Source of the DNA: Puffinus mauretanicus
Lineage: Eukaryota > Chordata > Aves > Procellariiformes > Procellariidae
NCBI GenBank assembly: GCA_023333565.1
Contig: JAJKFH010001094.1
Span: 930,001-994,000, forward strand
Length of the DNA stretch: 64,000 nt
Direction of reading: 5' to 3'
Shown: in pieces, positions 1 to 64,000 of the stretch
Position numbering within the stretch: position 1 is the first letter of the stretch
Layout of the letters: the number at the start of each line of letters is the position of its first letter
Made by a program: the position numbers and the translations under genes
The notes under the pieces: generated by a model
Databases searched by the model: none
What the model was told of the DNA's origin: nothing
What the model saw: only the letters and a program-made list of their open reading frames with translations

Positions 1-1404
1 GTGATGAGCTGTTACTGGAGACAAAGGATTTGCTAGGTAGTCGTTTGAAAAGTAGAATGGTTGAATGAATCGTAAGTCATAATTCTGGAAGAACCCAGGG
101 TGATCGTTCAGTCTTACTTTCCTGTAACACAGCCTGTAGAGATTTCCAAGTTTACTTCTAGAGAAAGTATTAGTCATGTTGACTCTGTCTTTCTTCACCC
201 ACTAGCTTTACCAGGCTAGTGAGTTCAGCAATGCCTTATAGACCAGTGAAGCCTGAGACAATATTTTCCTACAAATTTTAGAAAATAAATGACTGGTTAA
301 AAAAGAGAGCCTATTCATGTGCCAGTGAGGGGGAAGTAACAACCTGCACATATCCTTTAATTAACATCATGGAGGAGATCCACAACATAAGGCTTCCATC
401 TCATTAAACTAATTGTGTCTTGTAACAGTGTGTTATTTAGAGGCACATCTGTCTTTTATGTGTCTTATTAGCATGAACAACTTCAATATTTAGCAAACCA
501 GTTTTATATACCATTCTATGATCTACTGAGATGATATACAGACTCTAGTGTCTGCAATGCCAATAAAAGTGACTGCTCTCATCTAATGGGAAATGTAAAA
601 ACAACAGAAAAATAAAAGTAAATCTAATTCCACTCTACACCAATAACTGTAGACATAGAAAAAGGTATGTTCCCAGATCCAGAAAGTTCAAAATAGGACC
701 TAAATAGAGCAGCGAGTGGAAGGATAACATGTAGGTAAAATTACCAAATAATTTGAGAATATTTTTAACATACTATTTAACATTGTATTTAACAATGATT
801 AATCTGAATTAATTTGATTTATCTGAACCACCGTAAGTACGTTCTGTTGAAATTTACCTCACTTTTTCAGAATGCTTTTGCAGTTGCTTACTTATTAATA
901 GCATTGAAAGATTGCACTATAAAACATTGGAGTAGAAATTGAGGCAAAAGCAGTTGCTAGGGTTTCTGGTTGAATTTTCAACAAGAACTGAGAACATTTC
1001 AGCTTTTCATTACAAAACCTGACAAATTCACATGGAAAAAATAGCATCTCAAGAGATGAAAGGCAGAATTCGCATGTGAGGGTCAAGCATTTGATCATTA
1101 AACTCAAGAAACAGCCAGCTAAAAGTCTTTCTACTTGCACCTTCAAACTTCGTTATATATGTGTGTGTGTACACATATACTTCCTTTGTCCCTCCTTCTT
1201 TGGTTCCTGTGTTTAAGTTCTTTTTAAACTTTTTTGCTTTAAAGTTCCATTCCCACCCTTTCTGCAAAAGTATGTGTGCTGAGTAAAAATCTCTCAAAAC
1301 AAGGCCCAGAGCAAGATGCTTACAGCGCCTTAAACTGAATATTGCTCAGGATGCTACTATGAATTGTATTTGAAATGAGGACCATCTTTTCTTTTTTCTT
1401 GCAG
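1..1404. other. intronic DNA upstream of first recognised CATSPERB relic exon
   Basis: No coding exon, RNA gene or repeat family could be supported here. By position it should be an intron of the decayed CATSPERB gene, whose 5' exons lie before the window. A short TG/AC-type microsatellite sits at about 1157-1182. The small open frames on the minus strand at 895-1297 have no splice context or recognisable motif. Confidence 0.5.
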
Positions 1405-1504
1405 TGTTAAGCACAGACAGTTTGCATTAGATAATAATGAGAAATCTACCATGTTCCTAGCAAAGAACTCATGCTTGACATCAGCAGTTATTCCAGTTGC
1501 AAAA
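1405..1504 (+). pseudogene. CATSPERB: CATSPERB relic exon (KNSC...AVIPVA)
   Basis: The acceptor ttcttgcag ends at 1404. The frame starting at gtt 1406 is open for 33 codons to a TAA at 1505-1507. The segment around LAKNSCLTSAVIPVA aligns loosely with the cysteine-containing stretch that precedes the GVYIG motif of mammalian CATSPERB. The next relic begins in a phase that needs one leftover base. That would place the donor at 1497, where TT stands instead of GT. The match is weak alone but the position is correct. Confidence 0.5.
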
Positions 1505-1927
1505 TAAATCTGAAGCCAATTGATGTTTTTATGTCAAAATGACTGATGTTGATAAATCTAGGTAAAAGAAATAAATCTGCATATTTGTTTGTAGAGGTTA
1601 AGCACAATAACAGCAACAACTAAGACACAGAAGTTTGAAATGAGCTTAATTTTTATTCCAGTGGTCTCAACCAGCCTTTACTTGTGTCTCAGATAGGCAA
1701 CAGTTCTATGAAAGTTACTGTACTGAAGCATTAGAACTCTCAGGATTTCCAGACATCATTCTGATTTATTCTTTTCATACTAATAGTGGTTTTATCTGAA
1801 TAGGGAAGTGCTGTATCTGTTCTGTGCAAGAAAATTTATTTCCTAAAGAGGTCTAACATAGAGGAGAGATTTTAAAAATAAATCTCTTTCATGTCAATGT
1901 CTTTTTTTTTCTTCTTCTTCTTTATAG

Positions 1928-2017
1928 GTGTCTATGTAGGTGTTAGCTACACTGGATTTGCATATAGAGAAACAAAATGGTTCAATATGACAAAAAACCT
2001 ATGTACCCAACTGGATG
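1928..2017 (+). pseudogene. CATSPERB: CATSPERB relic exon (GVYVGVSYTGF, KWFNMT)
   Basis: The acceptor tttatag ends at 1927. The open frame encodes VYVGVSYTGFAYRETKWFNM and continues to TQLD, matching the family's GVYIG and WFNMT segment. The exon ends with one base before a GTGGTA donor at 2018. Joined to the next relic at 3219, it restores an Asp codon, so the phase is conserved. No stop or indel is seen in it. Confidence 0.85.
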
Positions 2018-3218
2018 GTGGTAGATGTTGATTTTACGATGATTTAACCAGGCAAATATGGCAGGAAGATTATACCAGTCTAATAGGATTGCAGAGGAAA
2101 AAAAAATTTAAATAAATAAATATATAGCATTTATTTATTTATTTACTAATTTTAGAACATGTAGATCTTCTCTGCATGTGAAACAAAAGCAATAATACGT
2201 GAAATATAACCTGAGAGCAACTGTTCTAATTTTAACTGAATTTGTTTAATGATTATGAGGATTAAAAAAAAAAAAAAGGGGTGGGGGGTTGTACTGGTGG
2301 AACTAAAGGGTCAGCAGAAGAGCTGGAGTAAGTTGGGGGAAAAATTATCATGCATTATCAAAACAATATCTTTAATTTGCTATATCAAGTAGAGTTATGA
2401 ATATGAGTTCCTAGATGCTTCTTCTAAAGTTATTTTGGAAGTCTCCTTTAAGAATCAGGACTAAAAATCAGTACTTAAATGATTGTACCCAATGGTAACT
2501 AAATATTTGTATATTTTTATTGTCTGTGTTTATTTGGTCAGTAGTGGTTGTTTTATTTTGTTGACATTATTTGCATGATGGCATTTGGGTCACTGTATGA
2601 AGAATATTGTATTGTCTCTCTATATACCTGAAATTACAGATATTTTGATGATTCATTTCTGGTTGTGGAGAAATTTTACACTTACTACACAGTGTAATCT
2701 TGTTCTGTTTAGGGAGTGTCGATTTAGAGGACATATGCTTCCGATTCAGCTGCCAGGATGTTATTTAAAAACAGCGTTGGTGTGCATATAAAAGGAACTT
2801 CTTTGACATTGGATAGGAGAAGCAATTTAGTTCAGATGCTTAAAACCTGTAGTAAGCTGTATTTTTAGACATGGATCTTACCATTTTTGTGTCAATCATT
2901 TGTAAAGCACTACAGAGCAGCTGGTTGCAGGGACAGTCTGATCCTAAACCTGCCTAGCTGAGTGCATGGAGAAGTACCTCCCTGCAGGCAGCATGCCATC
3001 TCCCAGTACTGTATCATCCAGGGAGCATGCTTAGCTGTGCAGTTTCACGTGTAGGTCACTCTGCAGGTTGGTTGTCTGCATGAGCCTCCCCTCTAGTTTT
3101 GAGGGGAGCTCCTCGGTGTTTCTGCAAATACTCTAGGGTAGACTTTAGGAATGTCAAATGATGCATGAAGGGAACAAAGCAACAACTCTTCACAATGTTC
3201 ATTTTCTCCCTCCCCGAG

Positions 3219-3337
3219 ACTGTGATGACCTGTCGCTTGTGAATATCATCTTAACAAATCACTGTTTAATAGTCCTCACAACAATGGGTTTATTTCTCAG
3301 GGAAGACCTATGCCGTCCTACTGGAAAAATCGTAACA
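3219..3337 (+). pseudogene. CATSPERB: CATSPERB relic exon (DLSLVNIILTNH...GLFLREDL)
   Basis: It encodes DCDDLSLVNIILTNHCLIVL followed by TTMGLFLREDLCRPTGKIVT, one of the clearest family matches in the window. The acceptor is ctccctccccgag. The donor aca|gtaagt at 3338 is consensus. The frame is fully open and ends in phase 0. Upstream codons in the same frame are intronic. Confidence 0.93.
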
Positions 3338-5439
3338 GTAAGTATCAAGAAGTAGCTTTTTAACCCAATTTTACAAAATCCCAGCTAAATAGTAAGTAAC
3401 TATTTTCAGAGAGGTATTCTGGAAATATGACACTGTACATTTCCAGTTTTCTCTTTTCATTTTGTCAAAGATTACTTTTTGAAGCTCTCAGTAAAAGTTT
3501 CTAAAATTAAAGGCAGTGAATAAAGACAAGAAACCTAGCGTTCTTCTTTCAAAAAAGTACATAGTGTTGTCTAAAGAATAAATTTTATACATGAGTTTAC
3601 CGTATTATTGAAGTATTTTGAAAGTAGTATGACACTTCCAGCACTCATTTATTATTATTTTGTACCTCTTACAGAAGGAAAAATTAAATGTTGCACAGGA
3701 AATTAAGTACCTGTTTATTAATTTCAAGCTGCCCAAAGAGCCAAGTTTTCAATGGATTTTGTTGATCTGAGTGATTTGAAATCCAGTTAGCAAGGTTGAC
3801 TAGTTCTTTGTCATTTTGAAGATTTTTTTTTTTTTTTTCTGTTTGGTATATAATCAGCATCTTTTAATCAGCATTTTAGCATATATAAAATTCATTAAAG
3901 CAATGCAAAGGATTGGGCACTGCTGTAAATGCATGATTCCTGTATCTAATATGATGTTTAAACAATATTCTTCCTTGCATTTTTTTCCTGTTAATTGTAG
4001 ACATATGTTTCCTTTGAAATTGCAGGCATTTTCTTTCAAATTGGCCATCTCACCTAGTCATTTCCTTGACAGCTCATTCTATGCACAGAAGTGATCATTC
4101 TACGTACAGAACGGGCAATTACATTTGTAACTTAGGAAACGATGTGTTGCAAATCCTCATAGTGGGTATTTATGAGTACTAGTGATGTTAACTGAGGCAG
4201 AATTTGGAAACAGAGGTAATAAAGTCGCCTCAAGAAGGGCTTGTGGTCCCCAAAGCCTGTTTTCTTTAGCTGAATTATTTGGGCGAATAGAATATGTACT
4301 TTCCATTAAAATACCCTACTTGTGTTCCTAAACTATTACAGGCACAGTAACAGAGCTGCAACAACAAAATGAACACAGAGTTCTGGTACTGGTGTCCACT
4401 GTGCTTTGGTGCCTTTTTCACACCAAACTGTAGTTCTGCCTTCCACGCTGCCTGTGCCAGTGAAGGCAGTGGAGGACACAGGACGGTCTAGAAAAACACT
4501 ATCCGTGCAGCAAAGTGTATTGCATTTCTGAGCCAACATTGTCAGTGATTACATATTCTTCAGTGATTTTTAACTGTTGAAATTAAAGAAGTCTTTTCTA
4601 AGTGTATGAAAAGTTGTAATTTCAGAAAGTCTGGATTCTCATAGGCCTGCAAAAAGCCCATCCTTCATGCAAAGATAGTCTTTCTGCCAAATTTCAAGTC
4701 TTTATGGAAAACATGGTGCCACAAGAGCTTTTCCATAAGTCACTAAATTTATTTATTTGTTTATTTTACAGGAGTAGGACAAAACAATGTATTTTTTCCT
4801 GACCCTATCATTAGAGATGGATGAACTTTTAGCCATTATTTTCCAAATTTTGGAAATGTCAGCCTGAGATGGAAAGCTTGCAAGGAAAATTTCACTCCAA
4901 ATAGCTAGTTTGGCAAATTTATGAGCTGTTCTATGATTCTTACTAGAAGATTCTGTATTCAACTATCTTAACAACGAACAATGCTATTAAGCTTGTTTTT
5001 AATGCAACTTCCATGGTTGTGGCGGCATCCTTCTGGGATTAAAAGACTCCACGTGAAGTACCTGACTGACTCCAGTTTCTAAACTGGATATGTGCAAGTT
5101 TAGCAACACAAATCATGATTGTATGATGGACAGCTATGAGATGTTTACTCACAAAATTAAAACAATTAAATATTCTCAATAGCTATGTATTTGTGCACTG
5201 GAGGAGTAAGACCAATGTAAGGCCTCATTAAAGGATAACATTCTATTACGGTAGCCAATGCCTATGCCAATATTACTTTGTGGCCTGATGATAAAAGAAA
5301 CAAACAAACAAACAAAAAGATAGATAAAAGAACAAGAAAAACTGTAGAGACATCAACAAATCTCTTTTACTATCATTACAATTTGTGCTGTCTTTATTGT
5401 GTGCTATTTTTATCATTCTTAATTCCTTTCTTTCTCTAC
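3338..5439. other. pseudogene intron, nothing recognised
   Basis: AT-rich intronic sequence between two relic exons. It contains a T-rich run at about 3822-3840. The open frames on both strands at 3816-4094 and the minus frame at 4336-4539 show no homology I recognise. Confidence 0.4.
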
Positions 5440-5560
5440 TTCTCTAAAGTGAGGCTCCATGGCTTTGAAATGGTAAGAAACCTGGAATGTAATCTGTTTT
5501 CAGCCTTCATATTTTCAAAACTCTTTGCATGTGTGACTATTTGTTTGAAAGTATTTGAAC
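5440..5560 (+). pseudogene. CATSPERB: CATSPERB relic exon (FSK...GFEMV), acceptor apparently lost
   Basis: The frame beginning TTC at 5440 gives FSKVRLHGFEMVRNLECN, which lines up with the FSR...GFERV...ERC segment of mammalian CATSPERB. The previous exon ends in phase 0, so an exon starting exactly at 5440 fits. The two bases before it are AC (5438-5439) after a strong pyrimidine tract, suggesting a mutated AG. The 3' border is unclear. The V-T-I-C stretch near 5535 may be the counterpart of the V-T-V-T part. Confidence 0.5.
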
Positions 5561-5599
5561 TCTTTGGGACAAAACTGCTTAACATAGGGACATTTTAGG

Positions 5600-8298
5600 G
5601 TAAGCCAATATATTAGTAAAATGCAACTTCAGATTGTAACTCTGGAATTTAGTTGCAGCTACTTGAAATTTGCTGGAATGTTACCAGTGGATATTCTTGT
5701 AAGTATGCAAAGGGATGTTTTTAAACAGAATGAAAAAAGCTTCGATCTTCTGTATGATCAGAATAATTAGATCTCCAGCGGGTGGTATTGCTGCTGTTTG
5801 TTTATGTTCAGACATTTCACTTTCCTGACTAGGAGAATAATCCATGTGCTACTTTCTTGGAGGTCTTTCAGAGTACTCAGCAGATTCCATCTTTCTTAGC
5901 TTGATCTCAGTCAAGATTTAAGTGATCTAGCTATAACCAAATACAATGAATCATTCGTTTTGCCTGCCTATTATTGAAAATAAACTTGTGTTATTTATAG
6001 ATTTATTTTTATGTCAAAGGAGATACAATGACTTTACTTTTTATTTCTCATAGAATGCTTATTTCAGTGCAAGTATATGGTATGATCACCAGTGTCTAGC
6101 TAACAGAGAAATCTATGAAGGTAAAATATCAGATTTTAAATTTAAGAGGAAGAGAAAAAAATAATAAAAATCATAATAAAGTCCATTCAGAAGTTAATTT
6201 TTTTCAGCTTCTCAATCTCAAAATTGTTAAGGAATTCATATCCTACTAAACTTGCATAGAATTTGGGGACGAAACTCCCTAGTTCACGTGGACATCTCGA
6301 TTCTTAATTGCCAAGTATCTCTTTAATTTTAGAGCTACTTAATTTCTTAAATTTTATCCTGCTTCTAATGTTCTTCCACATCTCCTTGTATCTGGCGAAA
6401 GGAACAGAAACCTATGATTTTGACATGTCAGTACAGATAATGGAAAAACGGGATGGAAAGAATCCTGCGCTTTCTACCCGTGCTCCGCAAAGCCATACGG
6501 CACCTGGTGCTCCCGCGCTTACCTGTCCGGCCGCCCGTCGGTAAGCGCACCACCTCCTGCACAGGCAGCAGAAGGCACGCGCCGCTGCGGCCAGCGCTGC
6601 CGAGCGGCCGTTGAGGAGCTCCGCGTTTCTGAGATGAGGATTCTTGCTCGGCTAGTTCACGTAACATTCACGTGAAACAAAGTTACTCAGGTCTTGGGAC
6701 AAAATTAGCTTGTGCGCAAGTAAATATACATAGATGAGTATTTTAAAAGATACATTTGTGTCATCCATCTTTTACATGTATTGTGCACAAGCACATTCAA
6801 ATACCAGTGCTTACTTTCTGATTCTTAATATCGTTTTGCATAGTTGTTTGCATTCAAAACAGCTACTCTTGCAATACAGATTGAAAACAACATTTGAGAA
6901 CTCCAGATCACAAGTTCTTCTCAAAAGTGTCCATGAAGTCCACTGAGAGATCCCATATGCAGAGGTTGGCATGTCTATGTCCATGTAGTGTACAGCAAGT
7001 TGAAAGGCACTATCCTCATGCCAAAATTAGCCTTTGTGAATACACCACTGTTCCTTGTCTCATTAAAGAGGCGACTAGGAAAGGACTCAAATCATGACTA
7101 GTGCAGAAAAAGGTCTGGGGAATTTCTCAAAGTACGTATCTGAGTTTCTGTTTTCTTTCCCTATGTCCAAATACTAGACTAGATGGATCTTTTCTCCCTT
7201 TAAATAGCTGTTATTTTCTTATATACAGAAATGTACTTTTCATTTCTTTAAAACAGTTCTTATTCTTTCAATAAATTGAAGAACACACCATAGAGGTGCT
7301 AATGTTCCTTTTAAACTGCTCAGAAATATACTAGTAGGCACATCCTCTTTTGTATGCAGAGCAGAGACTGTATCATTAATATTTCTTTATGTATAAAATC
7401 ACTCAATTATACAAAATGATATAGACACTGTTCTGAAATTACTTAGCACATAATCTGCAATTTTTTTTTAAAAGAGATGGTAGATTAAAGTTTCATCTAT
7501 TCTAGAGGATGTTGTTAGTGTCACATTCAACAAAGATAAAACATGGAGCCAGGTAAGAAAATGGAAGATTTACATTGACTTCAACAATATGCTGCATAGT
7601 ACAAGTTTGCCTGATAGTTTAATAATTTTAAGGTTCCTTTTTTTTTTTACCATTTCTCTGCCTGCGTATTTTAAGCTTTAATATTACTAGTCCATAAATA
7701 CTGACATATTGTATCCCAGGATTAGAAATTTAAAACTGCTGTTTAAAAAATGCTTTCCAGATTATTTAATCAATAAATTCTAGTTCATACTGTATCCTAA
7801 TAATCTTACTGATTGGTACTGGTAACCTCTGGTCCTTTTAGGATCAGTGAGGCACCAGACAGTTGCAAGTAGGCTTTTGCGTGGACTTAGATGGAGATCC
7901 AGGGACCTTAATTTGGAATTCTTTATCAGAAGGAATTTGTTATACCTATAGGAAAGGCTGCTTAACTTTCACCTCCTAAGTTTTCCAGGTGAATGATACC
8001 AGATGAATGATTAAAGTTTGCCTTAGTTTCAAATGAATGCTAACTTCTATGCAAGTAACGTTCAGGACTTGAATAAATCTAAGTATTGCTGAAGAGTTTT
8101 GTAAGAAGGCATTCTACCTTGATACTTATATGCCTTTTATTTAAGTATGTGGCACTAAGGCAGTTTATGCTGAGGATCCGATTTTAACTTTAGCATACAG
8201 AAACAGAGGAAACTCAAATGAGCCCATTCGTAATGTCAACATGCAGAGTTTACTAACAATATACTTTCTTTCTCTTGGGTGTCGACCTGTTTTTATAG
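5600..8298. other. pseudogene intron with one CpG-rich patch
   Basis: Mostly AT-rich intron. The only distinct part is the CpG-rich patch at about 6440-6630, listed separately. No exon of the neighbouring gene was found in it. Confidence 0.4.
6440..6630. other. isolated CpG-rich patch with mirrored splice-donor-like sites
   Basis: About 190 bases rich in CpG inside strongly AT-rich sequence. It contains GCGCTTAC at 6515-6522 and its inverted copy GTAAGCGC at 6541-6548. Each reads as a good splice donor, on the minus and plus strand respectively. Both strands have short open frames through the patch. It may be a small orphan CpG island or an inserted fragment. No protein family was recognised. 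Confidence 0.4.
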
Positions 8299-8424
8299 TT
8301 ATGATCCCTTCACTAGTTGGGCAAGTTGCTTCCTGGAGGACTCAATAACACAAAGACATCTTCCAAAAGAGTAATAGCGTTTCTGATTGATTATGAGCAG
8401 AATACAGGAATAGGTATTTTTATG
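8299..8424 (+). pseudogene. CATSPERB: CATSPERB relic exon (YDPFTSWASC / VIAFLIDYEQNTG), 1-nt frameshift
   Basis: The acceptor gtttttatag ends at 8298. The first part, in the frame of TAT 8300, reads YDPFTSWASCFLE, matching the family's EPFLEWVPC. The second part, one frame over, reads VIAFLIDYEQNTGIGIFM, matching VLTFLVDQERGTGVYLF. The two halves join only if one base has been lost at about 8333-8345. The likely donor is GTGCAG at 8425, phase 0, which agrees with the next relic. Confidence 0.9.
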
Positions 8425-8919
8425 GTGCAGGCATGTTATAGAACCAGGGACAATTTCTCTGGCTTTGCATATATATATTATGTTTATAAATTAGATTAAA
8501 TTGATCGTTCTTACTTGTCATTCTAACATATTTGAACAAAGAAGGTTGCATGATGTTAGTGAGCAGTTTAGGCAAGACACTTCAACCCAGGAGATCTTGG
8601 TGCTGTTCTCAGCTTCTTCACTGTACAGGCAAATTGCTTTGTTTCTTTGTGTATCAGTTTTCCTATTTCTAAATTGGGGCAATTTACAAGAACTTAGAAG
8701 AATCTGTTCACTGTGTGAAATTCAGTCTGAGAAGATTGAGGAGAGGTTTGCAGGATGCAAATGCTTTTCTGGTTTATGTTGGACTTCTGCCTGATAGAGA
8801 ATTTCTCCTAAAAGACTCTCAATTTGAGATCTCTGCCAGCAATGCATTAAAAATTGTAAAATAGGAATTATGTATTTTTCTCTTTTATTTCTGTGCTATT
8901 TCCTCCTTCCCATACACAG

Positions 8920-9039
8920 GACCCAGTGGCAGTATCTTCTCATCAGCACAATTATTTTGATTTGAATGAATTTTTAGATTCAGCTGGAAACACAATCTGC
9001 TTCTCCAGATTTCCCACAGATTCAGCTACAACTCCTTTG
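8920..9039 (+). pseudogene. CATSPERB: CATSPERB relic exon (...FSRFPTDSATTPL)
   Basis: The acceptor catacacag ends at 8919. Forty open codons start with Asp and end FSRFPTDSATTPL, matching the FRFPSSFSSPV segment. The presumed donor at 9040 reads GTTTAG, a poor site, and the frame meets TAG at 9043 if it is not spliced. Phase 0 at both ends agrees with the flanking relics. Confidence 0.75.
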
Positions 9040-9465
9040 GTTTAGCTACGGCACCTTTCCCTTTTCTTAAAAACTTTTCATCTTCCAAACACAGAAAAAA
9101 TATTCTTTCTTGAATATTACAGGTGACCATGGAGTACTTGTATTTGACCAGTTAAAGGTCCAACACATTTGAAATCAGATATGTAATATTTACTGCTTTC
9201 CTTCTCCAACATATGCTTTCTACTGACTTTAAATTCATTCCCAGCTTAAGTTTACTTTTACTCTTTTTGTTTACTCTCACTTTTTTGGTGGTCTATATAA
9301 TAACTGCATAGCCATTATACTATTATCTCAGCTATTGATACTTCATGTATTATTTCTCTTCAGAAGAAGTCAATGGTTGCTGTTTACAATATAAGAGATC
9401 ACAAACTGTATCAGAACCCAAAATTTCCAGTGTTTGTATTTCCAAACACCAGATTTTTGCCACAT

Positions 9466-9517
9466 GGAATGTTTTTTTCACCCGCAGAGTCATTTCCTCT
9501 ATGTTTATGGAAATGAG
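9466..9517 (+). pseudogene. CATSPERB: CATSPERB relic exon (HPQSHFLYVYGNE), acceptor and frame damaged
   Basis: It encodes HPQSHFLYVYGNE, nearly the mammalian HPRSHFLYAYGNQ, followed by a consensus donor GTATGT at 9518. The GM codons at 9466-9471 are one base out of frame with it, because the T run at 9472-9478 appears one base too long. The expected acceptor AG at 9464-9465 reads AT after a pyrimidine-rich stretch. Confidence 0.85.
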
Positions 9518-9574
9518 GTATGTATGCGAAGAAAGTAATGTTGAATTTGAGTGTAACCTTTTTTTTTTTTTTAG

Positions 9575-9720
9575 GAAGTAAATGGTCCAAATCTGTTGTT
9601 AGAACTGTTCTGGCAAAGTTGTTGCTCATTTCAGTGGAATCCAGCTCAAAATTATTAGGTTCATGCATTTTTCAATTACTGGACTCACTTTTTTTGCAGG
9701 GTTGTACCATCTCTATCAGT
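9575..9720 (+). pseudogene. CATSPERB: CATSPERB relic exon (EVNGPN / VAHFSG...SITGLTFFAG), frameshifted
   Basis: The acceptor is a long T run ending in tttag at 9574. The phase-0 frame begins EVNGPN, like SVDGGN of the family. From about 9609 the matching frame is one base later and reads VAHFSGIQLKIIRFMH then FSITGLTFFAGLYHLY, aligned with IANFHDDIIKKTFHSF and YTSAITFVSQRGKVYS. The exact site of the shift and the 3' border are uncertain. Confidence 0.75.
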
Positions 9721-11640
9721 GGTCTCATTTAAATTGTGAAACTTTCTGAAATAATAGCTATTCAGCATCAGTACCATTGGCAGAAATTGATCTTTAGTGA
9801 AGAAATCCTTCAATTTAGGTTTTTGTAGAGACTGCTTAAGAAGTTATCTGTAAATAATTTTTTGTTATAGGGAAATCTTGAATCAACAGGAAGAGGTTTT
9901 TTATAAACAAGGTTCTGTGTTCTGTCAGTTTGGTCTATGCACAGTAGTTTACAACCAATTATTATTGCTTGTAAATAAAAGGCATTTTTACACTTGATGG
10001 AATAGACGTACTCTTTTCAGAAAATATTAATTAACTAATAAACAGTCTCTGTAGTGGCTCTGCCTCTAGGTATACATAGTAATTCAGCAGTGGCTATTTA
10101 TTTAACAGGTGTGGTTATCTAGTGATGGAGGCAATTCTTTTCAATTATGAATAAGTCTGGAAGATGAAAAAAATTATAAAAGCAAACGTGTGTACAGTCA
10201 TTCAGTCACATTCATGAGTGATAAGGGAAGCATTTTCTTCACTAAGGCAGGTGAGGAATTTCAACCTACTTTTGCAGTGAAGCAAGGCGTGACAACTATA
10301 TGAAAAGCTCCTGCATTAACCAATCTTCACACATACCTTGTTAATGCCATTTTACAGTAAACATGTTCTCTACAGGAATGTTAATACTTCCTGTTGATAA
10401 CTTTTCAGTAAACTGCCAAGTTAGAATACTTGAAAGAAAGTCAAGGTTTGTAGAAAGTAGTAGTACTGTGTTTTGTTAGTTGTGTAGTTGGCAGAATCAA
10501 GCTTTTAATCACACAATCCTTCACCTGCTTGAAGAGCAGCAGGCTTCAGGCAAAGTATTATACTGATACCAACATACAAAGACAAACAAGGAAAGTGTAG
10601 TATGTGATTGTGCTAAGCATGAGGAGTCATGCTCCTTACTTGCTGAGAGGCCATCAAAGGACATAGCAAACTAGTCGGTCATATACCATATATTCCTTGT
10701 TCATCTGCTGCAGAATGCAGATGGCTGCAATGAAATAGCTCCTGTATTGTCACTATATGGATTGAATCTGAACAGGCAGACTGCCCTTTCTCCTTTTCCA
10801 TTTGTTGTAGTGTGCTATGTATAGCAAACTAGGATAAAATTGGCTTATATAGATATCAGGAAAGTATAGATTTAATTATGTGTCTTCTAATTAATCTCTT
10901 CACTTGGGGAAAAAAAAAAAAATTTACTCCATGTAAGAAGAGAACTCTTTAGAAGTCACTTTCTATGACATAACAGTGATTCACCAGTCCAAGAGCTGCT
11001 GATTTTAGTTGAATGTTTTTGTACTATACTTTGCCATGAAGGAGAAGAAAATGTGACATTATTTTTGTGTAGTGACAGTCCTGTGAGAATCCAAATCCAA
11101 TTTGCTCACTGCTCCACTAATATACAAATAAACCTACCAAGTTAAATGTATATACATAAATTTCACTGGAGGAGGTGTGTAGTGATGCTTCAGTAAGAAG
11201 TAAATTGTGTGTGAAAGATTATGGAAATCAATGGGAATTTTGCCATTGTTTTTGCCATGCTTTGATTTGAGCCCTAGGTTTTCCAGTCCTATAAAGAACA
11301 ATACGGACATGAAGCCCTTTGTTCTTGTAGAACCTCCTTGAATTTATTAGACATAAGTATCCGTCCCAAATGACCAGTGCAGGATGATGCACATGGTATC
11401 TTTTGAGGTATCTTAGGAAAAAACATTCTGTTTTGTTCACTTCTCGATTTGCTCTAAAGAGGTTATTTTCTTCCCCTTACTAATTTACTGTGAAAGTGTT
11501 TCTTTGGGTGTATGTCAAAAAAAGAGATCTGACTGAAGTACTGAACCTCACTGCTACTCCTGTAGCTTAAGCAGCATGACTTTTGTCTTCTCATGTGCAT
11601 TATCTGCTTCTAATTTATTGACTGTATTTCTTCTTTGTAG
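9721..11640. other. pseudogene intron, nothing recognised
   Basis: AT-rich intron between two relic exons. No repeat family, RNA gene or coding segment was recognised in it. Confidence 0.4.
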
Positions 11641-11792
11641 GTTTGGAAACATATGCCAGGTCTGAGACTCTAACAGCAAATGTTGTCAGTTTGTACTATG
11701 ACCATTTGGGAGTTTTGCATCTAATTACTTTGAATAAGTCAAAGTCTGATAGGCTGGAAATAAGGAAGCTAGATGTTTTAACATCAGTGGAG
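11641..11792 (+). pseudogene. CATSPERB: CATSPERB relic exon (LYYDHLGVLHLITL)
   Basis: The acceptor ttctttgtag ends at 11640. The frame reads LETYARSETLTANVVS followed by LYYDHLGVLHLITL, an excellent match to the LYYDHLGFLHKLTL region. It stays open to the putative donor GTCAGC at 11793, phase 0, which agrees with the next relic. No lesion is visible inside the exon. Confidence 0.92.
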
Positions 11793-12299
11793 GTCAGCTG
11801 TCAAAAAAAACTTAAATAACTGTTGCAAAATATCCTTTAAATCTTCAAGGAACAGTTTGTCGCTGTGCGCAACTTCAAGAAGATTTGGTTTGTGCAAGAA
11901 ATTGAATCAAAAATATCCCTATTGTATGGAGAAATGCCAGGCATATATACAGCTGTATGTACATTTTAAATGTATGAGACGGACTGTGTGACAACTGTTC
12001 TGCATTCAGAGTAATATTCAGAGAATAGATAACTATGAATTCTGTAGTACCAGTCTCCATTCTACCACAAAAAGAGTGAACTGACCTCTGTGTTTAGAGC
12101 CCCTCTACAGCTCCCTCCAAACTGAGCATGCTCCAGAAGGCCTTTTAATCCAGCTCGTGTGGCCAGGCTATACTTCTCTGATGCAGAGGGCTTTGAGAAT
12201 TCACTTCACCCTTCGAACACAGGTGGGTCCCTAGTGCTGCTGCATAGGCAGACATTATATGAAAAATATATGTATATGAAAAATTACATTTCTGATTTG

Positions 12300-12540
12300 C
12301 AACTTTTCACTTATCCACATTGAATCTCACCTGCCCTTTTATAATCAGTCACATAATACCACAACATCCCTCTGCAACTCTACGCAGTCAGACACTATCT
12401 GTACTACACTTAGAATCATTAGTGACATTCACCACCGTGTCTTTCATTCTTTCCAATTCAGTTTTGAATAAACTGAACACAAATATGCTGAATGCAAAGA
12501 CTGTGGGACTCTGCAAGTTACCTCCCTCCCGTGAGATACG
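12300..12540. repeat. possible ancient interspersed repeat fragment
   Basis: The run from about 12310 (TTATCCACATTGAATCTCAC, then CCCTCTGCAACTCTACGCAG) resembles a widespread old sauropsid repeat that I recall. It reads antisense to such elements. Divergence is high and I cannot name the family. A repeat-masking run would settle it. Confidence 0.35.
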
Positions 12541-13081
12541 GTGCTACTAACTGTACTGGCATAGCTAAGTCCTCTTTGCATACTTTGTGCCTGACTGTTA
12601 GTGTTCTGCTGATAATGGCATAATCAGAATAATATACCTGCTGAATCAATTTAAGTAGTACCAACCATCATCCAATAATATAATCCTTGTACCATTTACT
12701 ATCCATTTTTGCTGACACTTTAAATGATCAGTAAGGAAATGGTCTAAAGGAATACCTTGGTTGCTATTTAGAGATTTTTGACAGCAATCACACAATTCAG
12801 CTAGTCCTTTGCTATAAAAAGGAAATACTTATAGTATTATAGATTCTACCATTTGAGATCAAATAAATGTAACTTTTAAAAGGATAGTTATTCTATGGAC
12901 AAGATGTCCATTACAAGATGAGGAAACAGCCACTTTTACAGAAGCTAATAATTTTCATTATTTCCACTTGACAATAGTTTTTTTGATTGGATTATGTGGC
13001 ATCAAAAGAAGTTTATACATTATAATACTAGAAATGGAGAATAAATAAGATAACCGTGGTTTTTTTTTTCTGACCTTTTAG

Positions 13082-13178
13082 GAAACAAACAGATTCTTTT
13101 ACTGTGTATTGTGCCCACAATATATCACTGAGCAGCAAATAATATTTTGTGAGCATAATTCAACCAGAAGGAAAGGCG
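13082..13178 (+). pseudogene. CATSPERB: CATSPERB relic exon (VLCPQYITEQQIIF)
   Basis: The acceptor follows a T-rich tract, gaccttttag, ending at 13081. The open frame contains YCVLCPQYITEQQIIFCEH, aligned with the ALAPQHTSLDEIIFFAY segment of the family. A GT at 13179 is the likely donor. The frame stays open well past it. Confidence 0.8.
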
Positions 13179-13714
13179 GTATCAAGAGCTCAAAAATTCA
13201 TACCCTCAATAAAGGTCAAGTGATACAGTATCAGTAAGATGCTGACAATAATATATCAAGACTTAATATGCTAGTATTTAATACTTCCAAATGGTAACTA
13301 ACAAAAGGGCATTGGCAAAATACTTCATAGTTTCTATTTTTACTTTTTTTTATATGCTGTTTTAGAAGCAATAAATAAATAATAACATGTTCTAACAAAT
13401 GTGAAATCTCATAATTTGGTTGTGGAAGTATGGTTGAATATGGCATTCTCTGTCAATTATTACTTTTTCAGCTTTTCAAAAACAGATCCACTACTAGTAA
13501 TTCTGATTCATGCAAAACTTTGCCAAAGCCCTGTGAATTCTCAGAGAATGTTAAAAAACATTGTCAGGTAGTTAACAGCAAAGATTAGAAATATTACCTC
13601 CTTTGCCGCGTTCTTGGTTGCTGGAGTGCAACAGCAGCAAATAAACTGGTTAAAATAGCAGTCATTTGAGCGAGTCGCAGTTAGTAGTTCTTGGAAAACT
13701 ACTAAGTGGAATAG

Positions 13715-13755
13715 ATCTGTGGGAATATTGTTTTATGTAGGACTGATGAATCTGG
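13715..13755 (+). pseudogene. CATSPERB: CATSPERB relic exon, short (CGNIVLCRTDESG)
   Basis: The frame ICGNIVLCRTDESG matches KFGNIHYGKVIHSG of the family, directly before the part encoded by the next relic (GPVGAAL versus GKTGRAY). The acceptor would be gtggaatag at 13714. The donor is unclear: phase predicts a cut after 13755, where the bases are TC, with a GT one base earlier. Confidence 0.5.
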
Positions 13756-14828
13756 TCCCTGAAATACAATGTTGTGGGGTTTGTAGAATCTGTGCTTATT
13801 ACTTGCTGTCTTCCTATGTGATAACGTGTGTTGAATCAGCAGTTTCCTGGTGCAATACACTTCAGCAGACTGTCATTGAGATCACCAGGGGTGGACCAAG
13901 ACTTATTTTCAGCTGATCCATTAGTGTTTGTAGTTATATCAGCATTTACATTTTGTAAATGAATATAAAGCGCATTCAAGTGATTCTGTACTTCTCAGCA
14001 ACAGGCTCTTGAAGTATTTGGTTTCTTTCAGAGAGAGAGAAAAACAGGGGGAAAACTGCTTCTGTTTTTCTAAAACAACTGAAAAGACTCAAGGTGTTAG
14101 AAGTCACCTCCTCAAACTATGGAGCTTACCTCATATACGAATAATGGAAAACATGGAGCTCTGAATAACCCTCTGTTGAAAGTACTTAGCAGTTCTTCTT
14201 CTTACATGGTTTATGGGGCATTTTATTCAGCCCCCAACTGTCTTTTTGCCACTCAGTCTGAGAGGACAGATCCTTGTATTAATTCTTCAAGGATTGCGAG
14301 GGTAGATTTCTTGTTAAAGGAGGCTAAAGTCTATGGTTCACTATTCTGATGTCTCTAAAGAAGAATCCTCTTCAGACCAACAGTACCAATTATTTCCTTG
14401 TATTTGCATGCACAGTTAATAGTACAAAATGGGCTGTCTGCACTGATGATTGACACCTCTGCTTTGACGGGAACAAGTTCTGAGAGCAGGGGCACAGCCT
14501 ATTTCCACAAACTATTGAGTCTGCCTTTAGCTCAGTATTGATGCCATCAGTATCACAATTTCTAGTTCCGAAGATTCATAGATTCCTTAGTCACCTACAT
14601 GATTCATACAGAAGTCTGGAACAGTCAGGAGATCCTTTCCTGGATGAGCTCAGGAACTAACAGATGCCATATACCTTAAAGTTAGAGACAGTGTCTTACT
14701 TTTTGAGTATTTATGCAACTTAGTGTAAGCAAAACACTTCTGTTATCAGTCCTAAAGACGTCTCTTCTTATTACTACCTTATCAGAAGTTTTCAGAAACA
14801 CCCGATGAGAAACAGAAGTTACATAGCA

Positions 14829-14918
14829 TCAGTGAGTATGGTAGATTATTAGCAGCAACGGTACCTGAGAAAATCTCTTGTGTTACCACCACTTCTAATA
14901 ATCTACCATACCCACTGA
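14829..14918. repeat. fold-back sequence, 24-bp near-perfect stem
   Basis: Bases 14829-14852 and 14895-14918 are inverted copies with a single mismatch (gagtatgg versus gggtatgg). They are separated by 42 bases whose own ends pair partly (ggta/tacc). It lies in a pseudogene intron and is not part of a recognised element. Confidence 0.8.
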
Positions 14919-16217
14919 CAAAATCAGTTTGACAGGTATTGTAAGAGATGTCAGTCAATCCCGAGAGATTCGTATCCTTAGCTACCCCTTCCTAGGAAAT
15001 CATTTGAATTACTCTCAGAAGCTGCATAATAGTACAATTTCCAATACATGGACACTCTACAGTTTCCACCTATCTTGCATATCTACTTTTCTCATCCTTG
15101 TTTACTAACTATGTATTTCTCTTCCACAAAAGTTCACAAACATGGGCCTGTCTGAAGTGATTCTTCAAGTGTGTCCACTGTTAAGCTGATCTATTTTATC
15201 TTTCTCTCTAGCTGTATCAGTTGTTAGCCACATTCCAAATGTTTATAGGTAGGTGGAGGTGGGAAGAAGCATGGAGGGGAGATAGGGCATTCATTCCCAT
15301 ACTGCATTTAATGTAATCATTGATTCATGTGTAAATCAACAGAGTAAAAACTTTGTGGTCTCTCATCATTACTTCTCCACCATATTCTGTCTTCCATAAA
15401 GTTTATGTATGCACCACAACCTAACCTACTTTGTAACATTCTAAAAATTTGGGGTTTTTTAAGAATTCTGATTTCTGAGGAAATGGTTGCTCTGTACATT
15501 TCAGATGTCATTGTATAGAAATTTCTTAAATTCTTCACTGCCTTTACTGAGCTGTGTAAGGACCAGGCCATTTCAGCTCAAGTATGTGCCACCTTACATG
15601 AATGTGTGCTCCAAGACAGCTCTTTCAGAGGTTACAAGGCAGATTACTGTGCATTTTAGCAAAGAAAAAGCAACTTCTGCTGCTTTTTATGAGTACTCCC
15701 GTAAGAAAGAGAGATTATAGAAACTGTATTCTCTGTGTATGTGCATGTATGTATCATATCTATGTATATAGACAGAGAGACTATAAGACTACAAGTAATT
15801 TTAGTGTGGTTACTTAGTTTGAATTTGATAAAGCTGTGTTTCACTCACTGAACAACTCAGCGCCTTCTGGCAATAAATCTACCAATACCTGCAGAATACA
15901 TATGGACAAGGCTATGTGAACTCTGTTTACTAGAAGGAAGGTAAGTAACTGCTCTTTGTCTTTTTCAGCAGGCAGGCAAAGGGCATACAATTAAAGAATC
16001 TAAGCCTGTCCTGCCAGTTGGTAGCATTATGAGGACCTGCTTTCAAATATCGTTTCACCTGTGCAGGTCACCTGGCATCCACATCTGGTATTTGCCAGTT
16101 TGCTTTGACTTTGGAGAGTTTTTCTTTAGAATTTGTAAAAATAGTGTGCAATACACATGATTTCTACTTAGGGAATTATCCAACACAATAAGAAAATTAT
16201 ACTTCTTGTCATTACAG

Positions 16218-16411
16218 GCCAGTTGGAGCAGCTCTGGTAGTCAGTGACTTCCCCCTGGGACATTCTTCGCATTATTTATCCTCTGTGATTGTAAATGTTC
16301 TGGAGAAGTTTCCCATTCAATCTGAAGGAAGCAGTCCCTGCATAAAACATACATTAACTGTTACGAAGGGCTTAAAGGACACGAGCATTACACTCCACCT
16401 TTCTAATCCTG
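16218..16411 (+). pseudogene. CATSPERB: CATSPERB relic exon (HYLSSVIVNV...SPCIKHTL)
   Basis: The acceptor cattacag ends at 16217 and the donor gtaagc starts at 16412. Both are consensus. Sixty-four open codons include SSHYLSSVIVNVLEKF and SEGSSPCIKHTLTV, matching the GFLSSVIAEM and NESSCLSSSLLIN stretch. The last base joins to GT at 22702 to give Gly, so phase is conserved. The exon itself carries no disabling change. Confidence 0.95.
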
Positions 16412-17837
16412 GTAAGCTGCAGATGCATTTGATCATGAGTCATTAATTTGTTACAGTAAAAGGGATATTAATATACATTCCCTCTTATTTCAAGCCACGA
16501 ATTGCAGTCCTGCATTGCAATACCACCATTTCCTATTCTAAATAGGCACACCACTTCTTTGCGGGGGGGAAGCTCCATATGAAATGCAAGTGCCAGAGAA
16601 CAGACTAGCTAAAGGCATTGCCTTTAGCAGATGCAAAGTATTTTACGTCTCTGGCAATTAGTAGCAGCTCCCAGATCACAGCTTCTCCTCAGTTCTGAAT
16701 GCAGCAGGATTCAAAAGATCCCATACCTTATAGAGGCAAAATTTTCTTATTGGCAGCTTGTCAGAGTCCAATGCTCTCTGACCAGGTTCTTTTAGATATT
16801 CCACACGAGGAGGGTTTAATGTTTAATATCAAATTTACTTATTTGGTATATTTGGCATTACATGAGGGTTTGATTTAGCAGAGTGATACAGCAATGAACT
16901 GAAATCACAACACAAGTATAATATAGCAATTGCAATATTCAACTGTAGTTGAAGCTCGATGTAAATGTGATTCTCATTACTGGTCTCTGGATGCTCACTG
17001 TCGTGACACTGGGTACCCCCAGTCATGTAGAAGGAATAAGTGGATTGAAGCCAGCGCAAGCCTGTTGCTCCCTTCGAAGTTTATTATTTGTCCCATTTTT
17101 ATGCTTTATGCTAGTTTGAGCTACCTATACACTGCCCTCCCCCCCAGCATCCCCCAGTGCTGGTCTGGCTAGCTCACGAAGACATTATTCTTTCTGGATA
17201 GTCTCAGGGAAGCTGATGATTCACTGGTGCAGCTGTCTTATCTAAAACCAAAGTCACCCTCCAGTCTCCTGGTATCGAGGTAAGTTCAGCTTGCTTTATT
17301 TTACATTCTTGCCTGAGATCACTGGGTTTTGCCCTTCTTTGAGCTCTCCTCCACTGCAGGGGTGTGCTGGCTGGTTACACAGCTGAACTGCCAAAGCCCC
17401 GACTGAGTCCAGAAGTCAGTGGATGTTGGTGGCTGTACCACCACTTATGGCTTTGCCTTCCTTAAGCAACAGTAATAGCTGGCTTACAGAAGTCCTTGCT
17501 AAATCCCGTTACCACAAAGCCCAGCATGCTACAAGCAGCCTGGTCTTGTGAATAGCAAGGGATGCCAGAAGCTGTTGCTCTGTGAGTAGCAGCTCCTGCC
17601 TCACGTTTCTGCTGAGCTCATAACCTAAGCTTTTAAACTCATAAACATTTTCCACTTATTTCAAGCATGCATGTAAATGTGGTTATAGTTGTCTATAAAT
17701 AAATAGACTCTTAAATATTTTTTTCTTTTTAGTTGTGATACGCTTTGAACATAGTCATATAATCATTTTAGAAATCACTATAGTATATTAAGATGTTATC
17801 AATCACCAAGTGATTATTAGCACTCCAAAATTTTTGA
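16412..17837. other. pseudogene intron, nothing firmly recognised
   Basis: It contains a tight 10-bp palindrome at 16608-16628 and a moderately GC-rich stretch at about 17000-17640. The latter has some LTR-like composition (CTATAAATAAATAG follows near 17693) but no clear LTR ends, primer-binding site or duplicated target. Confidence 0.35.
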
Positions 17838-19040
17838 TGAACTTACAAGTCACTTCAAGACCTTATCCAAGGCTGTGGATGTGGTCTACCTGGACTTCAG
17901 TAAGGCCTTTGACACTGTCTCCCACAGCATTCTCCTAGAGAAGCTGGCGGCTCACGGCCTAGACAGGTACACTCTTCGCTGGGTAAAAAAACTGGCTGGA
18001 CGGCCGAGCCCAGAGAGTTGTGGTCAACGGAGTTAAATCCAGTTGGCGGCCGGTCACGAGCGGTGTTCCCCAGGGCTCAGTTTTGGGGCTGGTCCTGTTC
18101 AATATCTTTATCGACGATCTGGACGAGGGGATCGAGTGCTCCCTCAGTAAGTTTGCAGATGACACCAAGCTGGGCAGGAGTGTTGATCTGCTGGAGGGTA
18201 GGAAGGCTCTGCAGAGGGACCTGGACAGGCTGGATCGATGGGCCCAGGCCAACTGTATGAGGTTCAACAAGGCCAAGTGCCGGGTCCTGCACTTCGGCCA
18301 CAACAACCCCAGGCAACGCTACAGGCTTGGGGAAGAGTGGCTGGAAAGCTGCCCAGAGGAAAAGGACCTGGGGGTGCTGGTTGACAGCCGGCTGAACATG
18401 AGCCGGCAGTGTGCCCAGGTGGCCAAGAAGGCCAACGGCATCCTGGCCTGTATCAGAAATGGTGTGGCCAGCAGGATCAGGGAGGTGATCGTGCCCCTGT
18501 ACTCGCACTGGTGAGGCCGCACCTCGAATCTTGTGTTCAGTTTTGGGCCCCCACTACAAGAAGGACATGGAGGTGCTGGAGCCGCGGTCCAGAGAAGGGC
18601 AACGAAGCTGGTGAAGGGTCCGGAGCACAAGTCTGATGAGGAGTGGCTGAGGGAACTGGGCTTGTTTAGTCTGGAGAAGAGGAGGCTGAGGGGAGACTCC
18701 TCATCGCCTACAACTACCTGAAAGGAGGTTGTAGCGAGGTGGGGGCTGGTCTCTCTCCCAAGTAACAAGCTTACAGGACGAGAGGAAATGGCCTCAAGTT
18801 GCGCCAAGGGAGGTTTAGATAGGACATTAGGAGAAATTTCTTTACTGAAAGAGTGGTCAGGCCTTGGAACAGGCTGCCTAGGGAAGTGGTAGAGTCACCA
18901 TCCCTGGAAGTATTTAAAAGACGTGTAGATGAGGCCCTTAGGGACATGGTGTAGGGGGCATGGTGTGTTGGATTGACGGTTGGACTCGATGATCTTAAAG
19001 GTCTTTTCCAACCTTAATGATTCTATGATTCTATGATTCT
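17838..19040 (+). mobile_element. CR1 LINE, 5'-truncated, reverse-transcriptase C-terminal half
   Basis: It encodes degenerate CR1 ORF2. Reverse-transcriptase motif A (YLDFSKAFDTVSH), motif B (GVPQGSVLG) and motif C (FADDTKL) are all visible, followed by the conserved C-terminal tail and 3' UTR. The 3' end has ATTCTATG-type octamers at about 19012-19040. An extra A at about 17983-17989, a missing base near 18508 and other shifts break the frame, so it is inactive. A 19-bp tandem duplication abuts its 3' end. It lies sense to the CATSPERB relic, in the intron before the exon at 22702. Confidence 0.95.
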
Positions 19041-19078
19041 TATGGAAGCAAAATCCACTTATGGAAGCAAAATCCACT
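19041..19078. repeat. 19-bp perfect tandem duplication at CR1 3' junction
   Basis: TATGGAAGCAAAATCCACT occurs at 19041-19059 and again at 19060-19078, directly after the CR1 octamer tail. CR1 elements usually lack clear target-site duplications, so this is either insertion-linked or an independent slippage event. Confidence 0.9.
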
Positions 19079-22000
19079 ACAGTTCAAAGTCAGCTGCCTG
19101 CATTTTAATCACCTTCAGCAATGTTACAGTGTTTGACATGTTAGTATGGTAAGGGGAGTGGAAGAATCATTGCTCCATCCATTTGCTTCATCTCTTTCTG
19201 AGCTGGCTGCACTACAGATCACTCAGTGGTCTGCAAATTAGTTGAGGATGAAAATGTGTTGACTTTAGATAAAAACAATCCAAAAGTCAAAACTGTATTG
19301 TCTGTCTTTCTGAAGTATGCTAAATTTAGTAGCATATTGGTTCAGCTAAGAGAATAAATTAGTAACTGAGACGGGTATTTCATTATAATGTGCATACAAA
19401 TGTATGTTCTTTGGACACAAGTGGCATTAAGCACGAAGTGGGGGCTTTTTCTGAGCCACTTTCAGCCAGTGGTCAGGCCAAGCAGCTTAGTGTCTCTCAT
19501 TTTATTTAGTGCTTATTCTGCTATTTCTTGGCTTTCTGCTCCTTTTTCCGTCAGTTCCCGTGTTTTTCCTTACTCCTCCTATTTCACCTTCACTGATGCA
19601 ATGCTCCCTTTCAGCCAATCTCTACTCTTTGGGCACAGCTTGTATTCCACTTTTCCCCATGACTTTGAGGCAGAGGCCTCTCAGGTTTCATCTCTTTCAT
19701 AAAGCAGCTCAGACTCTTTTTACACTGCTCTTAAAGAAAGGTGGTTTCTATACCTACCAGTACCACAAGCCTAGTAAATTCATAACATCCTCATCTTCTT
19801 TCAACTCATGGTCCTGATGAGGTTTAAAAGAACATCATTGTAAACAACTCTTCCCGGCAAGGCAACAAACATCTAATTGAACATTCTGTGCAGTCTTAAC
19901 TATATTTATTTATTTGTTTGTTTATTTCCACTTTTTTTTTCTTTTAGGTTATATTCACATCACCAGATTAAACCAATATATTTGGATTGAAATTGTCATG
20001 GAGATTTCTCCTTCCTTTTTGGTTTTTGTTCAGCTGCCAGAGAGTAGTTTCTTTTAGCGAGCCCCTCAGGGATGGTTAACATCTCCCCACGGGCAGAGGC
20101 CTAAGCACATCATTGGCACAGAGCCCATTTAAGGTCTCACATGACGTTACTGGGCAGAGGCTCTGTATCCGTAAAGGAGTCTTTTCACTGTGAACATTCC
20201 TTAGCTAACACAAATGCTTACGTCATTTGACAAAGGTTTTGTGATTCCCAAGGCATAATGAGCAGTTTTGAAATAGTGATACAAACTCAAATCATCCTTT
20301 CCCGACCTAGTGCAGTGAATTGATACCTACTTTGGTCACTTCTTTTCTCTTTTTTTTTCTTACTGCATCCAGAAAGGTCTCAATATAGTGTTCTGAGGAA
20401 AGAATACTGCCTCCCAAATGCCTCTTTTTGCCTAATTACTTTCTAATTGCACCCAAAGATGATATCATTATCTGCCCCATAGGAAGCCCTAATTTGATCT
20501 GAATTTTCTCAGTAGCTTGTAAGTTCTTTTCTCTGTTTGTTACTGGGAAATGTTGAGGTGAATGGTAAAAGATCAGCTTCTCACAAAGTTCAGTCTTGTG
20601 CCAGATGACCACCTATGTCTTTGTTAACTGCATGTTAACCAGAAAATCTCTGGTTTTGTTGCCTTCATTTTCAGGTGTGACATTGCACTGGACAAATCTA
20701 CAAGAAATTCCAGAAGCTTCCTTTTCTCACCTCCCTTTCTTATCTATACACAGTTACTAAATTTGTTGGTTAAGATTAAGCAACTGCAGTTCCCCTTGCA
20801 CTATCTGTTATTTGTTGGAAACACTCAGCGCAATTCCAGGGATATATTTTGCTTCTGAGCATCAAGAAAGTTTGAAACCATAAAACTGAATTTAACTTTT
20901 TTAAAAACTGAAATTAAAAGATACTGCATCGGGTAACCACTCTCGGGATTTCTACCTTGTCAAAGGAGAACATTTCCACTACAAATCAATTGATTTCCCC
21001 AATGTACCCATAGCCTTGAGTCTTCATGATTCTTTTCCTGAGACTATTTCAGAACTATTTATAGTGAAATCCTGACAAAACTGCTTCATGGTAACTGTTG
21101 TTCAAGTGCACGTTTTTATCCTGAAATAAATATGAGCTAATATAAGGATGCTTATTTCATAATGGATGCAGCATAGATGACATCCCATTGACCACTGAGT
21201 AAGAGCAGCTAGATGTTGGGAGGCTATACGCTAGCAAATCCTACAGTAGGGTACGGTGGGCATGCACCTGTTAGTGTATTTCTAAACCCATGGACAGACA
21301 GACATCTAAATGCACCTTCACAGATTAGCAGTCCACACCAAAATTAGGTGCAGGTAATCTCTGTTACCCTTGCTTACACATGCCCAGCGTAAGTCTTTTG
21401 GAAGTTCCACAGGTTCTGGGTGGAGGCTGCTATTTCTGTTCTGTAGAACTAAACGGACTTCAGTCACTTCTTTAATAATTGCTTTAATAATTTATGAAGG
21501 GCAGCTGCTATACCTGCCAGTTTCAAAAGGACTTAACCCTACCCAAACAATATTTTAATAACTTTTTAAACGATTTTCACTTCCTCACTGTTGTAAATTA
21601 TTACGGAGATTATTAATATTTAATGTCACATTCCAACAGTGTCCAGAAAACGTACAATGAAAGTAGAAAAAGGCATGTAAAGCTAGGTGGATGGTGAAGA
21701 ACTATGAAAGGTAATTCGAAATGTGGACAAGGAGAGACTGGTCAGCAAAAATCTTCTGAGATCTGAGCTGTTCACACACTTCCTGATTCTTTCTTCCCAG
21801 AAAGGGAAACTACAATCAGTATCTTTGAAAAGCCAGTATACTCTAAGCCTGAATTGTCCTTCCTTTCATGGAGTGTATGTCTTCAATTCCTAAACTTTGG
21901 CTAATTAAAAATAATAATCTTTAGTTAAATTTTATACAGTACTATTTAAAAAATATATGTTTTAAAAGCTCAAACTGGATTAATTTTCTAAGACAAAAAG

Positions 22001-22701
22001 CAGCTACATTATTCTTAAATTTTGTTACAAGTATATGTAAGGTGATTCTGCATGGTTTGCTTAGCAGCAAGTTTTATGCTACACCTAAATTTCTTTTTGG
22101 TGTAGCTATTGAAATCAAAATTGAAACATAAATATTCAGAGAGCCAGACTTGACTCCTGCTGCAGTGCACAAAGCAGAGTTTGAAGTCACTTTGCAAGGA
22201 ATGGGACAGGCCCCAAAACATGTTTCTATGTCATTTCTTGCCTGTGTGTTGGTCAGAAAGGCAAGCTTAAATGAAAATAAAATTGTGATTAGCTAGGGGA
22301 CTTTTCTCCTATTCCATCTCCACTGGTAATAATGGCATTGAATTGGTGCTTTGAGGGAAGGTGATTTTCATTAATATTTTTAAATGAATTATGGGATATA
22401 TGCTGTAACCCTGTAACTTTATACATCGTGTTAAAATGGAAGTGCTGATCATGCCATGGATTCTACCTCTAATGGTGAGATTGGTGTAACTAACATGAAT
22501 TTGTTAATCAATGAGGAATTTTACTCAGAAGCTTGTTCATGAACATTTTAAACTGAAGCTATAGGGCAGATTGTATTGCTTTGTGGTCTTTCAAGTAGCA
22601 GGGATAAGGAAATACTCAAAATGAAGGTCATGATATGGCCACAGAACCACAATGCTAAAAATAAACAAGCAAACTTTAACTCTTTGCTTTGCTTTTCTTA
22701 G
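19079..22701. other. pseudogene intron, nothing recognised
   Basis: AT-rich intron. Open frames such as those at 19388-19817 show no splice context or known domain. No RNA gene or repeat family could be supported. Confidence 0.4.
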
Positions 22702-23029
22702 GTAAAAATGGATTTAGAAGCACTGATGTGGAAAAGACAGTAGTGATTCCAGGGAACAGTGGCTTCTTAATCACAAGGATTCTGGACAGTAAAACTGCTA
22801 TAGCAGAGCCCACCATGTCTGACAAGGTGCCTTTCGACAGGAGCTTTGCATCCAAGCAATGGTTCTTGCATGATTTTGGTACTACAAATGGAAAAAAAAT
22901 GAGACCTGAAGTTAGAAGGGTGCAGATATTCGATGCAAGACTATAATAACATAGCAAAGAATGGTATTAAATACTTGGATCTGAACACAACCTACACTTT
23001 CAGATTCAGAGCAGTCCCTCAATATACAG
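22702..23029 (+). pseudogene. CATSPERB: CATSPERB relic exon (DVEKTVVIPGNSGFLITRIL), stop plus frameshift
   Basis: The largest relic at 328 bases, with consensus acceptor tttcttag and donor GTGAGA at 23030. Its first half reads DVEKTVVIPGNSGFLITRIL then FASKQWFLHDFGTTNGKK, matching DIEKTVVLPG, LITSIL and TWFLYNFGQRNG. The second half, one frame over, reads LEGCRYSMQDYN then IKYLDLNTTYTFRFRAVPQY, matching the KPCNYWFQHDD and VKYIDLGNSYVLKAKV part. Between them are an A8 run (22892-22899) that looks one base too long and a TGA (22900-22902) where the family has Trp. Confidence 0.97.
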
Positions 23030-23495
23030 GTGAGAGACCTAGCATTTAGTCCTTTTTTAAGCATATAGTTTGTGTGCAATACATGAACTGGCCATTAGCT
23101 GGTTTGTGTGACTTTGCACAGCTCAATAATCTCAGCAAATCTAAACTTTATGTATGTCTACTAAAATATTTCTTCCTTATTTTCAAATGCTATTACCTGG
23201 GAAATGTATTCTAAATGCTTATATTCAGCCAAAAGTGAATCTTACCAGATTCTGTCTGTCTTGTCTTTTCTACTGAGAAGTAAAAGCACTTTACTTTGGC
23301 TGTTATGAAATCTTTTAAGTCTTTTTCAATTCGGCAATGTCCATACATGTGTTATGTTTTGTCAAATACCTTAGCACTGGCCTAATTTAAAGTGTTAAGC
23401 AAACTATAAATGTGAAGTCTATAGGTTCATCTGTAATTTTGATTCAATATCTCAAAGTTAATTTGAGAAATGGGCACCATTCCATTGATTTCAGT

Positions 23496-24097
23496 GCCAA
23501 CGGCATCCTGGCCTGTATCAGAAATAGTGTGGCCAGCAGGAGCAGGGAGGTGATCGTGCCCCTGTACTCGGCACTGGTGAGGCCGCACCTCGAATCCTCT
23601 GTTCAGTTTTGGGCCCCTCACTACAAGAAGGACATTGAGGTGCTGGAGCGTGTCCAGAGAAGGGCAACGAAGCTGGTGAAGGGCCTGGAGCACAAGTCTT
23701 ATGAGGAGCGGCTGAGGGAACTGGGGTTGTTTAGTCTGGAGAAGAGGAGGCTGAGGGGAGACCTCATCGCGCTCTACAACTACCTGAAAGGAGGTTGTGG
23801 CGAGGTGGGTGTTGGTCTCTTCTCCCAAGTAACAAGCGATAGGACGAGAGGACATGGCCTCAAGTTGCGCCAAGGGAGGTTTAGATTGGACATTAGGAGA
23901 AATTTCTTTACTGGAAGAGTGGTCAGGCCTTGGAACAGGCTGCCCAGGGAAGTGGTTGAGTCACCATCCCTGGAAGTATTTAAAAGACGTGTAGATGTGG
24001 TGCGTAGGGACACGGTTTAGTGGGCATGGTGGTGTTGGGTTGACGGTTGGGCTTGATGATCTTAGAGGTCTTTTCCAACCTTAATGATTCTATGATT
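23496..24097 (+). mobile_element. CR1 LINE 3' fragment
   Basis: A 5'-truncated CR1, from the [10 protein letters not shown] segment through [19 protein letters not shown] and [19 protein letters not shown] to a 3' tail with TGATTCTATGATT. It is the same subfamily as the copy at 17838 and covers the same last 600 or so bases in the same orientation. Its open frame of about 170 codons is the ORF2 C-terminus, not a host gene. Confidence 0.95.
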
Positions 24098-26041
24098 TAA
24101 TTGGGCTATACATATGACCCTCTGTTTTCATCAAAGAAAAATGGCTTTTGACAATTTTCGAATGAAAACCATATAAAGACAGTTAAAGTAAAGCCAAATC
24201 ATTTCTTTTTTAAAGTATTTATTAATTTTCTATTGCATGTGGACATAGTTACTGCCCCTGACTCACATATACAACTTCTTAAATAGTTGGTCCTTAGCAG
24301 ATCATTGAATAAGTCAAATTAATAGAATAGAAGAAAAGAGAACGTAAGTAACAGAGATCAGTGCTTAAATAGAATCTTAATCTAACAAAATAATGTGTGT
24401 GGTTTGACAATTATTTTAATTGTGTGAAAAATACCGTGGATTTTGGTGAGATTTGTCTTGTAAAGGAAGCTATTTCTACTGGTGAAAGTTTGCATGGTAA
24501 AGTTGTTTAGGAGGAGATTATTGTAATCGCTAAGATAAACATCTCTCACTCAGACTTGAGAAGGGTAATTCTGCAGTAACTGGTCTTGACTAGTTGAAGT
24601 CGGAGTTTACCCTGACTGGCCATTTGTTGAAAATATAAGCATATGGTAGTGTTATTAGTGGTGTTCAAATCACCAAGGAAAATAGCATCTAGATAAGAAC
24701 TCAACATTCTAAATCAGGAGGACAAAACACTTCCAAGACACATTTCCTAAAGATTACAGCATTTATGAATGCAGGGCCCTTCAGGAAATTAGAGACATTT
24801 ATGCTCTTAGATCCCCAAGGCACATTTGAAAATCCCAACGCTCACCTGTACAGAGGAGACAAAGTCCTATCCTGTGCATCTGATATGATGTGAGCTACAC
24901 CTAACGTATCTGGGGAGGCAGGAAGGAATTCAAGGTATTCTTGACGCCGCAGTACTTTATGCTTTGCTGAGCAAGCACCCTGCTGATATCGGAGAGTAAT
25001 ACCAGCTGATCGTGCTGGGAGTAGGTCACCTATCAAGATGCCTACATAGTTCCGTAAGGAAATTCTTTCATGGAAAAAGTACGCACAACCTTCAGGAATG
25101 CTAAAATCTTGATAGTCAATTTATTAGTTTCAGGCCCAGACAGTTTCAGTGGTACCTGTCTGCCTCTTAAAGGAAAAACAAGCAACTGTGCTGCTGCCAG
25201 CGATGCTTGCGTACACTGCAAATGTACTGAGAATCTTGCTCTGATTGCTGTGGCCTGAATTGTTCCCTCCCATAGCAACCAAATGAGTCCGTCCTCGACA
25301 TGTACGCCCTTCATTCTGGGTTCTCACTCACTGCACAATGACTTTGCAGCTTAATAGTTGAACTCTGGTCTCTGATCTTAAGACTATTGTTATTAGTCAC
25401 TGGAGTAAGAAATCAAAACCAGTTCCAGCCATCAGCCAGGAACTTAGGACTCTCTCTTCCCCCTGCAGTGCTATCAGGTTGAACCATCGTGCTCCCCCAT
25501 GCATGCTGTATTTCTGGCTTCATTTCCCCGTGTACACGGCTAACAGCAAGTATTTCAGCAACAGGAAGGATGGAGACAGCAACGTGCTCACCCAGCTTTA
25601 TAAGCTAACAGTCAGGATTCTCTCTTGAGAAAAGGGTTTGGACTCAGGCTGTGGAGGAAGTGGAACATAGGGCTCACCACTTTCTGGGTGAGCGCTCCGA
25701 CTAGTGGAGTGTACTGCCAACGATCAGCATGCCTAGCGACAGCTGGTCTTGGAAAACTAAAGTAGCTACACATATGTTTTAAAACTGAAGAGGGGCACTT
25801 AAGATTCCTTTTAACCTGACTCAATGTGCCAACCCCACAGATCTCCTCAGGAAATTGCTGTGCCACTCCACTTATATTTGGATCCCTATTAACTTATGTG
25901 AGAGCTGAGTGGTTACTTGTATAGGCCAGAGCAGCCTGGTAATGCTCTGAAGGAGTGTTGAAAGAACACAATGATGAAGGCAATGGTCACAAAAGGCAAC
26001 ACAGGAAATTCCATTTAAACAGAAGAAAAAACTATTTTACT
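24098..26041. other. pseudogene intron, nothing recognised
   Basis: Intronic sequence after the second CR1. Overlapping open frames on both strands at about 25040-25330 have no recognisable domain. No exon of the host relic is expected here from the phase chain. Confidence 0.4.
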
Positions 26042-26192
26042 GTGGGGGTGATAAAACACCACCTGTGGACTCTCCATCCTTGGAGATTTGCAAAACCTGA
26101 CTGGAGCAGCCCCTTCTAGTGGATTCTGTTTTGTGATTTAGACTAGGCAGTCTCCAGAAGTCTTTTCCAACCTCAACTGTTCTGTGATTCTG
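26042..26192 (+). mobile_element. CR1 LINE, short 3' end fragment
   Basis: The order TCCATCCTTGGAGATTTGCA, ACTGGAGCAGCCCC, CAGTCTCCAGAAGTCTTTTC and CAACTGTTCTGTGATTCTGC is the typical CR1 3' terminal region of an older subfamily. Only about 150 bases remain. Confidence 0.8.
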
Positions 26193-26854
26193 CAAACACT
26201 GAGAATTTGAAGGCCAAACAGAAAGACAAACTCTGGCTTCAAACTCAGCTTTTGGTGCTTGAAACTCAGATAAATCCTATTTTAAGTACCCAAGTCCTCA
26301 CTGAGATCAAAGCTAAGAAAACCAGCTGTAAAGAGAACTTCCTTTACACTCACATGTATTTTCTTCCATGCACTAACATGGATAAACTTAAAAAGAAGTA
26401 TGTGTGGTGTGTGTATGTTTAAAAAGAAACAACAAAAAGAGGGAGGGAGCTGGCTTGTAAGAAAGAATTAAACACAAGGGCTGGAGAGCTCAAAGCAGTA
26501 GAATTCAGAAAGAACATTTTTAAATCAACACTTTGTACAGATTTTAAAATGTGAAATAAGTGGAGATGGAAAGGCTACAGAAAAAAGGTTAAATGTGCTT
26601 CACGGTTACTTTCATTGTCCTTGGCTACAGTACAATAAAGGACTAGTTAGCCAGTCAGCCAAACTGGCAAAGAAGCAATTACTGGTGTTATAGAGTTATG
26701 GTGAAGAAATTTTCCCTATTCCATTCACATAGCTTTGAATGGAAGTAAGTTCTAGAGCTTGAATTAATTTTTTTTTTCTTTCCTTGGGATTTTCTTCAAC
26801 TACAGAGAACAGAGTACTGAATACATATCTTCACTTTCTTGCTCAATTTCACAG

Positions 26855-26993
26855 CCTATCCAATGTTTCAAGTGCAATTAATAAACCTTGTCGTTGGCAA
26901 TCCATCACTACTGGAAGTGAATGCAAAAGAGGACTGGGATGAAATGGATAGTTACACATTGGAATTCTCTGTTTGCAGCAAACATTACAAGCC
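26855..26993 (+). pseudogene. CATSPERB: CATSPERB relic exon (VGNPSLLEVNA), donor lost
   Basis: The acceptor caatttcacag ends at 26854. It joins the previous relic's last G in phase to give AYPMFQVQLINLVVGNPSLL, continuing EVNAKEDWDEMDSYTLEFS, an unmistakable match to IPLLTVFVGNPNLLEVTAEV and DDTDSYVITIS. The expected donor at 26994 reads ATAAGG instead of GTAAGG. Read-through gives TAA at 26995. Confidence 0.95.
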
Positions 26994-27041
26994 ATAAGGG
27001 AAGACAATTCATTCTGAGCAATAGCTGTGCTTCCACCGTTC

Positions 27042-27092
27042 TTTTATTCTGAATAGTTATTCAAATACAGCATTATTTTATTCTGAATAGTT
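27042..27092. repeat. 17-bp direct repeat
   Basis: TTTTATTCTGAATAGTT occurs at 27042-27058 and 27076-27092, separated by 17 bases. No element boundary was recognised around it. Confidence 0.85.
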
Positions 27093-27699
27093 TTGGTAAA
27101 TGGGAGAGTTATCTTTAGATTGAGTCTGAAAAAGTAATGATTTATTTATGTAGTTTGAAAAAGTTATGTAAAATTTTACTGAAATTTCATGATCACCTTT
27201 TCTCAGTCCTTGGATAGAATGTTAACATATGTCAACAAAGCATTCCTCTATGTAATGAACAGTGTTCAAAAAAATTTTATGATATATGAAACTTCAGGTA
27301 GGAGTATCCCTCTTCTTCTCTTTTTGGTTCATTCTTGTTTCTTTACTATTACTTCCTGCAGTTTCTTCATATCATCCTCTAAACAGCCAGTTTCTTTCTG
27401 AACTTTCTCAATTTGGAGTCCTTTTCCTATTTGATTACATAGAGGTGCGCATTTAATTATAAATATCACATGAGAGGTAGTTCAGACAGATTGAAGGAGA
27501 TCAAACTATAGGCATTGGGTGAGATCGATCTTTGTAAGAATGTCTTCTGATGGAACGGAACTACCTTGATATAGCAGGGAAATCTTACACGAGTAATGGG
27601 AGATTTCAAGAACTGGAAAATAATCTGAGAACTCTCATGCTGACATGTCATTAGAAAAGGTTGTAGAACAAATTCGTTAAAGAAATAGTAAATAACTGC

Positions 27700-29152
27700 C
27701 GCGGCATAGAATGGTCATTCAAGAATTTTAAACATGAAATTCCTCACTTGAAAATTGTGGTGTGTAACCTGTCATCTCAAATCAGTCAGGAGAGCAGAAG
27801 ATGACAGACACGCCACCAGTTTTTAAAAACTGCTTCAGGGGTGATCTGAGGAACTACAATACCCAAAGTCTGACTTTCATGGGTGGCAAACTGATTGAAA
27901 GGATTGTAAAATAGAACTAGTAGAAGTTTGAATAAATTAAAATGTGAGGGAAGAATCAACATGGATTTTGAGAAAGGTAATTGTGTAACAAATGGAGCAA
28001 TCATGAGGCTGAGCTAGTGATTCTTGCGTATTTGGATTTGTAAAATGCTTCTTTGAGAAAGGTACCTAACTAAAAGCTCTCAAAGAAGCTAAGCTGTCAC
28101 TGAACAGCAGCAAAGATCATCCATAGGCTAGCAACTGGACAGGAGATCCAAATAAATGATCATTTTTCACAAATAATAAAGAAAATAGCCAGTGGGGTAC
28201 TACTGGATCTACAGAGGTCCAGATCCTGCTGTACAAGCTATTCACAAATGACAAAGAAAAGGTATATACTGAAGCAGGAAAGTTTGCAGAAGATAAAAAG
28301 TTGTGCAGCAAAGTCACAACTAAAGCAGACAGCAAGGAGTTGAAGATAGTTTTAACCAATGCTGAGCAGCCAGGCAGCAAAACCTCTCATATAACGCATG
28401 CTTAACAAATTCAAACAAATGCACTTGAAAGAAAAATACGAAACAGAGAGGTCTTAGCTGTTACTACTCATGAAAGGGATTTGGGAGTACCATGCTCTGT
28501 GGCAAGAAAAGACAAACTGAACATTACAATTATTTCCTTATGAAGTGAATAGAGAACAAAAGAGGAAAACATCACGATGCTATCGTACCAATCTTAAATC
28601 TCAAATACATGAGCTTCTGGTCATTCATCTCAAAGACCAAGTAATACCACGAGATAAGACACAGAGAAGTTAAACAGTAGTGATCAGAAACAATGAATAG
28701 GTTCTATACAAGGGAAACTGAACAGGACATTCCTTCATGGAAAAGAGATGATTAAAGGTGGATAGGGCATAAAATCAGTGGTATAAAGATGGTGGTTTAT
28801 TGTTTCTCAGAAGTGCAAAAGCGATATAGTAATTTGAAACAAACAAAAGGAAATGCTTCTTTTTACATGTTGCTTAATTGAATTGCAGAACTCATTGCTA
28901 GAGGATGCTTTGGAAATCAAAAGTATTGATAGGTTTAAAAAGGGATTAGATAAATATATGGAGGATATGTCCATTGTTTGCTATTGAATTCAATGGTCCA
29001 AAATGCTTTAACAACTGATTGTCAGAAATAAGGGTCACTTTGTATTATCTTGTTTCTTACACTCTTTCTCTGAACAGTCACAACTGGTCACTGTGTAGAA
29101 TGCTGAAATAGATGGACCTCGGATCTGACCAGTGTGGCAGTTCTTACAGTCT
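27700..29152 (+). mobile_element. ancient CR1/L3-like LINE remnant
   Basis: A highly diverged element. Recognisable points, in order, are a TTTTTAAAAACTGCTTCAGG-type segment, a degenerate motif-A region near 28010-28060, AGKFAEDKKL (a decayed FADD motif C) near 28275-28300, a DLGV block near 28480, and a 3' region with GAACTCATTGCTAGAGGATG (about 28888-28907) ending near the TCTGACCAGTGTGGCAGTTC terminus. All reading frames are broken. It is much older than the other CR1 copies and sits between relic exons 26855 and 29887. Confidence 0.8.
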
Positions 29153-29886
29153 TGTGACAGACACTTTTTCTTTGACTGTGTTCAGTGTCATGCTGAGGCA
29201 ACATCAGTTGAGCAATATGAGAAGTTCAGTATAAAAATAACATCCTTTTCAAGGTATTCTTTCCATTTGTATCTATCTACCACCCCTCTCTACTGTGGCA
29301 GGCATTGCCAGTAGCTAAAAATATACAAGCCCATAAATAACATCAGCGCCAATCATGTGTGGCAGTGATCTGCTTGTACCATACTTGTCCACGTCATTTC
29401 TATTACCAGTTTTACCAATTCATAATTGGCAACTGCTTCCCCCAAGTACTCTGGTAAAAGTATGGCATTGCCACATACACCAATAACTAACAAAATCAGG
29501 CTTTGTTACATTAAAAGTAGAACTATGAATTCTTCAGTCAAAGACACCTTGCTAAGCACGTTCTGCTATGAGGCCATTCCGAACAAAAAGAGGGGATCAA
29601 TTAAATGGTCTTCTGATCATTACCATAGGAGCATTACAAAGGGAGAAAGCCAGTTTTGAAATGAGTGGCTCCAAGATAAACGAATTCAAACCAGTCCCTT
29701 TGTACCCTTGCGCTAGGTTAGTAGGCAGGAGGAGCAAACTTCACAATGCAGATATATCTGCCAGTGCAAACATGGTATATTTACTACATTCTTTTAAATG
29801 GCTATCTTTGTTTTGGGAGTACTAATCTATTTTCACAACATAACTACCTATAGGGTAAATACACAATGCTTCTGGGATAATCACAG

Positions 29887-30050
29887 CTTTGTGTATTTGT
29901 GATATGGTAGCATATATTATAACACTGAAGAGTGGCAGCGTATGTGGGAAATCAATTCATTACATTTCTCCAGTTCCAATGACTGCTGATCTGTGGCTAC
30001 GGAAAGATCCAAAAGATGAAAATGGTTTTCCACTCCTAAAAGAACTGCCG
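29887..30050 (+). pseudogene. CATSPERB: CATSPERB relic exon (IITLKSGSV...KSIHYI...LLKELP)
   Basis: The acceptor aatcacag ends at 29886 and the consensus donor GTAAGA starts at 30051. The frame is open throughout: MVAYIITLKSGSVCGKSIHY, then ISPVPMTADLWLRKD and FPLLKELP match MVPTLKSSCSYLRSMHHI, PFEDWI and LIKTLP of the family. About ten residues expected just before it were not found, and phase with the previous relic does not fit. Part of the 5' side may therefore be lost or the acceptor moved. Confidence 0.9.
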
Positions 30051-31261
30051 GTAAGAAAGTTAAGCAGCCATTAGGTGATGCCTAGGAATTGGTATAGAAA
30101 AGGAAGGACTTCCTACCCTGTGCATACATTTTTGCAAAAGAACCAGGAGCATGTGTATACTTATGTGCATGTTTATCTGAAGAAGTTGTCAACAACAGCC
30201 TACCAATTTCTATAGTGAGAATGCATTGTGCAGAAATAAATCAACACTCAAAATCAGACACTAGATTGAAAAAGTGCATAAAATGAGTCTATTTTTAATG
30301 TATGCTAAAATATGCCTTTTTCTATTTAGGTTGAATAAATTAAACTGCTACTTTACATGTAACCCCATGACCTCCCAGGGCTTTTATTTTCAGTACAGTG
30401 TTTTTTTAAAAAAAAAAAAAAAAATTCCCTCAGGATCCCTAAGTTCTTCTGCTATGAAAGATCTGAACTGAGATAGCTGGAGGCAAGAAACAGCACAGTT
30501 CCCAATTACGATACCATTCACTATACTTCTGTTAGAAAAGTACCATTTAATTGTCATTCCATAAACATCTTCTGTTTAAATGGCTGAAGATTTCTTTTGC
30601 TAACAAGTTTTTGTTTCATTTTGTGAAATGCATGGTCTTGAGTTTAAACTATTATAAAACTGCATGATATGTCCTGTGTTTAAAATGCAACTGATTAACA
30701 GAACTTGTATCTCATGTTAAACCGTATTTCTGATTGTGTTGCCTAAATAAGACATATACTCTGTTCATCTCTTTGATTTAAACTGAAGACAAGCCTGTAA
30801 TGCTTGTCCTATATGCTAAAGATATCTAGGGTTCAGTCACAGTGGACTGAAAGCATCTGATGTCTTCTGAACATGGTTTCTGAGCAGTGTCAGGTAGAGG
30901 TGAGAGATCACGGGAAAATCCTGAGTCTGAAGAACCCAGTCAAGAAATTATGGCCATATATTAAATCACATAATTCATATGAGTAGTAAGCACCTGTTGG
31001 CTCAGTTGCCACTGCTGAGGTGATGGCTAAGAATGAAAGAAAAAAAAAAGAAAGTTTTTTTTCTCTGAAGGACTTCCTGGGAACTGAAATATTTGATATA
31101 GATGAATGATTTGCTTTGTTTTGTATGCTTTGGAGTTTAATACCATACCATTTCTTCTGTTGTATTATCCTGACATTAAGAATAACTTTTAATCATCCTT
31201 TCTGCACAATAAATGTGTACTTAATCTACATGGCTCTGTCTTACGGTGCATTTATATGCAG

Positions 31262-31352
31262 GTAAACTACAGACCTTCTGAACAGAGAACAGGTATTCCA
31301 TAGTGCAGATCCCAGCAAACTAAGAATAAGAAATTATCCTAAGGATTCAAAA
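31262..31352 (+). pseudogene. CATSPERB: CATSPERB relic exon (VNYRP / FHSADPSK), internal deletion
   Basis: The acceptor tatatgcag ends at 31261 and the consensus donor GTAAGT starts at 31353. It begins VNYRPSEQRTGI, matching INYRPPSNMGIA. After about 31292 the matching frame changes and reads FHSADPSKLRIRNYPKDSK, like NFYHADPSKPIPRNMFHMSK. About six to seven codons are missing and the frame is lost. The unshifted frame stops at TAG 31301. Confidence 0.93.
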
Positions 31353-33156
31353 GTAAGTCTTTTCTAATCACTTCATGGTTACTGAACATATCTGAAAATG
31401 AACTATTTTACCATAATTTATTTCATACACAGTGTTCTTTGTTTTTCTACAATGTACTTCAATAATCAGTATTTCGAAAAGCAGACTGTACAGACAGGAC
31501 AGTTCAGTGGTATGCTTACTGCAGCCTATTTTCTTTCAACTAAGACCTTTTGGTTACACACTATTGGAGGATACATATTTTTATATCAGGCTCTGAAGGA
31601 TGTGATGGTGTAAAATTATGAATATTACATTAACAGAGAGAATAGACAGTGGGACAGAGCAGGAATTGAAATATAAAATTGGGTAACTTCAATGTAAATG
31701 TTTAAATCACAGTCATTAATGAGGAAAGAACCTGTGCCAGAGTTTCCACTTCAAATCTATTCTCATCACCACTGGCAGAGGCCCTGATAAGATGTCATGA
31801 GTTAAAATAGAAAGGCAGGAGAGTATATCTGTAAACCTAGCTCTTTCACTCCAAAAACACTGGTGTTAAAACAACTGGCATAGTGTGCCAGTCATGATAA
31901 TTCTGAAATTGTAAGACATATAGGAAAAAAAGGGCTTTGTTATCAAATTTTAAAATTGAGACTTTTAAACAGATTTTTATTTTGTGTGTTAATAAGGCTA
32001 AAAAGTTAATACAGAGTTGACACCGTATGAAGAAGTAGTAGAAGTTTTGTGGTTTCTCTGTGAAAATGTCACGTGGAATGTGCTCACAGTTGTTTTTTTT
32101 TTTTTAACTCATACCTGCCTCTCTATGTTCCTGGCTTTTGCCTACACTACAAAAGCCTTCTGAACTTTAAAGATCTCCTCTTTACAGGCAACTAAAAGCC
32201 TAACAACTAAAGCACAGGTTCACTTTCTGCTTGTTGCGGGAAAGGGAAAGGCCCGTTCGATGGCTTGTCACCATATTGTGAGTCTAAGGAAATAGAACCT
32301 TTGGCGATGAGGTAAGCTGGGGCTGACTAAAGGAAATCTCCTGAGCAGCTGGGTCATTCCGGCAGGACTGGCTTTAGGCATAAGTACAGAAAGCAGTTGC
32401 TTGGGCCAGAAATTCACGGGGGCAGCAGAGGAGCTTCCCCAAGGCCATCGTCCCCAAAGAGCTCCTACCAGTTGGCTCTGGACTCACAGCTTATGCCCCT
32501 GGCCCCAGTATGCATCTGCCTTTATTCCTGCTTCCATGCTACTGAAGAGGAAGGCCCATGCAAGTACAGGCATTCTCTCCAGCAATGAAAAGTAGGAAGA
32601 TGGCATAGAGGATCGTCTTTCCCCTTGCCTTCCCTTCTTCTCCTTGGTTTGGGCAGGAGGAGTTGGATCCATCCAGTGCTGTTTTTTTTTGTTTCCAAAG
32701 AGTCTTTTAGGAATTTCAAACACAGTTCATTTTTCTTCCCTAACGGAACAATTTTCTGCTGGAAAATCCTGTCTCATCGGAACAAAGAGTACCGTCAACA
32801 TTTTGACAGAAAATTACTGAAATTTTAAAAAGTCAGAATTTTTGGATGGAGTAATATTAGTGGAAACAATCAAGTACAGATGAAATTTTTTAATCTTAAC
32901 AAAAGCATTTTATAAGTCTGAAAAGCTTTTTTTTTAATATCAGATTCTTTGAAAAATCCTAAGATTTCAGTATTTTTCCTGATTAGAAATGAAATAAAAT
33001 TTGTGGCCTGGTATCTGCCGGTATCTGACTTGTAGCAACACCTACACTGTGTAGGGATAGTTGCATTGGTTTATTCATAATTTCTTCTGTAAAGCCTTGT
33101 GTCCAGGAATTAGTCAAGAAACTGAGCTAGAATCAGTTCTCATGGCCTTTCCACAG

Positions 33157-33267
33157 ACTCCTGAATTGTATAAAAAGTGTGCTAACAGGTCATCTTGAGC
33201 TGAATGCAACTGTACCTTGGCTGAGAAAATGTCTTTACTTTCAGCTTTCTCAGACTGTACAGCGAAG
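33157..33267 (+). pseudogene. CATSPERB: CATSPERB relic exon (YKKCANRSS*AECNCT), in-frame stop
   Basis: The acceptor cctttccacag and donor GTAAGA are intact, and the 111-base exon is phase 0 at both ends. It reads TPELYKKCANRSS, then TGA at 33196-33198, then AECNCTLAEKMSLLSAFSDC, matching FKQCANVST, EECNCT and VAFSDC. The cysteines of the family pattern are conserved. The stop aligns with an Arg position of the mammalian protein. Confidence 0.95.
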
Positions 33268-33498
33268 GTAAGAAATAAAGCGGAAGTATCAAAATTATTG
33301 CCTTTAAGATAAATTCTGGTACTTGGCCAGACACTCAAACAGTATTAGAGTAAGAATTGCTCAAGGAAAACTGTGCTTGAATTGGACTATAAAGGAGACA
33401 TTCCAAACCACCACCAAGGCTTGAAAGGCTTAATGAATGCCTGAAATAACCAGAGCAGTTTTTCCTTTAAATGTAGCCATATACAACTTAAATTTCAG

Positions 33499-33637
33499 GT
33501 TCTAAGAATGAAGTATCCAGTTACAATGCTTCCAATCTGTTTCCAGCTTAAGCATTTTAGGTCCATTAGAAATCTGTCATTTCCTCATTCTGTCACCGTT
33601 ACTGAAGTCAACCGAAGGACAGACTGAGGAGTCAAAG
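33499..33637 (+). pseudogene. CATSPERB: CATSPERB relic exon (SVTVTEVNRRTD*), Trp-to-stop
   Basis: The acceptor aaatttcag and donor GTAAGG are intact. It encodes VLRMKYPVTMLPICFQ and SFPHSVTVTEVNRRTD, then TGA at 33625-33627, then GVK. The family has RFKFPITQYPVSLEI and LVTVTEVNMRHNWKLK, so the stop replaces the conserved Trp. Phase into the next relic is kept (one leftover G). Confidence 0.95.
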
Positions 33638-34466
33638 GTAAGGATAATTTGAAATTTGAAATTATAGAACAACTTTGACCCCAATGAGTCCATGGCAAAA
33701 CCCAGTAATTTCAGTGAAACCAGGAATCATGATCTTTAAAGGTCACTGCATAATAACAGAAGCCAGAAATCTTTCTGAGTATTAATCTAAGAAAAGCATC
33801 CCTTTTCCCCCATACTGTTACTTTTCTCGTGTCGATGCCTTCACCATAGTTTGTGGTTACAGTGGATTCTCCATACAGTTACTTTGCAATATTATCAGGA
33901 ATCTTTTTCCCCTTGCCACTTTTCATGCCTGCAAAAAGGCTAGACAGAACTAAATGACAAGGCTGTGGGCAGGAATCCCCCAAAAGTCCCTTCCTGGGAA
34001 AACTGAGAACAGTGTTTGCAATGTGAAGAAGAAATGGCACATTGGATAAACCAGAGGCTGATACCTGCTGATTGATAGGGGAAGGCTTTCAAGGCAGTAT
34101 AAGACAGGAGGGAGAAGGTGTAAAGTAAGGTGATAGTAAAACACACTGAGAATGTATTTGGCTTGAGGAGGGAACCAAGTTGTGTAGGACCTTGCCAGTG
34201 TAGAGATTAGTCGTATAACAGGGGACATGGTAAAGCAGAGATTTCAAACTAGTGATGTGCATGAGCAGAATGGCAGGTGAGAACATAACCTAAGCACAAA
34301 TCATCTGGATGTGCTGAAAGGAATGAGGAGAAATGCAGTGAAGATAGAAAGAGGGCAGCTGCGTAAGTGAAGGAGGGAGATGAGCATGATTGGATACATG
34401 GTTTCCTAGGTGAGAAGGTCAGGGAAGGGATTTAGTGTTGGTGCATGTGATATATAAAAGGTAACT

Positions 34467-34524
34467 GATTATGATTTATGCTTTCCTAAGCATAAATCAT
34501 AATCCCAGTGATCTGGGATTATGA
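34467..34524. repeat. two overlapping perfect hairpins
   Basis: Bases 34467-34483 pair perfectly with 34488-34504 (17 bp, loop TCCT). Bases 34497-34508 pair perfectly with 34513-34524 (12 bp, loop TGAT). The middle arm is shared, so the two folds exclude each other. Confidence 0.9.
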
Positions 34525-35596
34525 GAAGTGAGAAGCACAGAGGAAAGCAGGGAGGGATCAAGGGTGCAGCTTTACTGACTGGAATTAGTCTTGTTTTCCT
34601 TTATCTCTAGTTACCCTAGAATTCTCTCATGCCTGCAAAGCACTGTGAGATCTTGAGGTCATCAGGGCTCTAGGGTAGCAGTGTCAGGGGACCTCAAAAA
34701 ATGCCTATTGGCAGCTGGCAATACACATGCATTAAACTGAATGGCTATGGTACCACATATTTGAAATACTAGAGAATGTCTTGAAGTCAGTGAGCCTCGA
34801 ACACCTATGGAGGCTTACAAAAATCAGAAAACCCCAAAAGTCTAATAGGCAACAAATGGAAGGGAGCAAAAAATCAGGCCCACAATTTTTCCATGCACTG
34901 CTGCAAGAATGTGAAGAACGCATCTGACACCTCCTGCTGCTGTTTATATACTACGTTCGCCAAATGAGTGGAGGGTTAGATTGTTTATCCAGCTTACCCT
35001 CCAGTACCGGACTCCCTAGAGCATGACCCCACACAGCTTTGATAATCCTGAGCCAGTTGCTGACCCAAAGATACAAGTCCATGGCTACTGAAATGTCTCA
35101 GTCAGTAAGAACAGCACCTACAGCTGCCTGCAAGGAATTTGGGCTTGTTTTGTAACGGGTCTCAAGACCGTCCAGCACTGATGATGCTCGATCAGATTGA
35201 GCTGGAGCTTATGAATGGTGACTCAGGTACGGACCCTGCAAGGCATGCTGGGGTTTTATTCTCTTTCTCTTGAAGCTTCACTTTATCTATTTGGACAATC
35301 TCTCACAGTCAGCAGCTTGCTCTACTGATCCTTGAGCGTTGTGTTAGAGACAGGATTCCAAACAATCCCAAACGCCTCTGTCAGTGGTGAATGTGTCACC
35401 TAATGGGAGACAGTGCTCAGTGCCTCACAGGAATCAGTCAGGGGAAAACTTAGAACAAAAGAAAAGAGAAATTAACTAATTCTCTTTCCCTATCTGTCTG
35501 TGAAACAAAAAACTACATTAGGTGCATTTAATACATCTGGGGAAAATAAAAAATTGAAAATATTTTTGAAGTGTTTTTTTTTTTTTTAATTTACAG

Positions 35597-35697
35597 GTAT
35601 CAATGAAGCACCAGGAATGTTAAAAATAAAAGACTATTCAGGAAAAATACTCCAGACTACCACATACAATCCAGAGTCTATGTTCTTAAACTTATCT
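35597..35697 (+). pseudogene. CATSPERB: CATSPERB relic exon (TTTYNPESMFLNLS)
   Basis: The acceptor tttacag and consensus donor GTAAGT at 35698 are intact. Thirty-three open codons read APGMLKIKDYSGKILQ and TTTYNPESMFLNLS, matching RMKQLVEPILGAAVYNPSGLNLS. The first two bases complete a Gly codon with the previous relic. No lesion is seen. Confidence 0.94.
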
Positions 35698-36681
35698 GTA
35701 AGTTTTATAATTTCAAACTAAAATAAATATTATGACCAGAAATAGGTATAAACCACAGTTCCAAAACTAAACACAATTTACCTTTGAGGCAGTTTCGATA
35801 TGAATTGAAATATCTTTTCAGCAACAGATTTATGATTTGGGCCCATATCTAGATGGGATAAATTGGGGTTTATATTTTATGCATCATGTAATATTTTAAG
35901 GGGGAGTCCCAGAGACAATGAAGGAAACTTTCAATGAGTCTTTTGTGTCTGAATCTTTGGAATAAGTTGCTTTAGATATCTTGTTAAAAATCCTGTCTTT
36001 TTTAATTAACCAGTTTATTCTATACACTGTCACCTAGATTTTTTGCCTTAGAAATATGACTTATTAATCTGCATGATTATATTGACATACAGATTTTAGA
36101 AGAATAAGTTTGCCTTATTTGAATGAATTGAATGATACTAGTTGATTTCGAACCCCCTAAACGCCTCTATGGAAGCTGTCTTCTCCTAATGCACTGTCTT
36201 ATGGGAATTATAGTCTGGGCCCCATATCACCCATTTAGAGCTGGGCTGTGATGATGAAATACATCTCCTGCAGCGGAATATGGCCCTGCTGCCCAAACTA
36301 GGAAACTGCACATTTATTTCGATCTGACTCATACAGAAACCTTTCTTATCGATCAAGAAGAAACAAAATATGTAAAGAAAACAGTGACCCAGCTTTCAGT
36401 CTGCTTGATAACAGACCTTTTGTGAGCACCAGAATGCAAAAAATACGCACCACTAGACAAAATTGCTACTCAGCTGAAGGTCCTTATTTAAATCTTGCTT
36501 GATTGCTTTTAAGAGCAGCATAGGTATCTTCCTTCCTAGCCTTATTTTTGCTCAATTTTATATTAAAAATTCAGCAATTCTTATGGAACTGGTTGAAAAT
36601 GGTGTCAAATGTTTCTGCTTAGCAAAGCAGTTTGTGCGAAACAAGGAATCCATCAATGACGATGATGATTTCTTTTAAAAG

Positions 36682-36757
36682 GAATCTGGGCTTTTCCATT
36701 TCAAAGTATCAACTATTCCTGGACTTTCCCATTGTTCACCTGTCCGATGAATTTCAG
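36682..36757 (+). pseudogene. CATSPERB: CATSPERB relic exon (ESGLFHFKVSTIPG / HLSDEFQ), +1 shift
   Basis: It reads ESGLFHFKVSTIPGLSHC, matching GSELFHFRVTVISGVTFC. With one extra base (about T36736) skipped, it continues HLSDEFQ, matching NLIEEFQ, up to a GTACCA donor at 36758. Without that shift the frame runs to TGA at 36748. The acceptor ttttaaaag is weak. Confidence 0.92.
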
Positions 36758-37889
36758 GTACCATAAGTAGACTGTAATTTATGTCATTTATATCACTATA
36801 TGTCATTCTGTCACTATAATTGAGTGTTATTTAAAAATAACAATCATACCATTTCATATGAAAAACAAATGTGTTACATCAAAAGCTTCACTTGTGCAAG
36901 TCCAACCTCAACTCTTTTGTTGAACAGTGTCCTGATCACATATTTGGCCAGAATCGTTTTCCCTCAAATATTGTGTTATAGTTTTCTAAACATGGTAAGC
37001 TGAATCCATTTTGCTCAAATTCAAACTCCATCTAGACTGCACCTGCCAGTTACAGAGAGATCTGGAAGCCTTGCAGTCGGGTCTCGTCCCTGGGGCCTGT
37101 CATGGCTCTTGACCTACCTACTCTTCGCGCGCATCTCTAACGGGAGACAATCAGCACAAGGATTGCACATTAACTGCCACTCAGTCTCCAGCCCTCTGCC
37201 TACCTCAGAGAAGTTTCCAGCAAAAGGTACTGCTCGCCTGTGACCCTTATGACCCCACAGAGGTTCACACGCAGAGAGCCTTCATCAGTATATATTATTT
37301 GTTAAGGTGATGTTTATTGATAGAACACAGCCAGAAAGTGCTTTTAAAAGGTCGTTATCATTATCTTTGGTTTTCAGTTGGAAAATGATAACACACAAAG
37401 ATCCATACTGGGGCTTGGGGCTTCATGATTCCATGTTTTATAAAAAAATAGATGTAGATACAGCCCTTAGCCCAAAACACCTGTAGTCAAAGAAAACACA
37501 AAAAAGGTAGAATAAGGAACTGATTAAATGTATATAATTCTAGCTCAGCTTTTTATTTACAAAATACCATGTTGCCATAACACAATTGATACCTACTATA
37601 TAAAAACGTCTTTTTTGATATTCCATCACTGAAATTGCTTTCCTGTGGTGACCATCCACCTTCCACCTTGCAACCTAGTGATTTTGTTCTGAAATGCTGA
37701 AGCAGGACAAAATTTCTGCTGAGCTCCCAGATTGTTTGCAAATAAAAGAAGATGACCATACCCTTCTACCTCTGCGCTGGGAACAATTTAGGTTTTGTAT
37801 TAGAAATTATAAATTCAATGCATTAAAACTTTGATACAGAATTTTAGTAATAATTGAATAACAGATATTTTAAATGTTTTCTGTTTCAG

Positions 37890-37997
37890 ATTTGTGTTGA
37901 TGATGCTGTGACCTTTTCTGAAAAACATTTTATTTGGATATTAGCAATTGTATTATTAGTGGGCATTATCTTTGCAGTATCTCCGAGACAGAATTAG
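37890..37997 (+). pseudogene. CATSPERB: CATSPERB relic terminal exon with C-terminal membrane segment
   Basis: The acceptor tctgtttcag ends at 37889. The frame opens ICVDDAVTFSEK (family IYVDEAPLPF), followed by the hydrophobic segment HFIWILAIVLLVGIIFAVS, the single C-terminal transmembrane helix. It then gives PRQN and TAG at 37995. Mammalian proteins carry a cytoplasmic tail of several tens of residues after this helix. Here it is cut short, either by loss or because a last exon is unrecognised. An AATAAA at 38403-38408 could be an old polyadenylation signal. Confidence 0.92.
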
Positions 37998-40900
37998 GAT
38001 GGAATCATAAAGAACAAAGAAACATAAATTTAGGGGGAACAACAAAGGATCACCGTTACAAACTTCAAATACTGCAACTGCTACTTCTGCCGAGGTAAAG
38101 GAGCACTGTTTTCAAATTACATACAAGAGGATACCCAAAATTATTTCTTCCCCTGCATGTTTATTGAACCTCTTACAGATGCTTCATGTTAAAAGTAGCT
38201 CCTGATTTGATAATATATTACTAGACTTCTGAGATTTTTATTTTTACATATGTAACTTCTCCTTTAGAATTTGAGTTATCATTTCCAAACTGTTTTTGAA
38301 ATCTCTAGAAAGTATAAGTTTACAAGATTTTTTATGCATAAGATTTCAGAAAATGTAAAGAATTCTCTTCTCACCGTACTGTTTTAGTCGGTATTAAACA
38401 CAAATAAACAGGTAATCTGAGATACATTCTTATAGATTCTCTCATGATTATTTTCTCAGCTTCCATCACCAATGAAAACTGTAAACCTCATAAATAAATC
38501 CTGCATGTTAATTCGTTTAGACAATTGTGAGTTAATATTTAATAACTATTAAGTAATTTCTACATAGTGCCAAGCTGTAGTGATGATTAATGGAATGGTG
38601 TGCACTTACACTGTCTCTGGTAGCAATGTCCAAGTGTGCTCTTAGTCGTATTTATTTAGGGCTATTTATTAGTCCTGTTTATTTAGGACTATTCCTAGTC
38701 CTATTGGCGTGCATCAGACAGCCAGACAGTAGAGGCCTTAGAGCCCTTCAGCATGTGTGATGGCATTCATACTACACTTCAACGCACTGGGGCGTGATGG
38801 CTGCCATGTCCCCTTTGCACCTCACTGCTACAGACCTTACTAGCACACACACCATGCCCAACCTTCTTCCTCCTGCACATCTGCTGATAATCCCCGCATG
38901 CCACTAATGCCTTTGCCCATTAGTCATAGAAAGTCTCTGACTTAAGAGCTCTGCTTTGGGGCTATCCATCTCTTGCTCTGCAAGAGAACCTGGTAGTAGG
39001 TTAGTACGTTGGACTAGTGCGTTGGACTTCACCATCCACGTCATCTTGCAGCAGAGCATTCCGTCACTTTCTTCAATGAGGTATGAAGAAAGACCTCTTT
39101 TTCTTGTTTTGACCATGCCACCAACTGGCTGGACTTGTTGCTCCTCAGCTCTTGTATTGGAGAAGATATTAAACAACTGACCCTTGCTGCCCTTCTTCAT
39201 GTCTTTCAAGATGTTACAGACGTCTGTTACATCCTATCTCTGGCACGTGCCAGAAAGGAGCCAACACGTACGGAAAATCAGGGGACTAGGCTGGGAATGT
39301 AGAATGAGGAGAACTTCCATGTGACTATTGAGGCACACCCATTCCAAAACAGTTTATGTTGTTTCCAGATGACAATAAGAGCAAAACCTCCAATTTTGCA
39401 TTTGGTCTACTAAGCTTCACTTTTGGCTAGAGAAGAGATGCGATGTGAGGACAGCGTGCATTTCCCTCCCTGAACACCTAGCCTCTCTTACTGCAGAGCT
39501 CACCCACAGATTACAGAGCCTGGGTGTCAGGTTCTCACCTCTGCTTCGTTAGCTTCATATACAAAATGGAAGATACTAGAGCCTACTTAATTAGTAAAGT
39601 AATCTCTCTAATAGTTGGATGTGCTCCCAATCTGCCTGCTATTCATAGTACCTAGTTGCAACTTGTACCACAAGCGTTCCTGCTCTGTGCAATTGAATTA
39701 TTTGCATTTTTAAGGCCATCATTGTCACGAACACTGCAGTGACTCATAACTTTTAAAACTGAAAAAATATTGAGTTGCTGTCAGTACGATGGCTGATTCT
39801 AAAACACTTCTTTCAAGAAACTCATCTTCCTCCTTTTTTTCCAGAACAGTTTTTCAGATTTCTCACATTTTTTTACATTTCTTACATTTTATTACACACA
39901 GAGGTATTGTTAGCTTCACCAGCTTTTGTCCAAGAACCTGATCCTAAATTTACACAGGTCCAGTCCAGTCATCCCAGACTGCTGTAATTAAAGTATCAAC
40001 CTACTGAGACTGTGTATGGATGACTGTCTGTCTGTCTGCATCCACGTGCCGCTGTTTTGCTCTGGCTCTGACAATGTCCCTTCTCCTCCCCTTTTGGTCT
40101 TTCTCCCTTTTCGCTCCAAATCCATCTATGTAGTTCTTATTTACACAAACTGGAAATAGCTTTAACAGTTCCCACACTCACCCCAGGATGTGCCTAAGGT
40201 AAGGAGGAATTTATTTTAATGAGAGTATTGCATTGGTTAGTAATTTTTTAGGTGATTAGGTAGATACATAATAGGAAAATGGGCTAGTTTTTTCTCTTCT
40301 GGATTTTTGGTGGACTTTCAAAGCTTCTTGGACAAGATTATGACGTGGATCTCATACTTCCTGCCTCTCTATTCATCATTTTCTCAAAAGACCACTAACT
40401 GTATGGGTCTAAGAGAAGCCTGTTGCAGTCTGAGTTACAGATAAAGTACTGGAAATCTTGGGGGGGCAGGGCGGGGAAAGGATACATGGGAGCAAAAGTT
40501 AGGACTAGGAAGTCTGCCATAGTAAAAGGAGAAAAAGTACTCAGTAACATCTTACTAAAAAGGTTTACAAATACAGTCAACAGGCACAATAATAAATGTA
40601 AAAATAAAAATACGAATTGCATAGGGACAGCTAAGATAATTCAAACGTCTCAGAGTTCCCCACTCAGAAAAAGGGGAATTTTCACTATCAGATGTATAAA
40701 TGACCCAGACATGTTCTCTGCATCCAATAGCTTCAGCAATGCTTGGAAATTCTTCAGTCTTCAATGACGAGGACTACATATTTAGATAAGGTGTAGCATT
40801 TCCAGAGAGGCATGTAGGAATTCTAAAGAAATACAGCCTTTGCACGACTATGCAGTTGCACAGAATTCTTAAAAGGAAGCTCTTCTTGGAAGACTAGGGT

Positions 40901-43900
40901 CTTTTCAGCACTGTGAAATTTAAGATGACGGTATGGGTTGAGAGAAAAGAGATGACATTTCTGTTGAGGGGATTCATATGCACATTATGTAGACGGAAGA
41001 GTCACAGAATTTTAACTGCTGACCTACACAGGGTCAGGTTTGTGGTTCAGGTACAAGAACAGGGCTACTGCTTCTAGGGGATCTGCGGCAGGATGGGAAA
41101 ACGGAGCAGCGGCATCTGAGACATGATTCATAGGATATGCTGCAAAACAGTGCATGCTGCAGGAATCCGAGATGTTGAAGTGCAACAAACAGATCTGCAA
41201 AAAAATAAAGTTCTTCAGACTGGTTCTTTCTGACCCTTTTCAATTTCTTAAAATCTTTCAACAATGAGGACACCAGAATTCTAAAACATGGCATTAAAGC
41301 GACTTTTAGTCCTGATGTTACTTTCTTCCACAGCTTACTAGCTTACAGTATACCCAAAAGGTATTAGATCTTAGATACAGTGTGATATAGGACATTTGTG
41401 TTGGGTTGCTTGTTTACCATGCAGCCTAGCTTCTTTCAGAGCTGCCTTACTATTTATTCCCATAGGTGTGACCTTGTATTTGGCTGTATCTGAATGGTCC
41501 CATTTAGGAGGTGTAAGTTGGAGCACAACCAGCCCACCTCTAGCTGACCATGGTGCCCCCCACCCTGGCTGCCTGAGCTGCTCCTCCATCAGCTCTTGAA
41601 TCAACACTCTTTACAGCTCAGAATTTTAAGTTAAAGTGTTTGTCTTAAAAATGCAGTGATGACTGGGAGGTGCTTATGAGCTTTCAGGCATTTGTAAAGC
41701 TGGAATAAGACAGAAGCAGCTGCCAGTAACCTTCCCAACTGTCCCAGGCTAAGCCATTCCTTCTCCTCCATCAGAGCCTTCAGTAGGTGAACCCATCTGT
41801 TTCTGACCACTCTGGCCCCAGCCATATGTATAACCCTTTCAGGCTCTCTAAGTCTTACACAGTTTTTATTCACAGAGATTTTACATTGACTTTCTAATCA
41901 TTAGTACAAATCCTAAATAGCATCAGTCCTACTCTTGATTTCTGCACAGTCATCTAGAATCATCTACACTGATTGATAATTTGTTTTGAGCTACGTCAGT
42001 CACCCCCTATCTGACCCATGCAGAGTGAGCTTTTTTCATAGAATACAATGTTGACTTTCCAGAAAAATACCCGAGAACTACCCAAGTATATTATATCTGC
42101 ACCATTACCCTTATGAGCAACTTTGTAATTTAACAAGAAATTAAACAATTTTTTCCATAAAGCCACATCAGCTGCTACTGCTATATTCCCATCTCATAAC
42201 TCCTTATTGCATCCTGTATCAGCGATTATTGTGTGTGATTGATGTCAGATAAACCAGTCTATTATTATCTGTGTTCTCACGTGTCCGATTTGAATACTTA
42301 GAGTCAGCCTTCATGTCCTGCAGAATTTCTGCAATAATTTAAGCTTTATTAAAAATTGATATGGTTTCCTGCTTCCTGAGATCACACAAGCAAACTCCTT
42401 TAGGACTCTCAAATTCAAGTTCTTCAGGACCTGTGTACTTTAAAATGTTTCTCTCTAAGAAAAGTTGTTCAATATTCTTCTTAATAATGACCAGGAAGGC
42501 ACTTAGTCATCATCATATGATACAGATACATCACACATTCTTTCAAGTATAGAACGAATTTATGTATTAAACAGTTCTACTTTTTTGTATCAATATAACA
42601 TTCTTTAAAATCTAGATATAACAGGTCTATAATAGTGTTAAGATTTAGAAAACTTGAGCTGTTCCTAAAACTACCAACCATGCACATTCTTTGACATTCT
42701 CATCCATTTTTCTATGCTTTATAACTTGTAATTATTGCTAGGTGTGCCTTTTTTCTACTTCTTGTATGTATTTATTTCAAACTGCTGTGTTCACTTCCCC
42801 GCTAAACCAGAAATGTGTTTTTCTGAATCACGCCTCTTTCTTGATCACAGTACCCTGACTTCTTTATAGACGTCTTCTTTAGAGACTCCCCCTACCTTGA
42901 TACAGTTTTTCTATGTAATTTTTCTTTTCACTCAGTCATTCATTTCCACAGCTTTTTTGGGAACAAGTCAAAACATATGTCTTGGGACACATAGCCAGGG
43001 TCTGTGTGTGTGTATATAGTATGGATTGTAACCTTGTTTGCACATACTGAATGTAGCCATATCTAAATACTTAGGCAAGCACTGACTTTCATTCTAGCAA
43101 TTATCTTCACCATAATAAAGTCTGAAGTTGTTAGTTTCTCTAATACAACTTTTTTTTTTGTCAGAAAATCATTAGCTAGGATTTTAGGAGCTCTAAAAAT
43201 GCTTTAGTGCATAGCTCCAAGTTCTGTGTCTGATCTGAAGTTCCTCATAATAACAATGTAATATTCTTTCCCAAAATTATGAGCAGATATTGAAAGAAGT
43301 AGTTATCTTGAGGCAGGAGGCCCTCACTGGTAAACCCATTTTAAGCTTATTCCTATTAAATTGATCCATATGCAGTTACTTTCCTATGAATATGGGAAGT
43401 TTAAAACTGTACTCAATACTCCATTTCCTCATTTATTACTCAATTCCTGGTGGGCCAAAACCGCTGCCAGGGCAAGGTCCTTGATTGTTTACAGGAACTA
43501 AGGGAGCCTAACCTTTCAGCTCCGTTAAGAATGGCCTCTCACGATCCCTTAAAGTATTTCCTTCTGGACACAGTCCTTCAAACCGCTGGAAATGAAGAGA
43601 AGGAATCGAGATGTGACCTGAGACACTTTTGCCTTCTAACTCAAGACTCTAAGAAAAATAAACTGAGTGGTTTTTTTCTTTCCAGCATGGGAAGTTGCCC
43701 TCAATGTCCAACAGTTCTTCTGGAATCACTGGGGTGGAAACGTTTAAAAAAAATAAAAGCCCTTGGCAAATATAATGAGAATCGGGATAAAACCTGACAA
43801 GTAGGCACTATTGTTGGACTGAGCATTGTTCAGACTGATATCAAAATAACACAAGGCCAATGAAAAGAAGCTGAACCCAAAATTTTCATAAAGCAAACTA

Positions 43901-45000
43901 GGCAAACTGAAATCTGATTGAACTTGTTTTCAATTCACAAAAAAACATGAAAGAATGAAAACCGCAGTGAACAGTGGTCTATGCTTAATCTGATGGCCAC
44001 AAGAGGGTACAATTTGGAAATTGTGAATGAGTATAACGGTCCCTCGGATAAGTGGGACCCCCTAAGTGATATCAATCTTTTTTAAAGTCACAAAAATCCA
44101 TCTCCAGAACTGCCTAAGAGACATTCTGGCACAGGACCTCCCCAGGCGCGTCCCCTCAGGGGCTGCGCAGGTCGCCAAAAGGCGACGAGCGTCTTTCTGT
44201 GCACATGCTGCGTGACGGTTTCCCTTCATCAGGGTCCATAACCAGCAGTTCTCAGACAACTGAATCTTTCCAAACCTTTCGTTGCATTAGCCAAGAACAC
44301 CGTATGAAGAACAACTGAGCACAACATACCTTCAGCTACATTATGGATGCCTGAACGATACTCTTGAGGGCATTTGTATTCTTAAACAGCCCTTAGGCAT
44401 CAGAGCCAAGCCTGAAAGCAAAGGCCAAATGGCTTCCTCTGAGCACATCAGGAAACGGGGGATCAATTCTGGAGCTGGACACTGTCTTTCTCATGGGGCA
44501 AGCAAAATAGAAGACAGAAAAAGGAAAGCAGTGCTTGACTGGAGGCTTCCTCGTGACGCATAATTAATTCTGGGGTGAAAGTTCATAATCTGTGGTTTTG
44601 GCTCAAACCAGCCCCAGTATAACTCACTTTGACAAACAAATATCAATACTTGTTTGAAAGTACAAAATAAAAATAAATCCATCTAATTGAGTATATAAAT
44701 TGCAATGAGTTCCCATGTACGTAGCATATCTACAATATACTCTGAAATGGACTCTCTCATGCAGTGGTGTGTCTGCGGGGTCCCAAATGCGCTAGTGTTT
44801 TTGCATATTTTAGGGAAATCTGTCAAACACATGTTCAGATGTTGGCAGCAGTGGCAAAAGCAGAAACTCGACAGCTTCTGTTTGTTATTGCAATTGTAAG
44901 ATCCTATCTCCGTCGCTGGAGATCCAACAGCCGCTCACCAGAAGCCGTTTAACTTTTGGATCACTCAGCAACGTCTGACAGGACAAAAAGAAAAGGAAAA
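37998..45000. other. intergenic region between CATSPERB relic and PPP4R3A promoter
   Basis: About 7 kb with no gene, RNA or firmly identified repeat. An imperfect tandem duplication of a 27-base unit (TTTATTTAGG...AGTCCT) lies at about 38651-38704. The longest plus-strand open frame, 43450-43797 (115 codons), has no domain I recognise, no splice context and ordinary composition. Confidence 0.4.
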
Positions 45001-45059
45001 AAAACGCTTTTGCGAGAGGACCGGTCCAGCTGTGCCCAACAAAGCCAAGACACCCCGAA

Positions 45060-46450
45060 ACCAGGTCCCAGGTGCAACCCAGGCAGCCGCGGGGCGGGAG
45101 CAGCTGCCCGAGGGATGCCTCCGCGCTGGGACCCGGGGCCGCGCGTTTGCGCCCCGCGCACACCTGCGGCTGCCGCCGGACCCCGCCTCGCCGCCGCGGC
45201 CGCGCGTCCTGTCACCTCCCGGCCCCGGCGGCACCCGGCGAGGTCCCAGGCGCCGCGCGGAGCGCGGGAAGAGCCGCCGCCGGGCGCGGCAGGCAGCTGG
45301 GACACCCGGCGCTGCCCCCCGCGCCGCCGGCCTGGCCCGGCCGCCCCTCCGCTCCCTGGGCCCGCGGTAACGGCCCGGCCAGGGCCTCACGCGTGTCCCG
45401 ACCGCGCGGCCCCAGAGCGATCCCGGCAGGGTGCTGCGTGGGGGCGGTGCTGGGCGCGGGGCAGGGCAGGGCAGGGCAGGGCAGGGCAGGGCAGGGCAGG
45501 GCAGGGCGCGCTGCTGTGCGGCAGGGCTGCTGGTGCTGTGTGGGGCGGCCAGGGGCGCGTGGGGCCCGCCGGCGCACGCCCACCCGTGGGCGCGGAGCGC
45601 GCCCCTAGCTCGCTGCCCGCTCGGGGCGGCTGGCCCTTTAAATGCTGGCGGGCGGCCCGTGCCGCCGCTGGCTGGGAGACCCCGCGCCTCCAGTGAGAGG
45701 TGAAACCAAGATGGCGGCCGCGCAGTGACTGAGGCGGAGACAGCCGGGCTGGACGGGCCGCGCTGCACCGCGCCGTTGCCGCTCGCCCCCTCGGCAGGGC
45801 AGAGCGCCTCTCTGCCGGCCGGCTGCTGAGTGCCTGGAGGGCAGCCACGTCGCAGGGCGCGCTGAGGAGTCAGGACTGAGCCGCCGCAGCACCGGGAGGA
45901 GGAGGAGGAGGAGGAAGAAGAATATGGCGGCGGAGTCGGGCTGGGAGTGAAGCCGCCGCCTGCGACCGGAGCCCATGGAGGAGACGGGGCGCTGAGCCCG
46001 CCCGCCCGCTTCATCCCGCCCTGGGACAGGCAGTGCCCGCAGACCCCGGCCAGCCCCGGCGGAAAGGAGGGCGGCTTCTCGAAGCCCCGCGCTGACGGAC
46101 GGCGAGCGAGGGGCTTCGGGCCTGGGCAGCTGCTGCACAATAGAGCCAAGCTCCAGGCCGGGGCGAGCGGCCCCTCTCCCGCCTGCCTCCCCCCGCCTGC
46201 TTCACCCCGGCTTCGCCAGCCTCCCGCCTGCTTCCCTCGCCAGGGCCCCGTCTTCCAGGGTCGCCTGCTCCTGTCACCCCGGGCCGGCTGCTCGTTGCCG
46301 CCCGTGCCATCTGCTGTCCACCGCTGCTTCCACTCCCGTGCATCCACTTCTCCTCCAGGATCCCTTCTTCACCGCCTCTCCTGCCTGCCCTTCACCCTGC
46401 AAAGAGCCTCTGTCGTCTCTACGGCTCTCCCCTGCGTAAGCTTTACTCGC
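45060..46450 (+). promoter_or_regulatory. PPP4R3A: CpG island promoter of PPP4R3A
   Basis: A sharp rise in G+C and CpG against AT-rich flanks, ending in the first exon of PPP4R3A. Two ATGGCGGC motifs (45711-45718 within AAGATGGCGGCCG, and 45924-45931) are typical of YY1 sites placed at transcription starts of housekeeping genes. A TTTAAA lies at 45637-45642 in front of the first. A (GGA)7 run at 45895-45915 and a (GCAGG)9 run at 45461-45505 also lie here. The start of transcription is inferred to be about 45660-45720. Long open frames on both strands in this island are composition artefacts. Confidence 0.85.
45461..45505. repeat. (GCAGG)9 minisatellite in promoter
   Basis: Nine exact copies of GCAGG, so that GGG triplets recur every five bases on the plus strand. 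This meets the pattern for G-quadruplex formation. It lies about 200 bases before the inferred start of PPP4R3A transcription. Confidence 0.9.
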
Positions 46451-46738
46451 CTTTTGTGCAGCGCCTGACTGTGCCTGGAGCAGCTCCCCTTTCACATCTT
46501 CACCTCTTTTCTTGTTCCCCGTCTTCCCCTGTGCCCCCCAATCCTCTGTTCCCCTCGATAATGAGGATCCCGTTGGAACACTGAAGAGGAGTAAGAAGAG
46601 CTTGCTTGGCGTGCCCGTGTGGGGCTGCTACCTTCTTTCCCGCTCCCCTCCTTTGAGGGGGGCCTAGCCCCCGACCAGCCTCCTGCCCCTCCAGCAATTG
46701 CAAGCCAGAGTGGTGGCTGTGGTGTGGCAGGCGGCAGG
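45711..46738 (+). promoter_or_regulatory. PPP4R3A: PPP4R3A 5' leader with four short upstream ORFs
   Basis: About 1 kb between the presumed transcription start and the main ATG. The only ATGs seen open four tiny frames, each ending at once: 45711-45728 (MAAAQ), 45924-45950 (MAAESGWE), 45975-45995 (MEETGR) and 46561-46584 (MRIPLEH). A GTAAGC at about 46436 could be a splice donor, so part of the leader may be removed in mature RNA. Confidence 0.6.
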
Positions 46739-46880
46739 ATGACTGACACCCGGCGGAGGGTGAAGGTTTACACGCTAAATGAGGACCGCCAGTGGGATGA
46801 TCGAGGCACAGGGCATGTGTCCTCTTGCTACGTGGAGAGGCTGAAGGGCATGTCCCTGCTAGTCAGGGCAGAGAGTGATG
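46739..46880 (+). CDS. PPP4R3A: PPP4R3A coding exon 1 (protein phosphatase 4 regulatory subunit 3A)
   Basis: PPP4R3A (SMEK1) is the large scaffold-type regulatory subunit that, with PPP4R2, forms the main nuclear PP4 phosphatase complex acting in the DNA damage response and other dephosphorylation pathways. The exon encodes residues 1-47 plus one base. It starts [20 protein letters not shown] and contains GTGHVSS and [17 protein letters not shown], the start of the EVH1/PH-like N-terminal domain that binds proline-rich partners. YVERLKG fits paralogue 3A; 3B has YVEELKG. The ATG follows GGCAGG and is the first ATG in the coding frame of the family. The donor GTAAGT at 46881 is consensus. Residue 30 is Cys where I recall Gly in the human protein. 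The CATSPERB relic upstream supports the locus. The rest of the gene, most of its roughly 830 codons, lies beyond the window. Confidence 0.96.
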
Positions 46881-49800
46881 GTAAGTGTGTATGTCTGAAG
46901 GTACAGTCTTTCCTCATCCTACCCAGAAAAGGAAGTGGGCTTAGCTTTGTGTCTGTTGCCTTAATGTTTTGCTGTGTAATTCCAGCGTGGTTCCTAAAAG
47001 CAAGTAGGCACTAACCATAGTTCATTCGTGTTAGGCCAAGTGAAAGAAATGGAAGATTGCCATCAAGTGCAAGCATAGTAGGCACTTGGTTCACAGTGAA
47101 TACACAGTGTTGCGTACAAAATACGTTCAGGTCTTGTTGTAAATCTTGTATGGGTTTGGATATCTAGTGATCTATCACTAGATGCCCAAAGTACTTCAGT
47201 TTCAAAACTGATCATTGTGATGTATCCTTCCTTAGATGTTTCTGGAAATGATCCCCTTGTGAAAAGAGTTGTTCAAAACTTGGATCATGTTTTTTAGTAT
47301 AAATTTTTAAAAGGTCATTGGATGGCTAACACCCTTTTTTCCCCTCCTTTTTTTTTTACCCTCCTCTTTTCTTTGGTAGCAAGAATTATGCAAGACGTTC
47401 TACAAGCTATCAACAGTTATCAAAGTATAGTTTTTACAGTAGTAAAGACAATACGACGGACAGAACAGCATTTTCAGAGATGCATTTTTTAATGCAATAG
47501 TAGTTCTCAGTCTTTCAGCAGTTCTAGATCTTCCTGTAAATAAATTTAAAACGATGCATTATCAACTTCCTTTACATTTTCTGACAACGTATGACAATAG
47601 TATAGGTTGAGTAGTACTGTCTACCCCTGTAGCTACGTTTGGGCTAGTCTTGATTATTGGTTAAGTGAGTTCATGAGTGCTATGATCAGAGTAGATTTTA
47701 AAATGTGTACTTTGCAATATCTAGCATGTACCATTTTGCTAGTAAAGTCTGTCAGTACGTGACTTATTACTTCATTAGATATATAGCTACTGTATCTAGG
47801 GACTTGTAGATCTAGTTGTAGCTTGTGACTGTCAACAGACCTTGTAATTTTCTTTATTTGGCTCTTTCATTGTAGGAACTAGGATGAAAAGCAACTTGAG
47901 AATCATTAATTCTTATTGTTTGGGAAAGTTCTGACAAACTGTACAATAATCTCTACAGCAAAGATCATAAACTGATTTGGAGGAATCAAACTTTCATCTA
48001 AGCAGGATTTTGATAATTGAGCTTCTGATAAGCATGAATCTCAGGGTTTTGTAGTTCCTTTATTATATTTTAAAAAGTTAAATTGACACTTGATTTAATT
48101 TATTTTACACTGAAGAAGATGCATTTATAGTTTGGCTCAACCTCATAGAGTAAGAGAAAACATTCAAAATGGAAATAGACTTAGTTTAATTTCAGCATGA
48201 GGGTGGTAAAAAGAAGGTTATCACCAAATTTTTAGGCTAATCTTTACAGTATATTTTGTTGTAGATACTGTCCTTTCTGTCTACATGGCTGCTGTGCTCA
48301 TGTTTAAAGACTGTCATGTCTTCTATACATAGGCAATTTCCTGTTTTGTTTTTTTTAATTCTTTTTAGAAAAGAAAGCAAAAGAACTGCAGTTCATAACC
48401 TGCTTGTGAAGAAATAGCCCATTCAAACTGAAATCCCTTTATTGACTTTCAGTGGGATATGTATGCTTAAGACTGATTAGAACCTGAATTGGATTTTTGT
48501 TGCCAGCTTACTTGTTGTAAATGAACATCCATAAGGAAAATACAAATTGGTATAAATGATCCCAAAACAAAGATGAAGTCATTACTTTGTGTTGCATAGC
48601 TAAGATACTCTAATCAAAGCAGAACTGGCTCAGACTTACTAATTGCACCTAATACACAGAAGTATATTTAATAGGATACACATATTAGACCTCTCTCAAA
48701 CAGCATACATGTACTTCAAGAGTATTGAATAATATACAGAGCTTAAGTTCTTAATTTAGTAGGTATCAGTCCTGGGTATACGTGCACTTCATTAATAGGC
48801 TAGTTTTTCTAACTTGCTTGTGTAAACACCTCATAAAATTTGATTTATGTTTTGTTTACTCCCAGTGTCAATTGTTTGTGGGCTGATTTTGAAGGCAAAT
48901 GCAGTCATTTTTACATGTGAGCAAATGGTTTGGAAAAAGGTAACGCCAGACTTGTGTTTGAGGTACTATGCAATTTGTGTGTTCCCTCATGTGCTTTTTT
49001 ACCTACATGAAGTAGTTGACTCTGATTTCCGCCCCCGTTATCAAAAACATGCAAGTATTAGGAACCTGACCTATACACCATTTGCCTCCATGTTTCCATT
49101 GCGTTCTTGTATTGTCTTTCTTTGTCAGCTCCTCCTCTTTCCACAATGAAACTTCTTCCTTCCTCCTTTTCTAAACTAGCTTTTCCTAGCGTTCGAGCCG
49201 AGATTCATCCTGTGCATGCTGGCGTGTTCTTACTGACTTACTCCAGGAAGCTGACTGAAAACCTCGGGATCTGCCTGAAGTTGAGGGCTCTGTTTCCTGA
49301 GTTGGGGGAGGCCGTTGGGGATGTTAGCAGTAGTTCCTGCTGTGTATGGGAAATTCCCACTCCTGTTAAAGGGCCAGTTCGGCTGTGCACAGAGCAACAG
49401 CAAGATTAGCAGAGGTTCATTTGGCTGACCATGTGGGCTAGCACATAGTTCAGTCTTGATTGTGCAGCTGTGACTTGGTGTAGCTCCATAGCTGCTTTGC
49501 AAGTGGTTGAGATTTTATGGCAGAGTCAGGGTGTTCAGATAAGGGAGCTACCATCAGTATGCCAAGTCCAAGGTAAGCTATCATTTGGAATTGGAGCAAT
49601 AAGAACTGAATAAGTGTGCAATTTTTTTATCTGTAGGAGTGGTTTTTTTCTTGGGTTGGTGTTTTTTTAACACCATCTTAAAAGAATTTAGAGCAGGTGA
49701 GTGATCTGTGTTGCTATCTGAGATGTCTAATGCTCCCAGGCATGAATAAGAGTCATTGCAGGGAGTTTGGAGTAATCTATTATAGTACAGAAATATCATA

Positions 49801-52800
49801 AACTGCTTTCAGATCAGATATATTATGCTTTGAAACAGGGAGCTGTATTTTTTTTTCACTTAAACAACTGTTAACTTTTTTTACTTAAAACCCTTTAAAG
49901 TTTCTCTGTGTGGTTCCTAGTTGCAGTGTATTCTACTTGAATTGCAGTAAAGCAATAATGAACTCTTTTCTTACAAATGATTACCTTGCATGTGAGTTTC
50001 TGTGTATAATCAGAAGCCTTTGATTTCTTACCAGTTTCTCACGTGGTATTTTAGGCTGCTGTGGTCTGCCTCATTCTTAAAATGTCTCTGTGCTTCTAGA
50101 TTTTTGACTGCATGGTTTCAGATCGCTTTTTTTGTTCTGAGTCCAGATGACTGAAGTGACCTCTAAAATGAACTTTCCTGTTCAACTAACTTGGGTTAAT
50201 CTGAAGACTTAAACTTTTAATTAAAACTTACTAGTCCTGTAACTAAACTTTTTGACCAGCCGAAGTGAACTTCCCCATTGGAGGCCATACTTGCCAGCTT
50301 TCTTTTAGGAACTATGTAATCATTTTTATTCAGAAATTGTAGTTTGCCACTTCTGAATTCTATATGTTAATGACTTCTGCCACAAGGTAGGCATCTGCAT
50401 CCTCGCTGTTTCTTTAGACTAGGTATCAGTAACCCTGTAATACTAGCAGAAGACTTAGCTAAAATTTGGCTTAAGTTTGCTTTACCTTGCTCAAATTCAA
50501 GGGATGAATTTTATTTATTTATTTTTAGGAAAGTAACACAGAAAATTTTGTGGTTATGTACTTACCTTAGGTTAAAATGAAAAAAACCATGGGGGTGGGG
50601 GAAATTTTTGTTTGTTTCTTTTCTCCTGGTTCTCCCCTCTCCTTAATGTTTGGGTTTGACCCTTCAGAAATGTTTTAGACTGAGGAATAGTCTCTTGTGA
50701 ATGCAGAGTGCATTCTTGGACCTCGGTTGGAGCTGTTTCCTAAGCTTCTGTGGATCGGTTTCTGTGATTCCGTAGCAGCAGAACTGATTGCAGAACTTAA
50801 ACCTGTGTGCATCTTGCAAAAAAACAGGTCTTGAATTGAAATTTTTGTTTAAACATAAACATGTTTATACCAGTGAGGAGTAATGAGTGACACTGTATCT
50901 TTTCTCCTTTTGAGGAAGGATCCACGTGACAGTTTGATGGGAGAGGAGCAGTATTCCATATAAGCAGGTCTCCTCCATATGCATATATGTAAACAAGTCT
51001 ACAGATTTGTTGTTTAAGACTACTGGATTGGGATATTTGATGTTCTCTAAATATCTTTGAAAATAGCGTTGTGTATCTGTATGTAATCTCTTCTGAGCAA
51101 GACTTTCCCTATACATCCATTCCTTTCACAGCACAGAACAGTGGTGTTATACTAACAAAAAAACCCAGCTGTGCTATATTGCATTACAGTGGCAAATAAC
51201 AGAATTCTGCAGATCAGTGTTGTCTTCTTTATAGGTGGTTTCAGATGTTACTTTCTGGCACCGATGTTTTGCAGTTACCTTTACAAATTCATTCAAGACT
51301 ATAATTTAGAAAATAACTAGATCTGCATAATTTTGGAGGGTTTACCAAAACCATAGCTTGTATTAAGCCGTGTTTTCAGGTCTTACCTAACTTTGAATAG
51401 AGTCATTGGGTCAATGAGGATGAAATTTTATTGGTGTATTTTTATAAAGTGGACTGGATAGTCTTAACATATTCTAGAATAGTACCAAGAGAAAAATACC
51501 TACATAGAAAGTAATTACTTATGACAAATGCAGGAGTAAGCATCTTGAACTGTATTTAGGAATCGATACCGATATGGACTTTGAATGGAGAACAACTTTA
51601 TTTGCTGTATGTTAGATTTCTGCAACCTTTATCTAAAGAATATATTTGCGTTACAGACATCTGTTACTGTTGCCTGGTTCGCAGAAGCAACTAACAGAGA
51701 CCTGAGACTGCCTCATACCAGGAAGGGGCCTGATCCTATAAACTTACTGTATGAAAATAAACTCACTGAACTAACTAGTAGAATACTCACTGATTTTGAG
51801 TCATTGAACCCTTTTTGGGGAACAAATTGCACAAATGGAGCATCAGATTCTCCAGAAGGATGGATTTGGGGCAGTTACGGGTTATAGAGCACAGTTTTCA
51901 CTTCGGTATGTTTCTGTCTCCAAATTCATTTTTTTTCTAGTTGTTGTCCGGAATGGTGAAGAATAAGTTGAATCATGTGGTAATGAGAAGCAAGTCAAGC
52001 CTTATAAGGCTTGATTTGTCTTTCCTGCAAGCATCAGGTTTAGTAGAGAAGAAGAAATGATCTTTTGTGATAAGTCTAGTAAAGAGGTCATTCTCTAGTG
52101 TCTGCTTCTATCCTGGAAGATGAAATGTCTGCATTCAATTGTCTTCAAGATTTTTTTTTTTAATAGTATTTTGTCAAACATAGTGTTCAAGTTATGTATG
52201 ATATTCTGCTAATTTCATGATTTCCATGTCTGTAGATCTGTGTTCAGCAGTTAAAATACAATGTTGAAATTATCAATTGCTTTTAATTCTTACAAGATTC
52301 TAATACATATTTGCTGCTATTAAATATTTATAGACAGTAAAGGCTTTCTAGAAGTTAGTCAACCAAGTTAATAGCACAAAATAATATTCTAAAACTTCAT
52401 GTAGTTGAAGCTGAGGCTTTGAAACTGAAAGTAAGATTGAAGTGAAATACTGCCTGTAAGTGATGATTGTAACGGAAAAGGGAATGCTGTTTTTAAATGT
52501 TCACTAGGCAAACCCAAAATTCAAAGCTCGAAGCTATGGCCTAAGTACCACAGTGTATTGGATTCATCAGTAAAGCTCATCTTAGATGTTTTCCTTCTCT
52601 GTCCTGCTCTATAGTTTGTGATTTTTATTTTTTTCTTTAGTTATGCTGTCACATTTAAGCAAATAAGCTGCTTTAACAGAGCTGATGCGGGTTAGAAAAC
52701 TGGAAAAACTGTTAAAAAAAGAAAGGGTAGTATATCTGGTTTTGGGGGGGAGATTGCTTTTTTGTTGTGTCTTGTTTTCCCCTGAGGGCTATTTAGTTCA

Positions 52801-54940
52801 GTTTTGTTGTTGGATTGTATCTTAGTTTGTAAACAGCTCTTGCTGCAAGAGCAGTTGAGACAGGGCGATAGCTTCTCAAGCCAACTTCATTAGTGAAGGC
52901 TGGATGTTGTAGAACTATAGACTTAGAAATTAGGAAGAAGCAGCCATCACAGGTAAGTTACTTTGTTAATTAAAAAAAAAAAAGTTTGATTAATTGTATC
53001 TGGTTATCACATACATAGTAAGCTAATGAATATAAAAATCCTTAGTAAAGGTTCTAAATTCATGAAGTAATAACCTTTCTTATCCCACCTGGAGTACTGT
53101 GTCCAGCTCTGGAGTCCTCAGTACAGGAAAGACATGGACCTGTTGGAGCGGGTCCAGAGGAGGGCAACAAAAATGATCAGAGGGATGGAACACCTCTCCT
53201 GTGAGGAAAGGCTTGAAAGGGTTGGGGTTGTTCAGCCTGGAGAAGAGAAGGCTCCAGGGAGACCTTATTGCAGCCTTTCAGTACTTAAAGGGGGCTTACA
53301 AGAAAGATGGGGACAGACTTTTTAGCTGGGCCTGTAGCAATAGGACAAGGGGGAATGGTTTTAAACTAGAAGAGGGTAGATTTAGACTAGATATAAGGAA
53401 GAAATTTTTTACAATGAGGGTGGTGAAACACTGGAACAGGTTGCCCAGAGAGGTGGTAGGTGCCCCATCGCTGGAAACATTCAAGGTGAGGTTGGACAGG
53501 GATTTGAGCAACCTGATCGAGTTGAAGATGTCCCTGCCCATGGCAGGGGGGTTGGACTAGATGACCTTTAAATGTCCCTTCCAACCCAAACTATCCTATG
53601 ATTCTATGATCTTCTATTAGTCAGTAGCAGTTTTTTAGGAAAGGAGTGTGAGGTTTTTTTGTAAATGTAACCTATGAGATTGAGGATAGTGATACCTAGT
53701 AAACAAACATTGGTTTGGGATATTTTTTGCTGTGGATTTTATAATTGGTATACTCTTCAGATAGTGAAAACTAGCTAATCATTGTTGATTCTACTGTGAG
53801 ATTTGGAAGTACAATTTTCAATTCCAAGTATGTTTTTCAAATCCAAGTAGTTTCCTTGTCCTGTCTTCAAGTTCTCAGGCTTCCATATTTGAGGTGGTTG
53901 AAGCATTTTCATTTTTCTTTAGTGTAGATTTTATGAGGATATTTGGCAAATATGCTAGAACTAAATATGCCTTAGAACTATAGCGATGAAACTGAGAAGT
54001 TGAGACTTTTCTTCAAGAAAGTTTGGACTTTTCCTAAAGAATAAATTTAAGCAAGTAAATGAATGGAGAAGTGCCTCTTTAAAGGGGTGCTTGCAGCCTT
54101 GTGTTTTAATTACAAGACTGACTATGTAAGGTAATTTATCAGTACTTCTTCATGTATGTTGAGTGAAGCTCTGCAGATATGTAAATTTAAGTCATGGCTG
54201 TAAAGAGCCCCTCATCCACTGGTATTTGTGGTAGCTGAGCAGCAAGGTGGATGAGGGAAGTGATTGGACCAAAAATAAAAGCAGTTTTAAGGATTGTTTT
54301 TACCTAGATCAACCCTCCGAACCATTTAAATGTGACCTGTATTAACACTAACGCTTATGCAAAAGGAAAGACAAGAAAACACAGACATGAGAACGGAATT
54401 GCTGTTCTGTGTCTTAAATCAGTGTAAGCTGCTATGAAACCATTGTTCTTAAGTTTATCATGTCTGAAGTTTTTTGGTATTGGCAGTCACAACAGTTGCT
54501 GCTCTAGGTATTAGTTTCTAGATATGCTTTCCAGCAGACTAATATAAGTGTTTTAGCTAAACTTTAAGAACAAATACCACATCATCAGCAAATTTCATAC
54601 AAAACAGCCGTAGGTGATTTATGGAATGCAGTTGTGGTGCTTTTTGTGTGCTGATATTTTGCAGACTTTATCATCTCTAAAAAATTTTGCATGGAAAAGT
54701 CATTACTTGGAATAAGAAGGAGGTTAAAAATCCAGTCCTTACAACACTCTTGAATGTTCTGTACTATGTGAACAACATCTTTGAGGGAAAAATGAAATAT
54801 AAAGCTGTAGAATATGGGTTTAACAGGCTTATTGTTGGGAGGAAAGGTGTTAATACCTACTTGAGGAAAGAGTGATCAGAAAATTCATGTTGAGATTGAA
54901 ATTTTAGTACACATGTAAATAAGTGTAACTTTTTTTCTAG
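46881..54940 (+). other. PPP4R3A: PPP4R3A intron 1
   Basis: An 8-kb intron with consensus borders (GTAAGT at 46881, ttttttctag at 54940) and one CR1 insertion at about 53080-53610. No other exon, RNA gene or repeat was recognised. The 100-codon open frame at 51585-51887 has no known domain or supporting splice sites. Confidence 0.85.
53080..53610 (+). mobile_element. CR1 LINE 3' fragment in PPP4R3A intron 1
   Basis: A 5'-truncated CR1 of a different subfamily from the copies at 17838 and 23496. It carries [38 protein letters not shown] and [19 protein letters not shown], then a 3' UTR ending in CCTATGATTCTATGAT. Frames are shifted, so it is inactive. It lies in sense orientation to the gene. 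Confidence 0.95.
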
Positions 54941-54996
54941 GCTCTCTTCTTTTGGAGTCCAAAATTAACCCGAACACTGCGTACCAGAAGCAACAG
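54941..54996 (+). CDS. PPP4R3A: PPP4R3A coding exon 2
   Basis: A 56-base exon with consensus acceptor tttttttctag and donor GTAAAC. Its first two bases complete a Gly codon with exon 1. It then encodes SLLLESKINPNTAYQKQQ, exactly the continuation of the EVH1-like domain in this family. The next exon should begin with the segment for DTLIVWSEAE, which I could not find before the end of the window, so intron 2 is at least 9 kb. Confidence 0.97.
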
Positions 54997-57900
54997 GTAA
55001 ACATACTTTTTTTCCCCTCCCTCACGTTTAAAGGCAGGTTCTTTAACTTGAGCAACACAGTAATTTTTTTGCCTTTATTGCAAATCATATTGTATGTTCT
55101 TGTACCAAAAATAGGAGGCAAAGTATTTCGTGATACATGTGTGTTATTTCTCCACATTTTTTATAAAGTTATATAGATAACTTGCACTCTGTTTTACACC
55201 AAAAAGTGCTTTGGAAGAGATGGGCAAAACATAGTTGTGAAAATCACAAAGTAGCTGAGGTTCCTGAGGGTTATAGTATCTGAAACTTAATATCATCTGG
55301 CCTTTTTCTTCTTTATATTTCAGATACTACAACTTTCAATGATTTTATTTAGGAGAAGATTAGAAGGCTTTAAAACTATTTGCATGTTTACCTTTGTTTG
55401 GCTTTTACTTGGAAGATGGATATGGGTTACTACTGCTTTAAAGCGTTCTGTGTACATAAAAGCAGCTTCTCACCTCTAGTTTGCACCTTGCTTTAATTAT
55501 TTAAGCCATACATTGTGAGCCTCTAAAGAATGCTGCTGAGATGAGTGAAAAACTGTAGGTCTTGCACTTTGTTTGCTGTTCTTATCTCATGGATGCTGAG
55601 AATTACCCTTAGAGGTTTAGAAATGCTGAACCAGATTGTATTTTGTTGCCTGTCTGGTCAGCTCAGACTTGCTAAAATCCTGTCAGGTACAGTTAATGTA
55701 TTAAAACACTCTTCAGTCTTCAGCTTTAATAGTTTATTATAAGCACAGACATACTGTAGTTTTGCTCACGGGCAGTCCCAGTGGTTGTGCGGCTGCAGCT
55801 GTTTGTAGGATTGTATGTAGAACTGAATGGGGAGAACCAGCCTGGGTTTAAAATACCCTTCCTTGGAAGATTTAACCTGTATCTGCCCTTTGATATAATT
55901 CATCATGCACCATATACACAGTCCGTACTGAACAACTGGTAAGGCCAATTGATTCAGGAGAATCAATTGCAGGGAGTAAGAAAGGACAAGACCAGCAAAA
56001 ATGCTAAGTGAACTAACTCTTAGTTGTAATCCTTACTAGCTTGAGGTCGTGGTTCTATGATACAGTAACTTGAGCTTTAGTACTCCTAAAATGACATTGA
56101 ATATTTCACAGCTCTATGGCATAAAGCACTGATCTAGTGTAAACTTGCTTTGCTGGTTCAAATCTGTTCAAAGAACATTGAGGGGCAAGCTTTGTGTCAG
56201 TAGGCTTTATGCCAGATCAAACATGATCAAACTGCTTAAAGTAGGCATAAAATTGTAAGATCAGTGCAAACGACCACACATGCCTGTCAGTGCAACAGCA
56301 TTTCATATCTGCTTATTGCTACTCTGGGTCAGACGTGTATTGTCACCTAGCACTGCACAAATCAATACTGTGATTGTGAGAGTGTGGTTAGAGAAATAAA
56401 ATACTAAACACGAATCTGTCCTGTTAGAGCAGCACTGTATGGTTTCTGTGCTGGAGAAGGAATAGTGCTGTTCTTAAAGCTTTCAAATGCTGCATAGACA
56501 GAAATTTATATTTGCACGTGGATTGTTCATATTATTTACGCACAGCAGTATCTAATACAGATTGAATGTAGGGCTCCACTCTGAGCCTTAGAAATACCAA
56601 ATCTTTCTTGGTGCGTGTATTAATCCTACTTTGTAGCACGTTATCTTTCAGGTAAGGCCTACTTGTCCTTTCCCTTAGTAAAAGGCAAGTTCAGAGTTTA
56701 AACCTGATTCCATATGAGCTAAGCTTGGAGCTTAGCAGCTGAAAGGAAGAGTTGCTTCTTACCAGCTCTGCTCATAGAACTCTGAACTGCCTAAACTCAC
56801 TAAACCACAAAAAAATCAATTTGGTACTCCAAATCCCTCTTCAAAAACTAGTAACTTTCTACGTCAGCAGAGAGCCACCTCACACAAGATCATTTGTGGA
56901 ACTGTGGGATGGAAGAGTGAGCGAGATCTTTCCTTTTTGGCTGCAGAATACTGCTTAGGTTACCTCAGCTACTAGTGAAATTGCAGCCTGAGATAGAGGA
57001 CTTACATAATGTGAGTTTGCCTGCAGTTGTCAGTTGCACTCATAAATTTCAAGAAAAATCTCCTGGAAACATAAGATTTAAAACTTCAAAGTAACTTTCC
57101 AGTGTTATGGTCTTACCAGTCTTTTATCTTAAAGTTTTGTTGTGAGGGTAAACCTCCATTCCCTTTTAAAGGGGTACATAGCAGTCCATCAGAGCTGTTT
57201 TTACTGTGTCATACTTAGCGTGTGGCTTCTGGGCATTTCAGATATCTAATGGAATAAGTGGATGAGTTCTGACTTTTCTCTAGTCTGACATGAGGTTTGT
57301 CAGAAGAAACAATCTTTTATTGGACCAACTAACATAATTTGTGGTTGGAAGGACGGAGAGATGTGTGATAGTTAAGCTCTTTGGGGAAACTTGCTATGCC
57401 AGTTGCTTTGGGTTCTTCAGGAAGCCTATAGATACCTTTGTGATAAACAGTGAAATTCTTCTGCTGGTGAAAGAACCTTCTACCTATGCTGCACTATTAG
57501 TGCTAGTGTGAAATAGATTGTCTCAGTAATTGTTGATATCACAAATTATGCAATCTCAGCCTGTACATATGTATATTCTAATAATAACTGTCACAGCTTA
57601 GATCGTATTTGTCAAAATAATAGTGTGAAGACCTGAGTACAAGTTTGCCTTGCTGCCCCTGTTCTCTTGGTGTGTAAAACATCCATAGAAACCACAAAAA
57701 AAAGCCCAACCAACCAACCAAAAAAAAAACCCCAAACCCATACCCTGTGAACCTGAGCTTCAAGGAAACTTTTAATAAATTGTCTGCTTTAGATTTCTTG
57801 GGGTTTAGGGTTGAAAGCAATGACTGCCCTTTATTGTGGATTAGTCAGGTCTCTGTGTGCACGTAAATGTTGATCTAATTGGTGGTAGATAACAACTGTC

Positions 57901-60900
57901 TGTTTTCCCTTTGGAGAGGAAGAATGCTTGGCAGATCTTGAGACCTGCTCGGGGACTCATTTTTCATACATCAACACGGTCCTGAGATACTTCAGTTTGC
58001 ACAATCTAGTCCCGGGTCTTCCCAGACTTACCGGCCTTCTAGAGGTTTGAAGTAATTCCTTAAAGCATGAAACACGTAGGCAGTCTTTTAACTACCTTTT
58101 CACTAGTCAGGTAAATTAGATTAGTCTTTCTGTCACAATGGATAGTCATTTTCTGCTGTGTGTTCAAAAAGAAAGATATGTCTATGTATCTGATTCTGTA
58201 ACATAGAATTGCTACCAGTGGAAGGTTTTGGATGCTCTGAACCATGTACTTCCTGGGAAACTCATCATGACTTATAGTCGAACTAGAAGAAAGGAATCCA
58301 TATGAGGAAAACAAACTAGAAAGAAACTAATGTCCTGTGGCTCAGAAAAAGGACTAATATTTCTTATGTTAAGGTACAATTTGTAGGCAGAAGATTTCTT
58401 CTGGAAAAAACAAAATGTGCATCAGTACAGCCACTTGGCCTCCTGACTTGTGTTCTTCTTAGGGCTGTATGTTAAGTTTTATTGGTATTCTTATTTTAAA
58501 ATGTTACAATAATGGTCCTATAACTTTGATATGGAATATACTGGATTTAATCATGGGTAAGTAGCTCACAGCTTAAAAGCAAATTTTGTTTAGTAAGTGG
58601 AATTTAATTATGCTATGCGTTGCTGGACCACACATAGACTACTCAGTTTTCCTCTTCTGTTGTTGGTTGTTTTCTTAATATACTAGCAAAGGTAGAAGAT
58701 ACTTTAATTAAAATGTCCTGGTGAAGTTGGTTTATACACTTCAATCTATGCTCTGTTTTTTTATGTTTGTGGTTTGTTTTTTTTTTAAAGGCATTAAAAT
58801 GACACAATTCCAGAATGCTAGTGACAGAGGTGCTATTCTTAAACAATTGATCCTTATTCAGAAAATGAATAATTGCACTAGTATTTTAGGACAACACACC
58901 TCTTCCTGTGCAACTTTAAAGGAGAAATAAACTCTATATACATAGCATTTATCTAGGGAGAAAGCTGAATCAGGTGTGGACTGGGGTATATATTTTTCAA
59001 TATACTTGGGCAATGCTTTAGCAATAGAACAGTAAAGACTTATATCCTCAACTTTGTTTTAGATACATCCATGCACATCCTGTAATTCAGTGATGAAGTA
59101 TGTATTGCATCCCTTTTTGTGCCTGAAACAAGGAAGACTTGAGTTGCTTCCAGCTACAAAGTCTTGCCTCTGCACTAGAAACTTCAGTGTCTTGTGTCCT
59201 CTGCTTTTGCAATCCCTTTTTCAGTTCCTCACAGGAATACAAAGCTTAAATTCATCCAGAGTACCATCTACTAGCTATGTAGCTCGAAGGTGGCTATCCT
59301 TGAATGATGGAGAGCAGGCTTATTAATAACAAAGCTAAATTTTGAAAAGATCCAGAAAGGCACTGGCAGAATGACAGAGAAGATGAACTTCCTACCCTTG
59401 CTGTCAGGACAAGCGAGCCAACAGTGAAACTGTTTCAATAAAATTTGTGCCTGTTGTAGCTAAGATAATAAGGAAAAGCGTGTGGTTTTGTGGGGTGAGG
59501 GGAGAAACAAGGGGAGTGACTGCTCTTGGTTTTGGGGTGAGTTGGTTCATCTGTTTTAAATGATTACATATTACTTTATCTTCACGCATGTTTTCGTGTG
59601 AAATCTAAATTTTCTGCTGTTTCTGAGTATGGTCACTAGGCCAGTGAGTCAAGGTTCTGTTATAGAACTAATAAACTGATTTTATTCCATGTCATTCATG
59701 GGTATGCAGCTATGAAATCACTAACTGAAAAGTCACGTATGATTGTTGAGCTTTCATAGAAGCTAATAGAATACATTCTGCCAAAAGACTTGAGTGTGCC
59801 TTTGATATGTTATTCCAGTTTTTGGGATAACTTGTTAGCACATCCAGAAATCCAGGTTCTAGGTCAACAAATGCACAAAAACAAATGCAGAATTGAAACT
59901 TTATATTACATTACTGGGGCGGGTTTTTTTAGCTTGAAGATTCTGCTGCAACCTACCACGATAACTATATATATTTAACTTAAAAAACCTGGGTAGTGCT
60001 GGTAGTTTATTTCATAAACAGAAAGCTGCTTATGAAATAAGCTGCTTTACAGTACTTTTGACTGTAAATAATTAGCTGGCAAGATGCTGAAAGGTGGCTT
60101 GGCATGTGCAGGGAAGTGTCTGTAACTGTAAACAATGTAAGGGCTTAGTTAAGGAAAACTAGCCATCAGGCAGCCCAAGAGGGGGAGAAACAACCTTCCT
60201 CTGTTGAACTTCCAGTGGGGCCAGGAAAGTGTCATAGGCCAAAATCGTTTGAGGGCTAGTAGGAAGAGATTAATTTGCTTTTTAAGACAAAAAGCAAGAA
60301 TTTATGAAAGACCTGTCTAATTTGGGGGATCACTACTTCCTGAGGGTAGCCTAAATCTCATAGGGATGCCAAGAAAATATTCTGGAGCTACAGAGAAGAC
60401 TAGTATTCTCCCTGGACGTGAACACCAGTGAGAGGGCATTGTCAAACAATAACAGTTTTCTTAATTTTATCACATTAGGAAAGAAATCTTAAATCAGTTT
60501 TACAGCAGAATCAAATCCTGAGTACTAGTTGCTCTGAAAGTCTTCGTTATGAAATCCCAGGGCTTGCTTTGGAGATTATATGAATGCTGTACAACACACC
60601 TGCTAATCAGCTTCCTAATAGTTAAATAAAACTGATTTAATATCTAATGAAAGCGTGACCTCTGGTTAGTGTTATGGCGAGAACTTGAGACTGATAGTGT
60701 GTATTCAACAACCTTTCTATTAAGGAAAATAAGCATTTTGGAAATCATTTCAAAAAGTGAGGAGAGATCATATGGTAGATGCTAAGCCCTGTCCATCTAA
60801 GTGCAATTGCCACTGCTTGCTGGCTTAAACTATTGCAGTAGTGTTTTTGAAGGTTAGCTTCTTGGGGATGACGTCTCAAATAGAGATGTAGCACACAGTA

Positions 60901-63900
60901 GTGCTTCCTTGAAAACCTCTAACTAACCTGAACTTGCTCCATGTGGGCTTGATGCAGCCAACAATGAGGCAAGCAGCAGAGAAATGCCCGATTGTATTCT
61001 GAAGAAGTTTTGCCTCAGGCTCTATCTTTATAAGGATAAGTGCAAAAAGTTAACCTCCATTGGTAGAAATGATATGGGAATGGTAAATACATAGGGCTTC
61101 TAAAGAGAGGCCATGCTCAGAATTTTTGCTTAAAATTAAGAATTCCTGATTATATCTGTGCATCATAATGAACAATAATATGAAAGAAGACAAATTTATA
61201 TAAACGGTCTTAGGGAGACAGCAAATTTTGTATGGTCTAAGGTAGTGATGACACATCCAACTGGCACTGTTGGCAAAACATTTTTTTTTGCACAGCAGCA
61301 AATGATTTTCAAACTCGGAATAAGATCATGAACTCTCCATAAGTTTAAATAGGATTATCATCCTGTTTAAAAAAGATCTTCCCAAGAACTCTAATGCATC
61401 TTGAAAAATGTGAGAAGCTAGAATGCTAGGATTCTTGCAGAGCACTCAATATGAAAGCCTTCAATGATAAAACATTTGTCGATGTTTATGACTCAGTTCA
61501 CACAATGTAGCTATGATTTAATACTGCAGTTTCACATTTTAATTGTGTTTAACGACAAGCTAGATCAGAACAAATTTTAGATGCTTGTTTTAGCCATCTC
61601 ATCCAGTTCCTTGTCTAGAGGCTAACATTTTGTATGTAATGCAAAAAAAGGATATGTTTTTGATCAAACTGAGCCAGAACTGCTTTTATGAATCATATAA
61701 GACTGAAGATTTTATGCTTATAGAGGGGTAACGTGCAGGACTCACCTCCTTACCTCTCTAACCAATAGCTACTATTACTAAGCATATTTATTCACGCTCT
61801 GGTTTTCTTTTGGAATAGAGGAGGCAGTCTTTCAGAAATTTCAGTTGCTTTTTGGAGTTGCAAGAAGTAATGTTTGGCATTTCGAAGTAACAGATAGTCC
61901 TATTCCATAGCTGAGAGATCCAGAGTAGTTAGTGGATTCAGATTACACTGAGGAGATTTCAGGTCAAACACATAGAAAGATTCCTTTAAATAAAACAAGC
62001 AGAAACTAGACTTTTATTCCTGTTTTTTTAATCTTTAACTACATCTAGAATTTCCTTCAGTCACATCTCCCTACATGTATAAGTCTTGTACTGGTTGCCT
62101 TTTTGATGATTATAAGCTTTGTAGGATTAAGAAAATGGAATTACATAAATAACTGTCTGCACTTAACAGTGAATTTAAACTTTGACTGAACTGTGTATTA
62201 TGCAACAGAGTGAAGCGCTTTTCTCACTTTGTTTCATGTTCTCTTTTTGAAAGCCCTTTGAGGCAAGAAAGGATATACAAGCAAATACGCTCTTACTGAA
62301 GATCCAGAGAGTAGCGATTGATAGATTTCTGTTGAGACACTGGTGTTAATCTATAATATGAAATCCTTGTGGGATAAGACAATGGATAACTAATTGTTTG
62401 AAATTGTTAATGTTGGCAATTGGAAAATACTTTTCTAATATTAATAAACCAAACTTGAAGATTGTTGTTCTGCTGCACAAATAATTTCTTTCAGCAGTTT
62501 TTGTTTTGCTTTCCGAAGAAGAAACTATTAAAAAAAAAACCACAAGAATGTGTAGAGGTGAAAAAATACTGTCTGAACTTCCATGTATGATAGTAGATGA
62601 TCTTGTTTAACACAAACAATTGCTATACTATGGCCAAATACACTTCTGTACATCTGTGACTATAGTTTTCAAAAGCAGCTTTACCTTTGTGTCTTCCCTT
62701 TCATTCTTCCTGTGCCTGCTTTCCTCCCTCCATCCTTCCTCTCCCCAGAGGAAAAAGACAGACCTGTCTTGGTCCAGTGCTGGATTGTATTCAGAGTTAG
62801 AGCTTTTGTTTACTGAACTTACTGCAGTTAATGTAAATAACACTGTTCTTATTTGTGTTCTTTTAGTCATTTCCCTATTTGTTAGTCATAATCTTTATAG
62901 AGAAGAAAACACCTTTTGATGTTCTTTTGGAAATGGTTTGCCTAGAAATCTAACCACTTTCACTTAAATGGAAATGTAATTAGATAGGAATGTTGCAAGT
63001 TCTGCTAGGGCCTACTTAAGATTTAGCATTAGGTTTGGTTTTTTTTAAATTAAATAAGCGCTACTCAGTGGGAAGCTGATGAGACAATGGCCTTGAAAAT
63101 TACTGCAGTATAAATACTAATTGTAGAGATTAACGTATTAGATTTTGAACCTGATACATACAATGAATACTGCAGTAAGGTACCTACTGTTTTTAAAAGA
63201 TGGTTAAAAAAAAAATTCTTTTCTTTTGGACTTTCCCTTTCTAAATTTTTGTAAACGGTTATTTTTCTTATTCTATAGGAGTCAGCAGTACTAGGTGCTC
63301 TCAATCTGTTACTACCAGAGTATTTGCACCAGACCTGTCTTGTAGAGAATAAACTATTAATTGTGACTTTCTTCTTCCTTTTGTATTTTGGAGGTGGTCT
63401 TCCTAAATCCCTTTCTTCTGTGTACCACCTCTTCCTCAACCCTTTGGAAAAGGAAAAGGTAAACTATTTGCCATTTGCAAGGTAAAGCCATTAGTGCCTC
63501 TGAAGCAGTATAGCTGCTCTGGTAATGGCAAATTGATTATATTCATTGCGTGACTGAATCCTAATGGAGCTAGCTGATCATGCTATTTAGATTATAGTTT
63601 AGTTTAAGGAGTTTTCTAGTAAGCGCATATCGAAATCTAAATGTAAGATTTCTCTTTATCCTCAGTGTTCATTTTAGTATTTGAAATAAATTAAGCCTAA
63701 TTAATAAACTGTCTTAAACTTTATAAATGTCTGGCAACTTATAGTGCTTTTGCACATATTTAAAATTAATTCCTTTAGGAATAATCACTATAAGCAAAAT
63801 CTATACTTAATGAATCAAAAATTTCTCATTGAAATATAAGTAGAAAAAATCTCATGTCGCTTGTCCGAGTGAGTAAATGCATGTTTTAGCACTTAGCTGA

Positions 63901-64000
63901 AATAATGCAGTTTCATGGGGCTATATATATTTAATGTGGCTGTATTTCAGCTAGCTGTTATAGGAAGACAGAAGACTTTTAAAATAAAACTTGATTCAAT
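54997..64000 (+). other. PPP4R3A: PPP4R3A intron 2 (5' part)
   Basis: Nine kilobases of AT-rich intron with no further PPP4R3A exon, RNA gene or recognised transposable element. Simple-sequence stretches include an AACC/poly-A tract at about 57695-57738. Open frames such as 62620-62919 and 63065-63439 (minus) show no family features. Confidence 0.7.

Follow-up and report, generated by a model that had tools for sequence, protein, structure and literature searches.

A decayed CATSPERB gene of twenty exons next to PPP4R3A in a probable neognath bird, with a rough date for its loss

Introduction

CatSper has been reported as missing from most birds, and the question is when and in what manner it was lost. 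In mouse the channel has been described as essential for sperm (PMC6660944). The stretch of DNA analyzed here (64,000 nucleotides, the window in what follows) holds a relic of CATSPERB whose completeness makes this question testable: a base-level comparison of its lesions with those of other neognaths can distinguish a single loss from several.

Identity and extent of the relic

A protein-to-genome alignment, proposed as a check in the earlier note that had recognized CATSPERB here, recovered clear similarity to this gene. With a spliced, frameshift-aware alignment we found 20 collinear exon relics on the + strand between positions 1928 and 38103, covering residues 210–1131 of a profile of 1133 and scoring 2380 on the window vs. 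266 on the reversed sequence. Compared with a palaeognath-weighted consensus, 602 of the 894 aligned residues were identical. A Pfam scan of the three forward frames over about 1–42998 detected CATSPERB_2nd, CATSPERB_head, CATSPERB_Ig-like and CATSPERB_C in this order, all above the curated cut-off (27 bits for each CATSPERB domain): the first with 78.4 bits in four stretches (E 7e-22), the head with 78.2 and 28.1, the Ig-like domain with 49.1 and the C-terminal one with 64.3. These domains (PF21548, PF22830, PF22831, PF15149) place the relic in CATSPERB. In addition, one forward frame of 2–14998 has matches to two solved CATSPERB chains (E 6e-5). The CATSPERB of Nothoprocta, used as tblastn query, returned 23 HSPs with E ≤ 1, of which 19 fell below 1e-3 and 22 lay on the + strand, whereas the control, the reversed window searched with 11 query proteins, gave 12 matches at E ≤ 1 and none below 1e-3. 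Domain order, spliced alignment and tblastn all agree on the identity of the gene.

The relic opens with two exons free of visible lesions, at 1928..2020 (profile 210–240, 20/31 identical, tblastn E 1e-7) and 3219..3337 (241–280, 30/40, tblastn E 9e-12). The smallest one, 5440..5472 (281–291, 6/11), is weak alone and is placed mainly by collinearity; its acceptor is not AG at the aligned edge. No lesion is visible at 6054..6120 (292–313, 14/22, tblastn E 3e-7 at 5991–6155) or 7506..7552 (314–329, 10/16, tblastn E 0.005). The exon at 8279..8430 (330–380, 35/50) has a frameshift near 8330 and an altered acceptor and donor, that at 9364..9517 (381–431, 36/50) a frameshift near 9472 inside a T run, and that at 10109..10250 (432–479, 35/47) an in-frame stop at 10148; they are followed by 11641..11792 (480–530, 31/51, tblastn E 5e-16), without visible lesion. 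The head domain starts at 13082..13233 (531–581, 22/50), where an extra Pfam piece (head 1–53) reaches 20.7 bits, under the cut-off, and continues at 16218..16411 (582–657, 49/65, head 40–107), which is open, and 22702..23029 (658–766, 82/108, head 109–173, E 7e-22), which is frameshifted within an A run near 22902. The Ig-like domain (E 8e-13) lies at 26855..26994 (767–813, 35/47), whose donor is lost. Frameshifts near 29875 and near 31301, the latter with a deletion, interrupt the exons at 29854..30050 (814–879, 43/64, tblastn E 2e-20) and 31262..31352 (880–916, 21/30), and in-frame stops at 33196 and 33625 those at 33157..33267 (917–953, 28/37, Pfam CATSPERB_C) and 33499..33637 (954–999, 32/46, tblastn E 2e-11). 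The exon at 35597..35697 (1000–1033, 19/34, tblastn E 9e-5) shows no visible lesion and that at 36682..36757 (1034–1058, 19/24) a frameshift near 36739. The last one, 37890..38103 (1059–1131, 35/71, E 2e-5 in tblastn with an emu protein), aligns to the membrane segment and tail and has a stop at 37995 and a frameshift near 38019.

The earlier note had counted 21 exon relics over 1405..37997, without listing them. Their order stands, 20 were recovered (the comparison being by end coordinates only), and both ends have to be corrected, the start to 1928 and the end of the last exon to about 38103. An exon at 1405 is unsupported because the stretch 1380–1600 scores 20.3 against profile 1–209, within the background: of 60 segments of this length drawn at random from 39000–43000 and 47500–61500, 55 scored equally high. 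Over the whole of 1–1927 the score of profile 1–209 was also at background level (41/60 segments equally high), and PF21541, the N-terminal part listed for most full-length CATSPERB matches, was not found in the forward frames of about 1–42998. What was called nearly complete is thus 81% of the profile, the N-terminal fifth being absent from what can be read here; it may lie upstream of the window. Two poor alignment pieces, at 350–373 and 1645–1788, were discarded as noise before every count.

Across the 19 introns, 34 of the 38 splice sites retain GT or AG, as expected from the many intact sites noticed before, and the retained introns rule out a retrocopy. Downstream, on the + strand, we found the open first coding exon of PPP4R3A (SMEK1) at 46739..46879, matching 6r8i_A, a solved chain of phosphatase 4 regulatory subunit 3A (E 1e-25). 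PPP4R3A is the published neighbor of CATSPERB, located in chicken in the SMEK1-TC2N interval (PMC2572835); synteny was read here on the PPP4R3A side, the TC2N side being beyond the window. Exon order and this syntenic neighbor bear out the proposal of decay at the original locus, of which the absence of a large deletion holds for profile 210–1131 only. No further Pfam domains were detected in two of the three forward frames of 49000–63998, and no non-coding RNA family reached the gathering threshold.

Apparent loss of function

This copy of CATSPERB looks dead. Four in-frame stops, seven frameshifts and the loss of 4 of the 38 splice sites leave no open frame for the protein and, since frameshifts and a stop come ahead of the head, Ig-like and membrane exons, a complete channel subunit cannot be made now. 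Constraint is relaxed as well: of 211 columns that do not vary among 13 other CATSPERBs, 37 (17.5%) are changed in the relic, compared to 0–6.5% in nine other orthologues. With its introns kept, as the splice sites indicate, and PPP4R3A downstream, it is a decayed copy at the ancestral locus, as expected of a unitary pseudogene, which it most likely is. A query of 220 residues from three relic exons matched none of 219 predicted-protein candidates of similar size at E ≤ 0.001, consistent with the suggestion that normal annotation would overlook the relic.

Position among birds and dating

The protein tree confirmed the bird origin, with the relic nested in birds (100/100) and sister to six palaeognaths (97/97), a placement that points to a neognath host. 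Palaeognath CATSPERB (emu, ostrich, kiwi, rhea and tinamous) has an identical domain order and is 62–70% identical to the relic over the relic columns, but the relic differs in its stops and frameshifts, in the splice sites that it has lost and in its altered invariant residues. Since palaeognaths carry an annotated CATSPERB, the loss is not common to all birds; the former description of a gene lost by birds fits the decayed relic and fails for palaeognaths.

We have used two clocks. In simulated decay, the stops, frameshifts and splice losses were best fitted by K = 0.05 (95% support 0.03–0.085), a value obtained with an aligner of the same design as that applied to the relic on 57 of 60 simulated genes with short introns, proportional exon cuts, a start identity chosen to finish near that of the relic and no CpG effect. 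With frameshifts excluded K was 0.045 (0.02–0.10), and stops alone allowed K up to 0.15.

The second clock is provided by the invariant columns, where the 37/211 changes of the relic compare with 8/211 in Nothoprocta and 4/179 in Tinamus. Leaving out horse the values were 55/284 vs. 20/284 and 6/228, and leaving out horse and squamates 69/337 vs. 28/337 and 16/283. The first set of columns gives K 0.07 (0.043–0.101); the last exon, which has the weakest alignment, contributes 14 of its 211 columns and 8 of the 37 changes, and without them K is 0.054 (0.028–0.080). If the whole branch, with its fitted length of 0.361, had been neutral, 30% of the columns should have changed, which is rejected (p = 1.6e-5). 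Assuming a dN/dS of 0.4, near the value of 0.409 published for CatSper-beta in the human-mouse comparison (PMC2572835), we obtain a neutral share of 0.24 (0.12–0.39) for the branch. Giving the functional phase the ratite rate makes this share negative, -0.21 (-0.57 to 0.18), and therefore the columns are not a fine clock. Taken from one locus and protein data only, with borrowed parameters (an assumed indel ratio of 0.08, mammalian dN/dS, no CpG effect), the estimates suggest that only about the last quarter of the branch was free of constraint, which puts the end of selection after the time expected from a single loss in the neognath ancestor.

Time and number of losses

The reading that we prefer, with a probability of roughly 0.6, is that of a CATSPERB pseudogene, most likely unitary, at the ancestral locus of a neognath, that was probably kept by selection for long and lost later than one basal loss in Neognathae would predict. 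Purifying selection would have acted during well over half of the period that followed the neognath-palaeognath split, and the gene would then have decayed in place without constraint. Such a long selection and late decay imply that this lineage probably lost the gene on its own, at a later date than a basal loss would give.

A single death that preceded crown Neognathae, some 100 My ago, the date given for the neognath loss of STK33 (PMC4509753), in a lineage that mutated slowly afterwards, seems to us possible but rather unlikely. No neognath CATSPERB protein appeared by name among the matches listed (67, and 120 of 211, one name per cluster), which is what one early loss predicts and counts against a late one, as does the loss in modern neognaths that has been suggested (PMC4290089). 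Chicken and zebra finch have been reported with fragments only (PMC2572835, PMC6679542), and a slow host is possible because, in a comparison of 17 bird orders, rates were lowest in penguins and petrels (PMC9296559). The upper K permitted by the stops also leaves room for an early death. However, with a rate of about 0.002 per site per My, a neutral time of 100 My yields about 0.2, above the range fitted by the combined lesions; at K = 0.16 the lnL drops by 8.2 with the three lesion types and by 4.5 without frameshifts. The invariant-column test, independent of the absolute rate, also rejects a fully neutral branch. These arguments against an early death come from an indirect dating with assumed rates. 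Going one step further along the late-loss reading, there is about an even chance that CATSPERB was under selection for tens of My past the neognath radiation and died separately here, so that CatSper would have been lost repeatedly and some neognaths may have kept, or may still keep, a working beta subunit.

That the decayed locus is a duplicated or retroposed copy, with a working CATSPERB elsewhere in the genome, is very improbable, given the introns and mostly retained splice sites, which exclude a retrocopy, and the position next to PPP4R3A that matches the published synteny (PMC2572835). Assembly errors in a functional gene can practically be dismissed: two of the seven frameshifts (9472 and 22902) do fall in homopolymer runs, but miscounts there leave the four stops, the four altered splice sites and the excess of changed invariant residues unexplained.

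Comparison with known remains

Short remains of CATSPERB in neognaths are already known (PMC2572835, PMC6679542); what is new is the completeness of this relic and its rough dating. Among openly licensed papers we found none that describes a bird CATSPERB relic of 20 exons. The chicken chromosome 5 fragment of CatSper-beta (Cai and Clapham, 2008; PMC2572835) is degenerate and comes from the same gene and the same SMEK1-TC2N interval, but the published account gives one stretch of 66 amino acids, and the zebra finch fragment, also degenerate, is tabulated as a single interval whose coordinates span 112 bases (PMC6679542), compared to the 20 exons, covering 81% of the profile, that are readable here; these figures being published ones and ours coming from our own alignment, part of the gap may be due to method. 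A further parallel is STK33, a neognath unitary pseudogene that palaeognaths keep as a gene and whose neognath remnant exons are reported with indels and stops (PMC4509753). The STK33 remnants have kilobase-scale exon deletions, and the loss of exon 3 was common to all 28 neognaths examined (PMC4509753), unlike the CATSPERB relic, which retains 20 consecutive exons and appears younger.

CATSPERB in the shearwater window

The forward strand of the window carries a decayed CATSPERB gene, and its Pfam domains are ordered along that strand: CATSPERB_2nd (E 7e-22, in four stretches), CATSPERB_head in three pieces (at 13.1, 16.2 and 22.7 kb, the 13.1-kb piece under its cut-off), CATSPERB_Ig-like (26.8 kb) and CATSPERB_C (33.2 kb). 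Within the first 15 kb, two solved CATSPERB chains were matched by one forward frame (E 6e-5). With the read-through of the relic as query, 67 proteins were found at E<=0.001, all of them with CATSPERB Pfam domains; palaeognath birds and turtles gave the top matches, followed by alligator, squamates and mammals. In tblastn searches, each of 11 CATSPERB proteins gave 11–19 HSPs <1e-3 on the window, while the same proteins gave none at this level on the reversed window.

To place the exons, 17 CATSPERB proteins were aligned into a palaeognath-weighted profile of 1133 columns, which was then aligned to bases 1–42000 with introns and frameshifts permitted. The score was 2380, versus 266 for the reversed sequence. 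The CATSPERB relic proposed in an earlier note is confirmed, as is its identity. The first two of 22 alignment pieces were discarded as noise, and the 20 exons retained extend over 1928–38103 (2702 bases in sum, profile 210–1131), with residues equal to the consensus at 602 of 894 aligned positions and GT or AG retained at 34 of the 38 splice sites of 19 introns. The first exon that the note had put at 1405 found no support, as 55 of 60 random segments scored equally well or better. Profile 1–209 reached only a background-level score against bases 1–1927, and this part may be located upstream of the window.

Downstream, the first 47 residues of PPP4R3A, which we take to be the gene also called SMEK1, are encoded at 46739–46879 (E 1e-25 against a solved chain). 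Directly upstream of this exon 1, a stretch noticed by eye (44900–46880) is G+C-rich with a short GGGCA tandem repeat, and is probably the PPP4R3A promoter island. Passages of PMC2572835 place SMEK1 next to CATSPERB in human and chicken.

Lesions

The gene looks dead. The spliced alignment gave in-frame stops at 10148, 33196, 33625 and 37995 and frameshifts near 8330, 9472, 22902, 29875, 31301, 36739 and 38019, all within the 20 exons, and four splice sites are altered. Homopolymer runs host two of the seven frameshifts, and these two could be assembly errors; homopolymer miscounts do not explain the stops and splice changes. Independently of these lesions, 211 columns are unchanged among 13 other CATSPERBs, and the relic departs from them at 37, versus 8/211 in Nothoprocta and 4/179 in Tinamus (both tinamous). 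Without horse the values were 55/284, 20/284 and 6/228, and without horse and squamates 69/337, 28/337 and 16/283, respectively. Nine other orthologues had 0–6.5% of invariant columns changed (leave-one-out). Three adjacent exons (8279–10250) had 0/41 invariant columns changed versus 32/160 in the remaining exons, a pattern spotted post hoc that may be due to chance; the same exons nonetheless bear two frameshifts, one stop and two splice losses.

Relationship to other birds

A 15-protein maximum-likelihood tree placed the relic with the birds (100/100), as the sister of all six palaeognaths (97/97), on a long branch flagged by the tree program. From this placement, the window most likely derives from a neognath. 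Palaeognaths were the only birds named among the 67 read-through matches, and likewise among the best 120 of 211 matches in a second protein search, in which scoring was restricted to the 7992 candidates with most words in common. A search aimed at short fragment proteins gave no match among 219 candidates. Several annotated palaeognath CATSPERBs lack stretches at matching places in the part shown of the 17-protein alignment, e.g., near profile 292–329 in emu, kiwi, tinamou and rhea, where ostrich has unrelated letters; either some of these copies are also decaying or they are misannotated.

The relic is unusually complete, and remnants of this kind are already published. In chicken, Cai and Clapham (PMC2572835) described a CatSper-beta fragment of 66 residues, located between SMEK1 and TC2N, for which they proposed degeneration. 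For zebra finch, fragments of CATSPERB are reported in PMC6679542, with chicken showing the same pattern. A likeness is found in STK33, kept in palaeognaths and lost in neognaths, with a date of ~100 My (PMC4509753). Among birds, PMC4290089 saw CATSPERB in a ratite alone, and PMC6660944 reports conservation of CatSper genes in no more than two species, each of them a palaeognath. A contrary count, in passages of PMC11289002 that do not cover the beta subunit, has CatSper1 alone absent in birds. Neither a 20-exon CATSPERB relic nor a late loss date was found in the openly licensed papers searched. With this relic, single versus multiple CatSper losses in neognaths become directly testable.

Age of the loss

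Two clocks, both rough, agree on K, the neutral divergence per site since constraint ended. For the first, neutral decay of mock genes was simulated at six divergences and Poisson means were fitted, using an alignment script of the same design as that for the relic (57 of 60 simulations usable). The four stops, seven frameshifts and four lost splice sites gave K=0.05 per site (0.03–0.085), stops and splice sites 0.045 (0.02–0.10), and stops alone allowed K up to 0.15. The second clock, changes at invariant columns, gave 0.07 (0.043–0.101), or 0.054 (0.028–0.080) without the last exon. Part of PMC5473641 puts 0.0004 per site per My at about fivefold under the avian genome average, from which we derived an avian rate of ~0.002. 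At this rate K of 0.05 and 0.07 correspond to ~25 and ~35 My; half the rate would double both ages.

The neutral share of the relic branch requires no absolute rate. Summed from the common node, this branch is 0.361, versus ~0.30–0.32 for tinamous and ~0.14–0.18 for ratites. With dN/dS 0.4, near the 0.409 between human and mouse CatSper-beta published in PMC2572835, the neutral share was 0.24 (0.12–0.39); the tinamou functional rate gave 0.34 (0.14–0.55) and the ratite rate a negative value. Changes were observed at 17.5% of invariant columns, versus ~30% expected for a wholly neutral branch (p=1.6e-5). CATSPERB would thus have died well after the base of Neognathae, as judged from one locus and borrowed parameters.

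Two relic introns contain LINE reverse-transcriptase pieces (17821–19030 and 23496–24100), presumably CR1-like, with 92.7% identity over ~607 bases; the former has a 175-residue open stretch with a reverse-transcriptase match. They appear young, with a divergence that is probably close to that of the relic's own decay. A third, older LINE fragment (53086–53265) has 74% identity to the piece at 23496–24100.
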